Shown piece after piece: positions 1 through 64,000 of a DNA stretch of 64,000 nt. Where the stretch lies: NCBI RefSeq assembly GCF_000245755.1, contig NZ_JH601088.1, forward strand, positions 1,786,366 through 1,850,365. The letters run 5' to 3'. The notes beneath the pieces were generated by a model that worked only from the letters and a program-made list of their open reading frames with translations, ran no database searches and was not told the origin of the DNA. How positions within the stretch are numbered: position 1 is the first letter of the stretch; every line of letters begins with the position of its first letter. The position numbers and the translations under genes were made by a program. The stretch is from Helcococcus kunzii ATCC 51366. Lineage in GTDB: Bacteria > Bacillota > Clostridia > Tissierellales > Peptoniphilaceae.

Positions 1-531
1 TTAATATCCATATAATGGTGCAAAATTATAAAAGTAAAAATGAGACATTGAATTTACCTTATATAATGCAAGTTAAATAACTAACAAAAAGAGTTAAATT
101 ATGACTCAATATTATTTTACACTATTAATAGGTAAAATAATAGAAATTTAATCATAAAACAACAATTTATACAATTTAAAATAACAATGGAGATAGATTT
201 TACTCTAACTCCATTAAAATGTTATTCTAATTCTTTAGCAACACTATTTGACAAAAAAAAACATTATTTCTGTTTAGTTTTATTAGTAAGTATTATCTAT
301 ATTATCAATACTATACTTAATTTTACTACCATTCAATGAATGTATCTTATCATATGCAATTTTGTGTGGCTTTTTGTTATATATCCTATCTTTATCGTCA
401 CTATTATCACTTATATTTCTATTTACAGGAAATTATAGGGTCAAAATGAGGTCAGTACTTTTTATCATGCAAACTAGGATTTATATCTTCCTATTTTATT
501 CTTTTCAGAAAAAATTCTTTTATTAGTATTT
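1..531. other. Intergenic, no gene supported
   Basis: This is AT-rich sequence with no reading frame I can support. The only structure noticed is an imperfect inverted repeat near 181-233 (AATGGAG against CTCCATT, extended outside by AATAACA against GTTATT), which could be a weak terminator for a gene left of the window. No promoter or RNA gene is recognised. Confidence 0.5.
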
Positions 532-2160
532 TTAATCCAATGATTCAAGAGGTTTATAATCAACAATTACTTGTACAAATTTGCGTGCTTCTGCAAGCTT
601 TGATTCAGTTGCTAAATCGTAGCTTTCTAGCACATAATAAACCCAATCCTTCTTTTCTTTATTAACCGTTTTGTCAAAACATTCCATTTCACCAACTGGA
701 ACAACAAATAGACCTGCAGATTTACATGATGCTTCAACTTTTTCATATGCTGCCGGTTCGTTGCCGGTAAAGCCCGCCTTACCTACTTTCTTTATCTGAT
801 CCCAAGCATTATTTACATCATTACTTTTGGCATTCATACTGTCGTATATAGTTTTCATATTCTTATATAGCGTAACTTCCCAATCTATTGCAAACGATGC
901 TGTGATTGCTTTAAAATTACGGCTATCGTCTAGAAGATCAAAATCACAAATTGCAACTACCGGAACATTCACGGCCTTTAATGCTTTGACAACATCCTTA
1001 ATTCGTGATTTTCCTCCACAATGAGTAAACAATATATCCGGAGCGATTTCATTTTTATGTTCATAAATCGAATCTATAATCGCCTGATAAAATAAACAGT
1101 CATAATCACTTTCGCAAACAACCACTTTTTCGTGAAACAATCCACTCAACATATTAGAATATCGCAAAATAGGATTACCCCATAGTTCCTTTATTTTATC
1201 ATTTTGAAGCACACTCATCCTATTAATGTTACTATATCGATTAATTCTGATAACTGTGACATTCTCATTATCAGCATCTAGTAAACCTTGTAAAAAATCT
1301 TCACTGTGTGTAGATATTAGTAGCTGTCGACTATCTGGATTATTGCTTCCAAGCATCTTTCCTAATAATCTTGCTTGCGGTGGATGCAAAAAAGCTTCTG
1401 GCTCGTCAATTAAGGTGATAGAATACTCAGATGTAAATGTGTCAAGTAAGATGGTAGCAAAACTACGCATACCATCACCCTGCTCTTGGAGTATAGGCAA
1501 TTTTGCAACTTGAATGTAATACTCATCTTGATTTGCAATTGTAAATGCTGTTTTGTCAGGAGCTTGTCCAATATGTAACGGAATTGTTTCCATTTCATTC
1601 CGGTTTAAAATTAAATCAACCCCAAAAGCTTGTCGAAAATAGTCCGATAATTTCTGTGAAAGTGATTCATTATAATTCAGTTTGTAAATTGGATTCCTTT
1701 CTGATTGGGAATTTCTTTGTAATGCATTTGAAGAAGTTAGTCTTCCCTCCGTAGTAAGTCTCTTTATGAATAACAAATGAAAACCGTTATAAAATGTACG
1801 ATCTTGCCACCAAGTTTGTAATGATATTTTATCAAAAACATTTCCAGACTCTATTAGCTCGTATTGTCCATACTTATTAATTTTAAATCGTTCTTTAATA
1901 AATGTTTCTTCATCTATTGTCCCTAAAAAATCATATTCAAAATCTTTTATTACAATAGTTGGGAGTTGATGTGATTTGTCTAAGCTCGTCTCAACATCTC
2001 TCAAAGTTTGGCTCTTTCCACAATTATTAGCTCCAGTAAATACAATTACACTATTATTATTTAGTGGTAATTGTGTACCATCATTAAATTTAAGGCTTTT
2101 TAGAAATACTTGTGGCTTTTGTGTGTCTGTTATTCCACTGTGTTCGAGATTTTTGCTCAT
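532..2160 (-). CDS. OLD-family ATP-dependent endonuclease (AAA ATPase plus TOPRIM)
   Basis: The 542-residue protein has an ABC/SMC-type ATPase part with Walker A GANNCGKS (residues 43-50), Walker B ITLIDEPEAFLHP and an ISTHS switch histidine motif. A C-terminal TOPRIM nuclease part follows, with CESDYD, CGGKSRI and the acidic DFDLLDD. That order is typical of OLD (overcoming lysogenization defect) nucleases, which cut DNA and often serve in phage defence. I chose the ATG at 2160 because AGGAGGATGCT lies directly before it; a longer frame to 2211 has no such site. No UvrD-type GajB partner lies beside it, so it resembles a stand-alone class 1 OLD rather than a Gabija pair. It sits next to, but not in, the defence operon upstream. 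The family call is firm; the defence role is inferred from context. Confidence 0.8.
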   Translation of the reverse strand: MSKNLEHSGITDTQKPQVFLKSLKFNDGTQLPLNNNSVIVFTGANNCGKSQTLRDVETSLDKSHQLPTIVIKDFEYDFLGTIDEETFIKERFKINKYGQYELIESGNVFDKISLQTWWQDRTFYNGFHLLFIKRLTTEGRLTSSNALQRNSQSERNPIYKLNYNESLSQKLSDYFRQAFGVDLILNRNEMETIPLHIGQAPDKTAFTIANQDEYYIQVAKLPILQEQGDGMRSFATILLDTFTSEYSITLIDEPEAFLHPPQARLLGKMLGSNNPDSRQLLISTHSEDFLQGLLDADNENVTVIRINRYSNINRMSVLQNDKIKELWGNPILRYSNMLSGLFHEKVVVCESDYDCLFYQAIIDSIYEHKNEIAPDILFTHCGGKSRIKDVVKALKAVNVPVVAICDFDLLDDSRNFKAITASFAIDWEVTLYKNMKTIYDSMNAKSNDVNNAWDQIKKVGKAGFTGNEPAAYEKVEASCKSAGLFVVPVGEMECFDKTVNKEKKDWVYYVLESYDLATESKLAEARKFVQVIVDYKPLESLD

Positions 2161-2390
2161 AGCATCCTCCTTGTACTGCTTAATATTTTCTATAATTGTT
2201 ATAGCACGCAATCGATAAATTCTCGTTTGTATTAATTATATCAAAATATAATATGATTCTGTTAATTTCTATTAAAAGTAAATCTCCAAAAATATTTAAC
2301 TTTTTTCGGGGCAAAATGGGTCAAAGTATAAATATAATACTATGAATACTTTTATTTAGTTTTATTAGTAAATAAAACTTTTCAAGTTTC

Positions 2391-2443
2391 GAGCGTCTAA
2401 GCAAAATCGAATTTTCGAGGGCTTGACCAAAAAATTATATTTG
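2391..2443. repeat. Divergent copy of the GAGCGTCT intergenic repeat
   Basis: The word GAGCGTCT, preceded by TTTC, recurs at 10946 in the same orientation. Inside this copy AAAATCGAATTTT is a small palindrome, and GGGCTTGACC replaces the GGACCTAGCG of the other copies. It lies about 100 bp before the hairpin at 2494; on the right side of the operon the same two pieces lie about 120 bp apart in the same order. Relationship to the other copies is by eye only. Confidence 0.4.
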
Positions 2444-2460
2444 TATTCTTCAGTAAGTAA

Positions 2461-2540
2461 AAATAAAATTTACGCGTTACGAGGACTGCGCAGAAAAAGG
2501 ATATCTTTCGATATCCTTTTTTGAGCCACGCAATAGAGTA
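2461..2540 (-). terminator. Hairpin terminator, left copy of a repeated element
   Basis: AAAAAGGATATC and GATATCCTTTTTT pair around a TTTC loop at 2494-2522, giving a 12-bp stem with U-runs on both strands. Reading minus, this follows the helicase gene by about 260 bp and can end that transcript. The surrounding bases (CGCAG before, GAGCCACGCAA after, and an AGTAA..TAAAATT stretch upstream) match the element at 11035-11128, so the stem changed in both arms while the frame around it was kept. Confidence 0.7.
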
Positions 2541-2585
2541 ATATACATTTTTCAATTTAATCAGCTGTAAAGATTTTCTAAATTT

Positions 2586-2640
2586 TGAGAGTCTCGCAGG
2601 AGCTTGCTCTGAGGACTAGCGAACAAATTTAGAAAATTCT
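2586..2640. repeat. Copy of the GAG(C/A)GTCTC intergenic repeat
   Basis: GAGAGTCTCGCAGGAGC, TT, GCTC, then GAGGACTAGCGA, flanked by AAATTT on both sides. It matches the right-hand element at 10935-10992 (GAGCGTCTCCGCAGGAC, GTA, GTCC, AAGGACCTAGCGA) in the same orientation. The inner arms differ (GGAGC/GCTC against GGAC/GTCC) but stay complementary, which suggests that a hairpin is preserved. Confidence 0.55.
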
Positions 2641-2783
2641 ATTCCCACTCGATATATCTATTGATTTAGTTTTGTATAAATAGCATAAAATCATGGGTTT
2701 TGTAATTGGATTTAGCCTTATTATCCAATTTATTTCTGTTTATCTGATTTTTTGCAAGCATATTGCAAGCATGAAACTACAAC

Positions 2784-5231
2784 TTATTCTTTAGCATTCA
2801 TTTTTACCTCTGAAATCAAAATACCATTTTCATTATTTTTTAGCATTTCAGAAACCAAATTTTCAGAAAAAATTACGGTACCATTATCTATATCAGCCTC
2901 AAACATATCAGCATATTTTTCTTGCAACAATTTTGATAGAATACTGCTAATACCACAATTCAATAACGCAATTTTAGCTTTATCATCTGTTCCGTATTTT
3001 ATTTTTAAATAAAGAGATTCTTCAATAAGTTCTAAAGAATATAGAATTTCTATATATTTTACTAGTTCATTATCTATAAAATCATATTCTTCTTTCAATC
3101 TTACGATAGCTAAATTAACCTTTTCATATTCATCTTTTTCTGTAATGTCAGTCCAATACTCTTTATGTCCACCTCTGGTTTTATCCCCCCATTTACCAAC
3201 ATAAACAATTCTTGATTGCTCTTCTCTAAGCGTATTCCAATATCCAACCACCTCATCTATCATTACTTTCATGGTAAATCCCATTATTCTCCAGTTAATT
3301 AGCATTTTATAAAAACTTTGTGCTTCATGTTCTCTCAAACGCTTTAAATTATTGTATTCTCCTTTACTATCATTTATTTTAGAAAAAAATAAATAGTCTA
3401 TTATATTGAAAACTGTGTCTATACTTTGAGCTATATTTACGTTTTCTAGCTCATTATCTATCTGCTTCTCTATTTCAAATATATCGAATATATTAATATT
3501 ATTTTCAAAACATAACTGCCCAACTTTTGTTTTTGCCTTATTTGAGTTATTGTTTGTTATAACATCGCAATGAGAAATATTTTCTAAAATATCTTCTGCC
3601 TCTTTCTTTTTAGTTTCATTAGAATCAGAATTAACTAACAGTGGATTTTTTACATCATCAGTGATTTTATCATAATCTTCAACTAATATTTTTCGTCCTT
3701 TAACAAAATTTTCTACTTTAAAATCTTTTCTACAATATCTTCCTTTAACAATATGAATTTCTGGTAATAAGTATTTTAACTCTCCAGTACTACTATTAAA
3801 AATTTCTCCAAATCTGCATACCCTTCCAACTAAATTTTTAAAGGCCGATGGTGATAAATAGCCATTCCCCCTGTAAGGATCTAATATAAACATCCTCGTT
3901 GCAGGAATATTCACACCTTCAAGTAATGTAGAATTAGCAATAAGCATTTTTATTTCTGGTATATTAGCATACAAGTCCTCTATAAAGTATCTTATTGGCT
4001 CTGGTATTGAACCATGATGATAAATAACCCCTTTTTCAATATAATTAGCTAATTTATAATCTTCATGTACATATTCTCGCAAATCACTGGCAGCTTTATT
4101 AAGTCTAAGTATTTGCCTTTCTGGGAGTTTAGAGAATAGTTTATATGCAAAGTTTTCAAGTTTCTTCGGGCTGTTTAAATATATTATATTTTTTTCATCA
4201 CAATTATCAATAACAACATCTGCATCGTCTCCTAATTCACCGACCTGAAATTCAATAAGCTTGTCTTTCATAGTAGAATATTGATCTAACAAAACTTTCT
4301 TATTGTTTTCTATGTCGTAAAAATAAAACATTTCTGACTTGACATTTTCTACAACACTATACCATTCAGCAACATTAGAAATATGTTTAATTTTTAAACT
4401 TTCTTTAGATTTTAAAAATGGGGTCAAATATTTACACACAAGATTATCATTTCTTTTTTTACAAATAATAATAACTGAAGCTAAAATCACACTACGTGTT
4501 CTCTCATTTGAAAATTCATCTAATATATTATGAGCTTCATCAACAACTAATAAATCAAATATTAAATCTGGATTACTCTGTAGTAGCCTTAATAATCTTT
4601 CTTGAGTTAAAACAGCAATTATTTCATCGTCTTTATTAGTATACATTTCCGGATATGTTATTATTTTCCTATATCCAAATTGATTTATAATTCTTTTCTT
4701 TGTTTGTGCCAAAAGAGATTTAGTAGGTGAAATAATACATATTTTTTTAAATTTAGTGTGATCAATAAATGATAATATCAATTCTGTTTTCCCATACGAT
4801 GTTGGAGCCACAATAATCTGAGATTGCAATTTTGATTCTCCTGCTTTCCTAAATAACTCGAACTGTCCTATTGTTTTATCTGAATTGTTCCATCTAAATT
4901 CATCGTTCTCTATACTATTTATTTCAGTATAGAGATTTCCATACTTCTCTGAATAATTTAAGTTATTTTCTATAAATTGGGATATTGGGATAAGCCCTTT
5001 ATTCAAGCTTAATTCATATAACGGTTTGTAATCGTCCGTTATTTTACTATATAATAAAAATAATCTGTATCCTAATCTTTGTAAATTTTTATTGTTCAAT
5101 CTAGCCAAAAAAATCCCTATAGATAATATTTTTTCTAGTTCTATATCAGATAACTCTACACCTATCTGTAACTTTTTATATAGTTCTGGAAATTCAGTGT
5201 TATAAAGCTTTCTCAATGTTAATTTATCCAC
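2784..5231 (-). CDS. DEAH-box superfamily 2 helicase, HamB-like (Hachiman defence)
   Basis: An 815-residue SF2 helicase. The N-terminal part carries motif I APTSYGKTE (about residue 140), motif II VVDEAHNILDE and a YLNSPKK segment between the RecA-like domains. The C-terminal helicase domain has NSTLLEGVNIPA and the arginine-finger motif LVGRVCRFG. About 300 further residues have no family I recognise. It starts with GTG at 5231, behind GGAGGT with 5-nt spacing; the stop codon of the upstream gene (TAG) forms part of this ribosome site, so the two are probably translationally coupled. Size, domain content and pairing with a small PD-(D/E)xK protein match HamB of the Hachiman anti-phage system. 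It is the last gene of the four-gene operon. Helicase is certain; Hachiman membership is inference. Confidence 0.75.
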   Translation of the reverse strand: MDKLTLRKLYNTEFPELYKKLQIGVELSDIELEKILSIGIFLARLNNKNLQRLGYRLFLLYSKITDDYKPLYELSLNKGLIPISQFIENNLNYSEKYGNLYTEINSIENDEFRWNNSDKTIGQFELFRKAGESKLQSQIIVAPTSYGKTELILSFIDHTKFKKICIISPTKSLLAQTKKRIINQFGYRKIITYPEMYTNKDDEIIAVLTQERLLRLLQSNPDLIFDLLVVDEAHNILDEFSNERTRSVILASVIIICKKRNDNLVCKYLTPFLKSKESLKIKHISNVAEWYSVVENVKSEMFYFYDIENNKKVLLDQYSTMKDKLIEFQVGELGDDADVVIDNCDEKNIIYLNSPKKLENFAYKLFSKLPERQILRLNKAASDLREYVHEDYKLANYIEKGVIYHHGSIPEPIRYFIEDLYANIPEIKMLIANSTLLEGVNIPATRMFILDPYRGNGYLSPSAFKNLVGRVCRFGEIFNSSTGELKYLLPEIHIVKGRYCRKDFKVENFVKGRKILVEDYDKITDDVKNPLLVNSDSNETKKKEAEDILENISHCDVITNNNSNKAKTKVGQLCFENNINIFDIFEIEKQIDNELENVNIAQSIDTVFNIIDYLFFSKINDSKGEYNNLKRLREHEAQSFYKMLINWRIMGFTMKVMIDEVVGYWNTLREEQSRIVYVGKWGDKTRGGHKEYWTDITEKDEYEKVNLAIVRLKEEYDFIDNELVKYIEILYSLELIEESLYLKIKYGTDDKAKIALLNCGISSILSKLLQEKYADMFEADIDNGTVIFSENLVSEMLKNNENGILISEVKMNAKE

Positions 5232-5241
5232 TTCAAACCTC

Positions 5242-6009
5242 CTATACTAATGTTACTAAAAAATCTATTATCGCTTGATATGTTTGTTTTTGTATTGCAA
5301 TTAATTTCAATTTTGAAAATTTATTAGAGCTTAATATTGAATTGTACAGTTTTCTTAGTTCTATTGAATCTATTGTAGAATCAAATATGCAAAACACAGT
5401 ACCACCTAAAATAACATTTTTGTCGTTGCTTAAACATGAGTTGCTTTTTTTATTAAGTATATTAACTATAGTATTTTTTTCACTAGTATCATCCAATGCA
5501 CTCCTAACGCTATTCACTGCATTTAACCATAATTGTGAATTGTGTATATTCAGGCGTGTATATAAATCTCTTTTAGCAGTATTGATTCTTTCGCATACCT
5601 TTTCAGTAGAAGTTTTTAGTTTACCTAATTCTCCCGCTTTTGATTCTATAATCCATAAATCTTTATTAGGATCAACAGCAATAATATCAAAACCCTTTTT
5701 TACATTTCTTTCTTCTAAATTAAAAAATGGCGAAACTATTTTAATATCAGTAAATTCTCTAATCAACACATTTAGCAATAACTCACCTATCACTCCTACT
5801 TTTCTATTTATATCACTTGGAATTCTATGATTTACCAATTCTTTTACAGTTTCATCAAATGAATGATAATTGAATCCTGAAACAAGAGCATATTCTCCAT
5901 GACAGATTTCAACCAATTGTTCTTTTATTTTATCCTTTAATTCATCACTTAGACTATGAATTTCTAATATAATACTTTCTCCAATTTTTCTTTCAACTAC
6001 ATCATTCAT
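5242..6009 (-). CDS. HamA-like DUF1837-type nuclease subunit
   Basis: A 255-residue protein whose middle carries a restriction-nuclease-like core: VGVIGELLLNVLIREF (conserved glutamate on a helix), then KKGFDIIAV and LWIIESKAGEL, which fits the D...ExK catalytic pattern of PD-(D/E)xK nucleases. In Hachiman, HamA (DUF1837) is the nuclease held in check by HamB, the helicase. Here a HamB-like helicase follows 10 bp downstream. The gene starts 24 bp after the endonuclease gene with a weak AAGGAAA ribosome site. There is no signal peptide or membrane segment. The other possible reading is an unnamed accessory nuclease of the restriction system. The nuclease fold is well supported; the family name rests on motif, size and partner. 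Confidence 0.62.
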   Translation of the reverse strand: MNDVVERKIGESIILEIHSLSDELKDKIKEQLVEICHGEYALVSGFNYHSFDETVKELVNHRIPSDINRKVGVIGELLLNVLIREFTDIKIVSPFFNLEERNVKKGFDIIAVDPNKDLWIIESKAGELGKLKTSTEKVCERINTAKRDLYTRLNIHNSQLWLNAVNSVRSALDDTSEKNTIVNILNKKSNSCLSNDKNVILGGTVFCIFDSTIDSIELRKLYNSILSSNKFSKLKLIAIQKQTYQAIIDFLVTLV

Positions 6010-6033
6010 TATATTTTTCCTTTATTATTATAA

Positions 6034-8016
6034 TTAAGCCTTATATTCCCCAGTAGCCTCATTTATCATTCCATCATGCCAATCTAAAGTCTCTAATGGC
6101 ATTTCATGGTATTTGTCAAATATTTCATACAGGTACTTGTACTTGACCTTATTCTCAATTATCTTCTTGAGTGAACCTGTATCCATTGAAATAATTTTCA
6201 TTCCTGTGATAGACACTTCATCTCTAGTATATGGAATTATCTTTCTATATCTAAAATCTGAGATTACATTTTTATCCAAGTATGTGCTTACAAATAAGCT
6301 ATAATCAAACGGATTATTAAATCTAATCCTATAATCGCCTAAATGTCTTGAAACAGGCTCCATTTCCATTCTTCTTTGATTATTTCCATCTGCAAGGGTT
6401 GCTTCAAGCAATAATGAATGTTTCGGATAAGAGGTGCACGCTTCATATTCATATATAATGTCTGCGTAACCTCCAGCTGCGTGGGTCTTCGGCAATAAAT
6501 TGGCTTCTAATGATAACTTCATGAAATCCAAAATATTTCCTTGCCTTTCGCTCACTTTGTACCATATAATTCCCAAAACATATTCAAAAATAGTTGGTAT
6601 TGCAGCTTCATCTGTAACAATTTCTTCTATTCGCTTATCATCTCGTATTTCAAAACAATTTAGTAACTCTATAAGCACAGAATCGTTAAATTTCTTATCG
6701 ATCAAAGTGTTAAATCTTCTGTATCGTTCATCATTTACATAAGTTGCAGCTTGTTCCGGACTCTTAATTGTAATTCCTAAATCTTTACTTAAAGCTGCGT
6801 ATACTTTGCTAATATCTAACTTGAATGCTTCTGATATAGTTTCAAGTGGAACATCAGCTCTGAGATTATTATCTCTACTAAAAGTTTCTGTATACAGAAC
6901 ATCAATAATTTCTTTAAAATAATACTTTGGAATCATATCCAACTTAATCATACGATCCTCAAAAATTAGAGCATCTGTAATGTTAAAATACCTTCTATTT
7001 AAATCAAAATAATCAGATAAAGTCGCCATTGCTTTAAAAACATGTAAATATTTGAAAAACACTTCTTTTAGTTCTGTTTCATTTTTACAGTTTATAAATG
7101 GACATTGTTTGTGAATTGAAGACTTCCCATTTTTTCTTACAACACCAATATTGGTTGTTTTAAAGAGTAAACTTCTCCACAATGTTCCAGGTTTTTGATT
7201 TATATTCTTTGCAGAATTTAATAGTGATTCATAAATGTCTTCGCCATCAAGAAATATCTTCTTTAAATTTTCGTATAATTTATAGTACGGCTTGTCATAG
7301 CTTCTACTTTTACGATTCATTCCCACTAAACATAATAGATTTTCATCAACATCAGAGGATATGAATTTTTCTTGTGCAAGTTTGTAGTTTTCCATTTGCA
7401 TAAGCCTCTTATAAATTATTTCTTCCGGCAAAATTTTACCTTCTCGATATAATTTAATATCCGATATGATTTGTTTTGCACTTTCGTCATCTCTAATTAG
7501 CGGAACAAAATAAGTAAACTCGTCATAACTTAAAAACTCAAGTTCCGTCAGGCACCTTATGACCGCAATAAATGGTCTAACGATACTGCCACTTACATCT
7601 ATACTTGTTTTAAGAAGCTGTTTTAGATAGATAAAGCTGTCTCTGCTAACATTAAACACATTATTCGTTTCAAAATCCCCACTGCTAGTTATTTCAAGCA
7701 ATTTTCTTCCGGCTCCTGTAATCAATCTATCTTCTGTAATTAAACCAATATCAACTAAACCTGATGTTTTTTCTCTCGCATCTTTATCTTTTCTTTTCGC
7801 GTTACCTGTTAAAAAGGCTTTTTTCTTCATAAAGTCATAATATTTTTCTTGTAATTCTTTATTCCAATTCCAGTTAGATTTCTTTATGACTTCATTATGA
7901 AATTCGTCAAGAAGCAACAACTGTTCCTCAATTTTCAAATTTAGTTTTGCAGTTCTAAAACTTGTAGTTCCTATAACCCAACAAAAACTTTGATATGGAA
8001 TACTTTTATTTATCAT
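6034..8016 (-). CDS. AlwI-family type IIS restriction endonuclease
   Basis: A 660-residue protein opening with SFCWVIGTTSFRTAKLN, the N-terminal signature I associate with the AlwI endonuclease family, which cuts a few bases outside an asymmetric site. The catalytic part lies near the C terminus: GGYADIIYEYE gives the acidic residue and LLEATLADGNNQRRMEMEP gives an E-x-T in place of the usual ExK, followed by VSRHLGDYR, all expected for the family. The ATG at 8016 overlaps the methyltransferase stop by one base (TGATG) and has GGAGGA 7 nt upstream; a GTG at 8019 is possible but is only 4 nt from the ribosome site. Coupled translation behind the methyltransferase would ensure that protection comes first. 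The recognition site cannot be read from sequence. Confidence 0.75.
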   Translation of the reverse strand: MINKSIPYQSFCWVIGTTSFRTAKLNLKIEEQLLLLDEFHNEVIKKSNWNWNKELQEKYYDFMKKKAFLTGNAKRKDKDAREKTSGLVDIGLITEDRLITGAGRKLLEITSSGDFETNNVFNVSRDSFIYLKQLLKTSIDVSGSIVRPFIAVIRCLTELEFLSYDEFTYFVPLIRDDESAKQIISDIKLYREGKILPEEIIYKRLMQMENYKLAQEKFISSDVDENLLCLVGMNRKSRSYDKPYYKLYENLKKIFLDGEDIYESLLNSAKNINQKPGTLWRSLLFKTTNIGVVRKNGKSSIHKQCPFINCKNETELKEVFFKYLHVFKAMATLSDYFDLNRRYFNITDALIFEDRMIKLDMIPKYYFKEIIDVLYTETFSRDNNLRADVPLETISEAFKLDISKVYAALSKDLGITIKSPEQAATYVNDERYRRFNTLIDKKFNDSVLIELLNCFEIRDDKRIEEIVTDEAAIPTIFEYVLGIIWYKVSERQGNILDFMKLSLEANLLPKTHAAGGYADIIYEYEACTSYPKHSLLLEATLADGNNQRRMEMEPVSRHLGDYRIRFNNPFDYSLFVSTYLDKNVISDFRYRKIIPYTRDEVSITGMKIISMDTGSLKKIIENKVKYKYLYEIFDKYHEMPLETLDWHDGMINEATGEYKA

Positions 8017-10184
8017 CACTCATTCCTCCACTCAACTGGATAATTAGTAATCAAAACTTCTTCAGATATACTATTTTTATTTTTTCTGTGATAACTACTA
8101 TTTGAATAGCTTTTATTCAGTCGATTGCAGTAATACCCCTTACTTTCAATCCAATTATATAAAATATCATTTTTTTTATCTTTGCTTTCCAAAATGTTAG
8201 ACAAAGCAAAACTAAAGCCCTTTTTATCGGCTTCATCTAAAAATTCTAGTAAAGCTTTTTCTTCTATTTCAGTCCACATACCATTTTCATTATATGTTGC
8301 ATTTGTAATCAAATATGGAGGATCACAATAAATAAAAGTCTCACGAGAAAACTCATCTAATGAAATATCTCTGAAATCTCTTTTCATTAGATGGATATCC
8401 TTGCTTTTTAATTCTTCAGAAAATAACATAAGCTTACTTCTCATTTTAGAATTGAAATCCCTCTTTCCCACAGGAGTATTAAACAAACCTTTTCTATTGA
8501 AACGAATTTGATTATTAAATGAGAAAACAATTAATACATATAACATCGAGTAATCTGTTTCTCCAACAAGGATTTTTGTGTTAAAATCATTTCTTAACTT
8601 GAAAAATCTTTCTTTATTATATTCAGCCAAACCTCTACTACTGTCACAATCATAATAAGAATATCCATATAAAGATGTATTGGATAAACCATATTCATCA
8701 ATGATATTGTCTATTTGTTTTAATAAAAGATTAGTATCGGTATCTTTGATAAATTTAATTAGATCTATTAATTTTTCATTTGAGTCATTAAAAATAACCT
8801 TTGAAGAAATTGAATTTATTCCAACATTTCCTCCTCCGGCAAATAAATCTAAAAACACTTCTTTTTCAGCAAATAATGGTTGAAGTTGTTCCAATAATTT
8901 AAATTTTCCACCTATATAATTAAACGGAGAAGATATATTCATTTTCCTCCTTTCTTCGGCAAATACTTCGCATAAAAATAGTCTTTCTTTATTATCTTTT
9001 ATATTTGATTTTCCAGTCGAAAAACTCTTATAATCTGATTCAAATATAGTAACTTTTCCCTTCTTACTAAGAATTCTCATAATATCTTCATCTGATATTT
9101 TTGCATTAGACCTCTCATTCCCTTTGTCAGACATATTGTTGTATGAAAGCAATATATACTTTGCTTCAGCATTTTCAATTAGTTCTTCAAACGCATTTGT
9201 AGCTGAAATCATGCAATAATCACTTTTAAGTGAAGTCCGATCCATCTTTCTTGCAACTCCATAAACTTCAGGTTTTTCCCATCTTGCAACATTTTCAAGT
9301 AAATGATACGCATCGCAATATTGCCTTGAATTATATGGTGGATCCAAGTACAAAAGATCCCCCTTAATATTATTAATAAGTTCATTAGCATCTGAGTTAT
9401 AACAGATATTATTTGAATTAATTGTTTCTTCAGGTAATAATACATTCAATACTAATTTTTTCTCAAAATCAACATTTTTTCTATATGCATCATAATGTCC
9501 AACTGTGTTTGCAATCTTATCCATTGCATATAGAAGCGATGTAATTAATATTGCATATTCCTTAAAATTTATTTCTTCGTTTTTGTACTTTGTTTCTATA
9601 TCTTCTCTTATATATCCTATCTTACTACAATCATCAGCAGAAAAGAAAGTATCGGCGAAATTTTCTCGCATATAATTATTTTCTTTTGTTTTAACTTTAT
9701 TATAGTCGTATATAATCTCAATTATTTTTTTTCTTGAATACTTCTCATATCCAAACCAAGCGTAATTAGAAATGTAATTACTATATAGCAAATCATTTGT
9801 AATAAGCATTTTATCTTTAAAAGTATTCGCAACTGCACCAGTTCCACTAAATATGTCAATAACAATATTTACACCTTTACAATTTTCGTCAACTGTTTTT
9901 CTTATAAAATCAGAAAGAGAATATTTATTTCCTAAATATCGTCTATTATTTATGAATGACTGCTTTAATCCTAATTTAGATATTAATAAATCTGTGTTAT
10001 CCTTATATTGTAAATTATCTTTATGTAAAAATCCTTTAATAATATTTACTGCATTTTCATTCCAAAAGTATCTACCTGTATCACTTTTTGGAATTAAAAT
10101 ATTTTCTCTATCTATTAATTTATATAAATATGACTTAGAAATGTCTAACTCTCTTATTATATCATCAATACTATGATATGCCAT
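8016..10184 (-). CDS. Fused two-domain D12-class N6-adenine DNA methyltransferase (M.FokI-like) with N-terminal HTH
   Basis: A 722-residue protein. Residues 1-55 form a MerR/excisionase-like helix-turn-helix (DIIRELDISKSYLYKLI). The first methyltransferase has motif I FSGTGAVANTF and motif IV DPPYNSRQY. The second has the Dam-type start SPFNYIGGKFKLL, motif I DLFAGGGNVG and motif IV DPPYLITNATY. Two adenine methyltransferases in one chain are typical of type IIS systems such as FokI, where each half methylates one strand of an asymmetric site, and this fits the AlwI-like nuclease next door. I chose ATG 10184, preceded by AGGAGGA; an upstream start at 10205 would lie across that ribosome site. 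The HTH could help select the site or regulate the operon, as in some M proteins. First gene of the operon. Confidence 0.88.
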   Translation of the reverse strand: MAYHSIDDIIRELDISKSYLYKLIDRENILIPKSDTGRYFWNENAVNIIKGFLHKDNLQYKDNTDLLISKLGLKQSFINNRRYLGNKYSLSDFIRKTVDENCKGVNIVIDIFSGTGAVANTFKDKMLITNDLLYSNYISNYAWFGYEKYSRKKIIEIIYDYNKVKTKENNYMRENFADTFFSADDCSKIGYIREDIETKYKNEEINFKEYAILITSLLYAMDKIANTVGHYDAYRKNVDFEKKLVLNVLLPEETINSNNICYNSDANELINNIKGDLLYLDPPYNSRQYCDAYHLLENVARWEKPEVYGVARKMDRTSLKSDYCMISATNAFEELIENAEAKYILLSYNNMSDKGNERSNAKISDEDIMRILSKKGKVTIFESDYKSFSTGKSNIKDNKERLFLCEVFAEERRKMNISSPFNYIGGKFKLLEQLQPLFAEKEVFLDLFAGGGNVGINSISSKVIFNDSNEKLIDLIKFIKDTDTNLLLKQIDNIIDEYGLSNTSLYGYSYYDCDSSRGLAEYNKERFFKLRNDFNTKILVGETDYSMLYVLIVFSFNNQIRFNRKGLFNTPVGKRDFNSKMRSKLMLFSEELKSKDIHLMKRDFRDISLDEFSRETFIYCDPPYLITNATYNENGMWTEIEEKALLEFLDEADKKGFSFALSNILESKDKKNDILYNWIESKGYYCNRLNKSYSNSSYHRKNKNSISEEVLITNYPVEWRNE
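8940..8950 (-). promoter_or_regulatory. Internal ribosome site and ATG at the fusion joint of the methyltransferase
   Basis: Inside the fused methyltransferase gene, GGAGGAAAATG (minus strand) places an in-frame ATG (8942-8940) exactly at the start of the second domain (MNISSPFNYIGGK). A product from here would be a complete Dam-type enzyme of about 308 residues. The site may be a relic of two once-separate genes or may still work. The spacing is short, about 4 nt after GGAGG. Confidence 0.45.
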
Positions 10185-10224
10185 CTTTATTCCTCCTTGC
10201 CACATTTTAACCTATTTAGTAGAC

Positions 10225-10230
10225 ATTATA
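10225..10230 (-). promoter_or_regulatory. Extended -10 promoter of the restriction/Hachiman-like operon
   Basis: On the minus strand TATGCTATAAT gives a TGnTATAAT extended -10 box about 40 bp before the methyltransferase start. The hexamer 17 bp upstream (TAGAAA) is a poor -35, as is common for extended -10 promoters. It is the only convincing promoter between this gene and 10500. Confidence 0.5.
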
Positions 10231-10544
10231 GCATAATTCATGTATTTTTTCTATAAATTAAGCGAAAATTCAGATGCTAACCGCATCATAAAAAGAAGTA
10301 TTTTCTTAATAATCTTAATATATCAATATAATACCGTATCGTTGTTAATACTCTAATTTTTGTCAATCGTTTTGTCCTTACCTGTTAATACTCTTAAATT
10401 CTCCAGTAAATCGATTAATAATATTCAAATAATAGTATATTTTAAATTAGTATTTTCTATACAGTTCCGCTAATTTAATATATAATAGTGTAATCACAAC
10501 ACTTAATTTAACATGTGGTATTAGTAGAATAATATCTTGTAAAT

Positions 10545-10860
10545 CCTAAACCTCAACACATTCTTTCCATTTTAAAATTTTATGTTGTCTTAAAAAAAAG
10601 GAGACAACACATCCAGCCCTTTTCTAAGATAAGTGTTGTCTCAAAAGATTGTTATTCATCGCATTATATTAATTTTTCAAAAGTGTGTTGTCGATTTTGT
10701 GACTAATAATCAACTTATTCAACACATTTGGCTATTTCTACCTATATATGTTGAACTTTCAATTTTTAATTCAACACATTTCTAAATTTTTTCCAAGTAT
10801 GTTGTCTCTCAAAAATTTTTTCAACACATTCTAGAATTATTCTCAAAATATGCTGTATTT
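10545..10860. repeat. Hairpin array 1: TCAACACAT / ATGTGTTGA words, about 52-bp period
   Basis: The word (T/A)CAACACAT occurs at 10552, 10604, 10719, 10771 and 10821. Its reverse complement or a close variant occurs between them at about 10582, 10632, 10684, 10748, 10799 and 10849. Forward words are 52, 115, 52 and 50 bp apart; the 115-bp step contains one decayed unit. The best stem is GAGACAACAC (10602) with GTGTTGTCTC. The rest of 10185-11130 contains the repeat and terminator elements listed next and no gene. Confidence 0.75.
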
Positions 10861-10934
10861 AAATGTACTTTAATAAAATATACTCTATTTTTTCCAAAGG
10901 ATTCAATGTATCCACACCATCTCGAGTAAAAATT

Positions 10935-10992
10935 TCTTCATTTTCGAGCGTCTCCGCAGGACGTAGTCCAAGGACCTAGCGAGAAAATGTTC
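10935..10992. repeat. Right copy of the GAGCGTCTC intergenic repeat
   Basis: ATTTTC, GAGCGTCTCCGCAGGAC, GTA, GTCC, AAGGACCTAGCGA, GAAAAT. Outer ATTTTC/GAAAAT and inner GGAC/GTCC can pair. It matches 2586-2640 and more weakly 2391-2443, all in the same orientation, so related copies lie on both sides of the defence operon. Confidence 0.55.
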
Positions 10993-11034
10993 CTTTTATA
11001 ATTAACATACCTCTAGAAGTAAACTATTTTGAAG

Positions 11035-11128
11035 TAAAAGTAAAATTATGCGCAGTGAGGAATACGCAGAAAAAGCTATAGCCTCTCGCTATAGCTTTTT
11101 CGAGTCACGCAACAAGCATAATTTTATC
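11035..11128 (-). terminator. Terminator of guaBA, right copy of the repeated hairpin element
   Basis: AAAAAGCTATAG and CTATAGCTTTTT pair at 11070-11100, 30 bp after the guaA stop, with a U-run in the minus direction. A longer outer helix is possible between TAAAATTATGCGCA and TGCG..GCATAATTTTA. The flanks (CGCAG before and CGAGTCACGCAA after) match the left element at 2461-2540. Confidence 0.75.
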
Positions 11129-11130
11129 TT

Positions 11131-12114
11131 TTACTCCCATTCAATAGTCCCTGTAGGTTTCGGAGTAAAGTCATACAATACTCTGTTTACGCCTGGGACT
11201 TCTGTTACTATACGTGCAACGATTGTTTGCATTAGTTCGAATGGTATGTTTTCGACTGTGGCTGTCATGGCGTCGGTTGTGTTGACTGCACGGATGATGA
11301 CTGGCCAGTCGAATGTTCTTTTGCCGTCTTTGATGCCTGTGGATCTGAAGTCTGGAATGACTGTAAAGTATTGCCATACTTTGCCTTCTAGGCCATTGTT
11401 GGCAAATTCTTCGCGTAGAATAGCATCGGATTGTCTTACGGCTTCTAGTCTGTCTCTTGTGATAGCGCCTAGACATCTAACTCCAAGGCCTGGTCCTGGG
11501 AATGGTTGTCTGTCAACCATTGAAGTTGGTAGGCCAAGTCTTTTACCGATGATGCGGACTTCATCTTTGAATAGGATTCTTACTGGTTCGACTAGTTCAA
11601 AGTTTAGATCTTCTGGTAGGCCACCAGAGTTGTGGTGGGCTTTGATACCTTCTTCACTTTCTAGGATGTCAGGCCAGATTGTACCTTGACCTAAGAATTC
11701 TACACCGTCAAGTTTACGAGCTTCTTCAACGAAGACTTCGATAAATTCGTGTCCGATGATTTTTCTTTTTTCTTCTGGATCTGTGATGTCTTTTAGTTTG
11801 TCAAGGAAGCGATCAACCGCATCTACATAGATTAGGTTGGCATCCATTTGGTTTTTGAAAACTTCGATTACTTGTTCTGGTTCACCCATTCTTAGTAGTC
11901 CATGATTTACATGTACGCAATAAAGTTGTTTGCCGATAGCTTTTATTAATAATGCTGCAACGACAGATGAGTCTACCCCACCTGAAAGTGCTAAAAGCAC
12001 TTTTTTATCGCCTACTTGTTGTCTGATTAAATCAATTTGTTCAGCAATAAATGCATCAGCTAATTGATCATTTGTAATACGTTCCATATTTTGAGGTCTT
12101 CTTGCGTCTGTCAT
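11131..12114 (-). CDS. guaA: GMP synthase, ATP-pyrophosphatase subunit only (no glutaminase domain)
   Basis: The 327-residue protein matches the second part of GuaA: the PP-loop LALSGGVDSS near the start adenylates XMP, and the C-terminal dimerization domain ends in VLYDFTPKPTGTIEWE. Standard GuaA is about 510-525 residues because it starts with a glutamine amidotransferase of about 200 residues. That domain is absent here, and the start is clear (AGGAGA, 6 nt, ATG). The split form is best known from archaea. No separate amidotransferase lies nearby, so ammonia may come from a distant subunit or from solution. It lies 10 bp after guaB, whose TAG stop is part of the ribosome site, so the pair forms a coupled IMP-to-GMP operon. 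Confidence 0.93.
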   Translation of the reverse strand: MTDARRPQNMERITNDQLADAFIAEQIDLIRQQVGDKKVLLALSGGVDSSVVAALLIKAIGKQLYCVHVNHGLLRMGEPEQVIEVFKNQMDANLIYVDAVDRFLDKLKDITDPEEKRKIIGHEFIEVFVEEARKLDGVEFLGQGTIWPDILESEEGIKAHHNSGGLPEDLNFELVEPVRILFKDEVRIIGKRLGLPTSMVDRQPFPGPGLGVRCLGAITRDRLEAVRQSDAILREEFANNGLEGKVWQYFTVIPDFRSTGIKDGKRTFDWPVIIRAVNTTDAMTATVENIPFELMQTIVARIVTEVPGVNRVLYDFTPKPTGTIEWE

Positions 12115-12124
12115 GTGTTGTCTC

Positions 12125-13585
<1,461 letters not shown>

Positions 13586-13651
13586 CTATTTTTTGTTAAT
13601 TAAATTATAACAATCATTTTAATATAGTCAACTTAAATATATGAAAAATAC

Positions 13652-13693
13652 AAAACTAGCTCTACAAATTTACTTGTAAAGCTAGTTTTTTTT
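13652..13693. terminator. Bidirectional terminator between guaB and the GH85 gene
   Basis: AAAACTAGCT and AGCTAGTTTT pair around a 21-nt loop that itself contains ACAA/TTGT. Reading minus it lies just downstream of the GH85 gene stop; the plus strand carries the longer T-run. Confidence 0.75.
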
Positions 13694-13724
13694 AATTTTA
13701 TTTTTTTAATTTAGTAGGAATGGT

Positions 13725-16700
13725 TTATCTTTTGCCTATCAATTTACCATTCCAAGTAAAATTGTACCATCTTCCATCAATCCATTGTCTGCCGGAAACT
13801 CTTGTACCTGTTGATGTTCTTAGATATGTCCAAACGCCGTCAATCCATTGCCATCCGTACGCTTGAGTGCCTGTGCCTGGTCTAAAGTACATCCAACCTA
13901 ATGGAAGTTTTTGCCATCCTGTAGCCAATGTACCGGATCTTCTGAAGAATCTCCAATTTCCATCAATCCATTGTCTACCCTTAACCATAGTGCCTGAAGA
14001 TAATCTAAAGAAGTATCTATATCCATTTTCTGGATTAGTCCACCAACCTTTTTGATATCTTGTTTTTGGTCCTTCTAAGGATAGCCAAATCATGCCATTT
14101 TCATGGTAAGTTTGTGTCATGGATTCACCTTTTGAATTGAAGAATTTCCATGTTTTATCAATCCATTTCCATTCAGACTTAGCTTGTTTTCCGTGATCAT
14201 AGTAGGTCCATTTATTTCCAACTTTTTCCCAACCGTGTTTTTCTGGTTGTTCTGGTTCTTCAGGTTCTTCTGGAATTTCTGGTTCATATGCAGGGAAATC
14301 TTCAATTGGTTTTTCAAAACCAAACACCTTAAATTCGTAGATTCTCGCTACGCTACCGCCTTGTTCCCCTCTGATTATATCTAATTTTACAAATTTCGCT
14401 CTTTCAATCACTGCGTGAAGAGTTTCATCTGCTTTGTTATCTTCCACTTTAACTATAGGTGTCCAATTTTTACCATCTTCACTAATGGAAATGTTGTAAA
14501 TTCTAGTATTGAATGCTGCATCTTCGCCACCTTTTGCTGCATGTAAGATTTCGAAACTTGTTATTGTAGATTCATTTTCTAATTCATACATAATCCAAGG
14601 CTTATCATTTGCATTGTCACACCATTTTGTAGATGGATTATTATCTTTTGCTTGTTCACCTGTTTCTGAGAACATATTACAGTTTGCGGAAGTTGTTACC
14701 TTAACGCCATCTCTTAGAGCTAAGTTTTCAATATCATAACCATCTTCGTATACTGTGATTATATTTTTCTTAACTTCTACATCTTGTCCTGAAGAGTTCT
14801 TAGCTGTTAATGAAACAGTGTATCTACCAGCTTCTGGGAAGCTTACCTTTACTTCTTCTCCCTTTAGATTTTCTTCATTTGCTCCAGGGATTTTCCATTC
14901 AAATGTAGAAGCAGAGATTGAAGATTTTTGTGTTAATGTTAGTTCTTCGCCTACTTTTACAAATCTCTTATTAAAAGTAAAATCAGCTTCTGGAACTGCT
15001 AGTTTGCCAAAATCAAATTCAAATTCTTTTGCTTTATCATTAAGTAGTTTACGATCTTGACTTAATGGAATCGCAACAAATTTAACGGTTGAATCTTCAT
15101 CACTAGGTCTTTTAATATTTTCAACATAATATCTTCCGTTATTAGTTGTACCAACTAATTCTCTACCTTCTGAAGATTCCATGTAAATATTTACTAGAGC
15201 ATCTTTATTAGTTTCAACTAAGAAATTAACTTTCGCAGAAACACCAGCATCTACTTCTTGTGATTCTGCCTTGAAGCTCTTGATATTTACATCTTTATCG
15301 ATTTGACCAATTGTTATATTTCCTAAATGTACCTTATTTGTTTCAGGGTTTGTAGTCGCAATGTTAACCCCAAATTTAACAATATTTTGTCCTGCAACAG
15401 AAGATAAGTCATATGTCACAGTGTCCCATTCACCCTTAGATTCTGTACCTTTTATAATAAACTCTTTATTTTCAGCATTTACTAATAACATGTCAAATCT
15501 AGCATCACCTTTTTTAGTTACAGATGCTTTCATGCCATTTTCAATTTTAATATTTGATCCAAATAGAGTACTCTTAGTGTTTCCACCTTTAGCCATAGCT
15601 CCTTCATATTTAATTGAAGAACCACCATAATAAACAGTGTTTACATCTAATTGAGGAACTAGTTTATTTCCATTTTCATTTTCATACATCCATCTATATG
15701 TTGGCATAATATCTTGTGTAGATCTATTTATGAATGTACCTTTTTTAGCTAATTTACCTTCTACGAAGAAGTTATCTCCAGCACCTTGGTTAAAACTTGA
15801 TGTGAATGGTAAACTTGTGATTGGAGTTTTTTCTGGGAAATGAGTTGAAATACCCTTCCAATTAATTTCTGATTCATTTCCAACTTTACCTGTACTGTTT
15901 ACCCATAAATCTTTTTCATATTTCCAAACAGTATTCCAGAAATCCATTCCTTCTTTGGATGCATTTGTTCTCATAACTGAGTCAGGAACATAAAATCCCA
16001 ATGAAACTTTTGGTGTTCCATCTTCATTCATAAGCATATCTAAAGTATCACCATATTGTCTATATAGGTAACCATTAAGACTGTTTGAACTTTGCACGTC
16101 AAAGCCGAAGAATGCATTCATTGGATCAAATCCGATTTCTTTTGATTTGTTTACTGTAGTGTCAGGAGAATAACCTCCCCATCTAAAGTCTACAAAAACT
16201 TCATCAGAAACTTCTTTACCATTGTCTCTTACATAATCATAGTTAAAATCATTGATTGCACCTTGCCATGAAACATATCCTGAATTAACCATGGCATCAT
16301 ACCAAACCATTGTTTTATCAGTCTTTTTATTATATTCAATTAAAAATTCTTTTAAGGCTTTTGCTGTTTCAGGGCTAACATTAGTTTCTTCATTAATAAA
16401 CCAACCATCAAATCCTAATGTATCAGCAATTTCAATCATTTTATCAAGTAAGACAAAATTTCCTTTTGAATCTTTTTGTACAAATTCATCTACCCATTTT
16501 TCTTGTCCACCGTAAGCTTCAGGTGGGAAAAATACAGTACCTACAACTTTTACACCATTCTTATGAGCAGAGTCAACAAAATCTGCAGAAGGCAACACTA
16601 TAATTCCTTCACCTGCTGATCCACCCCAATATACCAAGGTATCTACATATTGCCAATGTGTAAATGCATAACTATATCTATAGTCATCTCCACCTTGAGC

Positions 16701-17012
16701 TGGAGCGCCTGATGTAGTCGCATTGGCAATCATAATCGCCATTACTTTACCGTCACTATTTGCTGCCTTAAGACCAGCACCAACAAGTTTTTCTCTCTTT
16801 GCCAGTGGAGTCTTTGAAATATTATTTTTTTGATCTGGATACTTTTCTAAACTCCAGTCAATAATATCTTTTGGATGATAATGTCCCGCTGTTGGTTTTT
16901 CCAATTTTGCCGCCTGTACACTATTGAAAAATATCGAAATAGCGAACACAAGCACTAACGCAAATGCTACTCTAGCATATGAAAATGTTAGCTTTGATTG
17001 ATGTTTTTTCAT
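13725..17012 (-). CDS. Secreted endo-beta-N-acetylglucosaminidase (GH85, EndoD-like) with wall-binding repeats
   Basis: A 1095-residue exported enzyme. The signal peptide spans about 1-34 (cleavage near VQA). The GH85 catalytic domain covers about 40-500; [10 protein letters not shown] holds the N-x-E pair (Asn207, Glu209) used in substrate-assisted cleavage between the two core GlcNAc residues of N-glycans. Beta-sandwich regions follow, then a PKD domain (about 675-760), an F5/8 type C carbohydrate-binding domain (about 765-905), a Pro-Glu linker, and W/Y-rich wall-binding repeats (about 925-1095: [19 protein letters not shown]). The same repeat module ends the protein at 62564. EndoD-type enzymes remove glycans from host glycoproteins including IgG; that target is inferred. 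Single gene with its own terminator. Confidence 0.9.
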
Positions 17013-17379
17013 TAAATTTTTCCCCCTTATATACTATAAATTTTTGAATGTCCACCAAATATCAACCTACGTAACTTTCTTGTAATTGACCTCCTTGCAC
17101 AAAATCCTAAATAATTAAAGCCTTATCTTCCTTTTACTATTATTTTATATACTAATATTTTTATTAGCAAACCTTTTCTTCTTTAGGTTATGTTTTTAAT
17201 TTAAAGTGCTTTTATAGATAGAAAGTAAAAATATTTTCAGGATTTTACGTTTCAACAATTGTTGTTGTAGGGGCTTGGGAAATATTAATATAGAAATGGT
17301 TATTTAGAAGTACAGGGTTTATAAGGAGGATTTTAGTGTAGAAATGTAGATGTCGATGGAATTATTATAGTGGTTACAT
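17013..17379. other. Leader region of the GH85 gene, no gene seen
   Basis: This is the upstream region of the minus-strand GH85 gene. It should hold that gene's promoter, but I see no convincing -35/-10 pair and no operator. CAACAATTGTTG near 17250 is a short perfect palindrome of unknown meaning. Confidence 0.35.
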
Positions 17380-17800
17380 GTAGTATTACTTGGGAAATTT
17401 GAGAAAATGAATTTTACCAAGTAGTAAATTTCGTTGAATTACTTGGGTATTTCTAAAATGTCATTTTTACCAAGTAGTTAATTTTGCTGAATTACTTGGG
17501 TATTTCTAAATATCATTTTTACCAAGTAGTTAATTTTATTGAATTACTTGGGTATTTCTAAAATGTCATTTTTACCAAGTAATTTAATTCAGTGATTTAC
17601 TTGGGTATTTTAATATTTAAAATTTACAAAGTAAAATTTTAGAAAAATTTTGAAAAAATTACTTGGTTATATTTAAAATCAAAAATAACCAAGTAAATGT
17701 GCTAAAAATCTTACTTGGTTATTTTAGAATATTGAATTTACCAAGTAAATTGGTAGGGTTTACTACTTGGTTATTTTGAAAATTGAAATTTACCTAGTAA
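17380..17800. repeat. Hairpin array 2: TTACTTGG / CCAAGTAA words, 53-bp period, eight units
   Basis: Forward TTACTTGG words start near 17386, 17439, 17492, 17544, 17597, 17659, 17711 and 17764. Reverse CCAAGTA words (one decayed to CAAAGTAA, one to CCTAGTAA) lie near 17417, 17470, 17521, 17574, 17626, 17689, 17741 and 17791. Forward steps are 53, 53, 52, 53, 62, 52 and 53 bp. Units 2-4 are almost identical along their full length, so they arose by tandem duplication; the others keep the words while the spacer drifts. No reading frame runs through the array. Confidence 0.9.
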
Positions 17801-17819
17801 ATTAAAATAACTACGCACA

Positions 17820-17886
17820 AAACAAAAGTCCATTACAATAACCCTCATTACCTTTACTGTAATAATCGTGTTATCATAACGGACTT
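17820..17886 (-). terminator. Terminator of the serpin gene
   Basis: On the minus strand AAGTCCGTTA pairs with TAATGGACTT (one G-U pair), with smaller inner pairs, followed by TTGTTTTG. It begins 10 bp after the serpin stop codon. Confidence 0.6.
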
Positions 17887-17896
17887 AATTCATCCT

Positions 17897-19273
17897 CTAT
17901 TCACTTATAGGTTCATTTACAATTCCTGAAAATAATGGTACATTGTCTTTGCCTGTGATTACAATTACAAATGGTCTATTGAAGACTAAATCTATCTCTT
18001 TTTGTGTCTCTTGTTTTGATTCATCTTTTAGAATTATCGTGTATGCAGCGGCTTCTAGGCCTTCTTCGTTAATTAAAGTACGCGCTTCATGTTTGATGTC
18101 TGAGACAAAAGGTTTAGAGTTTGTCAATTCTGAAAAGTCAGCAGTCTTAGGGTTGAAGATATCGGTAACGCCTAATTCTTTCGTCTTTTCGACTAAATTT
18201 ATTTGTGAATTTATGTCAAATTTTGGAATGGATAAATTTACTAAGATTCCTTCTGATTCTTCTTTAGAATTTATTATTTTAGAAATGTCGTCACTTTCTA
18301 ATATGTCTTTTGGGGTCTTCCCTTCTTTTGGTAGGAATGCCCAGAATTTTGAATTAGTATTTTTTAACTCCAAAGAGATGCCATCTGAGTTATCGGCTGA
18401 AAAGTAGCCATTTTCAAATTGTTTGTTCATAAATTCAAACTCTTTTTCTCCATTTGGAGTATTGAAGATTTTCTTGTCGTTATCTGATTTTTCGAAGACT
18501 TCTATCCATTCATCTTTTAGATAAATGGTTGATATTAACGAAAGTACAGTATTTTCATTGGTTTCGAAATTTTTTAAGCTTTTTTCAAATGTATTGTTGG
18601 TATTTGAATTTATCCAATCAGCCATCATATTGTCATATTTTTTTGTACCAAATTTCCCAGAAAATGTTGAAGCATAGTATTTCTTTGATATGGTATCTAA
18701 GACTTCCTTATTGTATCTTCTACCTTCTAGAAGCCAAATGGAATTGTGCATTTCTAATGAAATATCGTCGCCTGGGATATAATTTGATCTCCATAAGGCA
18801 CTTACATCTTTTCTTAATTTTTCAATGTCATTTTGGCCCAACAGAGTAAAGAGCTGTTCTCTTGAATTACCTTCTGTTGTTTCTGTTAGCATACTATATG
18901 CAATATAGATGTTTAGTGGAGAGTACAGCTGATTTTCTTTTGACTCCAGGTCTAAAAATTTTGATTTTGTCTTATCAAAAAATTTAAAATAAGAATCTTG
19001 ATAACCAGCGTCTGTTTTCACTAATTTGTCATGTTCACTTTTCCATTTGTCATAGTCATCATAATATTTTTCAGATACTTCACCTTGCTTGTTGGTATAT
19101 TTCTTCATAGTTGGCAAAGCTGAAATTTCAGGTAACTTGGCTTTTGCGATTGCCTTTCTTTCTACAAGATTGTCACCTAAAAAATGTTTTGCTAGTAAAG
19201 TTGAAATTATCAATAAAAATGTTAATATCAGAATTAAAAATACCTGTTTATTTTCCTTAATTTTCTTTATCAT
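17897..19273 (-). CDS. Membrane-anchored or exported serpin (serine protease inhibitor)
   Basis: A 458-residue protein with a positively charged start and one hydrophobic segment (about 10-30), so it is exported or held outside by a signal anchor. From about residue 115 it is a complete serpin: SPLNIYIAYSMLTETTEGNSREQL (helix B), the hinge EEGLEAAAYTIIL leading into the reactive-centre loop, and the signature VFNRPFVIVI near the end. A small-residue hinge (LEAAA) is expected of inhibitory serpins that trap proteases by loop insertion. The likely scissile region is within LKDESKQE, so the target protease is not predictable. Likely role: protection against host neutrophil or tissue proteases. 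Ribosome site GGAGGG; monocistronic. Confidence 0.9.
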   Translation of the reverse strand: MIKKIKENKQVFLILILTFLLIISTLLAKHFLGDNLVERKAIAKAKLPEISALPTMKKYTNKQGEVSEKYYDDYDKWKSEHDKLVKTDAGYQDSYFKFFDKTKSKFLDLESKENQLYSPLNIYIAYSMLTETTEGNSREQLFTLLGQNDIEKLRKDVSALWRSNYIPGDDISLEMHNSIWLLEGRRYNKEVLDTISKKYYASTFSGKFGTKKYDNMMADWINSNTNNTFEKSLKNFETNENTVLSLISTIYLKDEWIEVFEKSDNDKKIFNTPNGEKEFEFMNKQFENGYFSADNSDGISLELKNTNSKFWAFLPKEGKTPKDILESDDISKIINSKEESEGILVNLSIPKFDINSQINLVEKTKELGVTDIFNPKTADFSELTNSKPFVSDIKHEARTLINEEGLEAAAYTIILKDESKQETQKEIDLVFNRPFVIVITGKDNVPLFSGIVNEPISE

Positions 19274-19324
19274 AGGCCCTCCAGGTTATTGTTATTTATT
19301 ACTTCTGATATTATTTTAACATTT

Positions 19325-20392
19325 TTACTTATCTTTCACAATCCTAAAATCGCTGATTAACAATAGCATGCTCCAAATTAAACCAACTGATAAAGCAATA
19401 TGTCCTAAGCCTGCAAGACCTGAAAACATTGCATTATTGAATAGTTCTGCACCATTCCCAATGACTTGATAGATACCCCTAATAAACATCATAGTTATTG
19501 AGAATAGCATACCGAAAATCCAGTGATTTACAGGAATTTTATACTTAGAAATGTCCTTCTTGCCAAGTGAAGAAATTAGAAGGAAGATTATCATTCCTAA
19601 GATAAATCCAAGCACTAAGGTGTGAGTGTGTAAAACAGAAAGCATGCTGTATTCGTTAAATTTAAAGTATTTTGTAAATTCTCTGAAAAACACTCCTGCT
19701 GCCAAACCAAAAATTAAGGAAATATATGAAAATTCAAGTATGTCCATTCCTGAAAATTCTGATTTGTATTTCTTGTATCCAAAATATGCTAGAAGGAAGT
19801 ATGCAACAGTTTTTGGAAGCATAAACATTCCCACTAATGGGTATTTGTCTGCAAATAGCACTACTGGTAGGTAGAATAAAAATGATAAGAAAATCAGTAT
19901 TGAAAATTTCTTAAACAATTTATTTTCTTTATATGAAAGTACCATTAAAATTACGCCCATTATTGTAAATGGCACGTTTCTGATAATGACCCATGTTAGG
20001 TTTGGTTCTGCTGAACCCCAGTTATTTTGTGGAAGCAATGTCAAAATTACTCTTGCTGCAAATAATGCATACATCAAAATGTCCATTCCCTTATTATTTT
20101 TATTTGTTTCTCTCTTATAGTAGAAATAATAAAGTAGGTAGAACACTGTCATTGTAATGGATGTGACCATTTTACCCCATGATAGTATGCTCACAAATCT
20201 TTCCATTCCATTTTCTGTCATATGAGCCATAATTCTTGGTACAAGGTGAAATGAATCACCAACCCCAAGTAATACAGCCATTAACCCAAATGTCTTCGCT
20301 CCCTTTTCTTTTATAAATAGCATTTTGATACCTAGTGAAATAACTAAAACTAGATACATAACGTCAAAAATTGATTCAAATAGTCCTGCCAT
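19325..20392 (-). CDS. Polytopic membrane protein with C-terminal DUF2871-type domain
   Basis: A 355-residue protein with about ten hydrophobic segments. The C-terminal 145 residues (SLIFGLAAGVFFREFTKYF, LHTHTLVLGF, GHIALSVGLIW) resemble the DUF2871 family, whose conserved histidines suggest heme or metal contact, though this is unproven. The N-terminal half also contains histidines (SFHLVPRIMAH) in a second membrane bundle I cannot name. It overlaps the upstream TetR gene by 17 bp, so both are on one transcript and this protein is probably what the regulator controls. That suggests a membrane-stress or small-molecule response. No substrate is known. Confidence 0.7.
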   Translation of the reverse strand: MAGLFESIFDVMYLVLVISLGIKMLFIKEKGAKTFGLMAVLLGVGDSFHLVPRIMAHMTENGMERFVSILSWGKMVTSITMTVFYLLYYFYYKRETNKNNKGMDILMYALFAARVILTLLPQNNWGSAEPNLTWVIIRNVPFTIMGVILMVLSYKENKLFKKFSILIFLSFLFYLPVVLFADKYPLVGMFMLPKTVAYFLLAYFGYKKYKSEFSGMDILEFSYISLIFGLAAGVFFREFTKYFKFNEYSMLSVLHTHTLVLGFILGMIIFLLISSLGKKDISKYKIPVNHWIFGMLFSITMMFIRGIYQVIGNGAELFNNAMFSGLAGLGHIALSVGLIWSMLLLISDFRIVKDK

Positions 20393-20957
20393 AATTTACT
20401 CCTTTTATTATCCATTCGCAATATAGATTGTATTTTTCTAAAAATTCTTCTTTCGTCCAATTCTCGCTAAATAGCCTGCACACTAAATCATGCACTACCG
20501 CTTTGATAAACATCATATCTTCTCTTTCACTTAATAAAGCGGAAGATTTTTTTTCATCACCATAATTTTCCACTAAATATTTTGTGTGTTTTTCTTCCAA
20601 ATCCTGTGTCCAATTCAGATACTTAAATTTATATAAATTGTAAACTTCATCTTGTAGCATCTCTTCAAATAGCACATTTCCGTATATCTCTAGCGCTTTT
20701 TTGTACTCAAAATTATTCTCTTTTAATAAATTAAAAAATATCTCATGAGTATCTTTTGTAAATAAGTCCAAAATATAAAAATATGCTTCTTCGAGATTTT
20801 CAAAATATTGATAGAAGCTTCCTCTTGAAATGCCAGCTTTATCAATAATTGATGCCACACTCGCATCGCTAAAAGGATGAATTAAAAATTCATCTTTAAT
20901 AGCATCGATAATAGTATTTTTCTTCTCTTCAGATAAATTTAAGAATGTCTTTTTCAT
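20376..20957 (-). CDS. TetR-family transcriptional repressor
   Basis: A 193-residue protein. The N-terminal helix-turn-helix (IIDAIKDEFLIHPFSDASVASIIDKAGISRGSFYQYFENLEEAYFYIL) is a textbook TetR DNA-binding domain; the C-terminal ligand domain is divergent, as usual. It overlaps the downstream DUF2871-type gene and is preceded by a promoter with two palindromes of the kind such repressors bind, so autoregulation is likely. Ribosome site AAGGAAGG before the ATG. Confidence 0.9.
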   Translation of the reverse strand: MKKTFLNLSEEKKNTIIDAIKDEFLIHPFSDASVASIIDKAGISRGSFYQYFENLEEAYFYILDLFTKDTHEIFFNLLKENNFEYKKALEIYGNVLFEEMLQDEVYNLYKFKYLNWTQDLEEKHTKYLVENYGDEKKSSALLSEREDMMFIKAVVHDLVCRLFSENWTKEEFLEKYNLYCEWIIKGVNYGRTI

Positions 20958-21036
20958 GTTTCACCTTCCTTTTATTTGTGAGAATGCAGATTGATATAAG
21001 TGAAATTGTATTGTCATATATCACATTCAAAACAAA

Positions 21037-21090
21037 ATGACACCCTGTCATATTTACTTTCATTATAGTGACACGGTGTCATTTTGTCAA
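21037..21090 (-). promoter_or_regulatory. Sigma-A promoter with two TetR-type operators
   Basis: On the minus strand a perfect -35 TTGACA (21090-21085) and -10 TATAAT (21067-21062) are 17 bp apart. The palindrome TGACA-CGG-TGTCA (21069-21081) lies within the spacer. A second palindrome ATGACA-CCC-TGTCAT (21037-21051) lies just downstream of the -10. Both share the half-site TGACA, so a bound dimer would block polymerase. This is the promoter of the TetR/DUF2871 pair. Confidence 0.85.
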
Positions 21091-21105
21091 ATATTTTTTA
21101 TTAAA

Positions 21106-21834
21106 TTATTCTAAAACTTTTGAAAGAAATTCCTTCGTTCTCGCTTCCTTAGGATTTTCAAAAATTTCTTTAGGAATGCCGACTTCTGTAATCCTGCCAT
21201 CACTCATAAATACAACTCTATCGGATATTTGCTTTGCAAAATTCATTTCATGCGTTACTAAAACCATTGTCATCCCACTAACTGCAAGATCTTTCATAAC
21301 GTCCAAAACTTCTTTTACCATTTCTGGATCTAAAGCAGATGTAACCTCGTCAAATAGCATGATTTCAGGTTCCATAGCAAGCGCCCTAGCAATTGCTATT
21401 CTTTGTTTTTGCCCTCCTGAAAGTTTATTTGGATAAACATCGATTTTATCTTCCAAACCTAGGATTTTTAATAGTTCTTTCGCCTTTTCTTCCGCGGAAT
21501 GCTTATCATATTTTCCCGTAAGTGCTGGAGCTAAAGTAATATTTTCTTTTACTGTCATATGAGGAAATAGATTAAATTGTTGAAATACCATTCCAAGCTT
21601 TTGTCTAATCATATTTAATTGTTTTTCATTTTTAGTTATCTTCTCGTCTTTAAAATATATGCTCCCCTCATCTGGTATTTCCAACATGTTTATACATCTA
21701 AGGAATGTTGACTTACCTGAACCAGAAGGACCAATAATAGAGATAACTTCACCTTTTTCAATTTCAAAATTAATGTCTTTCAAAATCTGTTTATTATTAA
21801 AACTCTTTCCCAAATTTTCAATCTTAATTATCAT
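21106..21834 (-). CDS. Polar amino-acid ABC transporter ATP-binding protein
   Basis: A 242-residue ABC ATPase of the GlnQ/HisP type: Walker [11 protein letters not shown]-loop [12 protein letters not shown], signature LSGGQKQR, Walker [15 protein letters not shown] and switch histidine VTHEMNF. It powers uptake through the substrate-binding/permease fusion encoded just upstream; the two genes overlap by 11 bp. The T-box leader further upstream suggests that the substrate is a proteinogenic amino acid. Confidence 0.95.
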
Positions 21835-23254
21835 AATTTAACTTTCCTTCCATTAATTTCATTAATCTTGTCAATGTAAATGTTAATACAAAGTAAATAA
21901 TTGAAACTATCATTAATGGCTTCATAGCCTCAAAGGTCAAACTTTGAATCTTTGTTGTTTGAAACATCAATTCACCAACACCAATTGTAGAAGCGATAGA
22001 TGTTTCTTTAATTAAGGTTACAAATTCATTTCCTAATGCAGGCAAAATATTCTTAAACGCTTGTGGCAAAATTATCTTCTTCATTGTTTGATTTTCAGAT
22101 AGCCCCAAACTTCTACCCGCTTCCATTTGTCCTTTTGAAATGGATTCAATACCAGATCTAATAATCTCGGACACATAAGCTGCAGAGTTGATAGACACCG
22201 CTATAATTGAAGATGTGAATGCAGAAGTCTTCGCACCTAACACATCCAGTCCAAAATATACAATCAAGATTTGAAGCATCATTGGAGTTCCACGGACAAT
22301 TTCAACAAAAGCTCCAATAATAAAAGAAATCACCGGAATATGTTTCATCCTAATCAATATAAAGACCATTCCTAACACAAATCCAATAAGTAGTGAAACC
22401 AATGAAAGCAAGAGTGTAGTTTCAATCCCTTTAACAAAAAGTCCATAATGATTTGGTTGCTCTGCATCATTCATCAATTTATTTGAATCAATCACCCATT
22501 CATCAACTAAATTCTTTTCCTTTATCTCCTTGATTACCTTATTAACTTCTTGTGTCAATTCCTTAGCATCTTCCCTCATCGCCACAGCTGAACCTTGAGA
22601 ATCATCCTTCACTTCAACATCTTTAACAACTGTCAAATCAGAATTAGACAATACATATGAATCCGCAACTGGCTTTTCCATCAATATCGCATCAATCTTA
22701 CCTGACTTCAACTCCAGTAGTAAAGTTGTCACAACCGGCAATCCTTTAGTCTTAATATCCTTAATTCCCTTAGCCAATTCCTCCTGAACAGATCCTAATT
22801 GAACACCAATAGTCTTTCCTTCAAAATCTTTCAGAGTTTTATACTTCCCTTCATCCCCTTTTCTTATAATAAAACCATGTGTTGAATTGTAGTAAACATC
22901 TGAAAAACTCGCCTTTCTCTCAGGTGATGGAGACATCGCCGCAATAACCATGTCAAATGTCCCCGTCTCCAAACCAACAAGTAATGATTCAAACTTTACA
23001 TCCTGTATCTCTAGCTCTACACCCCACTTTTCAGCAATATATCTTGCCATCTCCATATCAATACCTACATATTCTGTCTTACCACCTTTATTAGTGATAA
23101 ACTCATATGGAGGATAATCAGCAGAAGTACCAACTACCAATTTATCTTTATTGTTTAATAACTTTTTCACTTCTTCATTGCCAGATTTATTCCCACTACA
23201 GGCCGTCAATAGCAGAATAAAAACTGTTAATATTGCAAATACCTTCTTTTTCAT
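21824..23254 (-). CDS. Amino-acid ABC transporter, fused substrate-binding protein and permease
   Basis: A 476-residue fusion common in Firmicutes. Residues 1-20 are a lipoprotein signal (LLTACSG, cysteine at about 19). Residues 35-255 form a family 3 periplasmic-type binding domain ([29 protein letters not shown]). Residues 270-470 form a GlnP/HisMQ-type permease with the [22 protein letters not shown] coupling loop (EAA motif). The ligand cannot be read directly; the DMEMAR and PPYEF motifs fit polar or basic amino acids. The T-box upstream points to arginine or glutamate, at low confidence. Confidence 0.93.
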
Positions 23255-23319
23255 TTCCTCTCCTTCTGTATATTTCTCAAAGTGTTAACTTTTTTATATG
23301 AAATCAATTTTTAAGTAAT

Positions 23320-23625
23320 AAATTTCAGTAAAATTTTTGATTTTTTATTTTATACTGTCACTCCATTTTAAAGTTCAGCTTATTTTTCATTTTCTAAATT
23401 TATACTGAGCATTTTCTCCATTTCTTCAGCATAATGTACAACTATTGCTTTTTATACTGTTTTTTAGGAATGTCTAACATTCTTTTTTCAGTTTATTTCT
23501 TATAAATACCAAATTATACTGTCTTTTGAAGAATTTTCCTCAGTATAAATTTGATATTTTAATTTTATACTGTCTTTAAATTTTTCCATTCAGCTTAATT
23601 TTCAATTCCTAGGATTTATACTGAT
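23320..23625. repeat. Hairpin array 3: TTATACTG / CAG(T)ATAA words, about 52-bp period
   Basis: Forward TTATACTG words start near 23350, 23400, 23452, 23514, 23565 and 23617 (steps 50, 52, 62, 51 and 52 bp). Reverse partners, mostly decayed (TTCAGTAAAA, TTCAGCTTA, TTCAGCATA, TTCAGTTTA, CTCAGTATAA, TTCAGCTTAA), lie near 23326, 23376, 23427, 23489, 23541 and 23591. The array lies between the T-box leader and the transporter it should control, so it would be part of the mRNA leader. Confidence 0.75.
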
Positions 23626-23635
23626 TTTGCTTAGT

Positions 23636-23886
23636 CGTTTAAGTAGGTCTCATGCCAGGCTCTCCCAAATCTTTGATTTGGTGAAAGCTACGGCAAGTAC
23701 TTTAGCCGTCAGCTAATCTTCGATTAGCTGAGAGGCTTCTTTACTTTATTATCGTATGTTACGTCATTTTCCGCCTGCTTACATCAATTCAAAGCTCCCT
23801 ACTCGGTCGCTTTTCATTGTGTAGCAATGCGTTTGACCTACCTAAGGCTCCAGCGATTTTTCAAATCGCTGGGTGCCTGGTTAGGT
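23636..23886. ncRNA. Structured, relatively GC-rich element (ncRNA or miniature mobile element candidate)
   Basis: This stretch is visibly richer in G+C than its surroundings and is full of stems. Minus-strand reading: GACCTAACCAGGC..GCCTTAGGTAGGTC encloses AGCGATTT/AAATCGCT (23822-23886), then CATTG/CAATG, CAGCTAATC/GATTAGCTG and CCAAATC/GATTTGG. TTAGGTAGGTC at its upstream part can instead pair with GACCTACTTAA near 23650, closing a helix around about 190 nt. I cannot match it to a known RNA family. It is not tRNA, tmRNA, RNase P or SRP by eye. No gene lies within it. Confidence 0.45.
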
Positions 23887-23888
23887 CA

Positions 23889-24130
23889 TAAAAAAAAAGT
23901 AATTCATCTTACAAGAAGACGAATTACTTTCCGCGGTACCACTTCAATAATCACAATACGATTGTGATCTCTCTTAATATAACGCCATTTAGCGAAGTAG
24001 GATACTCGAATGTTTTCTTTGTCCTACTCATCTCAACAACTCTCTTCGCTATAAGTCTGTTTGCTGCCTCTCACCATCTGCAACTCTCTGTATAACATTG
24101 TTATAGTTACTCTTTGTTTCAAAGATTTTG
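23889..24130 (-). promoter_or_regulatory. T-box riboswitch leader with terminator
   Basis: Minus-strand reading shows a stem I region with AGAGAG and the distal-loop GATGGTGAGAG, then the T-box AAGTGGTACCGCGG (23944-23931). An intrinsic terminator follows (GTAATTCGTCTT/AAGATGAATTAC, then nine T). T-boxes bind uncharged tRNA through a specifier codon and stop termination when the amino acid is scarce. The lower stem AACAA/TTGTT places the specifier in CGAAGAGAG; by analogy with GAAnXYZ it would be AGA (Arg), with GAG (Glu) as the alternative. The first downstream gene is the amino-acid ABC importer at 23254. Confidence 0.88.
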
Positions 24131-24215
24131 TTTTTTCCATTAATTGGGTATATTTTATTGTCACAATAAATTTAGTACTTATTCTATAAAAAATAGAATG
24201 ATTTGTCAAAATTTT

Positions 24216-25478
24216 TTATTCTACAGTTTTACTTAAAACATCTAGGGTCATTCGATTAGCTTTTTCCATTCTTTCTAATTCTTCACTTAACGCTTCATCG
24301 GATTTTGGACCACCATTGATAAAATCTGAAATTAGATAAACTCTTGTACGTTTACCGTATTCATCAGGTCTGTTCATTGTCCAAATTGGATGATCTATTA
24401 GTTCGACAAATTCTACTTTATTGTCTCTGCTAGATTTTCTAATTTTAACTTCAACGGCTAGACCTTGTTCTGTTCTCCAATCACCTAATGAATTGTAGTT
24501 TTGGTTAGAAAAGACATTTCCTAAAGCGTAGTAAATGTGACCGATTCTTCCATCTGATGTTACATATTTTTCTTTTGGTTGTACGACATGAGGATGATTT
24601 CCAATGACTAGGTCTGCTCCCCATTCAATCATGTTTCTGGCCAATTTTATTTGATCTTGTCTTGGGTATGATTCGTATTCGTTTCCCCAGTGAGGGTAGA
24701 CAAAGACAAATTCAGCACCTTCGGCTCTGATGTTTTCAATATCTTTTTTGATTTCTTCTGGAACAAGCATATTGATTTTTGCTTTTTGTTCTTCCGTTTT
24801 GACTATGGATTCAAAACCATTTAGCTGTTCGGCGTAGGAAAGCATTCCGACTTTTATGCCATTTACATCCATTATTAGATATGGTTCGGAGCTGTCCTTT
24901 TGTGTGCCTGTGTGTTTGATCCCATATTGGTCAAGATAGTCAATTGTGGAGTCTATTCCCTCAAATCTCGTGTCCATGCAATGATTGTTTGCTGTGCTTA
25001 CCGCATCAACACCCGCATTTTTCAAAGCTTCAAAAATTGCAGGAGGAATGTTGAACGTTGGGTATGCTGATATTTCCCAATTTGGGTTTGATGTGAATTC
25101 ATTGTTTAAGACGGTTAGGTCTGCATCACTCATGAAGTCTTTGATTAATTCAAAACCATAATTAAAGTCATATCCATTCCCACCAGCCATCGCCTTTGCA
25201 TATCTAATTTCTGTTTTATGTGGAAATACATCTCCTAGAAGTTTCAATCTCGCTTCATGGATGACTTCTTCCTCAGTCTCTGTCTCTATTATTTCTTGTC
25301 TCGATTCCTCTTCTTTAATTGTTTCTTCGTCTGTTGTATCTATACTTTCTTTATCGGTTTCTATATTTGTTTCATATTTCGTATCTACTCCGATTATCTC
25401 ATTTCCTTCTTCAAAGATATAGCAACCTGATAATAGCAAAGCGAATAACAACATCATCACTATAAATCTCTTTTTCAT
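24216..25478 (-). CDS. CapA-family metallophosphatase-like lipoprotein
   Basis: A 420-residue lipoprotein: the ATG at 25478 follows AGGAGAAG and opens a signal peptide ending in the lipobox LLLSGC; an upstream start at 25511 is unlikely. An acidic Glu/Thr-rich linker (about 20-75) leads to a PGA_cap/CapA domain: LKLLGDVFPH, LNNEF, STANNHCMD, YPHWGNEYE and IGNHPHVVQP, the usual metal-binding blocks of this calcineurin-like fold. CapA proteins of capsule operons help make or attach poly-gamma-glutamate, but stand-alone family members are common and their substrates are unknown. No capB or capC gene is nearby, so a capsule role is not supported here. Confidence 0.85.
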   Translation of the reverse strand: MKKRFIVMMLLFALLLSGCYIFEEGNEIIGVDTKYETNIETDKESIDTTDEETIKEEESRQEIIETETEEEVIHEARLKLLGDVFPHKTEIRYAKAMAGGNGYDFNYGFELIKDFMSDADLTVLNNEFTSNPNWEISAYPTFNIPPAIFEALKNAGVDAVSTANNHCMDTRFEGIDSTIDYLDQYGIKHTGTQKDSSEPYLIMDVNGIKVGMLSYAEQLNGFESIVKTEEQKAKINMLVPEEIKKDIENIRAEGAEFVFVYPHWGNEYESYPRQDQIKLARNMIEWGADLVIGNHPHVVQPKEKYVTSDGRIGHIYYALGNVFSNQNYNSLGDWRTEQGLAVEVKIRKSSRDNKVEFVELIDHPIWTMNRPDEYGKRTRVYLISDFINGGPKSDEALSEELERMEKANRMTLDVLSKTVE

Positions 25479-25583
25479 CTCTTCTCCTATCATCCGTAAA
25501 TTATTGGACATATATATAAAATATACTACAAAATGAGGATAATGTCACATTTATATTTTCTAACTATTTACAAAATATTTTAC

Positions 25584-25644
25584 TTGACAGTTGAATGGTT
25601 GTTCAATTATAATAAAATTAACATATGAATGAATGTTCAACTAT
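25584..25644 (+). promoter_or_regulatory. Promoter and ArsR/SmtB operators
   Basis: TTGACA (25584-25589) and TATAAT (25608-25613) are separated by 18 bp. The inverted repeat TTGAATGGTTGTTCAA (25591-25606) occupies the spacer, and TATGAATGAATGTTCAACTA (25624-25643) lies downstream. Both resemble the TGAA-n-TTCA operators of zinc-type ArsR repressors, whose gene starts at 25689. Confidence 0.8.
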
Positions 25645-25688
25645 GACATTTCTAGATACATATATTCAAAATATTTAAGGAGCTTTTT

Positions 25689-26003
25689 ATGAATGCTGAA
25701 CAACAAATAGAAAAGAATATCATTGATAGTACATCTGAATTCTTTAAGATTCTTGCAGATAACACAAGACTACATATTATAAATTTATTACTAGATAGAG
25801 AAATGTTTGTAAATGACATCGCTAATGCACTTAATATGACAAACTCATCTATATCGCATCAACTAAAAAAAATGAAAGATAACGATGTGGTAAAAAGTCG
25901 AAAAGACGGCAAGGAAGTGTATTACTCATTAAATGATGATCATGTCAAATCTATATTTTTAACTACAATTGATCATATTAAACATAGCCAAGAAGGTAAA
26001 TAA
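25689..26003 (+). CDS. ArsR/SmtB-family zinc-type metal sensor
   Basis: A 104-residue winged-helix repressor (ADNTRLHIINLLL, TNSSISHQLKKMKDNDVV). The last helix reads DDHVKSIFLTTIDHIKH, which fits the D-x-H-x10-H-x2-H alpha-5 metal site of CzrA/SmtB-type zinc (or cobalt) sensors; no cysteine-based alpha-3 site is present. It represses until metal binds. Its stop overlaps the start of the exporter gene by one base (TAATG), and matching operators lie in the promoter, so an autoregulated sensor-exporter pair is clear. Confidence 0.93.
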   Translation: MNAEQQIEKNIIDSTSEFFKILADNTRLHIINLLLDREMFVNDIANALNMTNSSISHQLKKMKDNDVVKSRKDGKEVYYSLNDDHVKSIFLTTIDHIKHSQEGK

Positions 26004-26914
26004 TGAAAACACAAAAAAATATTTTAATTGCATTTTTACTAAATTTGTCATTCTCAATTTTTGAATTTATCGGCGGGACTTTAACAGGTAGTGTTGCCAT
26101 TGCATCAGATGCCATTCACGATTTGGGCGATGCTATGAGTATTGGTCTTGCTTATTTATTAGAAAGAAAAAGCAAGGAAAAACCTGATGAAAACTATACT
26201 TACGGATATGCAAGATATTCCGTTTTAGGAAGTTTTATCACAACAATGATTTTGATTTTTGGATCTGTCTTCGTAATTTATAGCGCAATTAAAAGACTAT
26301 TTTATCCAGAAGTAATAAACTATAACGGAATGATTATTTTTGCGATATTTGGGGTCATTGTGAACGTCGCTGCTGCATATGTTACAAGAGATACAAGCTC
26401 ATTAAACCAAAGAGCTGTAAATTTACATATGTTAGAAGACGTACTTGGATGGATTGTAGTTTTAATTGGTTCAATAGTAATGAAGTTTACTGATTTTAGT
26501 GCAATTGACTCAATTCTTTCACTATTAGTTGCAAGCTACATTTTATATAACGCGATTGGAAATCTTAATTCCGTACTTAATCTATTTTTAGAAAAATCTC
26601 CGGACGATATTAAAATAGGTGAAATTAAATCACATTTATTGGCATTAGATGGAGTAAAAGATGTTCATCACATTCATTTTTGGAGTTTAGATGGAAATAA
26701 CCACTTTATAACAATGCATGTAGTGACCTGTGTAGAAGGTGATATCATTAAGGAAAAAATTCGTGAGGAACTAAAAGAACTAGGCATCTGCCATGCTACA
26801 TTAGAACTTGAACTACCTGGAGAAAAATGTGAACATGATGAATGTGAATTAGAATTTGAAGTTGACACTCATCATCACCATCACCACCATCATGGACATT
26901 CACATACACATTAA
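26003..26914 (+). CDS. Cation diffusion facilitator (CzcD/ZitB-type zinc exporter)
   Basis: A 303-residue CDF transporter with six membrane segments. The zinc sites are visible: SDAIHDLGDA in segment 2 and HMLEDVLGW in segment 5, each giving an HxxxD or DxxxD pair. The cytoplasmic C-terminal domain has KDVHHIHFWSLDG. The tail is nearly all histidine (eight in a row, then HGHSHTH), a metal-collecting end. It exports Zn2+ (possibly Cd2+ or Co2+) against protons. Translationally coupled to the ArsR-type sensor. Confidence 0.95.
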   Translation: MKTQKNILIAFLLNLSFSIFEFIGGTLTGSVAIASDAIHDLGDAMSIGLAYLLERKSKEKPDENYTYGYARYSVLGSFITTMILIFGSVFVIYSAIKRLFYPEVINYNGMIIFAIFGVIVNVAAAYVTRDTSSLNQRAVNLHMLEDVLGWIVVLIGSIVMKFTDFSAIDSILSLLVASYILYNAIGNLNSVLNLFLEKSPDDIKIGEIKSHLLALDGVKDVHHIHFWSLDGNNHFITMHVVTCVEGDIIKEKIREELKELGICHATLELELPGEKCEHDECELEFEVDTHHHHHHHHGHSHTH

Positions 26915-26920
26915 AATAGC

Positions 26921-26966
26921 AATGGAGCTGTTGCATAATGAAATATTACGCAATGGCCCCATTTTT
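26921..26966. terminator. Terminator shared by convergent CDF and fucosidase genes
   Basis: AATGGAGC..TTGC pairs with GCAA..GGCCCCATT, followed by seven T on the plus strand. It lies between the stops of two converging genes; the strong T-run serves the plus-strand CDF gene. Confidence 0.75.
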
Positions 26967-28277
26967 TTATTTCTTTAATTCAATCCTAATTACCGTATCC
27001 GCATCATTTACTTTATTTCTCGAATTCAAATCTTCTGCCAAATCAATGAAAGTAATATCATAGCTTTTGACAAATAAATTATTGGAAACATGTAATTCAG
27101 AATAATCTCTTAATAAATCAACCCAATTAATTTTTTCCTTTTGAATTTCCACAAGTGGCAGTGGACCAATTGGCTGATCAAAAATGTGCGCATATAAATA
27201 TCTATCTGATTGAGTAAAATAGCCCCATTCCGGCTTATTAAATTCAGCAATGCCGCAGTTATATATCGACTCAGAATTATATTTCATCCATTCCCCAATC
27301 TCCTCCAATATTTTTATACTCTCTTGAGGAATGTTTCCCTTAGCATCTGGCCCAACATTCAACAGCATATTTCCGCCTTTGCTCACACATTCAACCAGCT
27401 TTCTAATCAATCGCTTTGAAGTTTTAAATGAATGGTCATTTGCACTATATCCCCAATTATAGTTCATTGTCAGGCACATTTCCCAAGGAATAAATTCCCC
27501 CTTCTTATTTGTTAGAGGCTTATACGGTAGGACTTGCTCAGGATTTAGAAAATCTCCAGCATATTCAGAAATTTCCTCTTCAATTAGAGATCCCATTGAT
27601 TCTCCAGAAGATTCCAATCTATTATCAATAATAATTTCAGGCTGATGCTTTCTCACCATCTCTATCAATTTTGATGCCTTCCATTTTTCACCAGACATTT
27701 CATCATATGAAAAATCAAACCACATAATGTCAATCTTCCCATAATTTGTCACAATCTCTTCAATCTGATTAAACATATATTTAATATAATTATCAAAATT
27801 TATTTTTTCATCCCTAAAATTCACATTGCCACTCATTGGATGAAACGCATCATCATATTTTGGATAATCCTCATGATTCCAATCTAAAAGGCTATAATAC
27901 AAGCCCGCCTTCATATCTTCCTCTCTACAAGCATCCAAAAATTCCTTCACAATATCTCTTCCAAATTGCGTATTAGTAGACTTGAAATCAGTATACTTCG
28001 AATCAAATAGACAAAATCCATCATGATGCTTCGCCGTCAAAACAACATACTTCATCCCTGCTTGTTTCGCTAATCTCACCCATTTTCTTGCATCAAAATT
28101 TATCGGATTAAACATTTCAAAATATTTATAATACTTTTCCTTTTCAATCCTCTCTCTATTTTGCACCCATTCCCCTCTAGCTGGAATGGCATACAATCCG
28201 AAATGGATAAACATCCCAAATCTTTCATTTCTGAACCATTCAGTCCTTTTCATTATATCTTCATACTTCTGTCCCAT
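26967..28277 (-). CDS. Alpha-L-fucosidase (GH29), intracellular
   Basis: A 436-residue GH29 enzyme: WFRNERFGMFIHFGLYA at the start, KYVVLTAKHHDGFCLFDS (substrate-binding histidines) and IDIMWFDFSYDE, where the aspartate of WFDF is the expected nucleophile. The C-terminal part is short, without the extra carbohydrate-binding domain of secreted forms. It has no signal peptide, so it acts on fucosylated fragments already imported. It removes fucose from host glycans (N-glycan core or mucin ends), which fits the nearby GH85 enzyme. Ribosome site GAGGTG; single gene. Confidence 0.93.
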   Translation of the reverse strand: MGQKYEDIMKRTEWFRNERFGMFIHFGLYAIPARGEWVQNRERIEKEKYYKYFEMFNPINFDARKWVRLAKQAGMKYVVLTAKHHDGFCLFDSKYTDFKSTNTQFGRDIVKEFLDACREEDMKAGLYYSLLDWNHEDYPKYDDAFHPMSGNVNFRDEKINFDNYIKYMFNQIEEIVTNYGKIDIMWFDFSYDEMSGEKWKASKLIEMVRKHQPEIIIDNRLESSGESMGSLIEEEISEYAGDFLNPEQVLPYKPLTNKKGEFIPWEMCLTMNYNWGYSANDHSFKTSKRLIRKLVECVSKGGNMLLNVGPDAKGNIPQESIKILEEIGEWMKYNSESIYNCGIAEFNKPEWGYFTQSDRYLYAHIFDQPIGPLPLVEIQKEKINWVDLLRDYSELHVSNNLFVKSYDITFIDLAEDLNSRNKVNDADTVIRIELKK

Positions 28278-28809
28278 GTCGCACCTCTTTATTTAGTAGT
28301 TGTTTATTTTGTAGTTAACTTCATTATAACGTAATGGGGATATTAATAAAGGGGAATGGAGTTGAAAGGTTGGAATTTTGAATGACCTCCTAACCCCTGA
28401 ACCGCATTTGAGGGAATAAATTATATTTTGTATGGTCCTAATATACCCCCCTACCGTATATTTTAGACCATGCTCAATTTTTTATGGTCCGTATATACCC
28501 CCACCCAGTATATTTGGGACCATAGAATTTCTCAGGATTCATTATTTTTGATTATTATACTTCCCTTTTTCCCCTCAACTCTATAAAACTACTCGCGATT
28601 CAATATGTTAGGGCAATAATATCTGTTAGCTTAATTTCCCTCAACTAAAAATATTCCAAATTAGGCCCCCGGCACATACGAGGGTATTATTGCTGTAAAC
28701 CCTCAAACAAAAAAAAACCGATACACCCCCATTTGTAGCAGTCTTTTTTCAACAGTTCATTTTTACCTACTTGAGGTACCCCCAATGAACCTTTTTTATT
28801 AACTTTGGA
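28278..28809. other. Intergenic region with two-unit hairpin array
   Basis: No gene is supported. Array 4a (28431-28523) is annotated separately. Further left, GAGGGT/ACCCTC (28681-28709) can form a hairpin, and minus-strand GTTCATT/AATGAAC (about 28765-28795) near the end of the downstream surface-protein gene may be its weak terminator. The region also holds unusually C-rich runs (CCCCCG, CCCCCA) for such AT-rich DNA. Confidence 0.5.
28431..28523. repeat. Hairpin array 4a: TATGGTC / GACCATA words, 52-bp period, two units
   Basis: TATGGTCC occurs at 28431 and 28483 (52 bp apart), with (G)GACCAT partners at 28466 and 28518 (52 bp apart). Inside each unit ATATACCCCC and GTATATTT form a second, inner inverted pair. 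The same word and inner CCCC/GGGG design recur at 61961-62260. Confidence 0.85.
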
Positions 28810-31023
28810 CTATTTTCTTTCTTTTGATTTGTGGTTTATTGAAACAAATAGTAGGATAACTGAGATGCCACCAAGTGCAACAAATGTCCAAATTCCATTA
28901 TCGCCTGTGTTTGGATTGTTTTTATTGTTGTTTATAGGAACAATTTCTTTATTTGTTTCTTTATCTGTTTCATTTTCCTTTGTTTCTTCAAAATTTACTG
29001 TTTCTACTTCTTTTGGTGTTTCTAATTCTGTTTCTGTCTCAACTACGGTTTCTTCTTCCGTTTCTATATTTGTTTCGACTTCTGTTTCATTCACAGTTTC
29101 TTCTTCTGTTTCTTTTTCTGTTTCATCTACAGCTTCTTCATGGTACAGCCAACCCAATTTCATTGCACGGGATTTTGCACCATCCATAAACCAGTATGTT
29201 GGTAGATAGTTATTAATTGCTTTTTTAGCTATTGCAAATCCTTCATTGTTTTCTGTCACATCAAAGTCTGCTGGAGCTTTATAATATGAAGTGTCTGGAT
29301 GGGTTGTGCCATTAAAGGTAATTTTTGCTAAGGTATTATTTCTACCATTATCTGCATGTGCCCATAAAGCATTGGTTGGTTCGTTGTAGTCAAGACCCAT
29401 AACCATTCCCATTCCTGTATCGATTTGGGAGACTAATGCAATAGAACCATTTTCTGATAATGCAAAAGCATATATAAATCCATCATTTTCAACGCCCACC
29501 AAGAATAGACCATTATTTAGTGTAGAGTAATCTGAAGCTACATAAGGCATATCTGTATGGAAGTCAATAATATTTCCTTCTAACACTTCGTTTGGTATCC
29601 ATTCTACAGCTTCTATTCCTTCATTATTTGGCACTTTGTAATCGGCCATGCCTCTGTTTTTTCTAGCATTATCAATTATTTCTGTAAGATCCCATTCTCT
29701 GATAGTTTTCAAACTGTCTGTAGTTGAATTTGGATCAACTTGTAGAATGATATTTCTGTTTTCCGCCTTAAATGAATTATCTCTTTCTGCCGCAATAAAT
29801 AGATTGCCTTGTGAATCTGCTGTGATGCCCTCTGCATCTGGACCTGCAGCACCAGGATTATTTATATCTTTCATAAATGAAACAATTTTTCCAGATTCCC
29901 AGCCTTCGTCAATGGTAGGCATTCCATCGATGCCAATTGTCATTTTCCAAACTTTCGCTGTACCGTTGTCAACCGCCCACAATGTGTCACCAACGATATC
30001 TAAACCTGATGAATCAGATAAAAATTTAGGTTTTTCATCAACATATTCAAATGTTTGTTTTCCTGGGAATGGTAAACGGTCTAGTTCAGGAAGGATTGGT
30101 TCTTCTACTTCTTCAGCGTCTTTATTTGGCATTCCCTTTGTAAGTGGCACATCCTTAAATAATCCTATACCATCAGGGATTCTTGATAGACCGCCTTTTG
30201 CATGTACTTCCCATGCATGTTTATCTTTTATAACATTTTGTGCATCATATAGATAAACCGCATCTGAGCTACCAAGTCCAAAGCTGAAATGTTTGATATC
30301 TCCAGGAATGTCACCTTCAAATACGAAGAAACCTTTTGGTTCAATTATTGTGCCTTCTGGAAGAGGAATGGAATAATGTGTTTCATCATTTGTATCTATG
30401 TCACTTATTCTCCATCCTGAAATATCAACACTTTCATTCCCTTTATTGTAGATTTCAACCCAATCTCTATCAGAATTTGTAGATTCAATTTCATTGATAA
30501 CTACATCATTTGAAGTTTCAATATAATTGAATTTTCCCATTGTATTAGGAAAATCAGCAAATTCTCCTATAGCATCCGGCACTCTTGAATAAGTTTCGTT
30601 AGCATGTGCTGTCCAGCTATATTGGTCTATGATATTTCCATCTTTGTCTAATAAAGTCGCTTCGTCTTTCTTACCTAATCCAAAATTGAATTGTTCACCT
30701 TCCTTAAAGACGACCATTTGTCTGGGTTCTAGCATTGTACCCGCTGCTAATGGCACCACATCTTCTGAATGTTTTTCAGGATCATTATCCATGATATACC
30801 AACCTGAAATATCAATAGTTTCTTCCCCATTATTTATAATTTCAACATAATCAGGGAAAGTATCACTATTTGATTCGATTTCATTAATTTTAACTGATAT
30901 CTCTTTTTTTGATTCAGTTTCTCCATTTGTCTCTTGATTTTCCGCTTCAACATTATATGGTACAAATGTCAAAAGCATTAAAAATGCCAATAGCACACTA
31001 GCAATTCTATTTTTATTATACAT
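28810..31023 (-). CDS. Sortase-anchored surface protein with two lamin-tail domains
   Basis: A 737-residue cell-wall protein. The ATG at 31023 follows AGGAGAGACT and opens a signal peptide (to about PYNVEA); the longer frame has no good ribosome site. Two lamin-tail (LTD) domains follow (IKINEIESNSDTFPDYVEI..DISGWYI; VVINEIESTNSDRDWVEI..DISGWRI), then a propeller-like region (SGLDIVGDTLWAVDNGTAKVW, GPDAEGITADSQGNLFIAAE) recalling esterase-like/SdiA-regulated folds. A long Glu/Thr-rich stalk leads to the sorting signal NPNTGD, a membrane segment and a KSKERK tail. NPxTG instead of LPxTG recurs in the shifted tail of the PL8 lyase, so the local sortase may prefer it. Binding partner unknown. 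Confidence 0.85.
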   Translation of the reverse strand: MYNKNRIASVLLAFLMLLTFVPYNVEAENQETNGETESKKEISVKINEIESNSDTFPDYVEIINNGEETIDISGWYIMDNDPEKHSEDVVPLAAGTMLEPRQMVVFKEGEQFNFGLGKKDEATLLDKDGNIIDQYSWTAHANETYSRVPDAIGEFADFPNTMGKFNYIETSNDVVINEIESTNSDRDWVEIYNKGNESVDISGWRISDIDTNDETHYSIPLPEGTIIEPKGFFVFEGDIPGDIKHFSFGLGSSDAVYLYDAQNVIKDKHAWEVHAKGGLSRIPDGIGLFKDVPLTKGMPNKDAEEVEEPILPELDRLPFPGKQTFEYVDEKPKFLSDSSGLDIVGDTLWAVDNGTAKVWKMTIGIDGMPTIDEGWESGKIVSFMKDINNPGAAGPDAEGITADSQGNLFIAAERDNSFKAENRNIILQVDPNSTTDSLKTIREWDLTEIIDNARKNRGMADYKVPNNEGIEAVEWIPNEVLEGNIIDFHTDMPYVASDYSTLNNGLFLVGVENDGFIYAFALSENGSIALVSQIDTGMGMVMGLDYNEPTNALWAHADNGRNNTLAKITFNGTTHPDTSYYKAPADFDVTENNEGFAIAKKAINNYLPTYWFMDGAKSRAMKLGWLYHEEAVDETEKETEEETVNETEVETNIETEEETVVETETELETPKEVETVNFEETKENETDKETNKEIVPINNNKNNPNTGDNGIWTFVALGGISVILLFVSINHKSKERK

Positions 31024-31157
31024 AGTCTCTCCTTTATATTTAGTCGCTATTTTAATATTAACCAATAAATATAAAAACTATGTTTGGTCTATGTTAATTC
31101 TATGTAAACTGCCATTTAGAAAAGGAGAAATTAAAAATTTCTCCCTAATATATATAA

Positions 31158-32330
31158 CTAAGCTAAATATTCTTTAATTTGTGCCACATCTTTATCACCT
31201 CTGCCTGAAAGAGTGACTATAATTATTTTGTCTTTATCTAATTTTGGCGCTAATTTTATAGCCTTCGCCAAAGCATGAGAGCTTTCTATCGCAGGGATTA
31301 TCCCTTCTACTTTTGACAATAGTAAAAATGCTTCAACCGCCTCATCATCTGTAGCATAACTATATCTCACCCTATTTGTATCATTTAGGAATGCATGCTG
31401 TGGTCCAACGCCAGGATAGTCCAACCCAGCCGAAATGGAATACACTTTGGAAACTGAGCCATCCTCTTCAAATAGGGCTTTTGTCCTCATGCCATCAATT
31501 ATGCCAATCTTGCCTTTTGCCATTGCTGCTGCATGTTCGTTAGTTTCTATTCCCTTTCCCGCAGCTTCTACTCCAATTAAATTCACTTCTTCATTTTCTA
31601 AATATTCTGAAAATGAACCAATTGCATTTGAGCCACCTCCTACACAGGCAATGACATAATCTGGAAGTCTTCCTTCTTTTTCTAATATTTGTCTTTTTGA
31701 TTCTACACTAATAATTTTTTGAAACTCGCGAACGATAGTCGGATATGGATGAGGACCTACAGCAGAACCCAACACATAAAATGCATCTAAATCACTAGTC
31801 CATGCTTCAAACGCTCCATCCACCGCTTCTTTTAATGTTTGATTGCCATGAGTCATACTATGGACCTTTGCTCCCATCATTTCCATTCTAAAGACGTTTA
31901 ATTCCTGTCTTTTAATATCAACGGCACCCATATAAATATCACATTCCATTCCAAATTTTGCCGCTAATGCTGCTGTTGCAACGCCATGTTGTCCTGCGCC
32001 TGTTTCAGCAATTATCCTAGTTTTTCCCATTCTCTTTGCAAGTAAAATTTGTCCCAACACATTATTTATCTTATGTGATCCTAAATGGTTCAAATCCTCT
32101 CTTTTTAGATAAATTTTCGCTCCATTTAAATGCTCTGTCAGTGATTCTGCAAAGTATAAAGGGGTTTCTCTACCAGAATATTCCTTCAAATAATAATTGT
32201 ATTCATTGATAAAATCCTCATCATTAATATATCTCTTAAAAGCAGTTTCTAAATCATCACATAATTTTTTTATCTCTTCTGTTACAAATGCTCCACCAAA
32301 TATTCCAAAATATCCTACTCCATTACCCAT
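31158..32330 (-). CDS. trpB: Tryptophan synthase beta chain
   Basis: A 390-residue PLP enzyme: [16 protein letters not shown] carries the PLP lysine, [12 protein letters not shown] the catalytic-loop region and GGGSNAIG the phosphate cradle. TrpB joins indole and serine to make tryptophan. No trpA or other trp genes surround it, so it may act alone on scavenged indole, plausible in a polymicrobial host niche. It follows an attenuator-type leader containing a tryptophan codon. Confidence 0.96.
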
Positions 32331-32449
32331 ATTGATTACCTCTCTTTGATTTTAGTTCTGCAATATTTTACGTATTACAAATTCCTCTAGCTATTAAACT
32401 CCATTAAAAAATGACCATCTATCTTCCCGAAGGATTTTGTGGTCAATTG

Positions 32450-32479
32450 AAAAAGACCACTTAGTTAATCTAAGTGGCC
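32450..32479 (-). terminator. Attenuator terminator before trpB
   Basis: GGCCACTTAG and CTAAGTGGTC pair around a TTAA loop, followed by five T on the minus strand, 120 bp before trpB. The upstream arm CCACTTAG can instead pair with CTATGTGG (7 of 8 bases) located about 30 nt earlier, giving an alternative antiterminator. Confidence 0.8.
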
Positions 32480-32482
32480 GAG

Positions 32483-32575
32483 TTTAATTTTATGGTAACC
32501 ACATAGATACAATTAGTCCACGTTGAATGAACGGTTGCATCTATGCAAAAAATGCATTATACAACCTGTATCTAG
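32483..32575 (-). promoter_or_regulatory. Structured trp leader RNA (antiterminator and sequestering stems)
   Basis: After the leader peptide, TAGATACA (overlapping its stop codon) can pair with TGTATCTA, enclosing a hairpin GGTTG..CAACC with GCAT/TGCA inside. CTATGTGG, which overlaps the 3' side of the outer helix, is the strand able to pair with the terminator arm. Thus the outer helix and the antiterminator exclude each other, as attenuation requires. Because the outer helix begins at the peptide stop codon, a ribosome stalled there would free CTATGTGG. Confidence 0.6.
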
Positions 32576-32607
32576 TTTTGCCAACCTTTATTAAATAATA
32601 CTGTCAT
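32572..32607 (-). CDS. Putative tryptophan leader peptide (11 residues)
   Basis: ATG with the ribosome site AAAGGAGTG 7 nt upstream encodes MTVLFNKGWQN followed by TAG. A single Trp codon lies three codons before the stop. Position, ribosome site and the downstream mutually exclusive stems point to a regulatory leader peptide for trpB. A single Trp is unusual for stalling on uncharged tRNA and instead recalls arrest peptides such as TnaC, though the sequence itself is unlike TnaC. Confidence 0.65.
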   Translation of the reverse strand: MTVLFNKGWQN

Positions 32608-32668
32608 AATAATACACTCCTTTGTTTTTGTTAAATACAATATACTACTTTAGGAAACCCTTGTCAAG

Positions 32669-33328
32669 CTAATCTAAATATTTTGACGCTTCTCGAATGG
32701 TTAGATTTGATAATCCCTCTTTATTTTCTAAAATGAAGTCAGACACCCATTTAGAATCAGTTTTAGAATACTCTCTTAACGCCCATCCCATTGCCTTATT
32801 TATGAAAAACTCAGTTTGATTTAGATTATTCTTCAATATCTTTTCTAATAGAATCGTATTAGTTTTATCTTTTCTTGGTCTTTGATGGTTAATAGCTACC
32901 CTTCTAAGCCAAAAATTTTCATCCTCTGACCATTTAAGCATCTCTTCGTCTATATAGTCGCTTGGAAAATTTATGCTTCCTATAGTCTGATCTAAGCTGT
33001 CTACGGTATCCCACCAAGATTTTGTAATTACCAAATCTTTGAGTTTTTCTAAATCTTCTTCCACCAAGAATTTCTTCATTGCTCTTAAATAATCACAAGC
33101 TAAATATTGAAATTCCCTCTCAGTTAAGGTCCACAATTTTTCAACAAAACCCCAATCTATACGCTTTGTTTTCTTCGCTTCTTTTATAAACTCTTTAGAA
33201 ATTTCTTTTCTTTTTGGAGACTTTATACCTAAAAACTCAAACCTATTTCTCATATATTTAGCCATCGGTTCTGCTAATTCTTCATTTCCATTCTCATAAA
33301 AAATTTGAATAATTTCCTTAGCGTTCAT
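32669..33328 (-). CDS. AlkD-like DNA alkylation repair protein (HEAT-repeat glycosylase)
   Basis: A 219-residue all-helical protein matching the DNA_alkylation/AlkD family: GIKSPKRKEISKEF near the start, WDTVDSLDQTIG in the middle (the aspartate of this WDxVD block contacts the lesion) and FWLRRVAINHQRP, then EFFINKAMGWALREYSK. AlkD removes 3- and 7-alkyl purines without flipping the base. The length is slightly below the usual 230-240. No signal peptide. Start ATG 33328 with a GGAGGAAAAT ribosome site; stands alone. Confidence 0.9.
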   Translation of the reverse strand: MNAKEIIQIFYENGNEELAEPMAKYMRNRFEFLGIKSPKRKEISKEFIKEAKKTKRIDWGFVEKLWTLTEREFQYLACDYLRAMKKFLVEEDLEKLKDLVITKSWWDTVDSLDQTIGSINFPSDYIDEEMLKWSEDENFWLRRVAINHQRPRKDKTNTILLEKILKNNLNQTEFFINKAMGWALREYSKTDSKWVSDFILENKEGLSNLTIREASKYLD

Positions 33329-33408
33329 AAATTTTCCTCCAAACCATTATCAAAAACCCTAACATCAGCAAAATAGCTGCAAATTTATTGCAGCCATGTC
33401 TTCAAATA

Positions 33409-34071
33409 TTAATCAACAAATTCCACCACTTCGTTGAAATTTCTTCTCTTTTTAGGTGTTATTTCTTCATTTCTATAACCAACACCTAACATTACTGATG
33501 GTTCATATTCATTCGTATCGATTATATTATTTTCTTCCAAAATCTCTATTAATGCTGAATGAATAAATCCTTCAATCGCAACACAGTCTAAATCTAAAGA
33601 GGCTGCTGCATTCATCATATTCGCTAAAGGTATGAATGTTTGCCTTCTCGCCCATTCATTTACATCATCTTCACTCTCTAGCTCCAACATACCTTCTTGG
33701 AATCCCTTAAATGCTTGTGTTACAGGTGATTCCGGATCATATTCAAATCCTAAAACATCCTCTACAATATGCACAACATGTTCGCTGGTATAATTTACAT
33801 TCTTTTTATATAAAATAATAATAAGTTCAGCATTACCATTTAGAGTATTTCTCGCTCCTGGTGCAATATCGTAGATTTCTCTTCTTAATTCAAAATTACG
33901 AATAACTAAAAACTTCCATGGCTCATAACCAAATGATGACGGTGATAATCTTCCTACCTCAAGAATTGTTCTTAAATCATCTTCTGAAACCTTTCTTTCA
34001 GCATCAAATGCCTTTGTGGCATATCTTCTATTTGAAATGTCCAAAATCTCAAATTGGCTGAATTTCTCCAT
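33409..34071 (-). CDS. Nitroreductase-family NAD(P)H oxidoreductase
   Basis: A 220-residue FMN enzyme of the NfsB-like group: NRRYATKAFDAERKVSEDDLRTILEVGRLSPSSFGYEPWKFLVI gives the N-terminal FMN phosphate-binding arginines, and the middle has FIPLANMMNAAASLDLDCVAIEGF. It reduces nitro compounds or quinones using NAD(P)H; the physiological substrate is unknown. It is followed by a hairpin GCTGCA/TGCAGC (33375-33393), a possible weak terminator. It is not part of the glycosaminoglycan operon, which ends at 34239. Confidence 0.88.
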   Translation of the reverse strand: MEKFSQFEILDISNRRYATKAFDAERKVSEDDLRTILEVGRLSPSSFGYEPWKFLVIRNFELRREIYDIAPGARNTLNGNAELIIILYKKNVNYTSEHVVHIVEDVLGFEYDPESPVTQAFKGFQEGMLELESEDDVNEWARRQTFIPLANMMNAAASLDLDCVAIEGFIHSALIEILEENNIIDTNEYEPSVMLGVGYRNEEITPKKRRNFNEVVEFVD

Positions 34072-34191
34072 ACTTCCCCCTAAATATATATTATATTAAT
34101 ATTATATAATATATTGAGGAAAATAGTAATTTATATTAATAAAACTTTATTTCTAGAAGTGGAATTATCAAAAAGCTATTTTTTCAAATAG

Positions 34192-34233
34192 AAAAAAAGC
34201 AAAAAGTGAAAATTTTCTACTTCTTGCTTTTTT
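34192..34233 (-). terminator. Terminator of the glycosaminoglycan operon
   Basis: On the minus strand AAAAAGCAAGAAGTAGAAAA pairs with TTTTC..TTTTTGCTTTTT immediately after the aldolase stop codon, with a run of T. It closes the long operon that begins at 46428. Confidence 0.8.
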
Positions 34234-34238
34234 ATTTT

Positions 34239-34874
34239 CTATAATCTATTTCTCTTAATTACATTCATAGTTTCTTTAGATATTTGTGTTATTTTGTTAA
34301 AATCACTATTTTTAATTAAGTCACTTGGACAAACCCAAGATCCTCCAACAGCAATAATTTTATCAAAATTTATATATTCCTCAAGATTGTCTAAATTTAT
34401 ACCTCCAGTAGGAATAAATTTAATTTTTGAAAATGGTGAAGATAATGATTTTATAGTTTTTAAACCACCATAATTTTCTGCTGGAAAAAATTTTACAACC
34501 TCACAACCTAATTGTATTGCTTTTGTTATTTCAGTTGGAGTTACTGCTCCAGGAACAATTGGGATCCCTAATTCTTTTGACTTTTTAACCACATTCTCAT
34601 CTAATCCTGGTGAAACAATAAATTTAGCACCCACATTATATGCTCTCTCTAAATCTTCAATGGACAGAATTGTACCAGCGCCAACAATCATTTCAGGCAT
34701 ATTGTCAGATATAATCTTTATCGCTTTTTCTGCTCCATCTGTTCTAAAGGTTATTTCCATTATTTTTATTCCACCATCTAACAATGCTTCAGCAAGAGGA
34801 ATAGATTTCTTATAATCATCCACAACTATTACTGGAACAATACCACACTTTTTTATTTCATTTAAAACATTCAT
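34239..34874 (-). CDS. kdgA: 2-keto-3-deoxy-6-phosphogluconate (KDPG/KHG) aldolase
   Basis: A 211-residue class I aldolase: VGAGTI, PGLDENVV, IPIVPGAVTPTEI, VVKFFPAENYGG with the Schiff-base lysine in VKFFPAE, and IPTGGI near the phosphate site. It cleaves KDPG to pyruvate and glyceraldehyde-3-phosphate, the last step for uronate released from glycosaminoglycan disaccharides. It is the last gene of the operon, just before the terminator. A second aldolase of the same family at 53856 belongs to the galactonate-type operon and is only moderately similar. Confidence 0.93.
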   Translation of the reverse strand: MNVLNEIKKCGIVPVIVVDDYKKSIPLAEALLDGGIKIMEITFRTDGAEKAIKIISDNMPEMIVGAGTILSIEDLERAYNVGAKFIVSPGLDENVVKKSKELGIPIVPGAVTPTEITKAIQLGCEVVKFFPAENYGGLKTIKSLSSPFSKIKFIPTGGINLDNLEEYINFDKIIAVGGSWVCPSDLIKNSDFNKITQISKETMNVIKRNRL

Positions 34875-34916
34875 ATTCTTGTATCAATTAAAGATAATTA
34901 ATTGAAACTCCTTTTT

Positions 34917-35342
34917 TTAAATTCCATCGTCAAAAATTTCATTTTCTTTATCCTGGTTTAAATTAGAAATTTTATCTATACTTTCTTTCCCACATTCTAT
35001 AACTGAATCGACTAATTGATCTATAGATTCTATTGATGTTCTTGAAAGGAAAAACTCAATTAACATGGCTACATTTACCCCCGTTATCATTTGACAATTC
35101 TCTTTTTCGATAACGAAAGGAAATGCTAAATTAAAAGGAGTTCCACCTTTTAAATCGACCATTACTATAACAGAGTTATTATCCCCTAAAATTTCTTTTT
35201 TTAAGTTCGATTTCAATTCTTCTAAATCACATCCATCAGTAAAATCTAATGATACTACATTGTCTTGTTTACCAGCAATCATCTCCGCTGATTCTAATAA
35301 TTCTTTTGCTGATTTTCCATGTGTACATATTACTAATTTCAT
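34917..35342 (-). CDS. PTS EIIA component, mannose family
   Basis: A 141-residue EIIA of the mannose/N-acetylgalactosamine family: VICTHGKSAKELLESAEMI holds the phosphorylated histidine (His8), and VMVDLKGGTPFNLAFPF is the family signature. It accepts phosphate from HPr and hands it to the EIIB at 44737, so it completes the four-part transporter although its gene is 9 kb away at the other end of the operon. Confidence 0.94.
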   Translation of the reverse strand: MKLVICTHGKSAKELLESAEMIAGKQDNVVSLDFTDGCDLEELKSNLKKEILGDNNSVIVMVDLKGGTPFNLAFPFVIEKENCQMITGVNVAMLIEFFLSRTSIESIDQLVDSVIECGKESIDKISNLNQDKENEIFDDGI

Positions 35343-35349
35343 AAATCCT

Positions 35350-36138
35350 CTATTTCAATTCTTGCCCATAAACCATTATTTGTGTTAATGCTGGAAAGGG
35401 AGAATCATCTTCATTTTTTACCAATTTGTCAAATTTTATCCATTCTATATTTCTTTCGTCTATATTAAAAACTTGTTCTTCCAATCTTTTTTCAAATTTA
35501 ATAATCTCTTCAGACCCATCAGAAAAAGTGATTGTTCCTTGTGTCCAATAACTATCATGTGGATAGTCACCTCTTAATACAAAACCTAACTTGTTAACTT
35601 TAATTTTTCGTCCAAAATTTATTGTTAAACACGCATTTGGGTCTTTGTTTATTCCCCAAGATTGATAAGGATAAGCTCCATGTCCATCATTTGTTAACAT
35701 ACCATCAATTGCATTTAGTGCAAAAAATGTCGATTCATTTCTAGTTTCTACATTTGCACTAGCATGTGGGTATGAGCCATTTTCAAAAGTTTGATCATGT
35801 GTATTTAATGCCATATTTCTATAAGAATAAATCTCTTTAGTTGTCATATATCTTACTGACATACAATTTCTAAATGATCTAAACATGGTTGATGGAAAAG
35901 CCGATTTTTCTGGATAAATTTTTATCTTGTATTCCCAGGTCTTGTTAGGGATGTAAATAAATGATTCTTCTTTTGTTGCATCAAACTTAACAGCTAAATG
36001 ATTCAATGGTGACTCAGATTCTATTCTGATTATATAACCATCTTCATATCTATCTTTAAAACCTAACCATAAATTATCTTTTCCAGAAATAGTTTTTAAC
36101 GTTTCTCTTTCTTGATTTAACAAAGAAATCTTAAGCAT
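35350..36138 (-). CDS. Conserved protein of glycosaminoglycan loci, probable carbohydrate-binding beta-sandwich
   Basis: A 262-residue cytoplasmic protein without signal peptide. The C-terminal half (ASANVETRNESTFFALNAIDGMLTNDGHGAYPYQSWGINKDPNACLTINFGRKIKVNKLGFVLRGD) resembles a discoidin/F5-8C-like galactose-binding fold: a name-and-date-like DG box, then strands ending in SDGSEEIIKF. The N-terminal half looks like another beta domain. I do not know its function. It lies between kduD and the EIIA gene, 7 bp from the latter, so it probably handles an imported disaccharide or its uronate. An enzyme role cannot be excluded; the conserved YPHDSYW and NGSYPHAS histidines are worth testing. Confidence 0.6.
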   Translation of the reverse strand: MLKISLLNQERETLKTISGKDNLWLGFKDRYEDGYIIRIESESPLNHLAVKFDATKEESFIYIPNKTWEYKIKIYPEKSAFPSTMFRSFRNCMSVRYMTTKEIYSYRNMALNTHDQTFENGSYPHASANVETRNESTFFALNAIDGMLTNDGHGAYPYQSWGINKDPNACLTINFGRKIKVNKLGFVLRGDYPHDSYWTQGTITFSDGSEEIIKFEKRLEEQVFNIDERNIEWIKFDKLVKNEDDSPFPALTQIMVYGQELK

Positions 36139-36164
36139 ATGCTCTCCTTATTAGAACTATTTGT

Positions 36165-36944
36165 CTATCTTACCAACCATCCACCATCTACTGCCAAGAT
36201 ATGACCATTTACATAATCTGAGGCTCTGCTTGATAAAAATACTATAGTTCCCATTAATTCACTAGTTTCTGCCCAATGCCCTGCAGGTATTCTATCCAGA
36301 ATTTCTTTATTTCTTTTTTCATCTTCTCTAATCGGTTGAGTATTATCTGTCTTAATATAACCAGGAGCTATGGCATTAACTTGAATATTTTTATCAGCTA
36401 ATTCATTAGCAAAAGCCTTTGTAATTCCTGCAACGCCGTGTTTGCTTGCTGTATATGGAGGCACAAATTTACCTCCTTGGAATGATAACATTGAGGCTAC
36501 ATTTATTATCTTACCTCCACCTTGTTTTACCATTTCTATCGCAGCTCTTTGGCTTAAATAATATACTGAATTAAGGTTAATATCAATTACAGTATTCCAA
36601 TCCTCATCTTTATATTCAAGAAGTGGTGATCTTTTTATTGTACCTGCATTATTAATTAAAATATCCACCTTACCATATTTCTCTAAGCAATCATTTATGA
36701 CGATATTCGCCGCATTTTCCTTAGTCAAATCTATTTGTAAAAAGTGTACTTTTCTACCTTTGTCTTCTATCAATTTCCTTGTTTCTTCTATATCTCCACT
36801 TAAATAAGTAATATATATATCTGCTCCAGCTTCAGCTAAGGCTACAGCATATGCTTGGCCAAGGCCTTTATTTGCTCCTGTAATTATTGCCACTTTATCT
36901 TGTAATTCAAAATATTTCATATTAAAATTGTTTAGTTCAGACAT
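36165..36944 (-). CDS. kduD: 2-deoxy-D-gluconate/2-keto-3-deoxygluconate 3(5)-dehydrogenase, KduD type (SDR)
   Basis: A 259-residue short-chain dehydrogenase: the NAD-binding TGANKGLGQ, NNAGT, the catalytic serine in NVASM and the YTASK catalytic tyrosine-lysine. Next to kduI it reduces 2,5-diketo-3-deoxygluconate to 2-keto-3-deoxygluconate (KDG). It lies 11 bp after the kduI stop. In streptococcal glycosaminoglycan loci the analogous step is done by DhuD; the KduD name rests on pairing with KduI. Confidence 0.9.
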   Translation of the reverse strand: MSELNNFNMKYFELQDKVAIITGANKGLGQAYAVALAEAGADIYITYLSGDIEETRKLIEDKGRKVHFLQIDLTKENAANIVINDCLEKYGKVDILINNAGTIKRSPLLEYKDEDWNTVIDINLNSVYYLSQRAAIEMVKQGGGKIINVASMLSFQGGKFVPPYTASKHGVAGITKAFANELADKNIQVNAIAPGYIKTDNTQPIREDEKRNKEILDRIPAGHWAETSELMGTIVFLSSRASDYVNGHILAVDGGWLVR

Positions 36945-36955
36945 AATATCTCCTT

Positions 36956-37795
36956 TTATTTCAGTTGATCCATTTCTACAAAATCCATATCATCATATGT
37001 TATATTCTCACCACACATTGCCCAAATAAAGCTATAATTTTTCGTTGCAACTCCACTATGGATTGACCAACTTGGACTTATTGTAGCTTGTTCACTTTTC
37101 ATAACCAAATGTTTAGTTTCTGAAGGAAGTCCCATAAAATGAAACACTCTTGTATCTTCTTCCATATCGAAATATAAATATGTTTCCATTCTTCTTTCAT
37201 GTGTATGACAAGGCATTGTATTCCAAGAGTTTCCTTCTTCTAATATTGTATATCCCATTTGTAATTGACATGATTCACAAATATTTGGATGTATATATTG
37301 ATAAATCTTTCTCTTATTCATAGATAAATCATCTCCCATTTCTCTTGGAGTTATTTTATCTATTGAAATCTTAACATTTGGATACACTTTGTGCGCAGGA
37401 GTTGATACAACATAGAATTTTGCTGGATTACTTTCATTTACTGATTCGAAAATAACTTCTTTTGTTTCCTTACCAATATAGAAACCATCCTGTTTTTTCA
37501 TATCAAAAACTTGTCCATCGATTGTTATTTTACCTTCTCCACCAATATTAATAACACCTAATTCTCTTCTTTCTAAGAAATAATCTACACCTAATTCTTT
37601 GTTTAACACTATTTCTAATTTTTTATTTGTTGGAGTAACACCTCCAAAAATTTGTCTGTCATCATGAGTATAAGTTAATTTTATTTCTCCCGGTACAAAA
37701 ATTTCTTCAACTAAAAATTCTCTTCTTAAATCCTCTGTTGAAAAATTTCTAATATCTTGTGGTGAGTGTGAATATCTTGTATCGTATTTTGTCAT
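36956..37795 (-). CDS. kduI: 5-keto-4-deoxyuronate isomerase
   Basis: A 279-residue cupin. The metal site is visible in MPCHTHERRMETYLYF (His, His, Glu), and the usual start YSHSPQDIRNFSTEDLRREFLVE is present. It converts 4-deoxy-5-keto uronate, released by GH88, to 2,5-diketo-3-deoxygluconate. Its ATG overlaps by one base (TAATG) the stop of a reading frame that continues the lyase gene upstream after a frameshift, a sign that the two genes were translationally coupled. Confidence 0.96.
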   Translation of the reverse strand: MTKYDTRYSHSPQDIRNFSTEDLRREFLVEEIFVPGEIKLTYTHDDRQIFGGVTPTNKKLEIVLNKELGVDYFLERRELGVINIGGEGKITIDGQVFDMKKQDGFYIGKETKEVIFESVNESNPAKFYVVSTPAHKVYPNVKISIDKITPREMGDDLSMNKRKIYQYIHPNICESCQLQMGYTILEEGNSWNTMPCHTHERRMETYLYFDMEEDTRVFHFMGLPSETKHLVMKSEQATISPSWSIHSGVATKNYSFIWAMCGENITYDDMDFVEMDQLK

Positions 37796-37998
37796 TATTG
37801 ATTCCTTTCTTTTGTTTTCTTCTTAACAAAAATTACTTGATTTAATATTATAGATATTATCAGAATTATAAATATATTCTTTATTCCTTTGTCTCCTGTG
37901 CTAGGATTTTTTACCTCCTTTTTCTTTTTAATATCTTTACTATTATCTTTTACATTAATTTGAGTAATCTTTTTATTATCTTTTGCCTTTTTATTTAT
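37795..37998 (-). pseudogene. Frame-shifted sortase tail of the PL8 lyase
   Basis: In the +1 frame relative to the end of the lyase gene, this stretch reads through about 65 residues without a stop. It has a Lys/Asn-rich spacer, the sorting motif NPSTGD, a hydrophobic segment (IFIILIISIIL) and a KKKTKERNQ tail, ending in TAA overlapping the kduI ATG. This is a complete cell-wall sorting signal. The lyase frame stops at 37991 within TAAATAAATAAA, three tandem TAAA units; removing one unit (4 nt), or one base, would join the frames. Upstream of 37999 this frame is closed, so the shift must fall in a window of about 8 nt. Confidence 0.85.
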
Positions 37999-40900
37999 TT
38001 ATATTATTTGTTTTGTTTTTTCCATCTTTATTATTATTGTTATTTTGTTTTGTTTTATTTGTATTTGATTTATCTAATCTGTCCTCTTTTTTATTAGAAT
38101 TTTCATCATTAATATGTTTATCATCCTTCTTTCTTAATCTAAATCTTAATTCAGATCCATCTTCCGCGTTACTTAAAAGTTCATATTTACTTAAATCTAT
38201 CTCTACAGATTTTAATATATTTTTTCCTTCAAAAGTATTAGCTTTTATTTTATAAATAGAATCCTCTCTAGTTAAGTAATACAACCCCTCTTTTGATATC
38301 TTTACACCATCATATAAATTATATTCTTTTGGTAAATATTTAACTGCCATTATAGTTTTTGAGTTTGTATCTTCTATAACTTGATTCTCTATATCATTTG
38401 ATAAAACTTTTATTTCTTGATTTTTATTATTAAACTCTCTTTCAGAGATATTTGGATACATTATATAAGCATAGGATTTAACTCTTTTATCATTATTGTT
38501 TACAATAGATATGAATTCATTTGTAACTAATTCATTAGACTGTGAGCTATTAATAGAATTCCAAGAATCACTTCTTGTCTCTTTTTTAAAAGAAATATTA
38601 TTATTTTCTAATAATTTATAACCTATGTTCTTGTTTTCCATTTTATTTTTTAAGAATATATTTTTTATATTCTTTTTCTCAAAATTATACTCTTTTGCTT
38701 TTTTGCCATCTACAATTAGTTCATAGTCTTTAGAGTTTATCTTCCTATTTTCAAGTGTTGTATAAGATTTTTTATCAGTTTTATTGATTATAGGCGCTCC
38801 TAATAAAACAATTTTATTATCTACAATAAACCAAGACTTCTTTTGAAATAAGGTTTTATTATAATTTGAAAAATCCATTCCGAAAATAGCATGTTTTGAA
38901 TCATGAACTAAACCTCCAACCAATGAAGATCCCATAGTTTGTTTACTTCCGCTATTTTCGCCTGATTGTCTTTGTTCAACAAGAGCTGTAACACCTGGAA
39001 GTTTTGTAGCATCTACAGTTGGCCAAAATCCATCACTATAGTGTGATAAATCTCCATTATATAGGTAAATCATGCCATCACCAGTGTACCAACCCCTTTT
39101 ATTTTCTTCATTCATCTCCTCATAATTTTGTGTTCTAGATGAATGCATACTTAATGCTATGGCATAATCTCTATCAGAATTATATATAACTGCTTTATCC
39201 ATATTTGCAAGATTCTTTATATATGATTCATTCGAAATAAGTTTAATAGAATTGTCATTTAATATATTATTAAATAATTCTATATCTTTATATGAAGTTA
39301 AATTATCATAAACATCATAATAAGAATCTAATTTTACTATTTGTTTTATTGTTCCTTTTAACCTATCATTTGTCTGTACATCAAATAAATCACTACTTCT
39401 AGCAATAGAACGAAGAATTTCTACTGCTGCAGCATGAGATTGTAAATTTTCTCTACTTATACCTCTTCCTCTACTCATATCCATTAACTCTCCTTTGAAA
39501 ATTAATGGTATAAAAGAATTGTCATACCATTTTAAAAGTGTTTGCAATTTGTCTTGACCTAATGGTGAATTAGTTTTTTGAATAATAGGTAATAGTTGTG
39601 TCAAACCATCTATCAAAACATTACCGTATGAACCTGTAGATGCTAAATTTGTATGTGCTATATATGATCCATCCATATAAAAACCTTCGCCATTATTTAC
39701 AAATTCAAATAATTGTTGCATTGATTTTATAGTTTCAGATATAGTTTCGTCATCTTTATTTAATATCCCTGCTATAATCTTTACCCTTCCCATATCAACT
39801 AAATTTCCACCTGTTGCTTTAAATGGAGATAAAGTTGCTCTAAAGATATAAGGATCAGGTACAAACTTATAAATAGGTTTTAAATATTTATGAATGTCTT
39901 CTTCAGAAAAATATCTATACATTAATGATAATGTGTTATTTATAGCTCTTGGAGTTCCTATCTCATAATCCCACCAATTCCCTACAATATCTTTATTTTC
40001 ATGATAAACATTTTTGTACATCCAATTTAAAGAATTTTTTACAATTTCGATAGCTTTTTTATCATTATAAACGGATGACTCTTTATTAGTAATTTGTTTT
40101 GCTAATAACTCCAATTTCCTATATGTTGTAGTCAAAGAAGATGATTTTTCATAATCTTTAGTCTCTTCCCAAAGATATCCATCCATTTTAAAATTAAAAG
40201 TGTTGATTATTTCTTGTGCTTTCAATTCTAAATTTTCATGATTTTCTCTCATAATTTCATTTGTTGAATCATAAAATTCATTTCCAGCTATAACCTTATT
40301 CCATTCTTCTATCATTTCTAGATATTTATTATTAATATTCTTTATTTCTACACTGATTATCTTATCTTGACCATTATCGGTAGTAGAAATTATAGTTTTC
40401 CCTACAGATGTTGGAACTATAAAACCATTTTCTATTTTTAAAATATCATCTTTTATTTTATATTCTAAATTAGGTTTATTTAATAAATATTTCTTATTTA
40501 ATTCTAAAGTAATTGTTTCCTCTATTGTACTTAGTTCATCTTCTCTAATAGATTCATTATTTTTTTCTTTTTCAGTTAATGATATATCGTCAATATAGAT
40601 ACTTCCTAACCCTTTATCATAAAATATTTCTACTCTAATATTATCTATATCAGATAATGGTTTATATATTTTTTTAGATGTCTTCCATTCATTATTTCCA
40701 GTAAACTTTTCTGAATACCACAAATTCTTCTGCTCATTACCTTTTTTTTCTATTATCCTAATATAAATATTTCCTTTTTTATTCTTTGTTTTTATATCAA
40801 AACTTAACTCATATTCTTTATCAGATTCTACTTTTAAATCTTGATTAACAACTGTTCTAAATTCACTTTGACTATCTATATATAACACATTTTTCTTATT

Positions 40901-41176
40901 ATCTATATTTTCTAATATTTCATACTTATATTGATTTTTTATTTCTTCTTTTAATTCATCATTTTCTAAGTATTCTTTTGAAATCCATAAATTCCAATCC
41001 TTAGGAGCTTTACCAGTCCAAAACTTTTTATTTTCATTAGTTTCGGTAAAATCACCATTTTTTATTAAATTCTTTTTTTCAATTTCTTCCTGTGCATATA
41101 CTACATTAGAAATAATCACGAAAGAAAAAATGTAAATTAAAATTATAAATTTATTTTTTATTTTCTTAGTATTCAT
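37991..41176 (-). CDS. Secreted polysaccharide lyase family 8 (hyaluronate/chondroitin lyase), truncated before its wall anchor
   Basis: A 1061-residue product. The signal peptide is about 1-28 (VVYA). A carbohydrate-binding beta-sandwich (about 35-205) and a short bacterial Ig-like stretch precede the PL8 alpha-toroid (about 290-640), with NWWDYEIGTPRAINN (catalytic Asn), YIAHTNLASTGSYG (catalytic His and Tyr) and SRGRGISR (Arg). Beta-sandwich domains follow (WPTVDATKLPGVT). It cleaves hyaluronan or chondroitin by elimination into unsaturated disaccharides. The Asn/Lys-rich tail stops abruptly; an intact NPSTGD sorting signal lies in another frame just downstream. In this sequence the enzyme should therefore be released rather than anchored. 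Ribosome site AAGAGGA. Confidence 0.93.
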   Translation of the reverse strand: MNTKKIKNKFIILIYIFSFVIISNVVYAQEEIEKKNLIKNGDFTETNENKKFWTGKAPKDWNLWISKEYLENDELKEEIKNQYKYEILENIDNKKNVLYIDSQSEFRTVVNQDLKVESDKEYELSFDIKTKNKKGNIYIRIIEKKGNEQKNLWYSEKFTGNNEWKTSKKIYKPLSDIDNIRVEIFYDKGLGSIYIDDISLTEKEKNNESIREDELSTIEETITLELNKKYLLNKPNLEYKIKDDILKIENGFIVPTSVGKTIISTTDNGQDKIISVEIKNINNKYLEMIEEWNKVIAGNEFYDSTNEIMRENHENLELKAQEIINTFNFKMDGYLWEETKDYEKSSSLTTTYRKLELLAKQITNKESSVYNDKKAIEIVKNSLNWMYKNVYHENKDIVGNWWDYEIGTPRAINNTLSLMYRYFSEEDIHKYLKPIYKFVPDPYIFRATLSPFKATGGNLVDMGRVKIIAGILNKDDETISETIKSMQQLFEFVNNGEGFYMDGSYIAHTNLASTGSYGNVLIDGLTQLLPIIQKTNSPLGQDKLQTLLKWYDNSFIPLIFKGELMDMSRGRGISRENLQSHAAAVEILRSIARSSDLFDVQTNDRLKGTIKQIVKLDSYYDVYDNLTSYKDIELFNNILNDNSIKLISNESYIKNLANMDKAVIYNSDRDYAIALSMHSSRTQNYEEMNEENKRGWYTGDGMIYLYNGDLSHYSDGFWPTVDATKLPGVTALVEQRQSGENSGSKQTMGSSLVGGLVHDSKHAIFGMDFSNYNKTLFQKKSWFIVDNKIVLLGAPIINKTDKKSYTTLENRKINSKDYELIVDGKKAKEYNFEKKNIKNIFLKNKMENKNIGYKLLENNNISFKKETRSDSWNSINSSQSNELVTNEFISIVNNNDKRVKSYAYIMYPNISEREFNNKNQEIKVLSNDIENQVIEDTNSKTIMAVKYLPKEYNLYDGVKISKEGLYYLTREDSIYKIKANTFEGKNILKSVEIDLSKYELLSNAEDGSELRFRLRKKDDKHINDENSNKKEDRLDKSNTNKTKQNNNNNKDGKNKTNNINK

Positions 41177-41185
41177 AAAATCCTC

Positions 41186-43117
41186 TTATTTTAATCTAAA
41201 AACAAAATTCCTATCCTTTATAAGATTGATTTGTCCATAAATCGAAACCTTATCTCTAGTGACAAATAATTTATCTCCAGAGGTTACGGGCTTTCTAGCA
41301 AATATAATTTGATAATTTTTATCTTTATTCTGAATCTCAATTCCTTTTACTAAATTCATTGCAGATTTTCTTTTATTTTGGTTAACTTCTAATTTAGTTA
41401 CTGTTAAATTATTTTTAGATAATATTGTCAAACTATCTCTAACTTCGTCTACATACTTTGGTTTAAAAACAATCTTTTTATTGTTTTCAATTAAATTATA
41501 TCTTCGAGAATATACACTGTCCTCGATAGTAATTTCATCATCAAAAAACCAAAGATTTAATATTTTTTCGTTATGTTTCAGATTAATATGATTAATACTA
41601 GAAATAATATTAATTTTTGGATTAATCTGTAAATATTTTTTCATTACATCATTTTTAGATATTCCATTAACTCTATCATAAATAATATAACTTTCTATTT
41701 CAGATAAATAAATTATATTTCTTCTATATAATATGTTATTTTTAGAATACCAATTCATTTCTAATATCCAACCATATTTAAAATAGCTAAAATTATTTAA
41801 TAGTGGTTCTATAACAGAATTATAACCCCATGATTCTCTAATCTCCATCGCATCAAAATTTTCAACATATATTGAATTATGAGCTTTTTCAGATTTTAAA
41901 AATATTCTTTCTTTTTTTTCGTCATATGAATATCTTCCAGGATCCACAATAAAATTTATACCATCAATATCTAACGTGATGGATCCATTGCTAGCATGTC
42001 CATGTGAACTACCATGAGATCCATTAAATGCTGAAAAATAAATGGTATCATTTTTTTGAATAAACAATCCTGATTGTTTTCCAAAAAATGTTTCTTTATA
42101 TTTTATGTTTTTATTATCTATATCTATATCATTTTGTTTGCCTATAAATATTGACATGTCATAATTAGATTTTTTATCATTTAACATCTTTAACGATCTA
42201 TAACAATCATAAACAAAACTTAATTTAACATTATCACTATCATTTAAAGAAAGTAATACCTCAGAGTTATTTATATAATAGTAAGTAACTCCAATTATAT
42301 TTTTTAACTTTTCTTTAAGATAATCAATTAATTGTATATCTAACAATCTTTCAAGATTGTATAAATACAAAAATGACATTGTCACTTCATGATGATATAA
42401 AGGGCTTTGTTCCCAATGAATATTATCATTATAAAATTGAATGTCTAATTGAATCTTTAATTTATTAAATACGTATTCTTTAAAGTTATCATCACTCGTT
42501 AAATCAGGGTGCAGCACAAGCCATGCTGCAACCCCAGTTAATGAGAGAACACCCCAATTACTTAAATCATATTTTCTTATGTAATTATTTTTAATATAAT
42601 TAATTTGATATTTTATACTTTCAATTAGTATATCTCTTTCTTTATCATTAATATCATCAAAAAAACTTACATATCTGAATGCTTTAGCCCAATTTAATAG
42701 TCTAATGCCTACATCTAATGGACGCCATGCTTCAGGATTCATTTTATAATCTTTATTACATTCTATGAAATCATACAAGTATTCTTTAAATTTCTCTAAG
42801 TATTTCTTTTGATTTGTAACTTTATATGCTAAAGCTAAATCATAAATAAATCCATGTCTATTTAACATATATGTCCATTCTAAATCTTGATTTGGAGTTC
42901 TATTCCATTTATAATCATAAAAATTATACTCAACAAAACAAGTTTCCATATCCAAACAGTCAGTATATTTTATTTTATTTTTTAAGTAACTATCACATCT
43001 TTCTTTTATATCGATAAAATAAGGATTTATTTCATATTTATTAACGACTTGATTTATCGTACTATTATAAATTTCATATATCCGATTCAGATTAGATGTG
43101 TTCTTTTTTATAAACAA
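41186..43117 (-). CDS. Heparinase II/III-family lyase, cytoplasmic
   Basis: A 643-residue protein with an alpha-toroid N-terminal half (WRPLDVGIRLLNWAKAF, LSNWGVLSLTGVAAWLV, HWEQSPLYHHEVT) and the Heparinase_II_III beta-sandwich (GSSHGHASNGSITLDIDGINFIVDPGRYSY, EKAHNSI). The histidine- and tyrosine-containing blocks typical of the active site are present. It has no signal peptide, so it acts on imported oligosaccharides, unlike the secreted PL8 enzyme encoded next to it. The exact polymer (heparan, or an oligo-hyaluronan/chondroitin) cannot be told from sequence. It lies in the operon between EIID and the PL8 gene. Confidence 0.88.
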   Translation of the reverse strand: MFIKKNTSNLNRIYEIYNSTINQVVNKYEINPYFIDIKERCDSYLKNKIKYTDCLDMETCFVEYNFYDYKWNRTPNQDLEWTYMLNRHGFIYDLALAYKVTNQKKYLEKFKEYLYDFIECNKDYKMNPEAWRPLDVGIRLLNWAKAFRYVSFFDDINDKERDILIESIKYQINYIKNNYIRKYDLSNWGVLSLTGVAAWLVLHPDLTSDDNFKEYVFNKLKIQLDIQFYNDNIHWEQSPLYHHEVTMSFLYLYNLERLLDIQLIDYLKEKLKNIIGVTYYYINNSEVLLSLNDSDNVKLSFVYDCYRSLKMLNDKKSNYDMSIFIGKQNDIDIDNKNIKYKETFFGKQSGLFIQKNDTIYFSAFNGSHGSSHGHASNGSITLDIDGINFIVDPGRYSYDEKKERIFLKSEKAHNSIYVENFDAMEIRESWGYNSVIEPLLNNFSYFKYGWILEMNWYSKNNILYRRNIIYLSEIESYIIYDRVNGISKNDVMKKYLQINPKINIISSINHINLKHNEKILNLWFFDDEITIEDSVYSRRYNLIENNKKIVFKPKYVDEVRDSLTILSKNNLTVTKLEVNQNKRKSAMNLVKGIEIQNKDKNYQIIFARKPVTSGDKLFVTRDKVSIYGQINLIKDRNFVFRLK

Positions 43118-43130
43118 AGCTTAGCTCCTA

Positions 43131-43961
43131 TTATGCTAATAGACCTAATGCAGAACCTATTATTCCTATAGCAAATAATAATATTAATAACTTATAAGTT
43201 GACCATTTCTTTTTCTTTATTAAATAATAAACAACTCCAGTCAAAACTACAGGTAATAATCTTGGTGCAATTTTATCCATAATTGTTTGCAAAGAAACAA
43301 TTTGTTCTTTTCCTTCAACCATTGTAGAATATTGTAATCCTAAATTCATTTTTACAAATGATGCAGCCAAACCTGATATTACAGTTACACCTACAATTGC
43401 TGCAGATTCTGAAATTTTTGAAATTTTTTCACTCAAAGTATCAATTACACTTGTACCTAATTTAAATCCAAGGTTTCCCATTAGTAATTTTATTATTAAC
43501 ATACTTAATATCATTACAGCCCAGAATCCCATTGGTGCAAATCCTAATCCATCTAAAGCTAAACCTGCAAATATCGTGGAAAATAATGGCGCTAGTCCAA
43601 ATTGTGCTATTGAATCTCCAATTCCTGCTAAAGGTCCCATAAGTGCCATTTTAATATTACGAGTATCTTCTACGTCTTGATCGTTATCATACATAGCTAA
43701 TTGAATACTTGTTATAAAAGGTAACATATGAGGATTAGTATTATAAAATTCTAAGTTTTCTTTTGATACTTCTTTTAATTTTTCTGGATCATCTTTATAT
43801 ATTTTTTTTAGTGCTGGAAATATTACATTTAAATAACTAACACCTTGATATGTTGTGTAATTAAATGCATTTTGTAGTAAATATGATCTTATTGAAGTTT
43901 TTGTATAATCTGATTTTTTTAATTTTCCTTTATATTCCTTCACTGTAGTCCTCCCCATCAT
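43131..43961 (-). CDS. PTS EIID component, mannose family
   Basis: A 276-residue membrane protein: SYLLQNAFNYTTYQGVSYLNVIFPALKKIY and NTNPHMLPFITSIQLAMYD are hallmark EIID blocks, and GPLAGIGDSIAQFGLAPLF is the family signature. With EIIC it forms the channel that imports unsaturated glycosaminoglycan disaccharides. It overlaps EIIC by 32 bp, though a later ATG or a GTG further in would reduce that overlap. Confidence 0.95.
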   Translation of the reverse strand: MMGRTTVKEYKGKLKKSDYTKTSIRSYLLQNAFNYTTYQGVSYLNVIFPALKKIYKDDPEKLKEVSKENLEFYNTNPHMLPFITSIQLAMYDNDQDVEDTRNIKMALMGPLAGIGDSIAQFGLAPLFSTIFAGLALDGLGFAPMGFWAVMILSMLIIKLLMGNLGFKLGTSVIDTLSEKISKISESAAIVGVTVISGLAASFVKMNLGLQYSTMVEGKEQIVSLQTIMDKIAPRLLPVVLTGVVYYLIKKKKWSTYKLLILLFAIGIIGSALGLLA

Positions 43962-44721
43962 TATTAGTAGCGACTATAACTTTATTATTAGGTGTTGAGA
44001 AATAATAAATTAAGGCAAAAACAGCTCCTAATAAAGCAACACCCATTGTTGGTAATTCTAAATAGGCTACAGCAACATATCCTAATAGAACATATGGTAC
44101 TAATTGTTTTTCCATCATAACAGATAAAATCATCGCAAAACCTATCGCTGGAATTAGACCTCCTGCAACACTAAATCCTTTAATTAACCATTCCGGAATA
44201 GAATTTACAAATGCTTCCAAGCCTGGTCTACTAAATACTGCTGCTAATCCAATAATAAATCCAGCAATAAAGAATACTATGTAAGTACTATTTGCAATAA
44301 GTCTAAATTTTCCAAATTTACCTTCTTCAATAGCTTTAGCTGCCATTATATGATTACTTGCAAATATTGTATATAAAGCAGTTGTTACTAATTGGAATAA
44401 AACAGCAAATGGAAATGATAATGCTAAAGCAGATTCTGGGGTTACTCCACTATTTTTTAATGTAATAACCATAATCGTTCCTACGATTCCTGGTCCCACA
44501 GGATTTGGTGGTACTGTTCCACCTGCTCCAACTCCAAAACCCATATATGCTAATTCTGCTAAAGCACCAAAAACTAATGCTGTTGGAATATCTCCAAGAA
44601 TTGCACCAACTAAGAAAGCCATTACTAAAGATCTATTTGAATAAATTCCTAGTAACTGACCTGAATAACAAAAAGCTGTTACTAAGGCTATTAATAACCC
44701 TTGTAATAATGTTATTTCCAT
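43930..44721 (-). CDS. PTS EIIC component, mannose/N-acetylgalactosamine family
   Basis: A 263-residue membrane protein of the sorbose/mannose EIIC type, with LLIALVTAFCYSGQLLGIYSNRSLVMAFLVGAILGDIPTALVFGALAELAYMGFGVGAGGTVPPNPVGPGI, the highly conserved entry region. It partners with EIIB, EIID and the distant EIIA. Ribosome site AAGGAGAAAAG before the ATG. Confidence 0.95.
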   Translation of the reverse strand: MEITLLQGLLIALVTAFCYSGQLLGIYSNRSLVMAFLVGAILGDIPTALVFGALAELAYMGFGVGAGGTVPPNPVGPGIVGTIMVITLKNSGVTPESALALSFPFAVLFQLVTTALYTIFASNHIMAAKAIEEGKFGKFRLIANSTYIVFFIAGFIIGLAAVFSRPGLEAFVNSIPEWLIKGFSVAGGLIPAIGFAMILSVMMEKQLVPYVLLGYVAVAYLELPTMGVALLGAVFALIYYFSTPNNKVIVATNNDGEDYSEGI

Positions 44722-44736
44722 ACTTTTCTCCTTTTC

Positions 44737-45234
44737 TTATTTTATTTTTTCTAATATTTTTTCAACATCCTGTTCACCATCATTTGAGACAGGCGATGTT
44801 TTAGTAGTGAATTTTATACCATATTTCTCTTTCATTATTTTTAGAGCTTCTCTGTCTTCCTCTCCTAAATAAATAAATTGAGAAATTTTTTCTTTACCTT
44901 CTGCAGCATGTATATTCCCTACATTTACTTCTTCCATAGGAAATCCCGCTTCACATAACCTTAGTGCATCTTTAGGGTTCTTAATTAAAACGAAAATAGT
45001 TTGAGTTGGTGCTGCTTTCCAAATTATTTCAGCAGTCTTTTTTATGTCCCAAAATCTTACCCCAACCTCTTTTGGTAATACTGTTTTCATTAAAGTTTGT
45101 TGGATTGGGTCTTTAGATACTTGATCATTTGCACAAATCAACAAATTTACACCTAAACTTTTGCACCAAAGCTGACCTTGTCCATGAATTAATCTTTCAT
45201 CAATTCTAATCATTTTTATATTGGGTTTATTCAT
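44737..45234 (-). CDS. PTS EIIB component, mannose family
   Basis: A 165-residue protein with MIRIDERLIHGQGQLWCKSL, where the histidine of LIHGQ (about residue 17) is phosphorylated by EIIA, and the conserved NVGNIHAAEGKE block. It phosphorylates the incoming sugar. It lies directly after the GH88 gene, an order shared with streptococcal hyaluronan-use loci. Confidence 0.95.
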   Translation of the reverse strand: MNKPNIKMIRIDERLIHGQGQLWCKSLGVNLLICANDQVSKDPIQQTLMKTVLPKEVGVRFWDIKKTAEIIWKAAPTQTIFVLIKNPKDALRLCEAGFPMEEVNVGNIHAAEGKEKISQFIYLGEEDREALKIMKEKYGIKFTTKTSPVSNDGEQDVEKILEKIK

Positions 45235-45243
45235 ATTTTCCTC

Positions 45244-46428
45244 CTACCAATACATATTCCAATATTTTTTAAATCTAATTAATGATTCTAAATAATAATA
45301 GTCTCCCCAAATATTTCCTTCATTTACACCTTTACCAGAATGCCAAGAATAAACACCTTCATTTATTAGAGAAATAATTCCATCAGCTTTAATTTCTGTA
45401 TAACTTTCAATTAGATTCCTTAAAATTAAATGCTGTGCATTTCTATAAATTTTTTTATATTCATTTGTTTCTGGCAGAAAATTACACATTTGATTCATTC
45501 CACATATTGCAATTGCTCCCGCAGAAGTATCTCTTGATTGTTCTGATCCTTCTCCAAAAATTAAATCCCAATAAGGTACAAAATCTTTTGGTAATCTATT
45601 AAGAAAATAATTTGTAACTGATTCAAATAGGTCAATATCTTCTTCATTATGTAAGTATGTATAATTCAAAGCTATTCCATATATTAACCAAGCTTGACCT
45701 CTTGCCCAACTAGAATCATCAGAGTAACCTTGTCTTGTTTTTCCTCTAACAGGTTCTCCTGTTTCCGGATCAAAATAAAAAGTATGAAATGCAGATGAAT
45801 CTTCTCTAATTGCATTATTTATAGTTGTTTTATAATGTTTTTTTGCTATATCCCTGTATTTAGAATCTTTAGTTTCTTCTGATGCCCAATATAGTAAAGG
45901 TATATTTAATAAACAATCAACTATTAATCTATAATTATCCTTTGCACCTAATTCTCCCCATGCTTGAATGAATTCACCTTTTTCTTGATATCTTGTAACA
46001 AGTTTATCGGCAGCAAGTAATGCAGCTTTTTTTGCTTTCTCATTACCTGTTAGCTTATAAGAACTAACACAAGATAAAATATAAAGGAATCCTAAATCAT
46101 GATGTTCTACTTCTATATTGTTTTCAATTCTATTCAAAAAATCATCTACATGTTTTTCTGCTAAAATTTTATATTTCTTATCACCCGTTTCTTCATAACA
46201 TAACCATAACATTCCTGTCCAAAATCCATTTGTCCATTCGATATTATCAATTTTCTTATATTCATTATTTTCAGTAGCTGGAGTAGGATATTTTTCTCCT
46301 AATAAGCTTATATTTTTATCAATTTTATTTATTGCTAAATCAATTGCTTTTTGAATTTCTTCTTTAGTTAAAAAAGAAGATTCATTAAATCTTTCAATAT
46401 TATTTATTCTTTCTTTGGTAACTTTCAA
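45244..46428 (-). CDS. ugl: Unsaturated glucuronyl hydrolase (GH88)
   Basis: A 394-residue (alpha/alpha)6 enzyme with no signal peptide. Family blocks seen are WTNGFWTGMLWLCYEETGD, EHHDLGFLYILSC (catalytic Asp), ELGAKDNYRLIVDCLLNIPLLYWA (second Asp), QGYSDDSSWARGQAWLIYG and WDLIFGEGSEQSRDTSAGAIAICGM. It hydrates the 4,5-unsaturated uronate of imported disaccharides, which opens to 4-deoxy-5-keto uronate for KduI. First gene of the eleven-gene operon, just behind the promoter and operator at 46442-46514. Confidence 0.95.
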   Translation of the reverse strand: MKVTKERINNIERFNESSFLTKEEIQKAIDLAINKIDKNISLLGEKYPTPATENNEYKKIDNIEWTNGFWTGMLWLCYEETGDKKYKILAEKHVDDFLNRIENNIEVEHHDLGFLYILSCVSSYKLTGNEKAKKAALLAADKLVTRYQEKGEFIQAWGELGAKDNYRLIVDCLLNIPLLYWASEETKDSKYRDIAKKHYKTTINNAIREDSSAFHTFYFDPETGEPVRGKTRQGYSDDSSWARGQAWLIYGIALNYTYLHNEEDIDLFESVTNYFLNRLPKDFVPYWDLIFGEGSEQSRDTSAGAIAICGMNQMCNFLPETNEYKKIYRNAQHLILRNLIESYTEIKADGIISLINEGVYSWHSGKGVNEGNIWGDYYYLESLIRFKKYWNMYW

Positions 46429-46441
46429 AATTTCCCCTTTC

Positions 46442-46514
46442 TTATCACATTAATTAAGTGGTTAACGTGATAACTTGTTAACATCATAATATTATAAGTT
46501 TTTTTGAAAGTCAA
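46442..46514 (-). promoter_or_regulatory. Promoter and probable GntR operator of the glycosaminoglycan operon
   Basis: On the minus strand -35 TTGACT (46514-46509) and -10 TATTAT (46491-46486) are 17 bp apart. Just downstream, GTTAAC is repeated 16 bp apart (46461-46466 and 46477-46482), and TTATCAC/GTGATAA (46442-46448 and 46467-46473) form another inverted pair. TTAATGTGATAA here resembles TTAATGTGGTTA before the GntR gene (about 48484-48495), so both are candidate sites for that regulator. Confidence 0.7.
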
Positions 46515-46663
46515 TTATATTTTAAACCTAGAAAAGAATTTAGGAAATCGTATTTCCATTTTAAACTCATAAAATGTTAGAATTTACCTAATAAAGTAAT
46601 AAATTAAAGCCTTTAGAAAAATGTTTAATTTTATTAACAAATGATTTCCAAGTATATTTTTAA

Positions 46664-46702
46664 ACAAAAAAACTTCAAAACTATCTTTCAAGCTTTGAAG
46701 TT
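46664..46702 (-). terminator. Terminator of the gntR-kdgK operon
   Basis: Minus strand: AACTTCAAA, a 14-nt loop, TTTTGAAGTT, then TTTTTTG. It lies 20 bp after the kdgK stop. Confidence 0.8.
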
Positions 46703-46721
46703 TATATATTAATAATATACT

Positions 46722-47672
46722 TTATCTATTTTTTATGAATTCCTTTAATTCATCTATTGTTGGCAACCCCTCATTATCAGATTGATGAGTAATTTGAATT
46801 GCTCCTATGGCATTGGCTCTTTCTAAAATATCGTAATCAGATAAATTATCTAGTATACCTGTAATTACACCAGATGCAAATCCATCCCCTGCACCGACAG
46901 TATCTATAATTTTATCTACTTTGAAGCCTGGATGTAATGTCGTTTTAATTTCACCTTTTTCTTTTATAAAAAAAGCACTTCCTTTCTCACCCAACTTAAT
47001 AATTACATTTTTTACACCATAATCTAAGTAAAATTTCGCTATCTCATCCACATTTCTAAATCCAGTGAGGATTTCTCCTTCATTTTGACCAGGAAGAATA
47101 TAATCACAAATACATCCAATAGCATTTATTCTTTCTATCATTATTTCTCTACTCTCCCATAATGATTCCCTGATATTAGGATCAAATGTAACAATAATAT
47201 TATTTTCTTTAGCTTTTTTCACCAAATTATATACAATTTCATATGTTTGATTATTTAAGCCCATAAAAATTCCTGTTATATGAAGTAAATCTATATTAGA
47301 AAAATCAATTGATTTTATATTATCTAATGTCATTTGTGAAGCAGCAGAATTTTTTCTGTAATAAGCAATCTCAGGATCACCTTCTTTAGTTTTTCCTTTT
47401 AATTGTATGCCTGTATTGTAATCTTTAACTTGCATAATATTATTAGTATTAATATTTTCGCTTTTTAGAAATTCAATAATATTGTCTCCAATAGGATCTT
47501 TTCCTAACTGTGTAAAATAATAAGCCTTATGACCTAATCTTGTTACACCTATTGAAACATTAATCTCCGCACCTGAAACAAGACGTCTAAATTCTTTTAC
47601 AGACTTTAATGGACCTTCTTCTTTGGAAACAAATAATCCCATAGCTTCCCCAATTGTTAATATATTTGCCAT
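46722..47672 (-). CDS. kdgK: 2-keto-3-deoxygluconate kinase (PfkB family)
   Basis: A 316-residue ribokinase-family sugar kinase: GEAMGLFV at the start, VSGAEINVSIGVTRLGHKAYYFTQLGKDPIGDNI, GNNxE-like PGQNEGE, and DTVGAGDGFASGVITGIL carrying the catalytic aspartate. Given its neighbours, it phosphorylates KDG to KDPG for the aldolase at 34239. It is cotranscribed with the GntR regulator (2-bp gap) and transcribed towards, but separately from, the main operon. Confidence 0.93.
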   Translation of the reverse strand: MANILTIGEAMGLFVSKEEGPLKSVKEFRRLVSGAEINVSIGVTRLGHKAYYFTQLGKDPIGDNIIEFLKSENINTNNIMQVKDYNTGIQLKGKTKEGDPEIAYYRKNSAASQMTLDNIKSIDFSNIDLLHITGIFMGLNNQTYEIVYNLVKKAKENNIIVTFDPNIRESLWESREIMIERINAIGCICDYILPGQNEGEILTGFRNVDEIAKFYLDYGVKNVIIKLGEKGSAFFIKEKGEIKTTLHPGFKVDKIIDTVGAGDGFASGVITGILDNLSDYDILERANAIGAIQITHQSDNEGLPTIDELKEFIKNR

Positions 47673-47674
47673 TT

Positions 47675-48430
47675 CTACTCCCTAGTTGTGATATCAAATC
47701 TATAATACTTACCTACATAATAACTATCTTCAATTTCGAAAATATTATAACCATCTTTATAAATTATTTTCTTTATCTTAAAAACATTATTGTCACTTAT
47801 ATTTGATATATTAATTCCCTTATTTTTTAATATTTCATCAAGCTTTTTACTTGGATCAAATTTATCACAAAATATTTTCATATCCATTGGATAAGATAAG
47901 TCACTTCTGTCTAATTTTAATATTTTCGAAACACTTTCTCCTTTTTCAATTGAGTTAATGATATTTTCATCAAGATCTACATTTATAAAATATCTATTTT
48001 GTAATTTCCAAATTTCATTATTCAAAAAACCAATTTGTGTAACACAAATTAAATTACTTTTTTCTTTTTCATTAAGTTCTTTAACAATGCTATTAATCTT
48101 TTCATCTTCTACATCTGGATACCAGACAAAAGTGATTTTGTCTTCAATAGAATCATTTTTTAGTGTGCCTTTTTTAAATCTCTCACTAAACTTAACTGGC
48201 TGAAAAGTTAAATTTTTTCTAACATAACTTCCCTTTCCTTGTTTTCTAACTACATAACCTTCTACAATTAAATCGTTTAAGGCTTTTACTACTGTAGTAG
48301 AACTCACATTATACATAGAGATAAGTTCATTTTCTGAATAAATTTTATCACCGGGTTTAAATTTACCACTCGAAATTTCTTTTAAAATATCCTCTTTTAT
48401 TTGCTCATATTTATGTATTCTCTTTATCAT
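47675..48430 (-). CDS. GntR/HutC-family regulator of glycosaminoglycan use
   Basis: A 251-residue regulator. The winged helix (IKEDILKEISSGKFKPGDKIYSENELISMYNVSSTTVVKALNDLIVEGYVVRKQGKGSYV) is typical GntR, and the rest fits a UTRA/HutC-type ligand domain. The ATG at 48430 follows TTAGGAG; a longer frame to 48490 lacks a ribosome site. It probably senses KDG or another pathway intermediate and represses both its own operon and the operon from 46428; shared TTAATGTG(A/G)T motifs support this. Confidence 0.9.
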   Translation of the reverse strand: MIKRIHKYEQIKEDILKEISSGKFKPGDKIYSENELISMYNVSSTTVVKALNDLIVEGYVVRKQGKGSYVRKNLTFQPVKFSERFKKGTLKNDSIEDKITFVWYPDVEDEKINSIVKELNEKEKSNLICVTQIGFLNNEIWKLQNRYFINVDLDENIINSIEKGESVSKILKLDRSDLSYPMDMKIFCDKFDPSKKLDEILKNKGINISNISDNNVFKIKKIIYKDGYNIFEIEDSYYVGKYYRFDITTRE

Positions 48431-48564
48431 ATTAAATTCTCCTAAACTAAATAATATTTTGAAAAAAGTTTTTTTATTATATAACCACATTAATACGTTA
48501 AGTTTATTCTATCATAACTTACATGTAAAAATAAAATAAATAAAAATTAGTAGAATCTTCTTAT

Positions 48565-49422
48565 TTAATTTGCATATTTCAAATACATAACCGTAGAAAC
48601 TTCCTTAAATCCTAATCTCTCATAAAGTTTTCTCGCACCAAAATTATCTTCTTTAACCATTATCTGAAATGGTTCTTTGTTGGTATCTATCAAATAATTG
48701 ATGATATTTTTTATTAAATAACTTCCTACTCCTTTTCCTCTTTTTTCTTCTAAAGTTGCAAATCCAAATAGATAATTTGAATTGTAGCTATAATCAACTG
48801 AACAGGAAGCTATTACTTTTCCATTTTCTTTAAGAATATAGACGTCTTTATTTTCACCTACTATTGGTTCCTTCGCATATCTTAAGGAAACATCTATTGG
48901 CATATCGAAGCTTTTAGATTGAAATTCTGCAATTGCATCCACATCTTGCAAGCTAGCTTTTTTCACTTCCCATAAAGGATTTTTTTCTATCTCGTATTTT
49001 TCTCGATCTCTTTCTAGAATGATGTCTTTATCCTCATCTATTTTTAGATTCCATTTATCAAGTAATCCTCTATTAGATTTGATAAAATTATATTCCGTTT
49101 TGAAATAGATATTTTTAAGATAATTTATTTCTTTTTCAAAGATTTTTATTAATTCTGAGGCAATTCCTCTTCTTCTAAAATTAGGATGAACAATCAAACT
49201 AATCTCTGCATCGTCTATTTCATCTGCATAGTTTGAAAGAAATCCTACTAATTGATTTTGTTTATAGGCTAAGAAGAATGCCGGCATATCTTTATCAAAA
49301 TTGTATTCATTTGAAAGATAAATGTCAGAATGTGTACCATCAAAGTCTTGACAAGTGCTGATTAAATCTATCACTTCATTTTTTTGAGTTTCAGTTAAAA
49401 TTGTTGTAGATAATATATTCAT
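48565..49422 (-). CDS. Two-domain GNAT acetyltransferase
   Basis: A 285-residue protein with two GNAT folds in tandem. The first has EISLIVHPNFRRRGIASELIKIFEKE (acetyl-CoA loop RRRGIA), the second has YLFGFATLEEKRGKGVGSYLIKNIINYL (RGKGVG), followed by NFGARKLYERLGF. Domain duplication with a sound CoA site in each half recalls mycothiol-synthase-like proteins, but mycothiol is not expected in this lineage. Substrate unknown. Single gene; start ATG 49422 lies behind a weak site. Confidence 0.85.
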   Translation of the reverse strand: MNILSTTILTETQKNEVIDLISTCQDFDGTHSDIYLSNEYNFDKDMPAFFLAYKQNQLVGFLSNYADEIDDAEISLIVHPNFRRRGIASELIKIFEKEINYLKNIYFKTEYNFIKSNRGLLDKWNLKIDEDKDIILERDREKYEIEKNPLWEVKKASLQDVDAIAEFQSKSFDMPIDVSLRYAKEPIVGENKDVYILKENGKVIASCSVDYSYNSNYLFGFATLEEKRGKGVGSYLIKNIINYLIDTNKEPFQIMVKEDNFGARKLYERLGFKEVSTVMYLKYAN

Positions 49423-49599
49423 AGTATTCTCGCTTTTTATTTAATATTATCATAAATATCTAATAAATTAGCACCATATTTTGATTTTGAAAAATGTGGT
49501 GCTAATATCTCTTCAATAATAGATGGAATGTATCTAGAGTTCTAAAGATCATATCGGTGATAATATAATAATGTATAATAAAATACCAAAATATTATCA

Positions 49600-49870
49600 A
49601 CAGGCCTAGCATATTGGGAAAATTCAAAAACGCTAGGGTCAAAAACGGCTTCAAAACCCTAGTGAATTGAGATAATACGAAAACGCTAGGGTCAAACTAG
49701 GGGAAAAGTTCGATTTTTAGCCCCTGCAAATTAAGAAAATTCAAAAACGCTAGGGGCAAAGCTCGATTTTTAGCCCCTGCAAATTAAGAAAATTCAAAAA
49801 CGCTAGGGAAAAAGCTCGATTTTTAGCCCTTGCAAATTAAGTAAATTCAAAAACACTAGGGTCGAAAGTG
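49600..49870. repeat. Hairpin array 5: CGCTAGGG / CCC(C)TGC words, 53-bp period
   Basis: Forward CGCTAGGG words start at 49631, 49684, 49748, 49801 and (as CACTAGGG) 49854: steps 53, 64, 53 and 53 bp. Reverse partners CCCTAGTG (49657), CCCCTGC (49720 and 49773) and CCCTTGC (49826) lie between. The last three units are near-identical over their whole length (AAATTAAG..AAATTCAAAAA..GCTCGATTTTTAG), so recent tandem duplication is clear. GCCTAGCA at 49604 looks like an older reverse word. Confidence 0.88.
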
Positions 49871-49980
49871 TTTCCTTCTAGATCTATGGCATTTATTACT
49901 TTTGTACATTTTTATATTGTCATTTACATAAATCCATTCTAAATAAGGTTCATTAATAACTGATGAAAGGTTCTCACCAA

Positions 49981-50098
49981 CAGATATTGATGTACCAAAA
50001 ATATCTGAAAATATCTGATAAGAGCCCCCTACATCCATTGATGGGCCTCAAGTGATGAATGGCGAAGAGGTACGGTATAGCTCCTACAGATATTGATG
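49981..50098. repeat. Decayed array 6: CAGATATTGATG words, about 53-bp spacing
   Basis: CAGATATTGATG occurs at 49981 and 50087, 106 bp apart, with a decayed copy CATCCATTGATG about halfway (50032). The extended word ACAGATATTGATGAAC also occurs, inverted, before the old-yellow-enzyme gene at 61734. Confidence 0.5.
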
Positions 50099-50113
50099 AA
50101 CCATTATTTAACC

Positions 50114-50163
50114 AAAAAACATCCCTCCAAAAGTTGCCCCTAATTTCAACTTTTGGAGGGATG
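50114..50163 (-). terminator. Strong terminator of the galactonate-type operon
   Basis: CATCCCTCCAAAAGTTG pairs perfectly with CAACTTTTGGAGGGATG around a 10-nt loop, followed on the minus strand by six T. It lies about 25 bp after the stop of the 133-residue gene at 50189. Confidence 0.9.
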
Positions 50164-50188
50164 AATATTGCAATAGATTTGTGTCGTT

Positions 50189-50590
50189 TTATTTTGAGTA
50201 GTTTTTTATAAAATCTTTATATTTGTCTGGATTAATGTCGTATAGATGTCCATTATATTCAATTGTAGAATCTCTAAAGGTGATTAGATAGTCTGTGTTG
50301 CTATCTAATATAAGTCGAACTTCTAGCAATTTTTTTGTTGGATCGTTTCCCATTACTAAATATTTTTTGTGAACTTCACTAAGTTCCGATTTTATTTTGT
50401 CGATTTCTTCTAATTTATCTATAACTTTAATAATTTTTTCATTATGAACAATTTCTACTTTTTTAATTTCTTCTGTTTTAGGAAGTTTTAGCATATTATT
50501 GTTAATATAAAGTATTAAAGGTATAGCGATTAGAATTAATCCTATTATTGCATTTTTTTTATTTTTCTTTTTATCGATATTTTCAAACAT
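50189..50590 (-). CDS. Small membrane-anchored protein of unknown function
   Basis: A 133-residue protein with a Lys-rich cytoplasmic start (about 1-13), one membrane segment (AIIGLILIAIPLILYI, about 14-30) and an outer domain of about 100 residues with alternating polar strands (EKIIKVIDKLEEIDKIKSEL, RLILDSNTDYLITFRDSTIEYNGHLYDI). I do not recognise the family, though small DUF5301-like lipid-side proteins look similar. It follows the dehydratase gene by 3 bp and ends the operon before a strong terminator, so it is cotranscribed, though nothing ties it to sugar acid use. Confidence 0.6.
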   Translation of the reverse strand: MFENIDKKKNKKNAIIGLILIAIPLILYINNNMLKLPKTEEIKKVEIVHNEKIIKVIDKLEEIDKIKSELSEVHKKYLVMGNDPTKKLLEVRLILDSNTDYLITFRDSTIEYNGHLYDINPDKYKDFIKNYSK

Positions 50591-50593
50591 ATA

Positions 50594-51742
50594 TTACCAT
50601 TCAGCTATTGTGCCATCGTAATTTTTCCATCTTGGATTTGTCCATACTAGTCCTTCAGCGGAAACCTCTCTGATTTTTTCTTCGTCTAATTCAAGGCCTA
50701 GACCTGGTTTATCAGGGATAGCTACATATCCGTCTTTGTATTCAAATATTTCTTTGTTTTTAACAAAGTCTAATAGGTCAAATCCTTTATTGTAGTGTAT
50801 ACCTAATGATTGTTCTTGAATGAATACATTTGGTGTACATACATCAACTTGCAATGTTGCTGCTAGGGCTATTGGACCATATGGGGCATGAGGAGCAACC
50901 GCCATATCGTGTGCTTCTGCCATAGCTGCGATTTTTCTTAGTTCTAGTATTCCACCAACTAATGCTACATCTGGTTGAATAACGTCAATTACACCTTCTT
51001 TAAAAATGTTTTTGAAGTCCCATCTTGTATATAGTCTTTCACCTGTTGCTAGTGGAGTAGTTGTATGATTTGATATTTCTTTAAACAACTCTTCATTTTC
51101 AGGTAGTACTACTTCTTCGTAAAACATTAAATTATATTGATTTAATTCGTTTACAAGAATCTTTGCCATTGGTTTATGAACTCTACCGTGGAAATCTATA
51201 CCTATATTTAAGTCGTCACCAAATTCATCACGTAAAGCTTTTACTCTTTCAGATACTTTCTTCACTTCTTTTAGAGAATCTATGTAATGTAGCTCTTCAG
51301 TAGCATTCATCTTAATAGCATCAAATCCTCTATTTACTCTGTCTCTTGCTTGTTCAACAACATCATCAGGTCTATCCCCACCTATCCATGAATAGACTTT
51401 GATTCTATCTCTGGCTTTTCCACCTAATAATTGCCAAACTGGAACTCCTAATGCTTTACCTTTGATGTCCCAAAGAGCCATTTCGAAGCCTGAAACTATA
51501 GTACCTCCAATTGGGCCGCCTCTAAAGAATGATCTATGCATTTCTTGCCATAGTCTTTCTATTTCGAAAGGATCTCTTCCTAATAGAATTCTCTCACCCC
51601 ATTCTCTAGCACCATTTACAACGGCTCTAGTTCTTGTACCAGAAACCATTTCTCCCCAACCGGATAAACCTTCATCTGTACTAATTTTGACAAATATCCA
51701 TCTTGGCTTTACTTCAAACACTTCAATATCTGTAATTTTCAT
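50594..51742 (-). CDS. dgoD: D-galactonate dehydratase (mandelate racemase/enolase superfamily)
   Basis: The 382-residue length equals that of E. coli DgoD. Expected blocks are present: DEGLSGWGE, ALWDIKGKALGVPVWQLLGGKARDRIKVY, GIDFHGRVHKPMAK (metal aspartate and the catalytic histidine DFHGR), YEE, TGERLYTRWDF (metal glutamate) and APHAPYGPIALAA (histidine). It dehydrates galactonate to 2-keto-3-deoxygalactonate. Because uptake here appears to be by a phosphorylating PTS, the real substrate might be galactonate-6-phosphate or a related acid. Confidence 0.9.
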   Translation of the reverse strand: MKITDIEVFEVKPRWIFVKISTDEGLSGWGEMVSGTRTRAVVNGAREWGERILLGRDPFEIERLWQEMHRSFFRGGPIGGTIVSGFEMALWDIKGKALGVPVWQLLGGKARDRIKVYSWIGGDRPDDVVEQARDRVNRGFDAIKMNATEELHYIDSLKEVKKVSERVKALRDEFGDDLNIGIDFHGRVHKPMAKILVNELNQYNLMFYEEVVLPENEELFKEISNHTTTPLATGERLYTRWDFKNIFKEGVIDVIQPDVALVGGILELRKIAAMAEAHDMAVAPHAPYGPIALAATLQVDVCTPNVFIQEQSLGIHYNKGFDLLDFVKNKEIFEYKDGYVAIPDKPGLGLELDEEKIREVSAEGLVWTNPRWKNYDGTIAEW

Positions 51743-51750
51743 TATTACCT

Positions 51751-53109
51751 CTACATTCCTGCTTTTTCTTTGTCTGCTTTGAACTTCTTATATTTCTTTT
51801 CTGCAAATACATATATAACAATTAATGCCACTACTAAGATTGGAACAAAAATTAATGGTTTTGTTCTGAATGCTTCAAATACAATATAGCTTACTGTTAA
51901 TGATACTGATGCAAATGATGAAATTAATTGTCCACCAAAGTCTAGTCCAGTATGAACTGCAAAGTCTGTTAAGAATGGTGAAGTTGCAGTACCAGCATAA
52001 AGTATTGCTGTTGTTGTAAATGCACCAATTACAATAGATCTAAATAAATTACCATTTGTTAAAGCAACGATTAAAGCTACTCTAAATGTTATAACAGCTA
52101 AGTCAGCAAAAGGCATTACTCTGTTTCCTGGTAATATTGCTGATAATAGTATTGTAAGTGGGATTAAGATTAATGCTGTTGTGATAACTGTACTATCCCC
52201 AACAACTACTGCAGCGTCCAAACCAATAAGGAATTTTCTATTTTTGAATTTGCTCTTAGTAAAGTTTGTTGCCGCTTCTGAAATTGGCATCAGACCTTCA
52301 ACAAATAGTGAAGTCATTTTTGGTATTAGAACCATAACAGCTGCCATGTGTACACCTAAGTTAATAATATCCCAAACCGCATATTTTGCTAATATACCAA
52401 CTGCACAACCTAAAATGAAACCTAAAATTGTTTGTTCACCAAATACACCTAGGTATTTTTGTGCGTTATCAATTTTTAGATTGATTTTATTTAATCCAGG
52501 GATCTTATCAATTAACCAGTTCATTGGATAAGCGATAACTGCTGTAGATAAGAATGACATAGTTGGAAGTGAAACATTAGGTATTCCAAAATATCTTTCA
52601 ATCAATGGACTTGTCCAATCTGATAACTTAAATGTTATAAATGCCATTATAAATGCTGATAATCCAGCTAGCACTAAATTATTTGTTAAAAAGTAAAGTA
52701 AACAACCAACAATTGCCATATGGTGATAATTCCAAATATCTACGTCTAATGTATCTGTAGTATTAGTAACTAACATTAATAAATTTGTTAAAAATATTAT
52801 CCCAATTATTATAGGTATTATTGGTGATGCCCATGTTACTGAAGCAATAGCACCCCAGCCCACATCAATGATATCTAAATTTAATCCGAAATTTTCTACC
52901 ATCGCTTTAGATGCAGGTCCGATATTTCCTGCTAACATATCAATAACAAGTTTAATACCAACAAAACCGATGCCGACTGTTAAACCTGATCTGAATGCTT
53001 TTGCGATGTTCATTCTAAATGCTAAACCAACAACTGTAATTATTAATGGTAATAATACATATGGGCCAGCTTTTATTAATGATTGAAACGCATCATATAC
53101 AAAATTCAT
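51751..53109 (-). CDS. PTS EIIC component, galactitol family
   Basis: A 452-residue membrane protein with about ten to twelve segments. Features of the GatC family are GLTVGIGFVGIKLVIDML, DVGWGAIASVTWASPIIPIIIGIIFLTNLLML, NYHHMAIVG and the central GEQTILGFILGCAVGIL loop. It imports and phosphorylates a polyol or sugar acid with the EIIB and EIIA encoded immediately upstream (9-bp and 1-bp gaps). Confidence 0.93.
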   Translation of the reverse strand: MNFVYDAFQSLIKAGPYVLLPLIITVVGLAFRMNIAKAFRSGLTVGIGFVGIKLVIDMLAGNIGPASKAMVENFGLNLDIIDVGWGAIASVTWASPIIPIIIGIIFLTNLLMLVTNTTDTLDVDIWNYHHMAIVGCLLYFLTNNLVLAGLSAFIMAFITFKLSDWTSPLIERYFGIPNVSLPTMSFLSTAVIAYPMNWLIDKIPGLNKINLKIDNAQKYLGVFGEQTILGFILGCAVGILAKYAVWDIINLGVHMAAVMVLIPKMTSLFVEGLMPISEAATNFTKSKFKNRKFLIGLDAAVVVGDSTVITTALILIPLTILLSAILPGNRVMPFADLAVITFRVALIVALTNGNLFRSIVIGAFTTTAILYAGTATSPFLTDFAVHTGLDFGGQLISSFASVSLTVSYIVFEAFRTKPLIFVPILVVALIVIYVFAEKKYKKFKADKEKAGM

Positions 53110-53118
53110 AAAACCCTC

Positions 53119-53397
53119 CTAACTTAATTTTTCTTTAATATCTTCTAACACTTCTGAAGCACCCATGCCTGTAAGTAAAGCCATACCGCTAACTACAGGT
53201 TTAGTCACGCTTGCATTATCGTACTTGCCAGTAGCAATGATTAAATCATAAGCATCTTGTTTTGAAGGTACTTCTAATAATTTACATTGATCTACAGTTG
53301 CAGCAATATTATTTTCTTTAAGAAAATCTCTTACTTTTGATGCCACCATTGTAGAAGTCGCTACTCCATTTCCACAAGCCACTAATACTCTTTTCAT
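53119..53397 (-). CDS. PTS EIIB component, galactitol family
   Basis: A 92-residue protein starting KRVLVACGNGVATSTMVASKVRDFL; Cys8 in the CGNGVATS loop is the phosphorylated residue. Length and motif match GatB-type EIIB. Confidence 0.95.
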   Translation of the reverse strand: MKRVLVACGNGVATSTMVASKVRDFLKENNIAATVDQCKLLEVPSKQDAYDLIIATGKYDNASVTKPVVSGMALLTGMGASEVLEDIKEKLS

Positions 53398-53398
53398 A

Positions 53399-53869
53399 CT
53401 AACCTCCTATCACATTATTTTTTATCAAGTTTGTTAATTCTTGATGATCTTTTATAACCAACATTTGTTTTAAAAGTTCTTGGCTTTGTATCGCTCCAAA
53501 AACTTTTTGCAATAATTCTAAATGAGCTTTTGGTTCTGCAACAACTAACATAAACACAATTGATACAGGTATCTCTTCACTTGGATCATCCATCTTATTA
53601 AACATAACAGGTTTCTTTAATATAGCTACAGCTACCTTTCCCTCATTTACATAAATATGGTCAGAATGAGGTACTGCCACATTAATCTCTCCAACTTCTA
53701 ATCCAGTCGGATAGTTATGTTCTCTTTCCACAATCTTTTCAGGATATTCTTCCTTTACAATGCCTTTCTTCAGTAAAATATTAGATAATTTACTTAGCAC
53801 TTCTTCATAGTTATCCGCTTCAAAATCAGTGAATACTAAATTTGAATCAAAATAATTATTTTCCATCAA
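53399..53869 (-). CDS. PTS EIIA component, fructose/galactitol family
   Basis: A 156-residue EIIA with YPTGLEVGEINVAVPHSDHIYV, where the histidine of VPHSD is phosphorylated, and PVSIVFMLVVAEPKAHLELLQKV. It overlaps the aldolase gene by 14 bp and is followed at once by the EIIB gene. Confidence 0.94.
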   Translation of the reverse strand: MMENNYFDSNLVFTDFEADNYEEVLSKLSNILLKKGIVKEEYPEKIVEREHNYPTGLEVGEINVAVPHSDHIYVNEGKVAVAILKKPVMFNKMDDPSEEIPVSIVFMLVVAEPKAHLELLQKVFGAIQSQELLKQMLVIKDHQELTNLIKNNVIGG

Positions 53870-54488
53870 TTACTCCCATTTCATTTTCAAATTCTTTTAA
53901 GGATTTTACTAGATTTTCTATATTGCCATTTTTGACATCTTCTTTATTAAACATGCTTGAACCAACTCCAACGTAGCTATATCCACCTTTAATAAAATCC
54001 TTCACATTATTTTTGCTAACTCCTCCAACAGCCATTAATTTTATTTCTTTTCCTAGTGGTCCTTTTAATGCTTTCGCATAGTCATATCCCACATTTTTAG
54101 CAGGAAAAATCTTTACGATATCAGCACCATAACTAAACATTAGATTAACTTCTGATGGTGTCAGAGCAGAAATCACTGTCACAACATTATTTTCTTTGCA
54201 TTTTTTTATGCTTGATTCATCTAACATAACTGGTGTAAGTATAAAACCAACACCCGCTTCGATGGCTTTATCCACGTGTTCTGCATTCATTATCGTTCCC
54301 ATTCCCACAGAAATTTCCTTAAATTCATCAGATATTTTTTTCGCTGTTTCAAAAGCATCTGGTGAATTTGTTGTAATCTCCATAGAACGAATATTTGAAC
54401 TCATCATAGCTTCAGCAACATTTCTGACTTGCTCATAATCATAACCCCTAAGAATAGCAGTAACTTTTTGAATATCTTCAACTTTCAT
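53856..54488 (-). CDS. dgoA: 2-keto-3-deoxy-6-phosphogalactonate aldolase (KDPG-aldolase family)
   Basis: A 210-residue class I aldolase with VGMGTIMNAEHV, FILTPVMLDES, VKIFPAKNVGYDYAKALKGPLG (Schiff-base lysine in VKIFPAK) and MAVGGVSKNNV. Near the dehydratase it most likely cleaves KDPGal to pyruvate and glyceraldehyde-3-phosphate. Its ATG overlaps the regulator gene's stop by one base. Confidence 0.9.
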   Translation of the reverse strand: MKVEDIQKVTAILRGYDYEQVRNVAEAMMSSNIRSMEITTNSPDAFETAKKISDEFKEISVGMGTIMNAEHVDKAIEAGVGFILTPVMLDESSIKKCKENNVVTVISALTPSEVNLMFSYGADIVKIFPAKNVGYDYAKALKGPLGKEIKLMAVGGVSKNNVKDFIKGGYSYVGVGSSMFNKEDVKNGNIENLVKSLKEFENEMGVIDGK

Positions 54489-56464
54489 TATGTTAAATCC
54501 TCCATTTTCTTTAAGACTTTCTCCATATCTGAAGAACTATTGGCACTTATAAATTCTTGTTTGATTTCTTCATTTTGAAGTCCATTTACTAAATCGAAAA
54601 AAGCGTAAAAATGTTCATTATTTAATGATGAAAGACTAATCACATATTGTATTGGATCTAATCCTTCCACTCCGAATGGCACAGGATTTTTCAACTTAAT
54701 TAAGCTCATCGCCGTCTTTTTAACGCCTTCCTCACTACTTGCATGTGGAATGGCTACCCCCTTAGAAACAACGATATATGGACCATATTCCTCAATATTT
54801 TTTATCATAGCATCTGTATATCTTTCTTCTATAATGTCATTTTCGAGTAATATACGTGAGCTTTTAACAATTGAATCCTTCCAATCTTTCGCTTCGATTT
54901 CAAATCTCATAAATTCAGGTTTCAATATATCGCTCAGATCCAGTTTATTGTCTAGTTCTTTTGTTTTTTCTGTAATATCATATATTTCAGTTTTCTTCGA
55001 TCCAGACTTTATTTTCTTCAGTTTTATTTCATCAATTTCAGTAATTAAATCTTCAATAAAATCATCATCCAAAATATTTTTAATAAATAGATAGTCAAAT
55101 TCTTCAGCTATCTTCACATTTGATAAGACAATATCTATATTTTCCTTATCTAAAAATTTTCTATAATTTTGTGTATTTGAAATATATATATTTGCATAAG
55201 GCACCACATTTTTTATTTTTTCCTTAATAAAGTATGAAGTCCCTACACCAGCAGCACATATAATCAAAAGATTTATATTTCGAATCAGATTTTTTTGCTT
55301 TTCGATGGCAGCAATTAAATATATAAGGATAAAGCTTATCTCAGTATCGTTTAATTTCCTATTAGCTATTTTATTAATCTCCCCGATAGACTCTTTTACA
55401 ATCTTGTACAAATCAGGATTTTCTTCTATGATTTCGTCTATAAAATTATATTCTTCAAGTTTCTCGGCTTTTGCATTTAAGATAGAGGATAAATGTTTAG
55501 ATAGATTTTTCAGAAGCTCTTCATCAAAATTCAGATCAATAGATATCTTGCTTGAGATATCTTCAATAAATTTCCTTGTGATTATCTGAATTTTTGGCAA
55601 ATCATTATTTTTATATTCTTTATTTTCAAAATTTAGACTATCTAATAATCTTCGCAATATATGTCTGTCAATATCATTTATATTAATCTCAAACTTATTA
55701 TCTAGATTTTGAACTAAATAATAGATAAAATCTCCTTTTGAGGAATTAGATAAATTTTGATTTTCACTTTTTTCTAACAACAATAAATAAAGTGATAAGA
55801 AATACTTAAGAATGTTATAAGAATACTCGGTAAGTTTCTTACCGCTATCTTCTTCAGTTTTCTCTAAAACATCATCAATTAAAGAAATATATTCTTTATA
55901 TGATATTCTTTCGTCATCTAATTCTAAATATTCATTTTGATTAAAAAATCTAATGACATTGTCCAAATCAAATTTTAATAAATCAATGATCAAATCATAT
56001 TTAAACTTTGAATTTATCTCTTTTAGAATAATTCCCTTAGACGCCAAAGAGATCAGCTCATGATTATAAATACTAATAAAGCTCTTTACTTTGTTAATAT
56101 CCTTCATCACTGTAGATCTAGATACTTTCATAAATTCTAGTAAATCATTTATAGTAAACATATTTTTCTTAGTCATGGCATATAATATGATTACTACATC
56201 TCTTTCAGTAGAATCTAAAGTATATTCGTAATAATCAAGATTATTCAAATATTCTCTAATATTAATTTCTTTGAGATTTGTGTACACCACCCCATTTTCC
56301 ACAACAATCAAATTCGCACAAATATGTCTTAAAAACACATTTATTTCTTCAATATCATTTCTAATAGCTCTATTAGTCTTATTAAAAACTTTTGATAATT
56401 TGTCTATTGTCGTTTCCCTATTTTTATGGAGATAAATGCACATTTCTGTTTTTTTCTTATCCAT
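54488..56464 (-). CDS. PRD-containing transcriptional regulator with PTS domains (BglG/MtlR/LicR type)
   Basis: A 658-residue multidomain regulator. The N-terminal HTH pair (TTIDKLSKVFNKTNRAIRNDIEEIN; FTINDLLEFMKVSRSTVMKDINKVKSFI) is followed by two PRD domains, an EIIB-like domain (LLIICAAGVGTSYFIKEKI with a CAAGVG loop) and a C-terminal EIIA domain (VVSKGVAIPHASSEEGVKKTAM, active histidine). Such proteins are DNA-binding activators, not RNA antiterminators, and are tuned by PTS phosphorylation. First gene of its own operon. The ATG at 56464 is preferred over GTG 56473, since AAGGTGG lies 5 nt before it. Confidence 0.92.
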   Translation of the reverse strand: MDKKKTEMCIYLHKNRETTIDKLSKVFNKTNRAIRNDIEEINVFLRHICANLIVVENGVVYTNLKEINIREYLNNLDYYEYTLDSTERDVVIILYAMTKKNMFTINDLLEFMKVSRSTVMKDINKVKSFISIYNHELISLASKGIILKEINSKFKYDLIIDLLKFDLDNVIRFFNQNEYLELDDERISYKEYISLIDDVLEKTEEDSGKKLTEYSYNILKYFLSLYLLLLEKSENQNLSNSSKGDFIYYLVQNLDNKFEININDIDRHILRRLLDSLNFENKEYKNNDLPKIQIITRKFIEDISSKISIDLNFDEELLKNLSKHLSSILNAKAEKLEEYNFIDEIIEENPDLYKIVKESIGEINKIANRKLNDTEISFILIYLIAAIEKQKNLIRNINLLIICAAGVGTSYFIKEKIKNVVPYANIYISNTQNYRKFLDKENIDIVLSNVKIAEEFDYLFIKNILDDDFIEDLITEIDEIKLKKIKSGSKKTEIYDITEKTKELDNKLDLSDILKPEFMRFEIEAKDWKDSIVKSSRILLENDIIEERYTDAMIKNIEEYGPYIVVSKGVAIPHASSEEGVKKTAMSLIKLKNPVPFGVEGLDPIQYVISLSSLNNEHFYAFFDLVNGLQNEEIKQEFISANSSSDMEKVLKKMEDLT

Positions 56465-56603
56465 ACCTACCACCTTAATTTGATACTATCACTATAACTA
56501 TATACTGAAAAGATTTAATACGTTCTGTTAAACGGAAGTGTATTGTACTATTGATTTAAATAGTTTTATTTTAACTTTTTAAGGAATGTTTCTCAATTTA
56601 AAA

Positions 56604-56627
56604 CAAAAAAAAGAGGTTTCCCTCTTT
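56604..56627 (-). terminator. Terminator of the ABC exporter operon
   Basis: Minus strand: AAAGAGGGAAACCTCTTT followed by a T-run, 10 bp after the ATPase stop. Confidence 0.8.
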
Positions 56628-56635
56628 CATTTTCT

Positions 56636-57307
56636 TTATTCTTCTGTCAATTTACCATCTGTAATCTTAAACACTCTATCACAATATTCTAAAAGTCTAT
56701 TATCATGAGTAACCATGACTGTCGTCCTATCAGATTCTCTTGTTATATCTTTTAAGATTTCAACAACTTTGATAGCTCTTTCGGTATCTAAACTTGCAGT
56801 TGGTTCATCAGCTAAAATTAGCTTTGGTTCTGGATAAAGTGCCCTTGCAATGGCTGCTCTTTGCCTTTCACCACCTGATAAATCTCCTGGATATTGTTTC
56901 TTTCTTTTTAGAATGTCAAACTTTTCCATTAATTTTTCTGCTTTATCTTTATCAAATTTCTTCTTTTTGAATTTATCAACAAGTTCAAATTGCTCTTCAA
57001 TTGATAAATATGGCACTAAATTTGACGCCTGCAAAATAAATCCAATTTTATCAAACCTTAGATTATTTCTATCTTTTTCGCTCAATGATGTAATATCTTC
57101 TCCATTAAAAAGTATCTTTCCTTCACTCGGTTTCTGTAAACCACCCATAATGGTTAGAAGTGTGGATTTACCTGATCCAGAAGGCCCTATAATTGCTATC
57201 AACTCTCCAGAATTTATAGAAAAGGAAGATTCTTTTAATGCTTCAATAGTTTCATCCCCATCTTGAAATGTTTTCTTTACTTTTTCAAATTTCACTATTT
57301 CGCTCAT
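56636..57307 (-). CDS. ABC transporter ATP-binding protein (MacB/HrtA type)
   Basis: A 223-residue ATPase with [11 protein letters not shown] (Walker A), FILQASNLVPYLSIEEQFELV (Q-loop), LSGGERQRAAIARAL (signature), LILADEPTASLDTE (Walker B) and VTHDNRLLEYCDRV (switch histidine). It belongs to the LolD/MacB/HrtA branch that works by pushing substrate from the membrane outside. Its partner is the FtsX-type permease encoded 8 bp upstream. Confidence 0.93.
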   Translation of the reverse strand: MSEIVKFEKVKKTFQDGDETIEALKESSFSINSGELIAIIGPSGSGKSTLLTIMGGLQKPSEGKILFNGEDITSLSEKDRNNLRFDKIGFILQASNLVPYLSIEEQFELVDKFKKKKFDKDKAEKLMEKFDILKRKKQYPGDLSGGERQRAAIARALYPEPKLILADEPTASLDTERAIKVVEILKDITRESDRTTVMVTHDNRLLEYCDRVFKITDGKLTEE

Positions 57308-57315
57308 GTTTACTC

Positions 57316-58491
57316 CTATTCTAAAACTTCTAGTGGATCTACTTTGGTAACACCTCTAACAGAGAATATCGCACCAAGCATTGAAATGACTACTATTAAT
57401 ACTGCTATTATTAAATAGAATATATAATTTGATTTAAATGGAACTGTCTGTGGCAACAATAATTCTGAAATTAATGTTAATCCAAGTCCCATTAAAACTC
57501 CAATCAAACTCACTAAAAATGTCTGTGTAATCACTGAATTGGCGATGTATTTATTTGATATACCTTGCACTTTCATTATGCCAAATGTCTGTTTCTTTTG
57601 AATGGTAATGATATACATAAATACGCCCAACACAATTGTAGATATCAATATTAAAAATCCAATCATAAGTCCGAATGTAAGTACTTGTGCAATATATCCA
57701 GGTAATTCTTTTATAAAATCATCCATTGTGATGACATCATATTTTTCATTTGATTTTAGATCGTTTTGTCCGTGTATTAAAATCCCTGCGACTCTTTCAG
57801 GAACTGTATTTGTCGCTTTTGAAACAGTGTCTGCATCTTGCGCTTTAGAATTATTTGGTTTTTCTCCATTTTTTTCTTCTGCTTTGTTTTGATTAGCATC
57901 TTTCTCATTTTCTGTGAACATCATATTAGTTGAAGAAGCTTCATACAATTCTGTGTAAATCACCGAACCAACATTATATTTTGATTCTTCCGTAAAACCG
58001 ACTACTTCATATTCTTTATCATTTAAACTTAAAACTAATTTATCACCTATTTGTACATTATCTTCTTTTTTCAATGAGATAGAAGCAATGACTTGATTTT
58101 TATTCTTCGCTTCATTTCCTTCTATAATCTTTGGATATGCCTTTGAACCCTTATCCAGTCCAACAAGCACTAAATCAATAGTGTTTTTATCAGTCTCTGA
58201 CCCATTTTTATATGCTACCGCTCTAGATAAATTTATTGGAGAAATCTCATAATCCTTAAAATCCTCTATCGCTTCTTTCTCCATCATTGAAGAAGCTAAA
58301 TTTGAATTTGTACCAGCTTTTAGCACAATCTTATCTGCATTCCAATTTTCTACCGCCGTTGTGTTATCCTTAGCAAGTCCATATGCTAATCCTGTAAGGA
58401 AAAACACTAAATAACTTATTAAAATTACTATACCAATAATTAAAATAAATCTTCCTTTTTCTTTTTTCATTTCTTTAAGTGCTAAAAACAT
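57316..58491 (-). CDS. FtsX-like ABC permease, HrtB/MacB type
   Basis: A 391-residue permease with one N-terminal membrane segment (about 15-38), a large outer domain with an acidic, low-complexity loop (about 200-235) and three C-terminal segments with the FtsX signature (TIVLGVFMYIITIQKKQTFGIMKVQGISNKYI). The start MFLALKEMKKEKGRFILIIGIVILISYLVFFLTGLAYGL closely resembles HrtB/YvrN-type permeases. HrtAB pairs extrude heme; others move peptides or lipids. No heme sensor (HssRS) is nearby, so the substrate is uncertain. Confidence 0.88.
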   Translation of the reverse strand: MFLALKEMKKEKGRFILIIGIVILISYLVFFLTGLAYGLAKDNTTAVENWNADKIVLKAGTNSNLASSMMEKEAIEDFKDYEISPINLSRAVAYKNGSETDKNTIDLVLVGLDKGSKAYPKIIEGNEAKNKNQVIASISLKKEDNVQIGDKLVLSLNDKEYEVVGFTEESKYNVGSVIYTELYEASSTNMMFTENEKDANQNKAEEKNGEKPNNSKAQDADTVSKATNTVPERVAGILIHGQNDLKSNEKYDVITMDDFIKELPGYIAQVLTFGLMIGFLILISTIVLGVFMYIITIQKKQTFGIMKVQGISNKYIANSVITQTFLVSLIGVLMGLGLTLISELLLPQTVPFKSNYIFYLIIAVLIVVISMLGAIFSVRGVTKVDPLEVLE

Positions 58492-58565
58492 TATTCCTCC
58501 TAATAAAATTAGACTAATACATACTTACCCTTAATAAACCACACCACGCAAAAAATATTTTAATT

Positions 58566-59873
58566 TTATTGATGACTCTTTTCTTTATTAATCATCACAT
58601 CCAGTAACATTTCATAAACTGGCTTAATCTTAATCATTTCAATTACAAGATATGATATCATCGCACCTAAACTTATTGGTAAGAAGTAAACAAATGCTCC
58701 GGTCATTTCAAGTATTAAAAGCATGGCTGTGATTGGGCTTCTTACAATCGCTGAAAAATTTGCAGCCATTGCAATTAGAGAAAATACTATGATGTATTCT
58801 TGTCCAATTAGTCCAAGTGAAACCATTACACTTGCAAAAACATTCCCAATAAGGGCACCTAATACAAGCATTGGTAAAAATATCCCACCTGGCATACCTG
58901 AACAAAACGCCAATAGAAGTAGTACAAATTTAGCGATAAGTAAAAATATTTGTGTTTGAATGTCCGCATTTAATTCTATAGGCATAAAGATAAAATGTTC
59001 TCCAGATCCAAATAGATTTGGGAAATTGATGATTACAAGTGCTGTAAACACAAATGGAAACACTATTTTCAGATAGACTGGCAATTTAATCTGATTATAT
59101 AAGACTTTTAGGTGAAATATCCCTTTAATGAAAAATTGAGATAAAAGTCCAATAATTACGGATAATAAAATAATTAAATAATAGTTTCCTATAGGAATTT
59201 CCTTAAGGTGACCTACGTCTATTACTGGTTTTGTACCAAATATTAAACTTGAGACATAGTCGGATAAAAATGCTGCTGATGCAGCTATTAAAAATATGTA
59301 TCTATCAAATTTTTGATGCAATTCTTCTAACACAAATACCAATCCTGATAAAGGCGCATTAAATGCTGAAGATAATCCCGCTGCTGCTCCTGCTGTGATA
59401 AATAGCTTTTTATCCTCTTCCTTTCTATTGCCTATTTCTCCAAGAGAATGACCAACAGTTGCTCCCATTTGCACTGAAGGACCTTCTCTACCAACCGTCA
59501 ATCCAGAAACAAGTCCTATCAAACCACCGATAAATTTAAATGGTAAAACTTTTTTCCAATTAATAGACATTATTCCCTTCATTTGACCAGAAACCTGTGG
59601 AATACCTGAACCTCCAATTTTTGGTTCATTTTCTGTCAATTTTCCAACTATAAGTCCAAAGATAAAAATTACTAATAATACTAAAATAAGATTTACAATT
59701 GAAAATTTGGCACTTTCATAAAATAATATCATCTTTGATTGCAAGAAAATTACTAGTTTTCTATAAATAGATATCAATATACCAACCAAAACACCTATTA
59801 TTGACCCATACATCACTAAACTAGCCAATTTCATCGAATCAGCCCTATGCTTAATTTTATATAATTGTTTCAT
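58566..59873 (-). CDS. ClC-family chloride channel/antiporter
   Basis: A 435-residue membrane protein with the three ClC selectivity signatures: GSGIPQV, GREGPSVQMGA (gating glutamate) and GMPGGIFLPMLVLGA. The serine of GSGIP favours chloride over fluoride. A glutamate expected for the inner proton path may lie in EELHQKFDRY (the position matching E203), in keeping with an antiporter. No CBS domains. Likely role: acid resistance or charge balance. Single gene. Confidence 0.93.
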   Translation of the reverse strand: MKQLYKIKHRADSMKLASLVMYGSIIGVLVGILISIYRKLVIFLQSKMILFYESAKFSIVNLILVLLVIFIFGLIVGKLTENEPKIGGSGIPQVSGQMKGIMSINWKKVLPFKFIGGLIGLVSGLTVGREGPSVQMGATVGHSLGEIGNRKEEDKKLFITAGAAAGLSSAFNAPLSGLVFVLEELHQKFDRYIFLIAASAAFLSDYVSSLIFGTKPVIDVGHLKEIPIGNYYLIILLSVIIGLLSQFFIKGIFHLKVLYNQIKLPVYLKIVFPFVFTALVIINFPNLFGSGEHFIFMPIELNADIQTQIFLLIAKFVLLLLAFCSGMPGGIFLPMLVLGALIGNVFASVMVSLGLIGQEYIIVFSLIAMAANFSAIVRSPITAMLLILEMTGAFVYFLPISLGAMISYLVIEMIKIKPVYEMLLDVMINKEKSHQ

Positions 59874-59963
59874 TATAATTAACCTCCGAAAAAAATTATA
59901 CTACTCAGCTTTCAAATTTTAAAATTTAATTTTTTATTAAGTTTAATATAAAAATTATTGGTG

Positions 59964-59969
59964 TATAAT
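59964..59969 (+). promoter_or_regulatory. -10 box of the acetyltransferase gene
   Basis: TATAAT lies 30 bp before the GTG start, with no strong -35 at the right distance (GTTTAA is the closest). Confidence 0.45.
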
Positions 59970-59998
59970 ATATGTAGAAACAATTTTAGGAGAAAGTT

Positions 59999-60598
59999 GT
60001 GAATATAGAAATTAGAAAAGAAACATTAGAAGAACATAAAATAGTTGAAAATATTGTAAGAGAATCTTTTTGGAATCTTTATCAACCAGGTTGCAATGAG
60101 CATCTGATTTTACACAATTTTAGAGGAAAAAACCACTATATTGATGAACTTTCCAATATAATTTTAGTCGACGGTATAATCGTTGGGCAAATAATGTTTA
60201 GTAAAGCTGAATTAACAAATATCAAAAATGGCGAGAAACTAGATATCATCGTTTTTGGACCAGTATCCATTCTTCCTAAATATCAAAAACAAGGAATTGG
60301 TGAAAGACTTATAAGGGATGCTATCTCTAGAGCTCGTGATTTAGACTATAACTATATTTTAATCTTCGGAAATCCACAATATTATCATAAATTTGGATTT
60401 AAGACCGCTCAGCATTATGGCGTAATCATTGAAGGTCAGGACTTTCTAAAAGAATTAGATTATGTAATGCTGCTTGATTTGCAGCATGATGGTATGATTT
60501 CACAAGAAAGTGGACCATGGCTATATAAAAATCCCGAAGGCTATGATGTAGACGAAAATGAATTAAAAGAATTTGACAAAAATTTTGATAAAAAATAG
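59999..60598 (+). CDS. GNAT-family N-acetyltransferase (YhbS-like)
   Basis: A 199-residue protein starting with GTG behind AGGAGAAAG. The GNAT core includes DIIVFGPVSILPKYQKQGIGERLIRDAISRARDLDYNYILIFGNPQYYHKFGFKTA; KQGIG is the acetyl-CoA loop and GNPQYYHKFGF the typical end of YhbS-like members. Substrate unknown. It is transcribed divergently from the ClC gene and ends in a bidirectional terminator. Confidence 0.9.
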   Translation: MNIEIRKETLEEHKIVENIVRESFWNLYQPGCNEHLILHNFRGKNHYIDELSNIILVDGIIVGQIMFSKAELTNIKNGEKLDIIVFGPVSILPKYQKQGIGERLIRDAISRARDLDYNYILIFGNPQYYHKFGFKTAQHYGVIIEGQDFLKELDYVMLLDLQHDGMISQESGPWLYKNPEGYDVDENELKEFDKNFDKK

Positions 60599-60628
60599 TG
60601 CTGATGCCCTGCATCAACACTATTTTTT
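60591..60628. terminator. Bidirectional terminator
   Basis: AAAAATAGTG and CACTATTTTTT pair, with an inner TGATG/CATCA stem, between the converging acetyltransferase and flavin-reductase genes; it overlaps both gene ends. Confidence 0.88.
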
Positions 60629-61715
60629 ACTTATCCAACCTTAATGTCTGTACATAATCCCACAAGCTCTTATTTCTTAAAGCTTGTTCATCAATACCTA
60701 ATTCAGAAAGAATGGCAGTCTTTTCACCATTTAATATCTTTTGACCCCACCTTGGATCATGGATTAAACTTCTACCAACCACCACCATGTCTGCTTTTGA
60801 TAATACATTTTCCACATCTTCTGCCGTTTCCACACCTCCTGGACAAAGCACCGGAATCCTTCCATTTGCAGTATCTACTACATAATCAATTATCGGTTTA
60901 TCGGCATATTCTTTTTCTACAGAAACTCTATCATATTCATTAGTTGAAAGATGAAGATAATCCAATTCTTTCACAGATAATTTATCAACTAGATAAAATG
61001 TATCTTCCATTCTTAGACCTGGTTCCTCAAACTCTTCTGGGGAAAATCTATATCCCACAATAAATGGATTCTCAGCATTTTCCTTAACTGTAGCAATCAC
61101 CCCATCAACAAGCTCATCTATAAACTTAAATCTTTTTTCTCTCGAGCCGCCCCATTCATCCTCTCTTCTATTAGAATGAGCAGAATACATCTGTTGAATT
61201 AAATATGTATTTGCCCCATGAATCTCTACTCCATCAAATCCAGCTTTTATCGCCCTAACTGTCGCCAATTTAAAATCCTCAATTACTTGCAATATTTCTT
61301 CAGACTCTAAAGCCCTTGGAACTTCCGCACCTTCTCTTAATGATTTCACAGCACTCGCAGAAACAGGCTGTTTACCATTCAAAACTTTACTTGATGTCAT
61401 GCGACCCGCATGAAATATCTGTACTATCACCTTAGCACCTTTTGACTTTATCGCATTCGCTAATTTTCTCAACCCCGGAATAAATCTATCATCATAAATG
61501 CCTAATTCACCATGCCATCCCTTACCAATCTCCTGAACATTTGCCGCAGCAGTTATCACCGCCCCAATATCATGCGATCTATTTTCATAATATTCAATCT
61601 CATCTTTTGTAACTTCCCCATTATAGAAACTTAGTTGAGTTGTCATAGGTGCCATGACAATAGGATTTCTCAATTCAACACCATTTGGCAATCTCACTTT
61701 TTTCAAATTTAACAT
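60627..61715 (-). CDS. NADH-dependent flavin oxidoreductase (old yellow enzyme family)
   Basis: A 362-residue FMN barrel: NPIVMAPMTTQLSF, VIVQIFHAGRMT, DGVEIHGANTYLIQQMYSAHSNRREDEWGGS (HxxN proton-donor pair and FMN ligands) and VVGRSLIHDPRWGQKI at the phosphate site. It reduces alpha,beta-unsaturated carbonyl compounds. The fused iron-sulfur/NAD domains of 2,4-dienoyl-CoA reductases are absent, so it belongs to the short YqiG/NemA-like group. Substrate unknown. The long inverted repeat just upstream may control it. Confidence 0.9.
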   Translation of the reverse strand: MLNLKKVRLPNGVELRNPIVMAPMTTQLSFYNGEVTKDEIEYYENRSHDIGAVITAAANVQEIGKGWHGELGIYDDRFIPGLRKLANAIKSKGAKVIVQIFHAGRMTSSKVLNGKQPVSASAVKSLREGAEVPRALESEEILQVIEDFKLATVRAIKAGFDGVEIHGANTYLIQQMYSAHSNRREDEWGGSREKRFKFIDELVDGVIATVKENAENPFIVGYRFSPEEFEEPGLRMEDTFYLVDKLSVKELDYLHLSTNEYDRVSVEKEYADKPIIDYVVDTANGRIPVLCPGGVETAEDVENVLSKADMVVVGRSLIHDPRWGQKILNGEKTAILSELGIDEQALRNKSLWDYVQTLRLDK

Positions 61716-61733
61716 AAAACACTCCTTTTATTT

Positions 61734-61781
61734 GTTCATCAATATCTGTTGGGGTGTAAATTCCATCAGTTATTGATGAAC
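61734..61781. repeat. Inverted repeat before the old-yellow-enzyme gene (single array-like unit)
   Basis: GTTCATCAATATCTG and CAGTTATTGATGAAC match in 14 of 15 positions across an 18-nt spacer, about 20 bp before the start codon. It could be an operator or mRNA hairpin, but its word is that of the decayed array at 49981-50098, so it may be one unit of the array family. Confidence 0.6.
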
Positions 61782-61954
61782 CCTTTTATTTTATTTCTAA
61801 TAAGGATATACCCTATTTATGGGAAATGTATAAGGGATGGTGGTAATGTGTATGGATATTGTGGTTACATAGCAGAAATATATAGAAGTAGGTTTGGAAT
61901 TAGTTGATGTTAGCGAGGTTTGTATATTTTATCATGATTTAGATATTTTATAAT

Positions 61955-62265
61955 GGAATTTATGGTCTTAATATACCCCGCCTAGGTATTTTTTGGACCA
62001 TAACTATTATTTTTATGGTCCGTAGATACCCCTCCCCAGTATTTTTTAGACCATACAATTTGAGGATATTATAAAAATTATGGTCCCTAGATATCCCTCC
62101 CCAGTATATTTGAGACCATAGTTTTACAAATTTATATAATATTCTCGACTGAATCTTTTAAATCTATGGTCCATTCTATACCCCCCCTGGGGTATTCTGA
62201 GACCATAAATTTCGTAGACGTACTCCATAATATACCCCCTAGGGGTATTTTGGGACCATAGATTT
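61955..62265. repeat. Hairpin array 4b: TATGGTC / GACCATA words with inner CCCC/GGGG pairs, five units
   Basis: Forward TATGGTC words start near 61961, 62014, 62079, 62165 and (decayed, CTCCATAA) about 62222. Reverse GACCATA words start near 61995, 62049, 62114, 62201 and 62254. Forward steps are 53, 65, 86 and about 57 bp. Within units ATACCCC faces AGGTATT or GGGGTATT, giving a second stem; the last two units (ATACCCCCCCTGGGGTAT and ATACCCCCTAGGGGTAT) are near-perfect palindromes. The word is shared with 28431-28523. The rest of 61716-62486 holds no gene. Confidence 0.85.
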
Positions 62266-62486
62266 CTAGGATAAAGTTATAGATAAACTATAAAAAGGTA
62301 ATAATTTTATAAAAAAATGGAAATATCAACATTTATTTAATGTTTTTATCTTTTTAACTGTTAAATCAATACATTCATCATAATTCATTGGAATTCTCTT
62401 TTTGACAAATATTGATAACCCCATTAACATACCTCATCAACACCTGATAAAGCTTCCCATCTCCCAAAAAATCGTGATGAATCAAC

Positions 62487-62536
62487 AAAAAGAGACTGCT
62501 GAAAAACAACTCTAGAGTCATTTTTCAACAGTCTCC
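62487..62536 (-). terminator. Terminator of the wall-binding protein gene
   Basis: Minus strand: GAGACTGTTGAAAAA and TTTTTCAGCAGTCTC pair around a loop containing the palindrome CTCTAGAG, followed by TTTTTG. It starts about 28 bp after the stop codon. Confidence 0.85.
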
Positions 62537-62563
62537 TATTTTAGTTTTGAATTAGATATTTAA

Positions 62564-64000
62564 TTAATATCTACTTCCTTTTACTGCACCAGATTGATCA
62601 AAATCGTACCATTTTCCATCTATAAATTGACGACCTGTAACTCTTGTACCTGTGCCAATTCTGTAGAATTTCCATGAACCATCTACCTTTTGCCATCCTG
62701 TTGCCATTGTGCCTGATTTTCTAAAGAATCTCCAAGCACCATCTATAAATTGTTCACCTTTAACCATTGTTCCAGATGTCAATCTAAAGAAGTATTTAGC
62801 ACCATTTGCTGGGTTAGTCCACCAACCTCTATGATATTGTTTTGTTGGACCAGCTTGTGATAACCATGAAACTCCATTTTCTGTGTAGACTTGATCGATA
62901 CTGTGACCATTTCCATTGAAGTATTTCCAATTGTATTTACCAGTTTCTTGACCATTTTCATCTAGGATTGGAGACCATTTCCATTCGGAAACTGCTTGGT
63001 AACCAGTCTTTCTATCAGAGAAATTCCAGTGACCATCAAAGAATTGCCATCCTAATGCAACTGTTCCTGATTTTCTGAAATACATCCAGTGGCCATCAAT
63101 ATATTGTCTTCCTGTTACCATTGATCCTGAAGATAATCTGAAGAAGTATTCAGAATTATTTTCTGTATTTGTCCACCAACCTCTGTAATATTGTGTTGTT
63201 GGGCCAGCTTGTGATAACCATGAAGAGCCATTTTCTGTATAAATTTGTGCAATGTTATTTCCCTTAGAATCGAAGTATTTCCAATTATATTTACCTGTTG
63301 GTTGTCCATCTTTATCTAAGATTGGAGCCCATCTCCATGCAGATTTTACTTGTGAACCATCTTTATCGTAGTAGTTCCAGTTATCTCCATTTTGATCCCA
63401 ACCAAATTTCTTTTCAACTTCTTCCACTTGTACGTAAAGTGATTTACCAAGTGATAAGTTATCTCCTAAGAATGGTAATTTAATTGTATTACCTTCGAAT
63501 TCTACAATTGTTTCATAGTCTGTAATTGCTGAAGCATTCGCATCTACAACTTTCACTAATTTGTAGTTATCTGGTAATTTGATTTCAAATGTGTAAGCAT
63601 CAGCTGGTAATTTATTAAATCTAATTTCTCCCTTAGCTGTTGTAGGTACATTTTCAATTACTTTTCCTGCACTATCTTTAACTACAACTTCAAATCCTGT
63701 TAGATCTTCTAGTTTTGTTACACGACCTGTTTGCCATGTATCACCCTTAAATTCATCTGTATGGAATGTGAAGTTAAGTTTACCGTAGTTTCCTTCATAA
63801 ATTAATACTACTTCTTTATTAGAATCAAGTACTACCTTGTCTCCTGCTTGTGCATCTGTCTTACCATCACCATTTGTGTCATAACCTAAGAATGAGTAAT
63901 CTTTTGTGATTCTTTGTTCTCTTGGTAGTTCTGGTAATGTTACTTCTGTACCTTTTGCATCTTTTACTGCTTCTGGAGCTGTTACACCTTGTACTTCTTT
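62564..64000 (-). CDS. Large secreted wall-binding protein, C-terminal part (5' end outside window)
   Basis: The frame is open to the window edge, giving the last 478 residues. The first about 150 contain SdrD/Cna-B-like surface repeats: LPELPREQRITKDYSFLGYDTNGDGKTDAQAGDKVVL and a beta domain with GEIRFNKLPADAYTFEIKLPDNY. From about residue 180 onward it consists of W/Y-rich wall-binding repeats arranged as two long copies ([68 protein letters not shown]). The same module, including SWLS..GP and RGWWTN/KGWWTN, ends the GH85 protein at 13725, so both bind the same wall polymer. No sortase motif. Function of the missing N-terminal part unknown. Confidence 0.88.
   Translation of the reverse strand, partial: KEVQGVTAPEAVKDAKGTEVTLPELPREQRITKDYSFLGYDTNGDGKTDAQAGDKVVLDSNKEVVLIYEGNYGKLNFTFHTDEFKGDTWQTGRVTKLEDLTGFEVVVKDSAGKVIENVPTTAKGEIRFNKLPADAYTFEIKLPDNYKLVKVVDANASAITDYETIVEFEGNTIKLPFLGDNLSLGKSLYVQVEEVEKKFGWDQNGDNWNYYDKDGSQVKSAWRWAPILDKDGQPTGKYNWKYFDSKGNNIAQIYTENGSSWLSQAGPTTQYYRGWWTNTENNSEYFFRLSSGSMVTGRQYIDGHWMYFRKSGTVALGWQFFDGHWNFSDRKTGYQAVSEWKWSPILDENGQETGKYNWKYFNGNGHSIDQVYTENGVSWLSQAGPTKQYHRGWWTNPANGAKYFFRLTSGTMVKGEQFIDGAWRFFRKSGTMATGWQKVDGSWKFYRIGTGTRVTGRQFIDGKWYDFDQSGAVKGSRY

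Follow-up and report, generated by a model that had tools for sequence, protein, structure and literature searches.

Many intergenic gaps of the Helcococcus kunzii genome are occupied by arrays in which a short word and its reverse complement alternate at a spacing close to whole turns of the DNA helix, and such arrays directly adjoin genes of an unannotated nuclease-like protein family in several genera of Clostridia. We consider it probable that the arrays are the cognate DNA sites of this PD-(D/E)XK-type family, with one word family per protein, in a nuclease-array system whose logic would resemble that of REP elements and RAYT while its parts are unrelated. The nuclease-like protein is likely to recognise its own word, and it may be what spreads the array clusters; binding, cutting and spreading are activities that we infer.

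Arrays in the 64-kb window

An earlier note on the window (the whole 64-kb stretch of DNA analysed) had described seven stretches sharing one design. Six of them do so, showing an alternating word and reverse word at steps of 50–54 and 62–66 bp, with a single 86-bp step in the last array (61955–62265). The stretch at 49981–50098 instead holds two CAGATATTGATG copies 106 bp apart in a different palindromic element (AAGGTTCAT...ATGAACC). The features are as follows.

10554..10860, no strand: solo array of the CAACACA/TGTGTTG family, in the gap 3' of guaA, defined by sites and steps
11131..12114, minus strand: GMP synthase gene (guaA C-terminal)
17386..17800, no strand: solo array of the TTACTTGG/CCAAGTAA family, eight forward words, steps 53, 53, 52, 53, 62, 52 and 52 bp
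23326..23624, no strand: solo array of the CAGTATAA/TTATACTG family, steps 50, 52, 62, 51 and 51 bp
28431..28524, no strand: two-unit array of the TATGGTC/GACCATA family
49604..49861, no strand: solo array of the CCCTAGC/GCTAGGG family, steps 53, 64, 53 and 53 bp
61961..62260, no strand: solo array of the TATGGTC/GACCATA family, steps 53, 65 and 86 bp

Word sites with at most one mismatch were counted in each stretch and compared with the highest count among 300 dinucleotide-shuffled versions of it. The counts were 10 versus 5 (10545–10860), 16 versus 4 (17380–17800), 9 versus 3 (23320–23625), 9 versus 4 (49600–49870) and 9 versus 6 (61955–62265). The stretch at 28431–28523, which is two units long, gave 4 versus 4; it has a period of 52 by Tandem Repeats Finder and has the TATGGTC word in common with 61955–62265. 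Using a word-agnostic detector, 5 arrays were called in the window at a score of at least 5, and none at that score in shuffled sequence (5 x 64 kb; 400 kb).

Word families across the genome

Sampling 41% of the genome yielded 48 array calls falling into about ten word families. One word can turn up at many loci; for example, the TTACTTGG/CCAAGTAA array has DNA matches at more than 12 further genomic sites, of which the weakest are single units. Outside H. kunzii, a DNA query for TTACTTGG arrays gave only short, weak matches, in 13 of 40 relatives. The earlier proposal that the word differs between loci and that geometry rather than sequence is kept describes the situation between families but fails inside them. 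There the word sequence does matter: it is the best-kept part of the unit within most families, and the sequence between words (loops and spacers) is related from unit to unit.

No gene family was found beside more than a few of 42 array clusters. An all-against-all comparison of the neighbours returned surface-type proteins, transporter pairs, a few other pairs and three members of the nuclease family, which was recognised after paralog clustering of 680 ORFs and by its absence of Pfam matches. Comparison of synteny and empty sites revealed that gene order at the guaA locus is not the same between Helcococcus genomes.

Helical spacing and the nature of the target

Among 200 hairpin-to-hairpin steps, 171 measured 49.5–54 bp, 13 measured 62–65 bp and two measured 42 bp, with none between these classes, so that the steps change by quanta of about one helical turn. 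The periods of 29 nuclease-linked arrays are likewise 42–45, 52–54 or 62–64 bp, i.e. about four, five and six turns. The expectation that steps would cluster at multiples of about 10.4 bp was thus borne out, both in the 41% of the genome that was sampled and in relatives. Phased A-tracts conferring intrinsic curvature were considered and rejected, as tract power peaks at 26.5 and 13.25 bp and not at 10.6 bp.

Arrays of RNA hairpins working in transcripts were also considered. Many units keep intact stems, and one array (23326..23624) is located between a T-box leader on one side and the T-box's likely gene, encoding an amino-acid ABC transporter, on the other. However, that T-box is the only Rfam match in the window, changes in one arm mostly occur without compensation in the other, and G.T and A.C mismatches are similar in number (54 and 68, counted on the T-rich strand; 157 other mismatches). 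Nor do the arrays have a clear strand preference (20/54 and 17/47), and step quanta of nearly whole turns would be meaningless in RNA. A role as RNA is therefore hardly credible. Because compensation between arms is rare and neither strand is clearly preferred, the arrays are better explained as double-stranded DNA than as RNA hairpins; together with the step quanta and the linked-array periods near 4, 5 and 6 turns, this upholds the suggestion of the earlier note that the arrays are helically phased on DNA.

The nuclease-like protein family

Members of the family are proteins of about 265 aa, in which the PD-(D/E)XK-type catalytic core is invariant and the N-terminal half changes faster. All 29 sequences compared have E159, D190 and E205 (followed by H206), and both these acidic catalytic residues and the fold are as expected for the PD-(D/E)XK nuclease superfamily. 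With one query, 1,141 proteins were collected at E <= 1e-10, and no Pfam domain is present among the 120 of these that were listed. The matches listed for the N-terminal half are helical-hairpin look-alikes, e.g. prefoldin, and a sequence comparison with solved structures gave no relative (best E 0.78). Carriage by phages or plasmids was rejected: 12 pattern matches in IMG/VR yielded no confirmed relative, and one query (E <= 1e-10) matched 1 of 50,697 phage records (without annotation) and 1 of 72,556 plasmid records, the latter in the nuclease half only and under an AAA ATPase gene.

Linkage of arrays to nuclease-like genes

In six genomes, 21 of the 23 nuclease-like genes without internal stops have an array call in their flank (16 at a stricter score). 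The five intact copies in H. kunzii are accompanied by five different words. No global correlation between word and protein was detected. In 1.1 Mb of DNA retrieved for guaA, all six called arrays fall in the four records that have a nuclease-like gene, four of them lying 8–71 bp from it; an array and a nuclease-like gene are found 3' of guaA in four Lachnospiraceae records. No conserved arrays were seen here in a genome that had always lacked the nuclease-like gene.

Alternatively, the arrays could be autoregulatory operators: the protein would bind the array by its own gene to control expression, the dispersed arrays being decoys or regulated sites and no spreading taking place. In all five intact H. 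kunzii genes an array does lie 60–157 bp upstream of the start, and the five further homologues (5/5) also have upstream arrays, although little of their downstream DNA was covered. However, the best array call is downstream of the gene in G014 and G001, 4 of the 23 genes carry calls in both flanks, and array distances to genes are alike on the start and stop sides (medians 230 and 245.5 bp). The invariant catalytic residues would be needless for a repressor, and we regard this explanation as unlikely.

The earlier note had named a nucleoid or segregation site among its suggestions, which would agree with the helical phasing, the spread along the chromosome and the double-stranded DNA character. 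This proposal is very improbable: the arrays are sporadic in presence and tied to the nuclease-like gene family, there are many words per genome, with a different one at each intact copy here, and the 38 stretches placed on the chromosome, taken with the window, show no evident concentration at one part of it.

A defence nuclease, in which the arrays would be a self-mark or a titrating reservoir and the array-bound enzyme would be released or activated on phage attack, is likewise improbable, if less so. The nuclease half is similar to the corresponding part of PDC-S68, a candidate defence family in PADLOC (E 5e-29 to 5e-23 for the best model, four proteins scanned), and a nuclease domain is common to these proteins and PDC-S68/S69. 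The match is not full-length, covering model positions of about 1091–1219 of 1221, 1050–1196 of 1202 and 1124–1246 of 1273, i.e. about the last 100–170 positions of models of some 1,200–1,270, and a defence role leaves one word per paralog without explanation.

Comparison with known systems

The cognate nuclease-array system that we favour is most readily compared with REP/BIME elements and RAYT (TnpA-REP, a Y1 HUH transposase). Features in common are 1) short intergenic palindromic units in clusters, 2) several families per genome with dispersed solo copies and 3) an endonuclease gene whose flanks carry its cognate repeats (21/23 here), although the enzymes are unrelated. In contrast, the partner here is a PD-(D/E)XK-type protein, and the arrays are long and tandem, with a near-whole-turn period and little arm compensation. 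A RAYT/Y1 transposase was rejected as array partner, since the Y1 model (PF01797) has no match in this genome; it finds matches in 5 of 14 control genomes. According to PMC3733652, one end of a REP unit carries GTAG or CGTC as an unpaired tag. Neither tag occurs in the 12-bp flanks of ten family consensuses; some TTACTTGG units do have GTAG after the arm (CCAAGTAG), but it is not a family-wide tag.

CRISPR arrays are also regular intergenic repeats with a 50–65 bp period, but the repeats here are 8–12 bp words in alternating orientation with related sequence between them, and the arrays do not consist of near-identical repeats of 20 bp or more with unrelated spacers. TnsA of Tn7 and I-Bth0305I-type homing endonucleases differ in that no match listed spans both protein halves and that the gene here adjoins repeat arrays. 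In Tn3/gamma-delta res, dimer sites with inverted half-sites are placed at whole helical turns, and an insertion of 10 bp is tolerated but one of 5 bp is not. The arrays would share this arrangement of dimer sites, inverted half-sites and whole-turn spacing, but res has three subsites for a serine resolvase, unlike the many-unit arrays and nuclease-like protein found here. Literature searches, which covered few subscription journals, listed no description recognisable as these arrays or as their pairing with a nuclease gene.

Proposed mechanism and implications

Protein dimers are predicted to bind the inverted word pair of duplex DNA, the word being read by the variable N-terminal half or by the nuclease itself. 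Spacing of 4, 5 or 6 turns would place successive dimers on one face, stacked along the array, and the assembled nuclease may then cut or nick at the arrays. Repair of the breaks would lengthen the arrays and copy them to other intergenic sites, and the solo arrays, those of the window among them, may have been left behind by such copying. More tentatively, and with odds that we put somewhat against it, this could be a new genetic element whose nuclease reads a short word only if inverted copies stack in helical register, and which writes and spreads its own arrays, word and reader co-evolving to give many mutually independent nuclease-array specificities per genome.

Under the favoured reading, helix-phased repeats that form a genome-wide class and a protein family that is large and unannotated share one role, which can be tested directly. 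If true, the system would i) join REP/RAYT and CRISPR as another kind of partnership between enzyme and repeat, with DNA word and reader co-evolving, ii) therefore be a natural source of novel DNA-binding specificities and iii) represent a new force acting on the intergenic DNA of Clostridia.

Arrays in the window and in the genome

The alternation of an 8–12 bp word with its reverse complement, claimed in the earlier note for seven stretches of the window, was found in six; the seventh (49981–50098) is part of another palindromic element (AAGGTTCAT...ATGAACC(TT); window 49945–50104 and L100:18881–18934), which lacks the 53-bp geometry. A word-agnostic detector, in which 8-mers with at most 1 mismatch were chained at 48–57 or 59–67 bp and an inverted partner raised the score, called 5 arrays in the window at a score of at least 5 and none at that score in dinucleotide shuffles (5 × 64 kb or 400 kb).

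The genome (2.10 Mb in two contigs, the window being C1:1786366–1850365) was sampled over 864 kb (41%), comprising the window and 40 stretches of 20 kb. One congeneric genome matched Helcococcus sueciensis DSM 17243 at 100% over 975 bp, with identical contig coordinates, which places the genus as Helcococcus. This sample gave 48 array calls, merged into 42 clusters (for scale, there were 733 inter-ORF gaps). The 52–53 bp periodicity for which the earlier note proposed a check was recovered, exact 8-mer repeats peaking at lag 53 with 584 repeats, versus tens or fewer at most lags away from multiples of the period. Word families include TTACTTGG, TTTCCTGATTA, TTACATGTG, ACCCTAGC, TATGGTC, CAGTATAA, ACGATGAT, TGGTACTAA, CAACACA and TATACACA, and composite arrays exist in which TTTCCTGATTA units precede TTACATGTG units on the T-rich strand (stretches L096 and L098, and both arrays in L100). 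The arrays are scattered along the chromosome and mainly intergenic, 8 of the 42 clusters overlapping an ORF call of at least 70 aa, and neither gene direction nor GC skew reveals a clear preference for one strand (17/47 and 20/54). Divergent gaps held 4 of 41 arrays and made up 25 of the 120 gaps longer than 250 bp.

Several neighbors of the arrays are worth recording. A T-box leader (window 23912–24131, minus strand) is parted from its probable target, an amino-acid ABC transporter gene (21824–23254, minus strand), by the whole array at 23326–23624, which transcripts may therefore traverse. Paralogous large proteins recur beside arrays (window 13725–17012 and 62564–63556; L175:9991–16566; L178:7741–11562; L094:13881–16004), and one of them weakly matches a surface protein model. 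At L095:9869–10427, 53-bp direct repeats (CTACGGAG and GCACTGT words) without clear inverted words contain a masked stretch and are adjoined by two ordinary arrays.

Step lengths and pairing of the arms

In ten families, 200 hairpin-to-hairpin steps were surveyed, some possibly counted twice since CAACACA and TATACACA matches share the same three stretches (L102, L160 and L166). The steps comprised 171 at 49.5–54 bp, 13 at 62–65 bp, two at 42 bp, one at 72 bp, two at 81–82 bp, three at 85–86 bp and eight above 100 bp, and none of the 200 fell at 42.5–49, 54.5–61.5 or 66–71.5 bp. In line with the multiples of about 10.4 bp proposed in the earlier note, ten de-duplicated exceptional steps kept register with the main step at a period of 10.5 bp (P = 0.0005); when the period could vary from 8 to 14 bp, 10.3 came out best (P = 0.004), and with one step per class P was 0.02. 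The 81–82 bp steps fit the phasing poorly. Several families kept a constant distance between word and reverse word (39 bp in 37/37 TTACATGTG units and 37 bp in 17/17 ACCCTAGC units), and most others nearly did; the 44 bp measured for TATGGTC lies at the edge of the range searched and could be truncated.

Comparison of 1,983 paired arm positions gave 265 one-arm and 30 two-arm changes (14 expected), the latter somewhat trimmed by preselection of units at 4 or fewer mismatches, and a Watson-Crick pair was restored in 16 of the 30. Arm mismatches were G·T in 54 cases, A·C in 68 and other in 157. In unselected second arms, conservation exceeded that of the loop in 8 of 10 families (0.92 versus 0.60 for TTACATGTG) and was no better in two, CAGTATAA (0.52 versus 0.55) and TATACACA (0.50 versus 0.49). 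The array pattern points to duplex DNA rather than to an RNA hairpin.

A nuclease-like gene family adjoining the arrays

Paralog clustering of 680 ORFs exposed a family of proteins of about 265 aa, with no Pfam match at E ≤ 1e-4 and no NCBIfam match above cut-off; 3 of 4 sampled members adjoin arrays. This genome has six matches to the family, one of them broken, while same-genus relatives have 2, 4 and 7 copies and two other genera of the host's family 5 and 6; 19 of the 25 genomes searched had no match. The 30 matching places yielded 23 genes free of internal stops for examination (one of them, L270, encodes just 148 aa); the remaining seven, broken or fragmentary, were set aside. An array was called in the flanks of 21 of the 23 genes (15 upstream, 10 downstream, four both), in 16 at a score of at least 7, and in 1 of 460 shuffled flanks. 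The five intact copies here have five different word families 60–157 bp upstream (TATGGTC, TGGTACTAA, ACCCTAGC, TATACACA and TTTCCTGATTA), and the broken copy has a lone TTACTTGG-type match nearby, which falls below a called array. In three other Helcococcus genomes, each with the gene elsewhere, unselected stretches held six solo arrays, a survey whose coding filter dropped a 42-bp array adjoining a gene (L226).

The 29 gene-linked arrays had modal periods of 42–45 (3 arrays), 51.7–54.2 (18) and 61.8–64.2 bp (8), and these three classes recur in different genera, whose words differ. Phasing at 10.5 bp had an offset of 0.19 bp and a resultant of 0.82, equalled by 0 of 20,000 uniform draws, a P value that overstates independence, some arrays being related by descent; all 40 step classes, including the off-phase 36, 37 and 68, gave 0.65, again 0 of 20,000. 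The helical phasing on DNA proposed in the earlier note is thus borne out by both steps and periods, and the nucleoid or segregation role that it entertained is probably wrong on present evidence. The CCTAG family has a period of 53 bp here, and the same core word one of 64 bp in another Helcococcus. In G003, also a Helcococcus, 113-bp composite repeats consist of alternating 52- and 61-bp steps (L126:3513–4300 and 19451–20000; L212–L215), and at L267 a nuclease-like gene sits between two arrays of such repeats.

Distribution beyond the genus

At E ≤ 1e-20, a class-wide search placed family members in 27 of 391 genomes, counting the present one, and often more than one per genome; Butyrivibrio is among the named sources of the 120 homologues listed. 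Five further copies, from genomes of which four share one family (three of these one genus), all had an array upstream, with the words TGCCTATA, CTGCCACTAT, CCCTGTC, GTGTCCC and GTCCGTAC and periods of 54, 53, 54, 62–63 and 53 bp, respectively. A near-blind set of 80 bacterial records, mostly labelled Clostridia and chosen for encoding GuaA (1,108,207 bp), yielded six arrays at score 7 after coding-repeat filtering and only four nuclease-like genes. Four of the arrays lay 8–71 bp from these genes, cases partly dependent in that each gene is 3' of guaA and two are 92% identical; the other two lay 5.4–5.7 kb from the gene in two of the same four records and repeated the linked array's word. About 930 kb from 15 gene-less relatives, a few stretches picked near weak DNA matches, contained no such array at a score of at least 7, one CRISPR-like array apart; a wider step range gave some repeats of other geometry (e.g. 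about 100 and 80 bp). In another genus, the 61-bp-period array at L137:36–1775 looks like an ordinary CRISPR, with a constant repeat and unrelated spacers. An array also lies 3' of guaA here (window 10554–10860), as do an array and nuclease-like gene in four Lachnospiraceae records (L009, L036, L059 and L060). The terminator-like hairpin that follows guaA in L009 and L036 has a stem similar to the array word, as though the array had grown out of this hairpin.

The protein and its proposed relation to the arrays

Residues E159, D190, E205 and H206 are invariant in 29/29 sequences, and mean identity is 25% in the N-terminal 115 residues versus 47% in the nuclease half. The predicted structure is confident (pLDDT 91.8). 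Foldseek alone returned nothing for the model at E ≤ 0.001; the best alignments of its C-terminal half are to I-Bth0305I and TnsA, and the nuclease domain is shared with PDC-S68. The N-terminal half, modelled as a helical hairpin around a small sheet, may help in reading the word. With words read by eye, word similarity was higher in 11 close gene pairs of at least 50% identity (0.63 versus 0.49, P = 0.0001; P = 0.0026 without the 92% pair); over all gene pairs, word and protein similarity were not correlated.

The main rival is plain autoregulation by the adjoining gene, which fits badly with arrays downstream of genes and with an invariant catalytic core. A cognate nuclease-array system is the simplest account joining the array, linkage, phasing and protein facts. 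The arrays likely belong to the nuclease-like gene family, whose protein is predicted, on balance, to bind duplex DNA at its own word as a phased stack and might, more doubtfully, spread the arrays.
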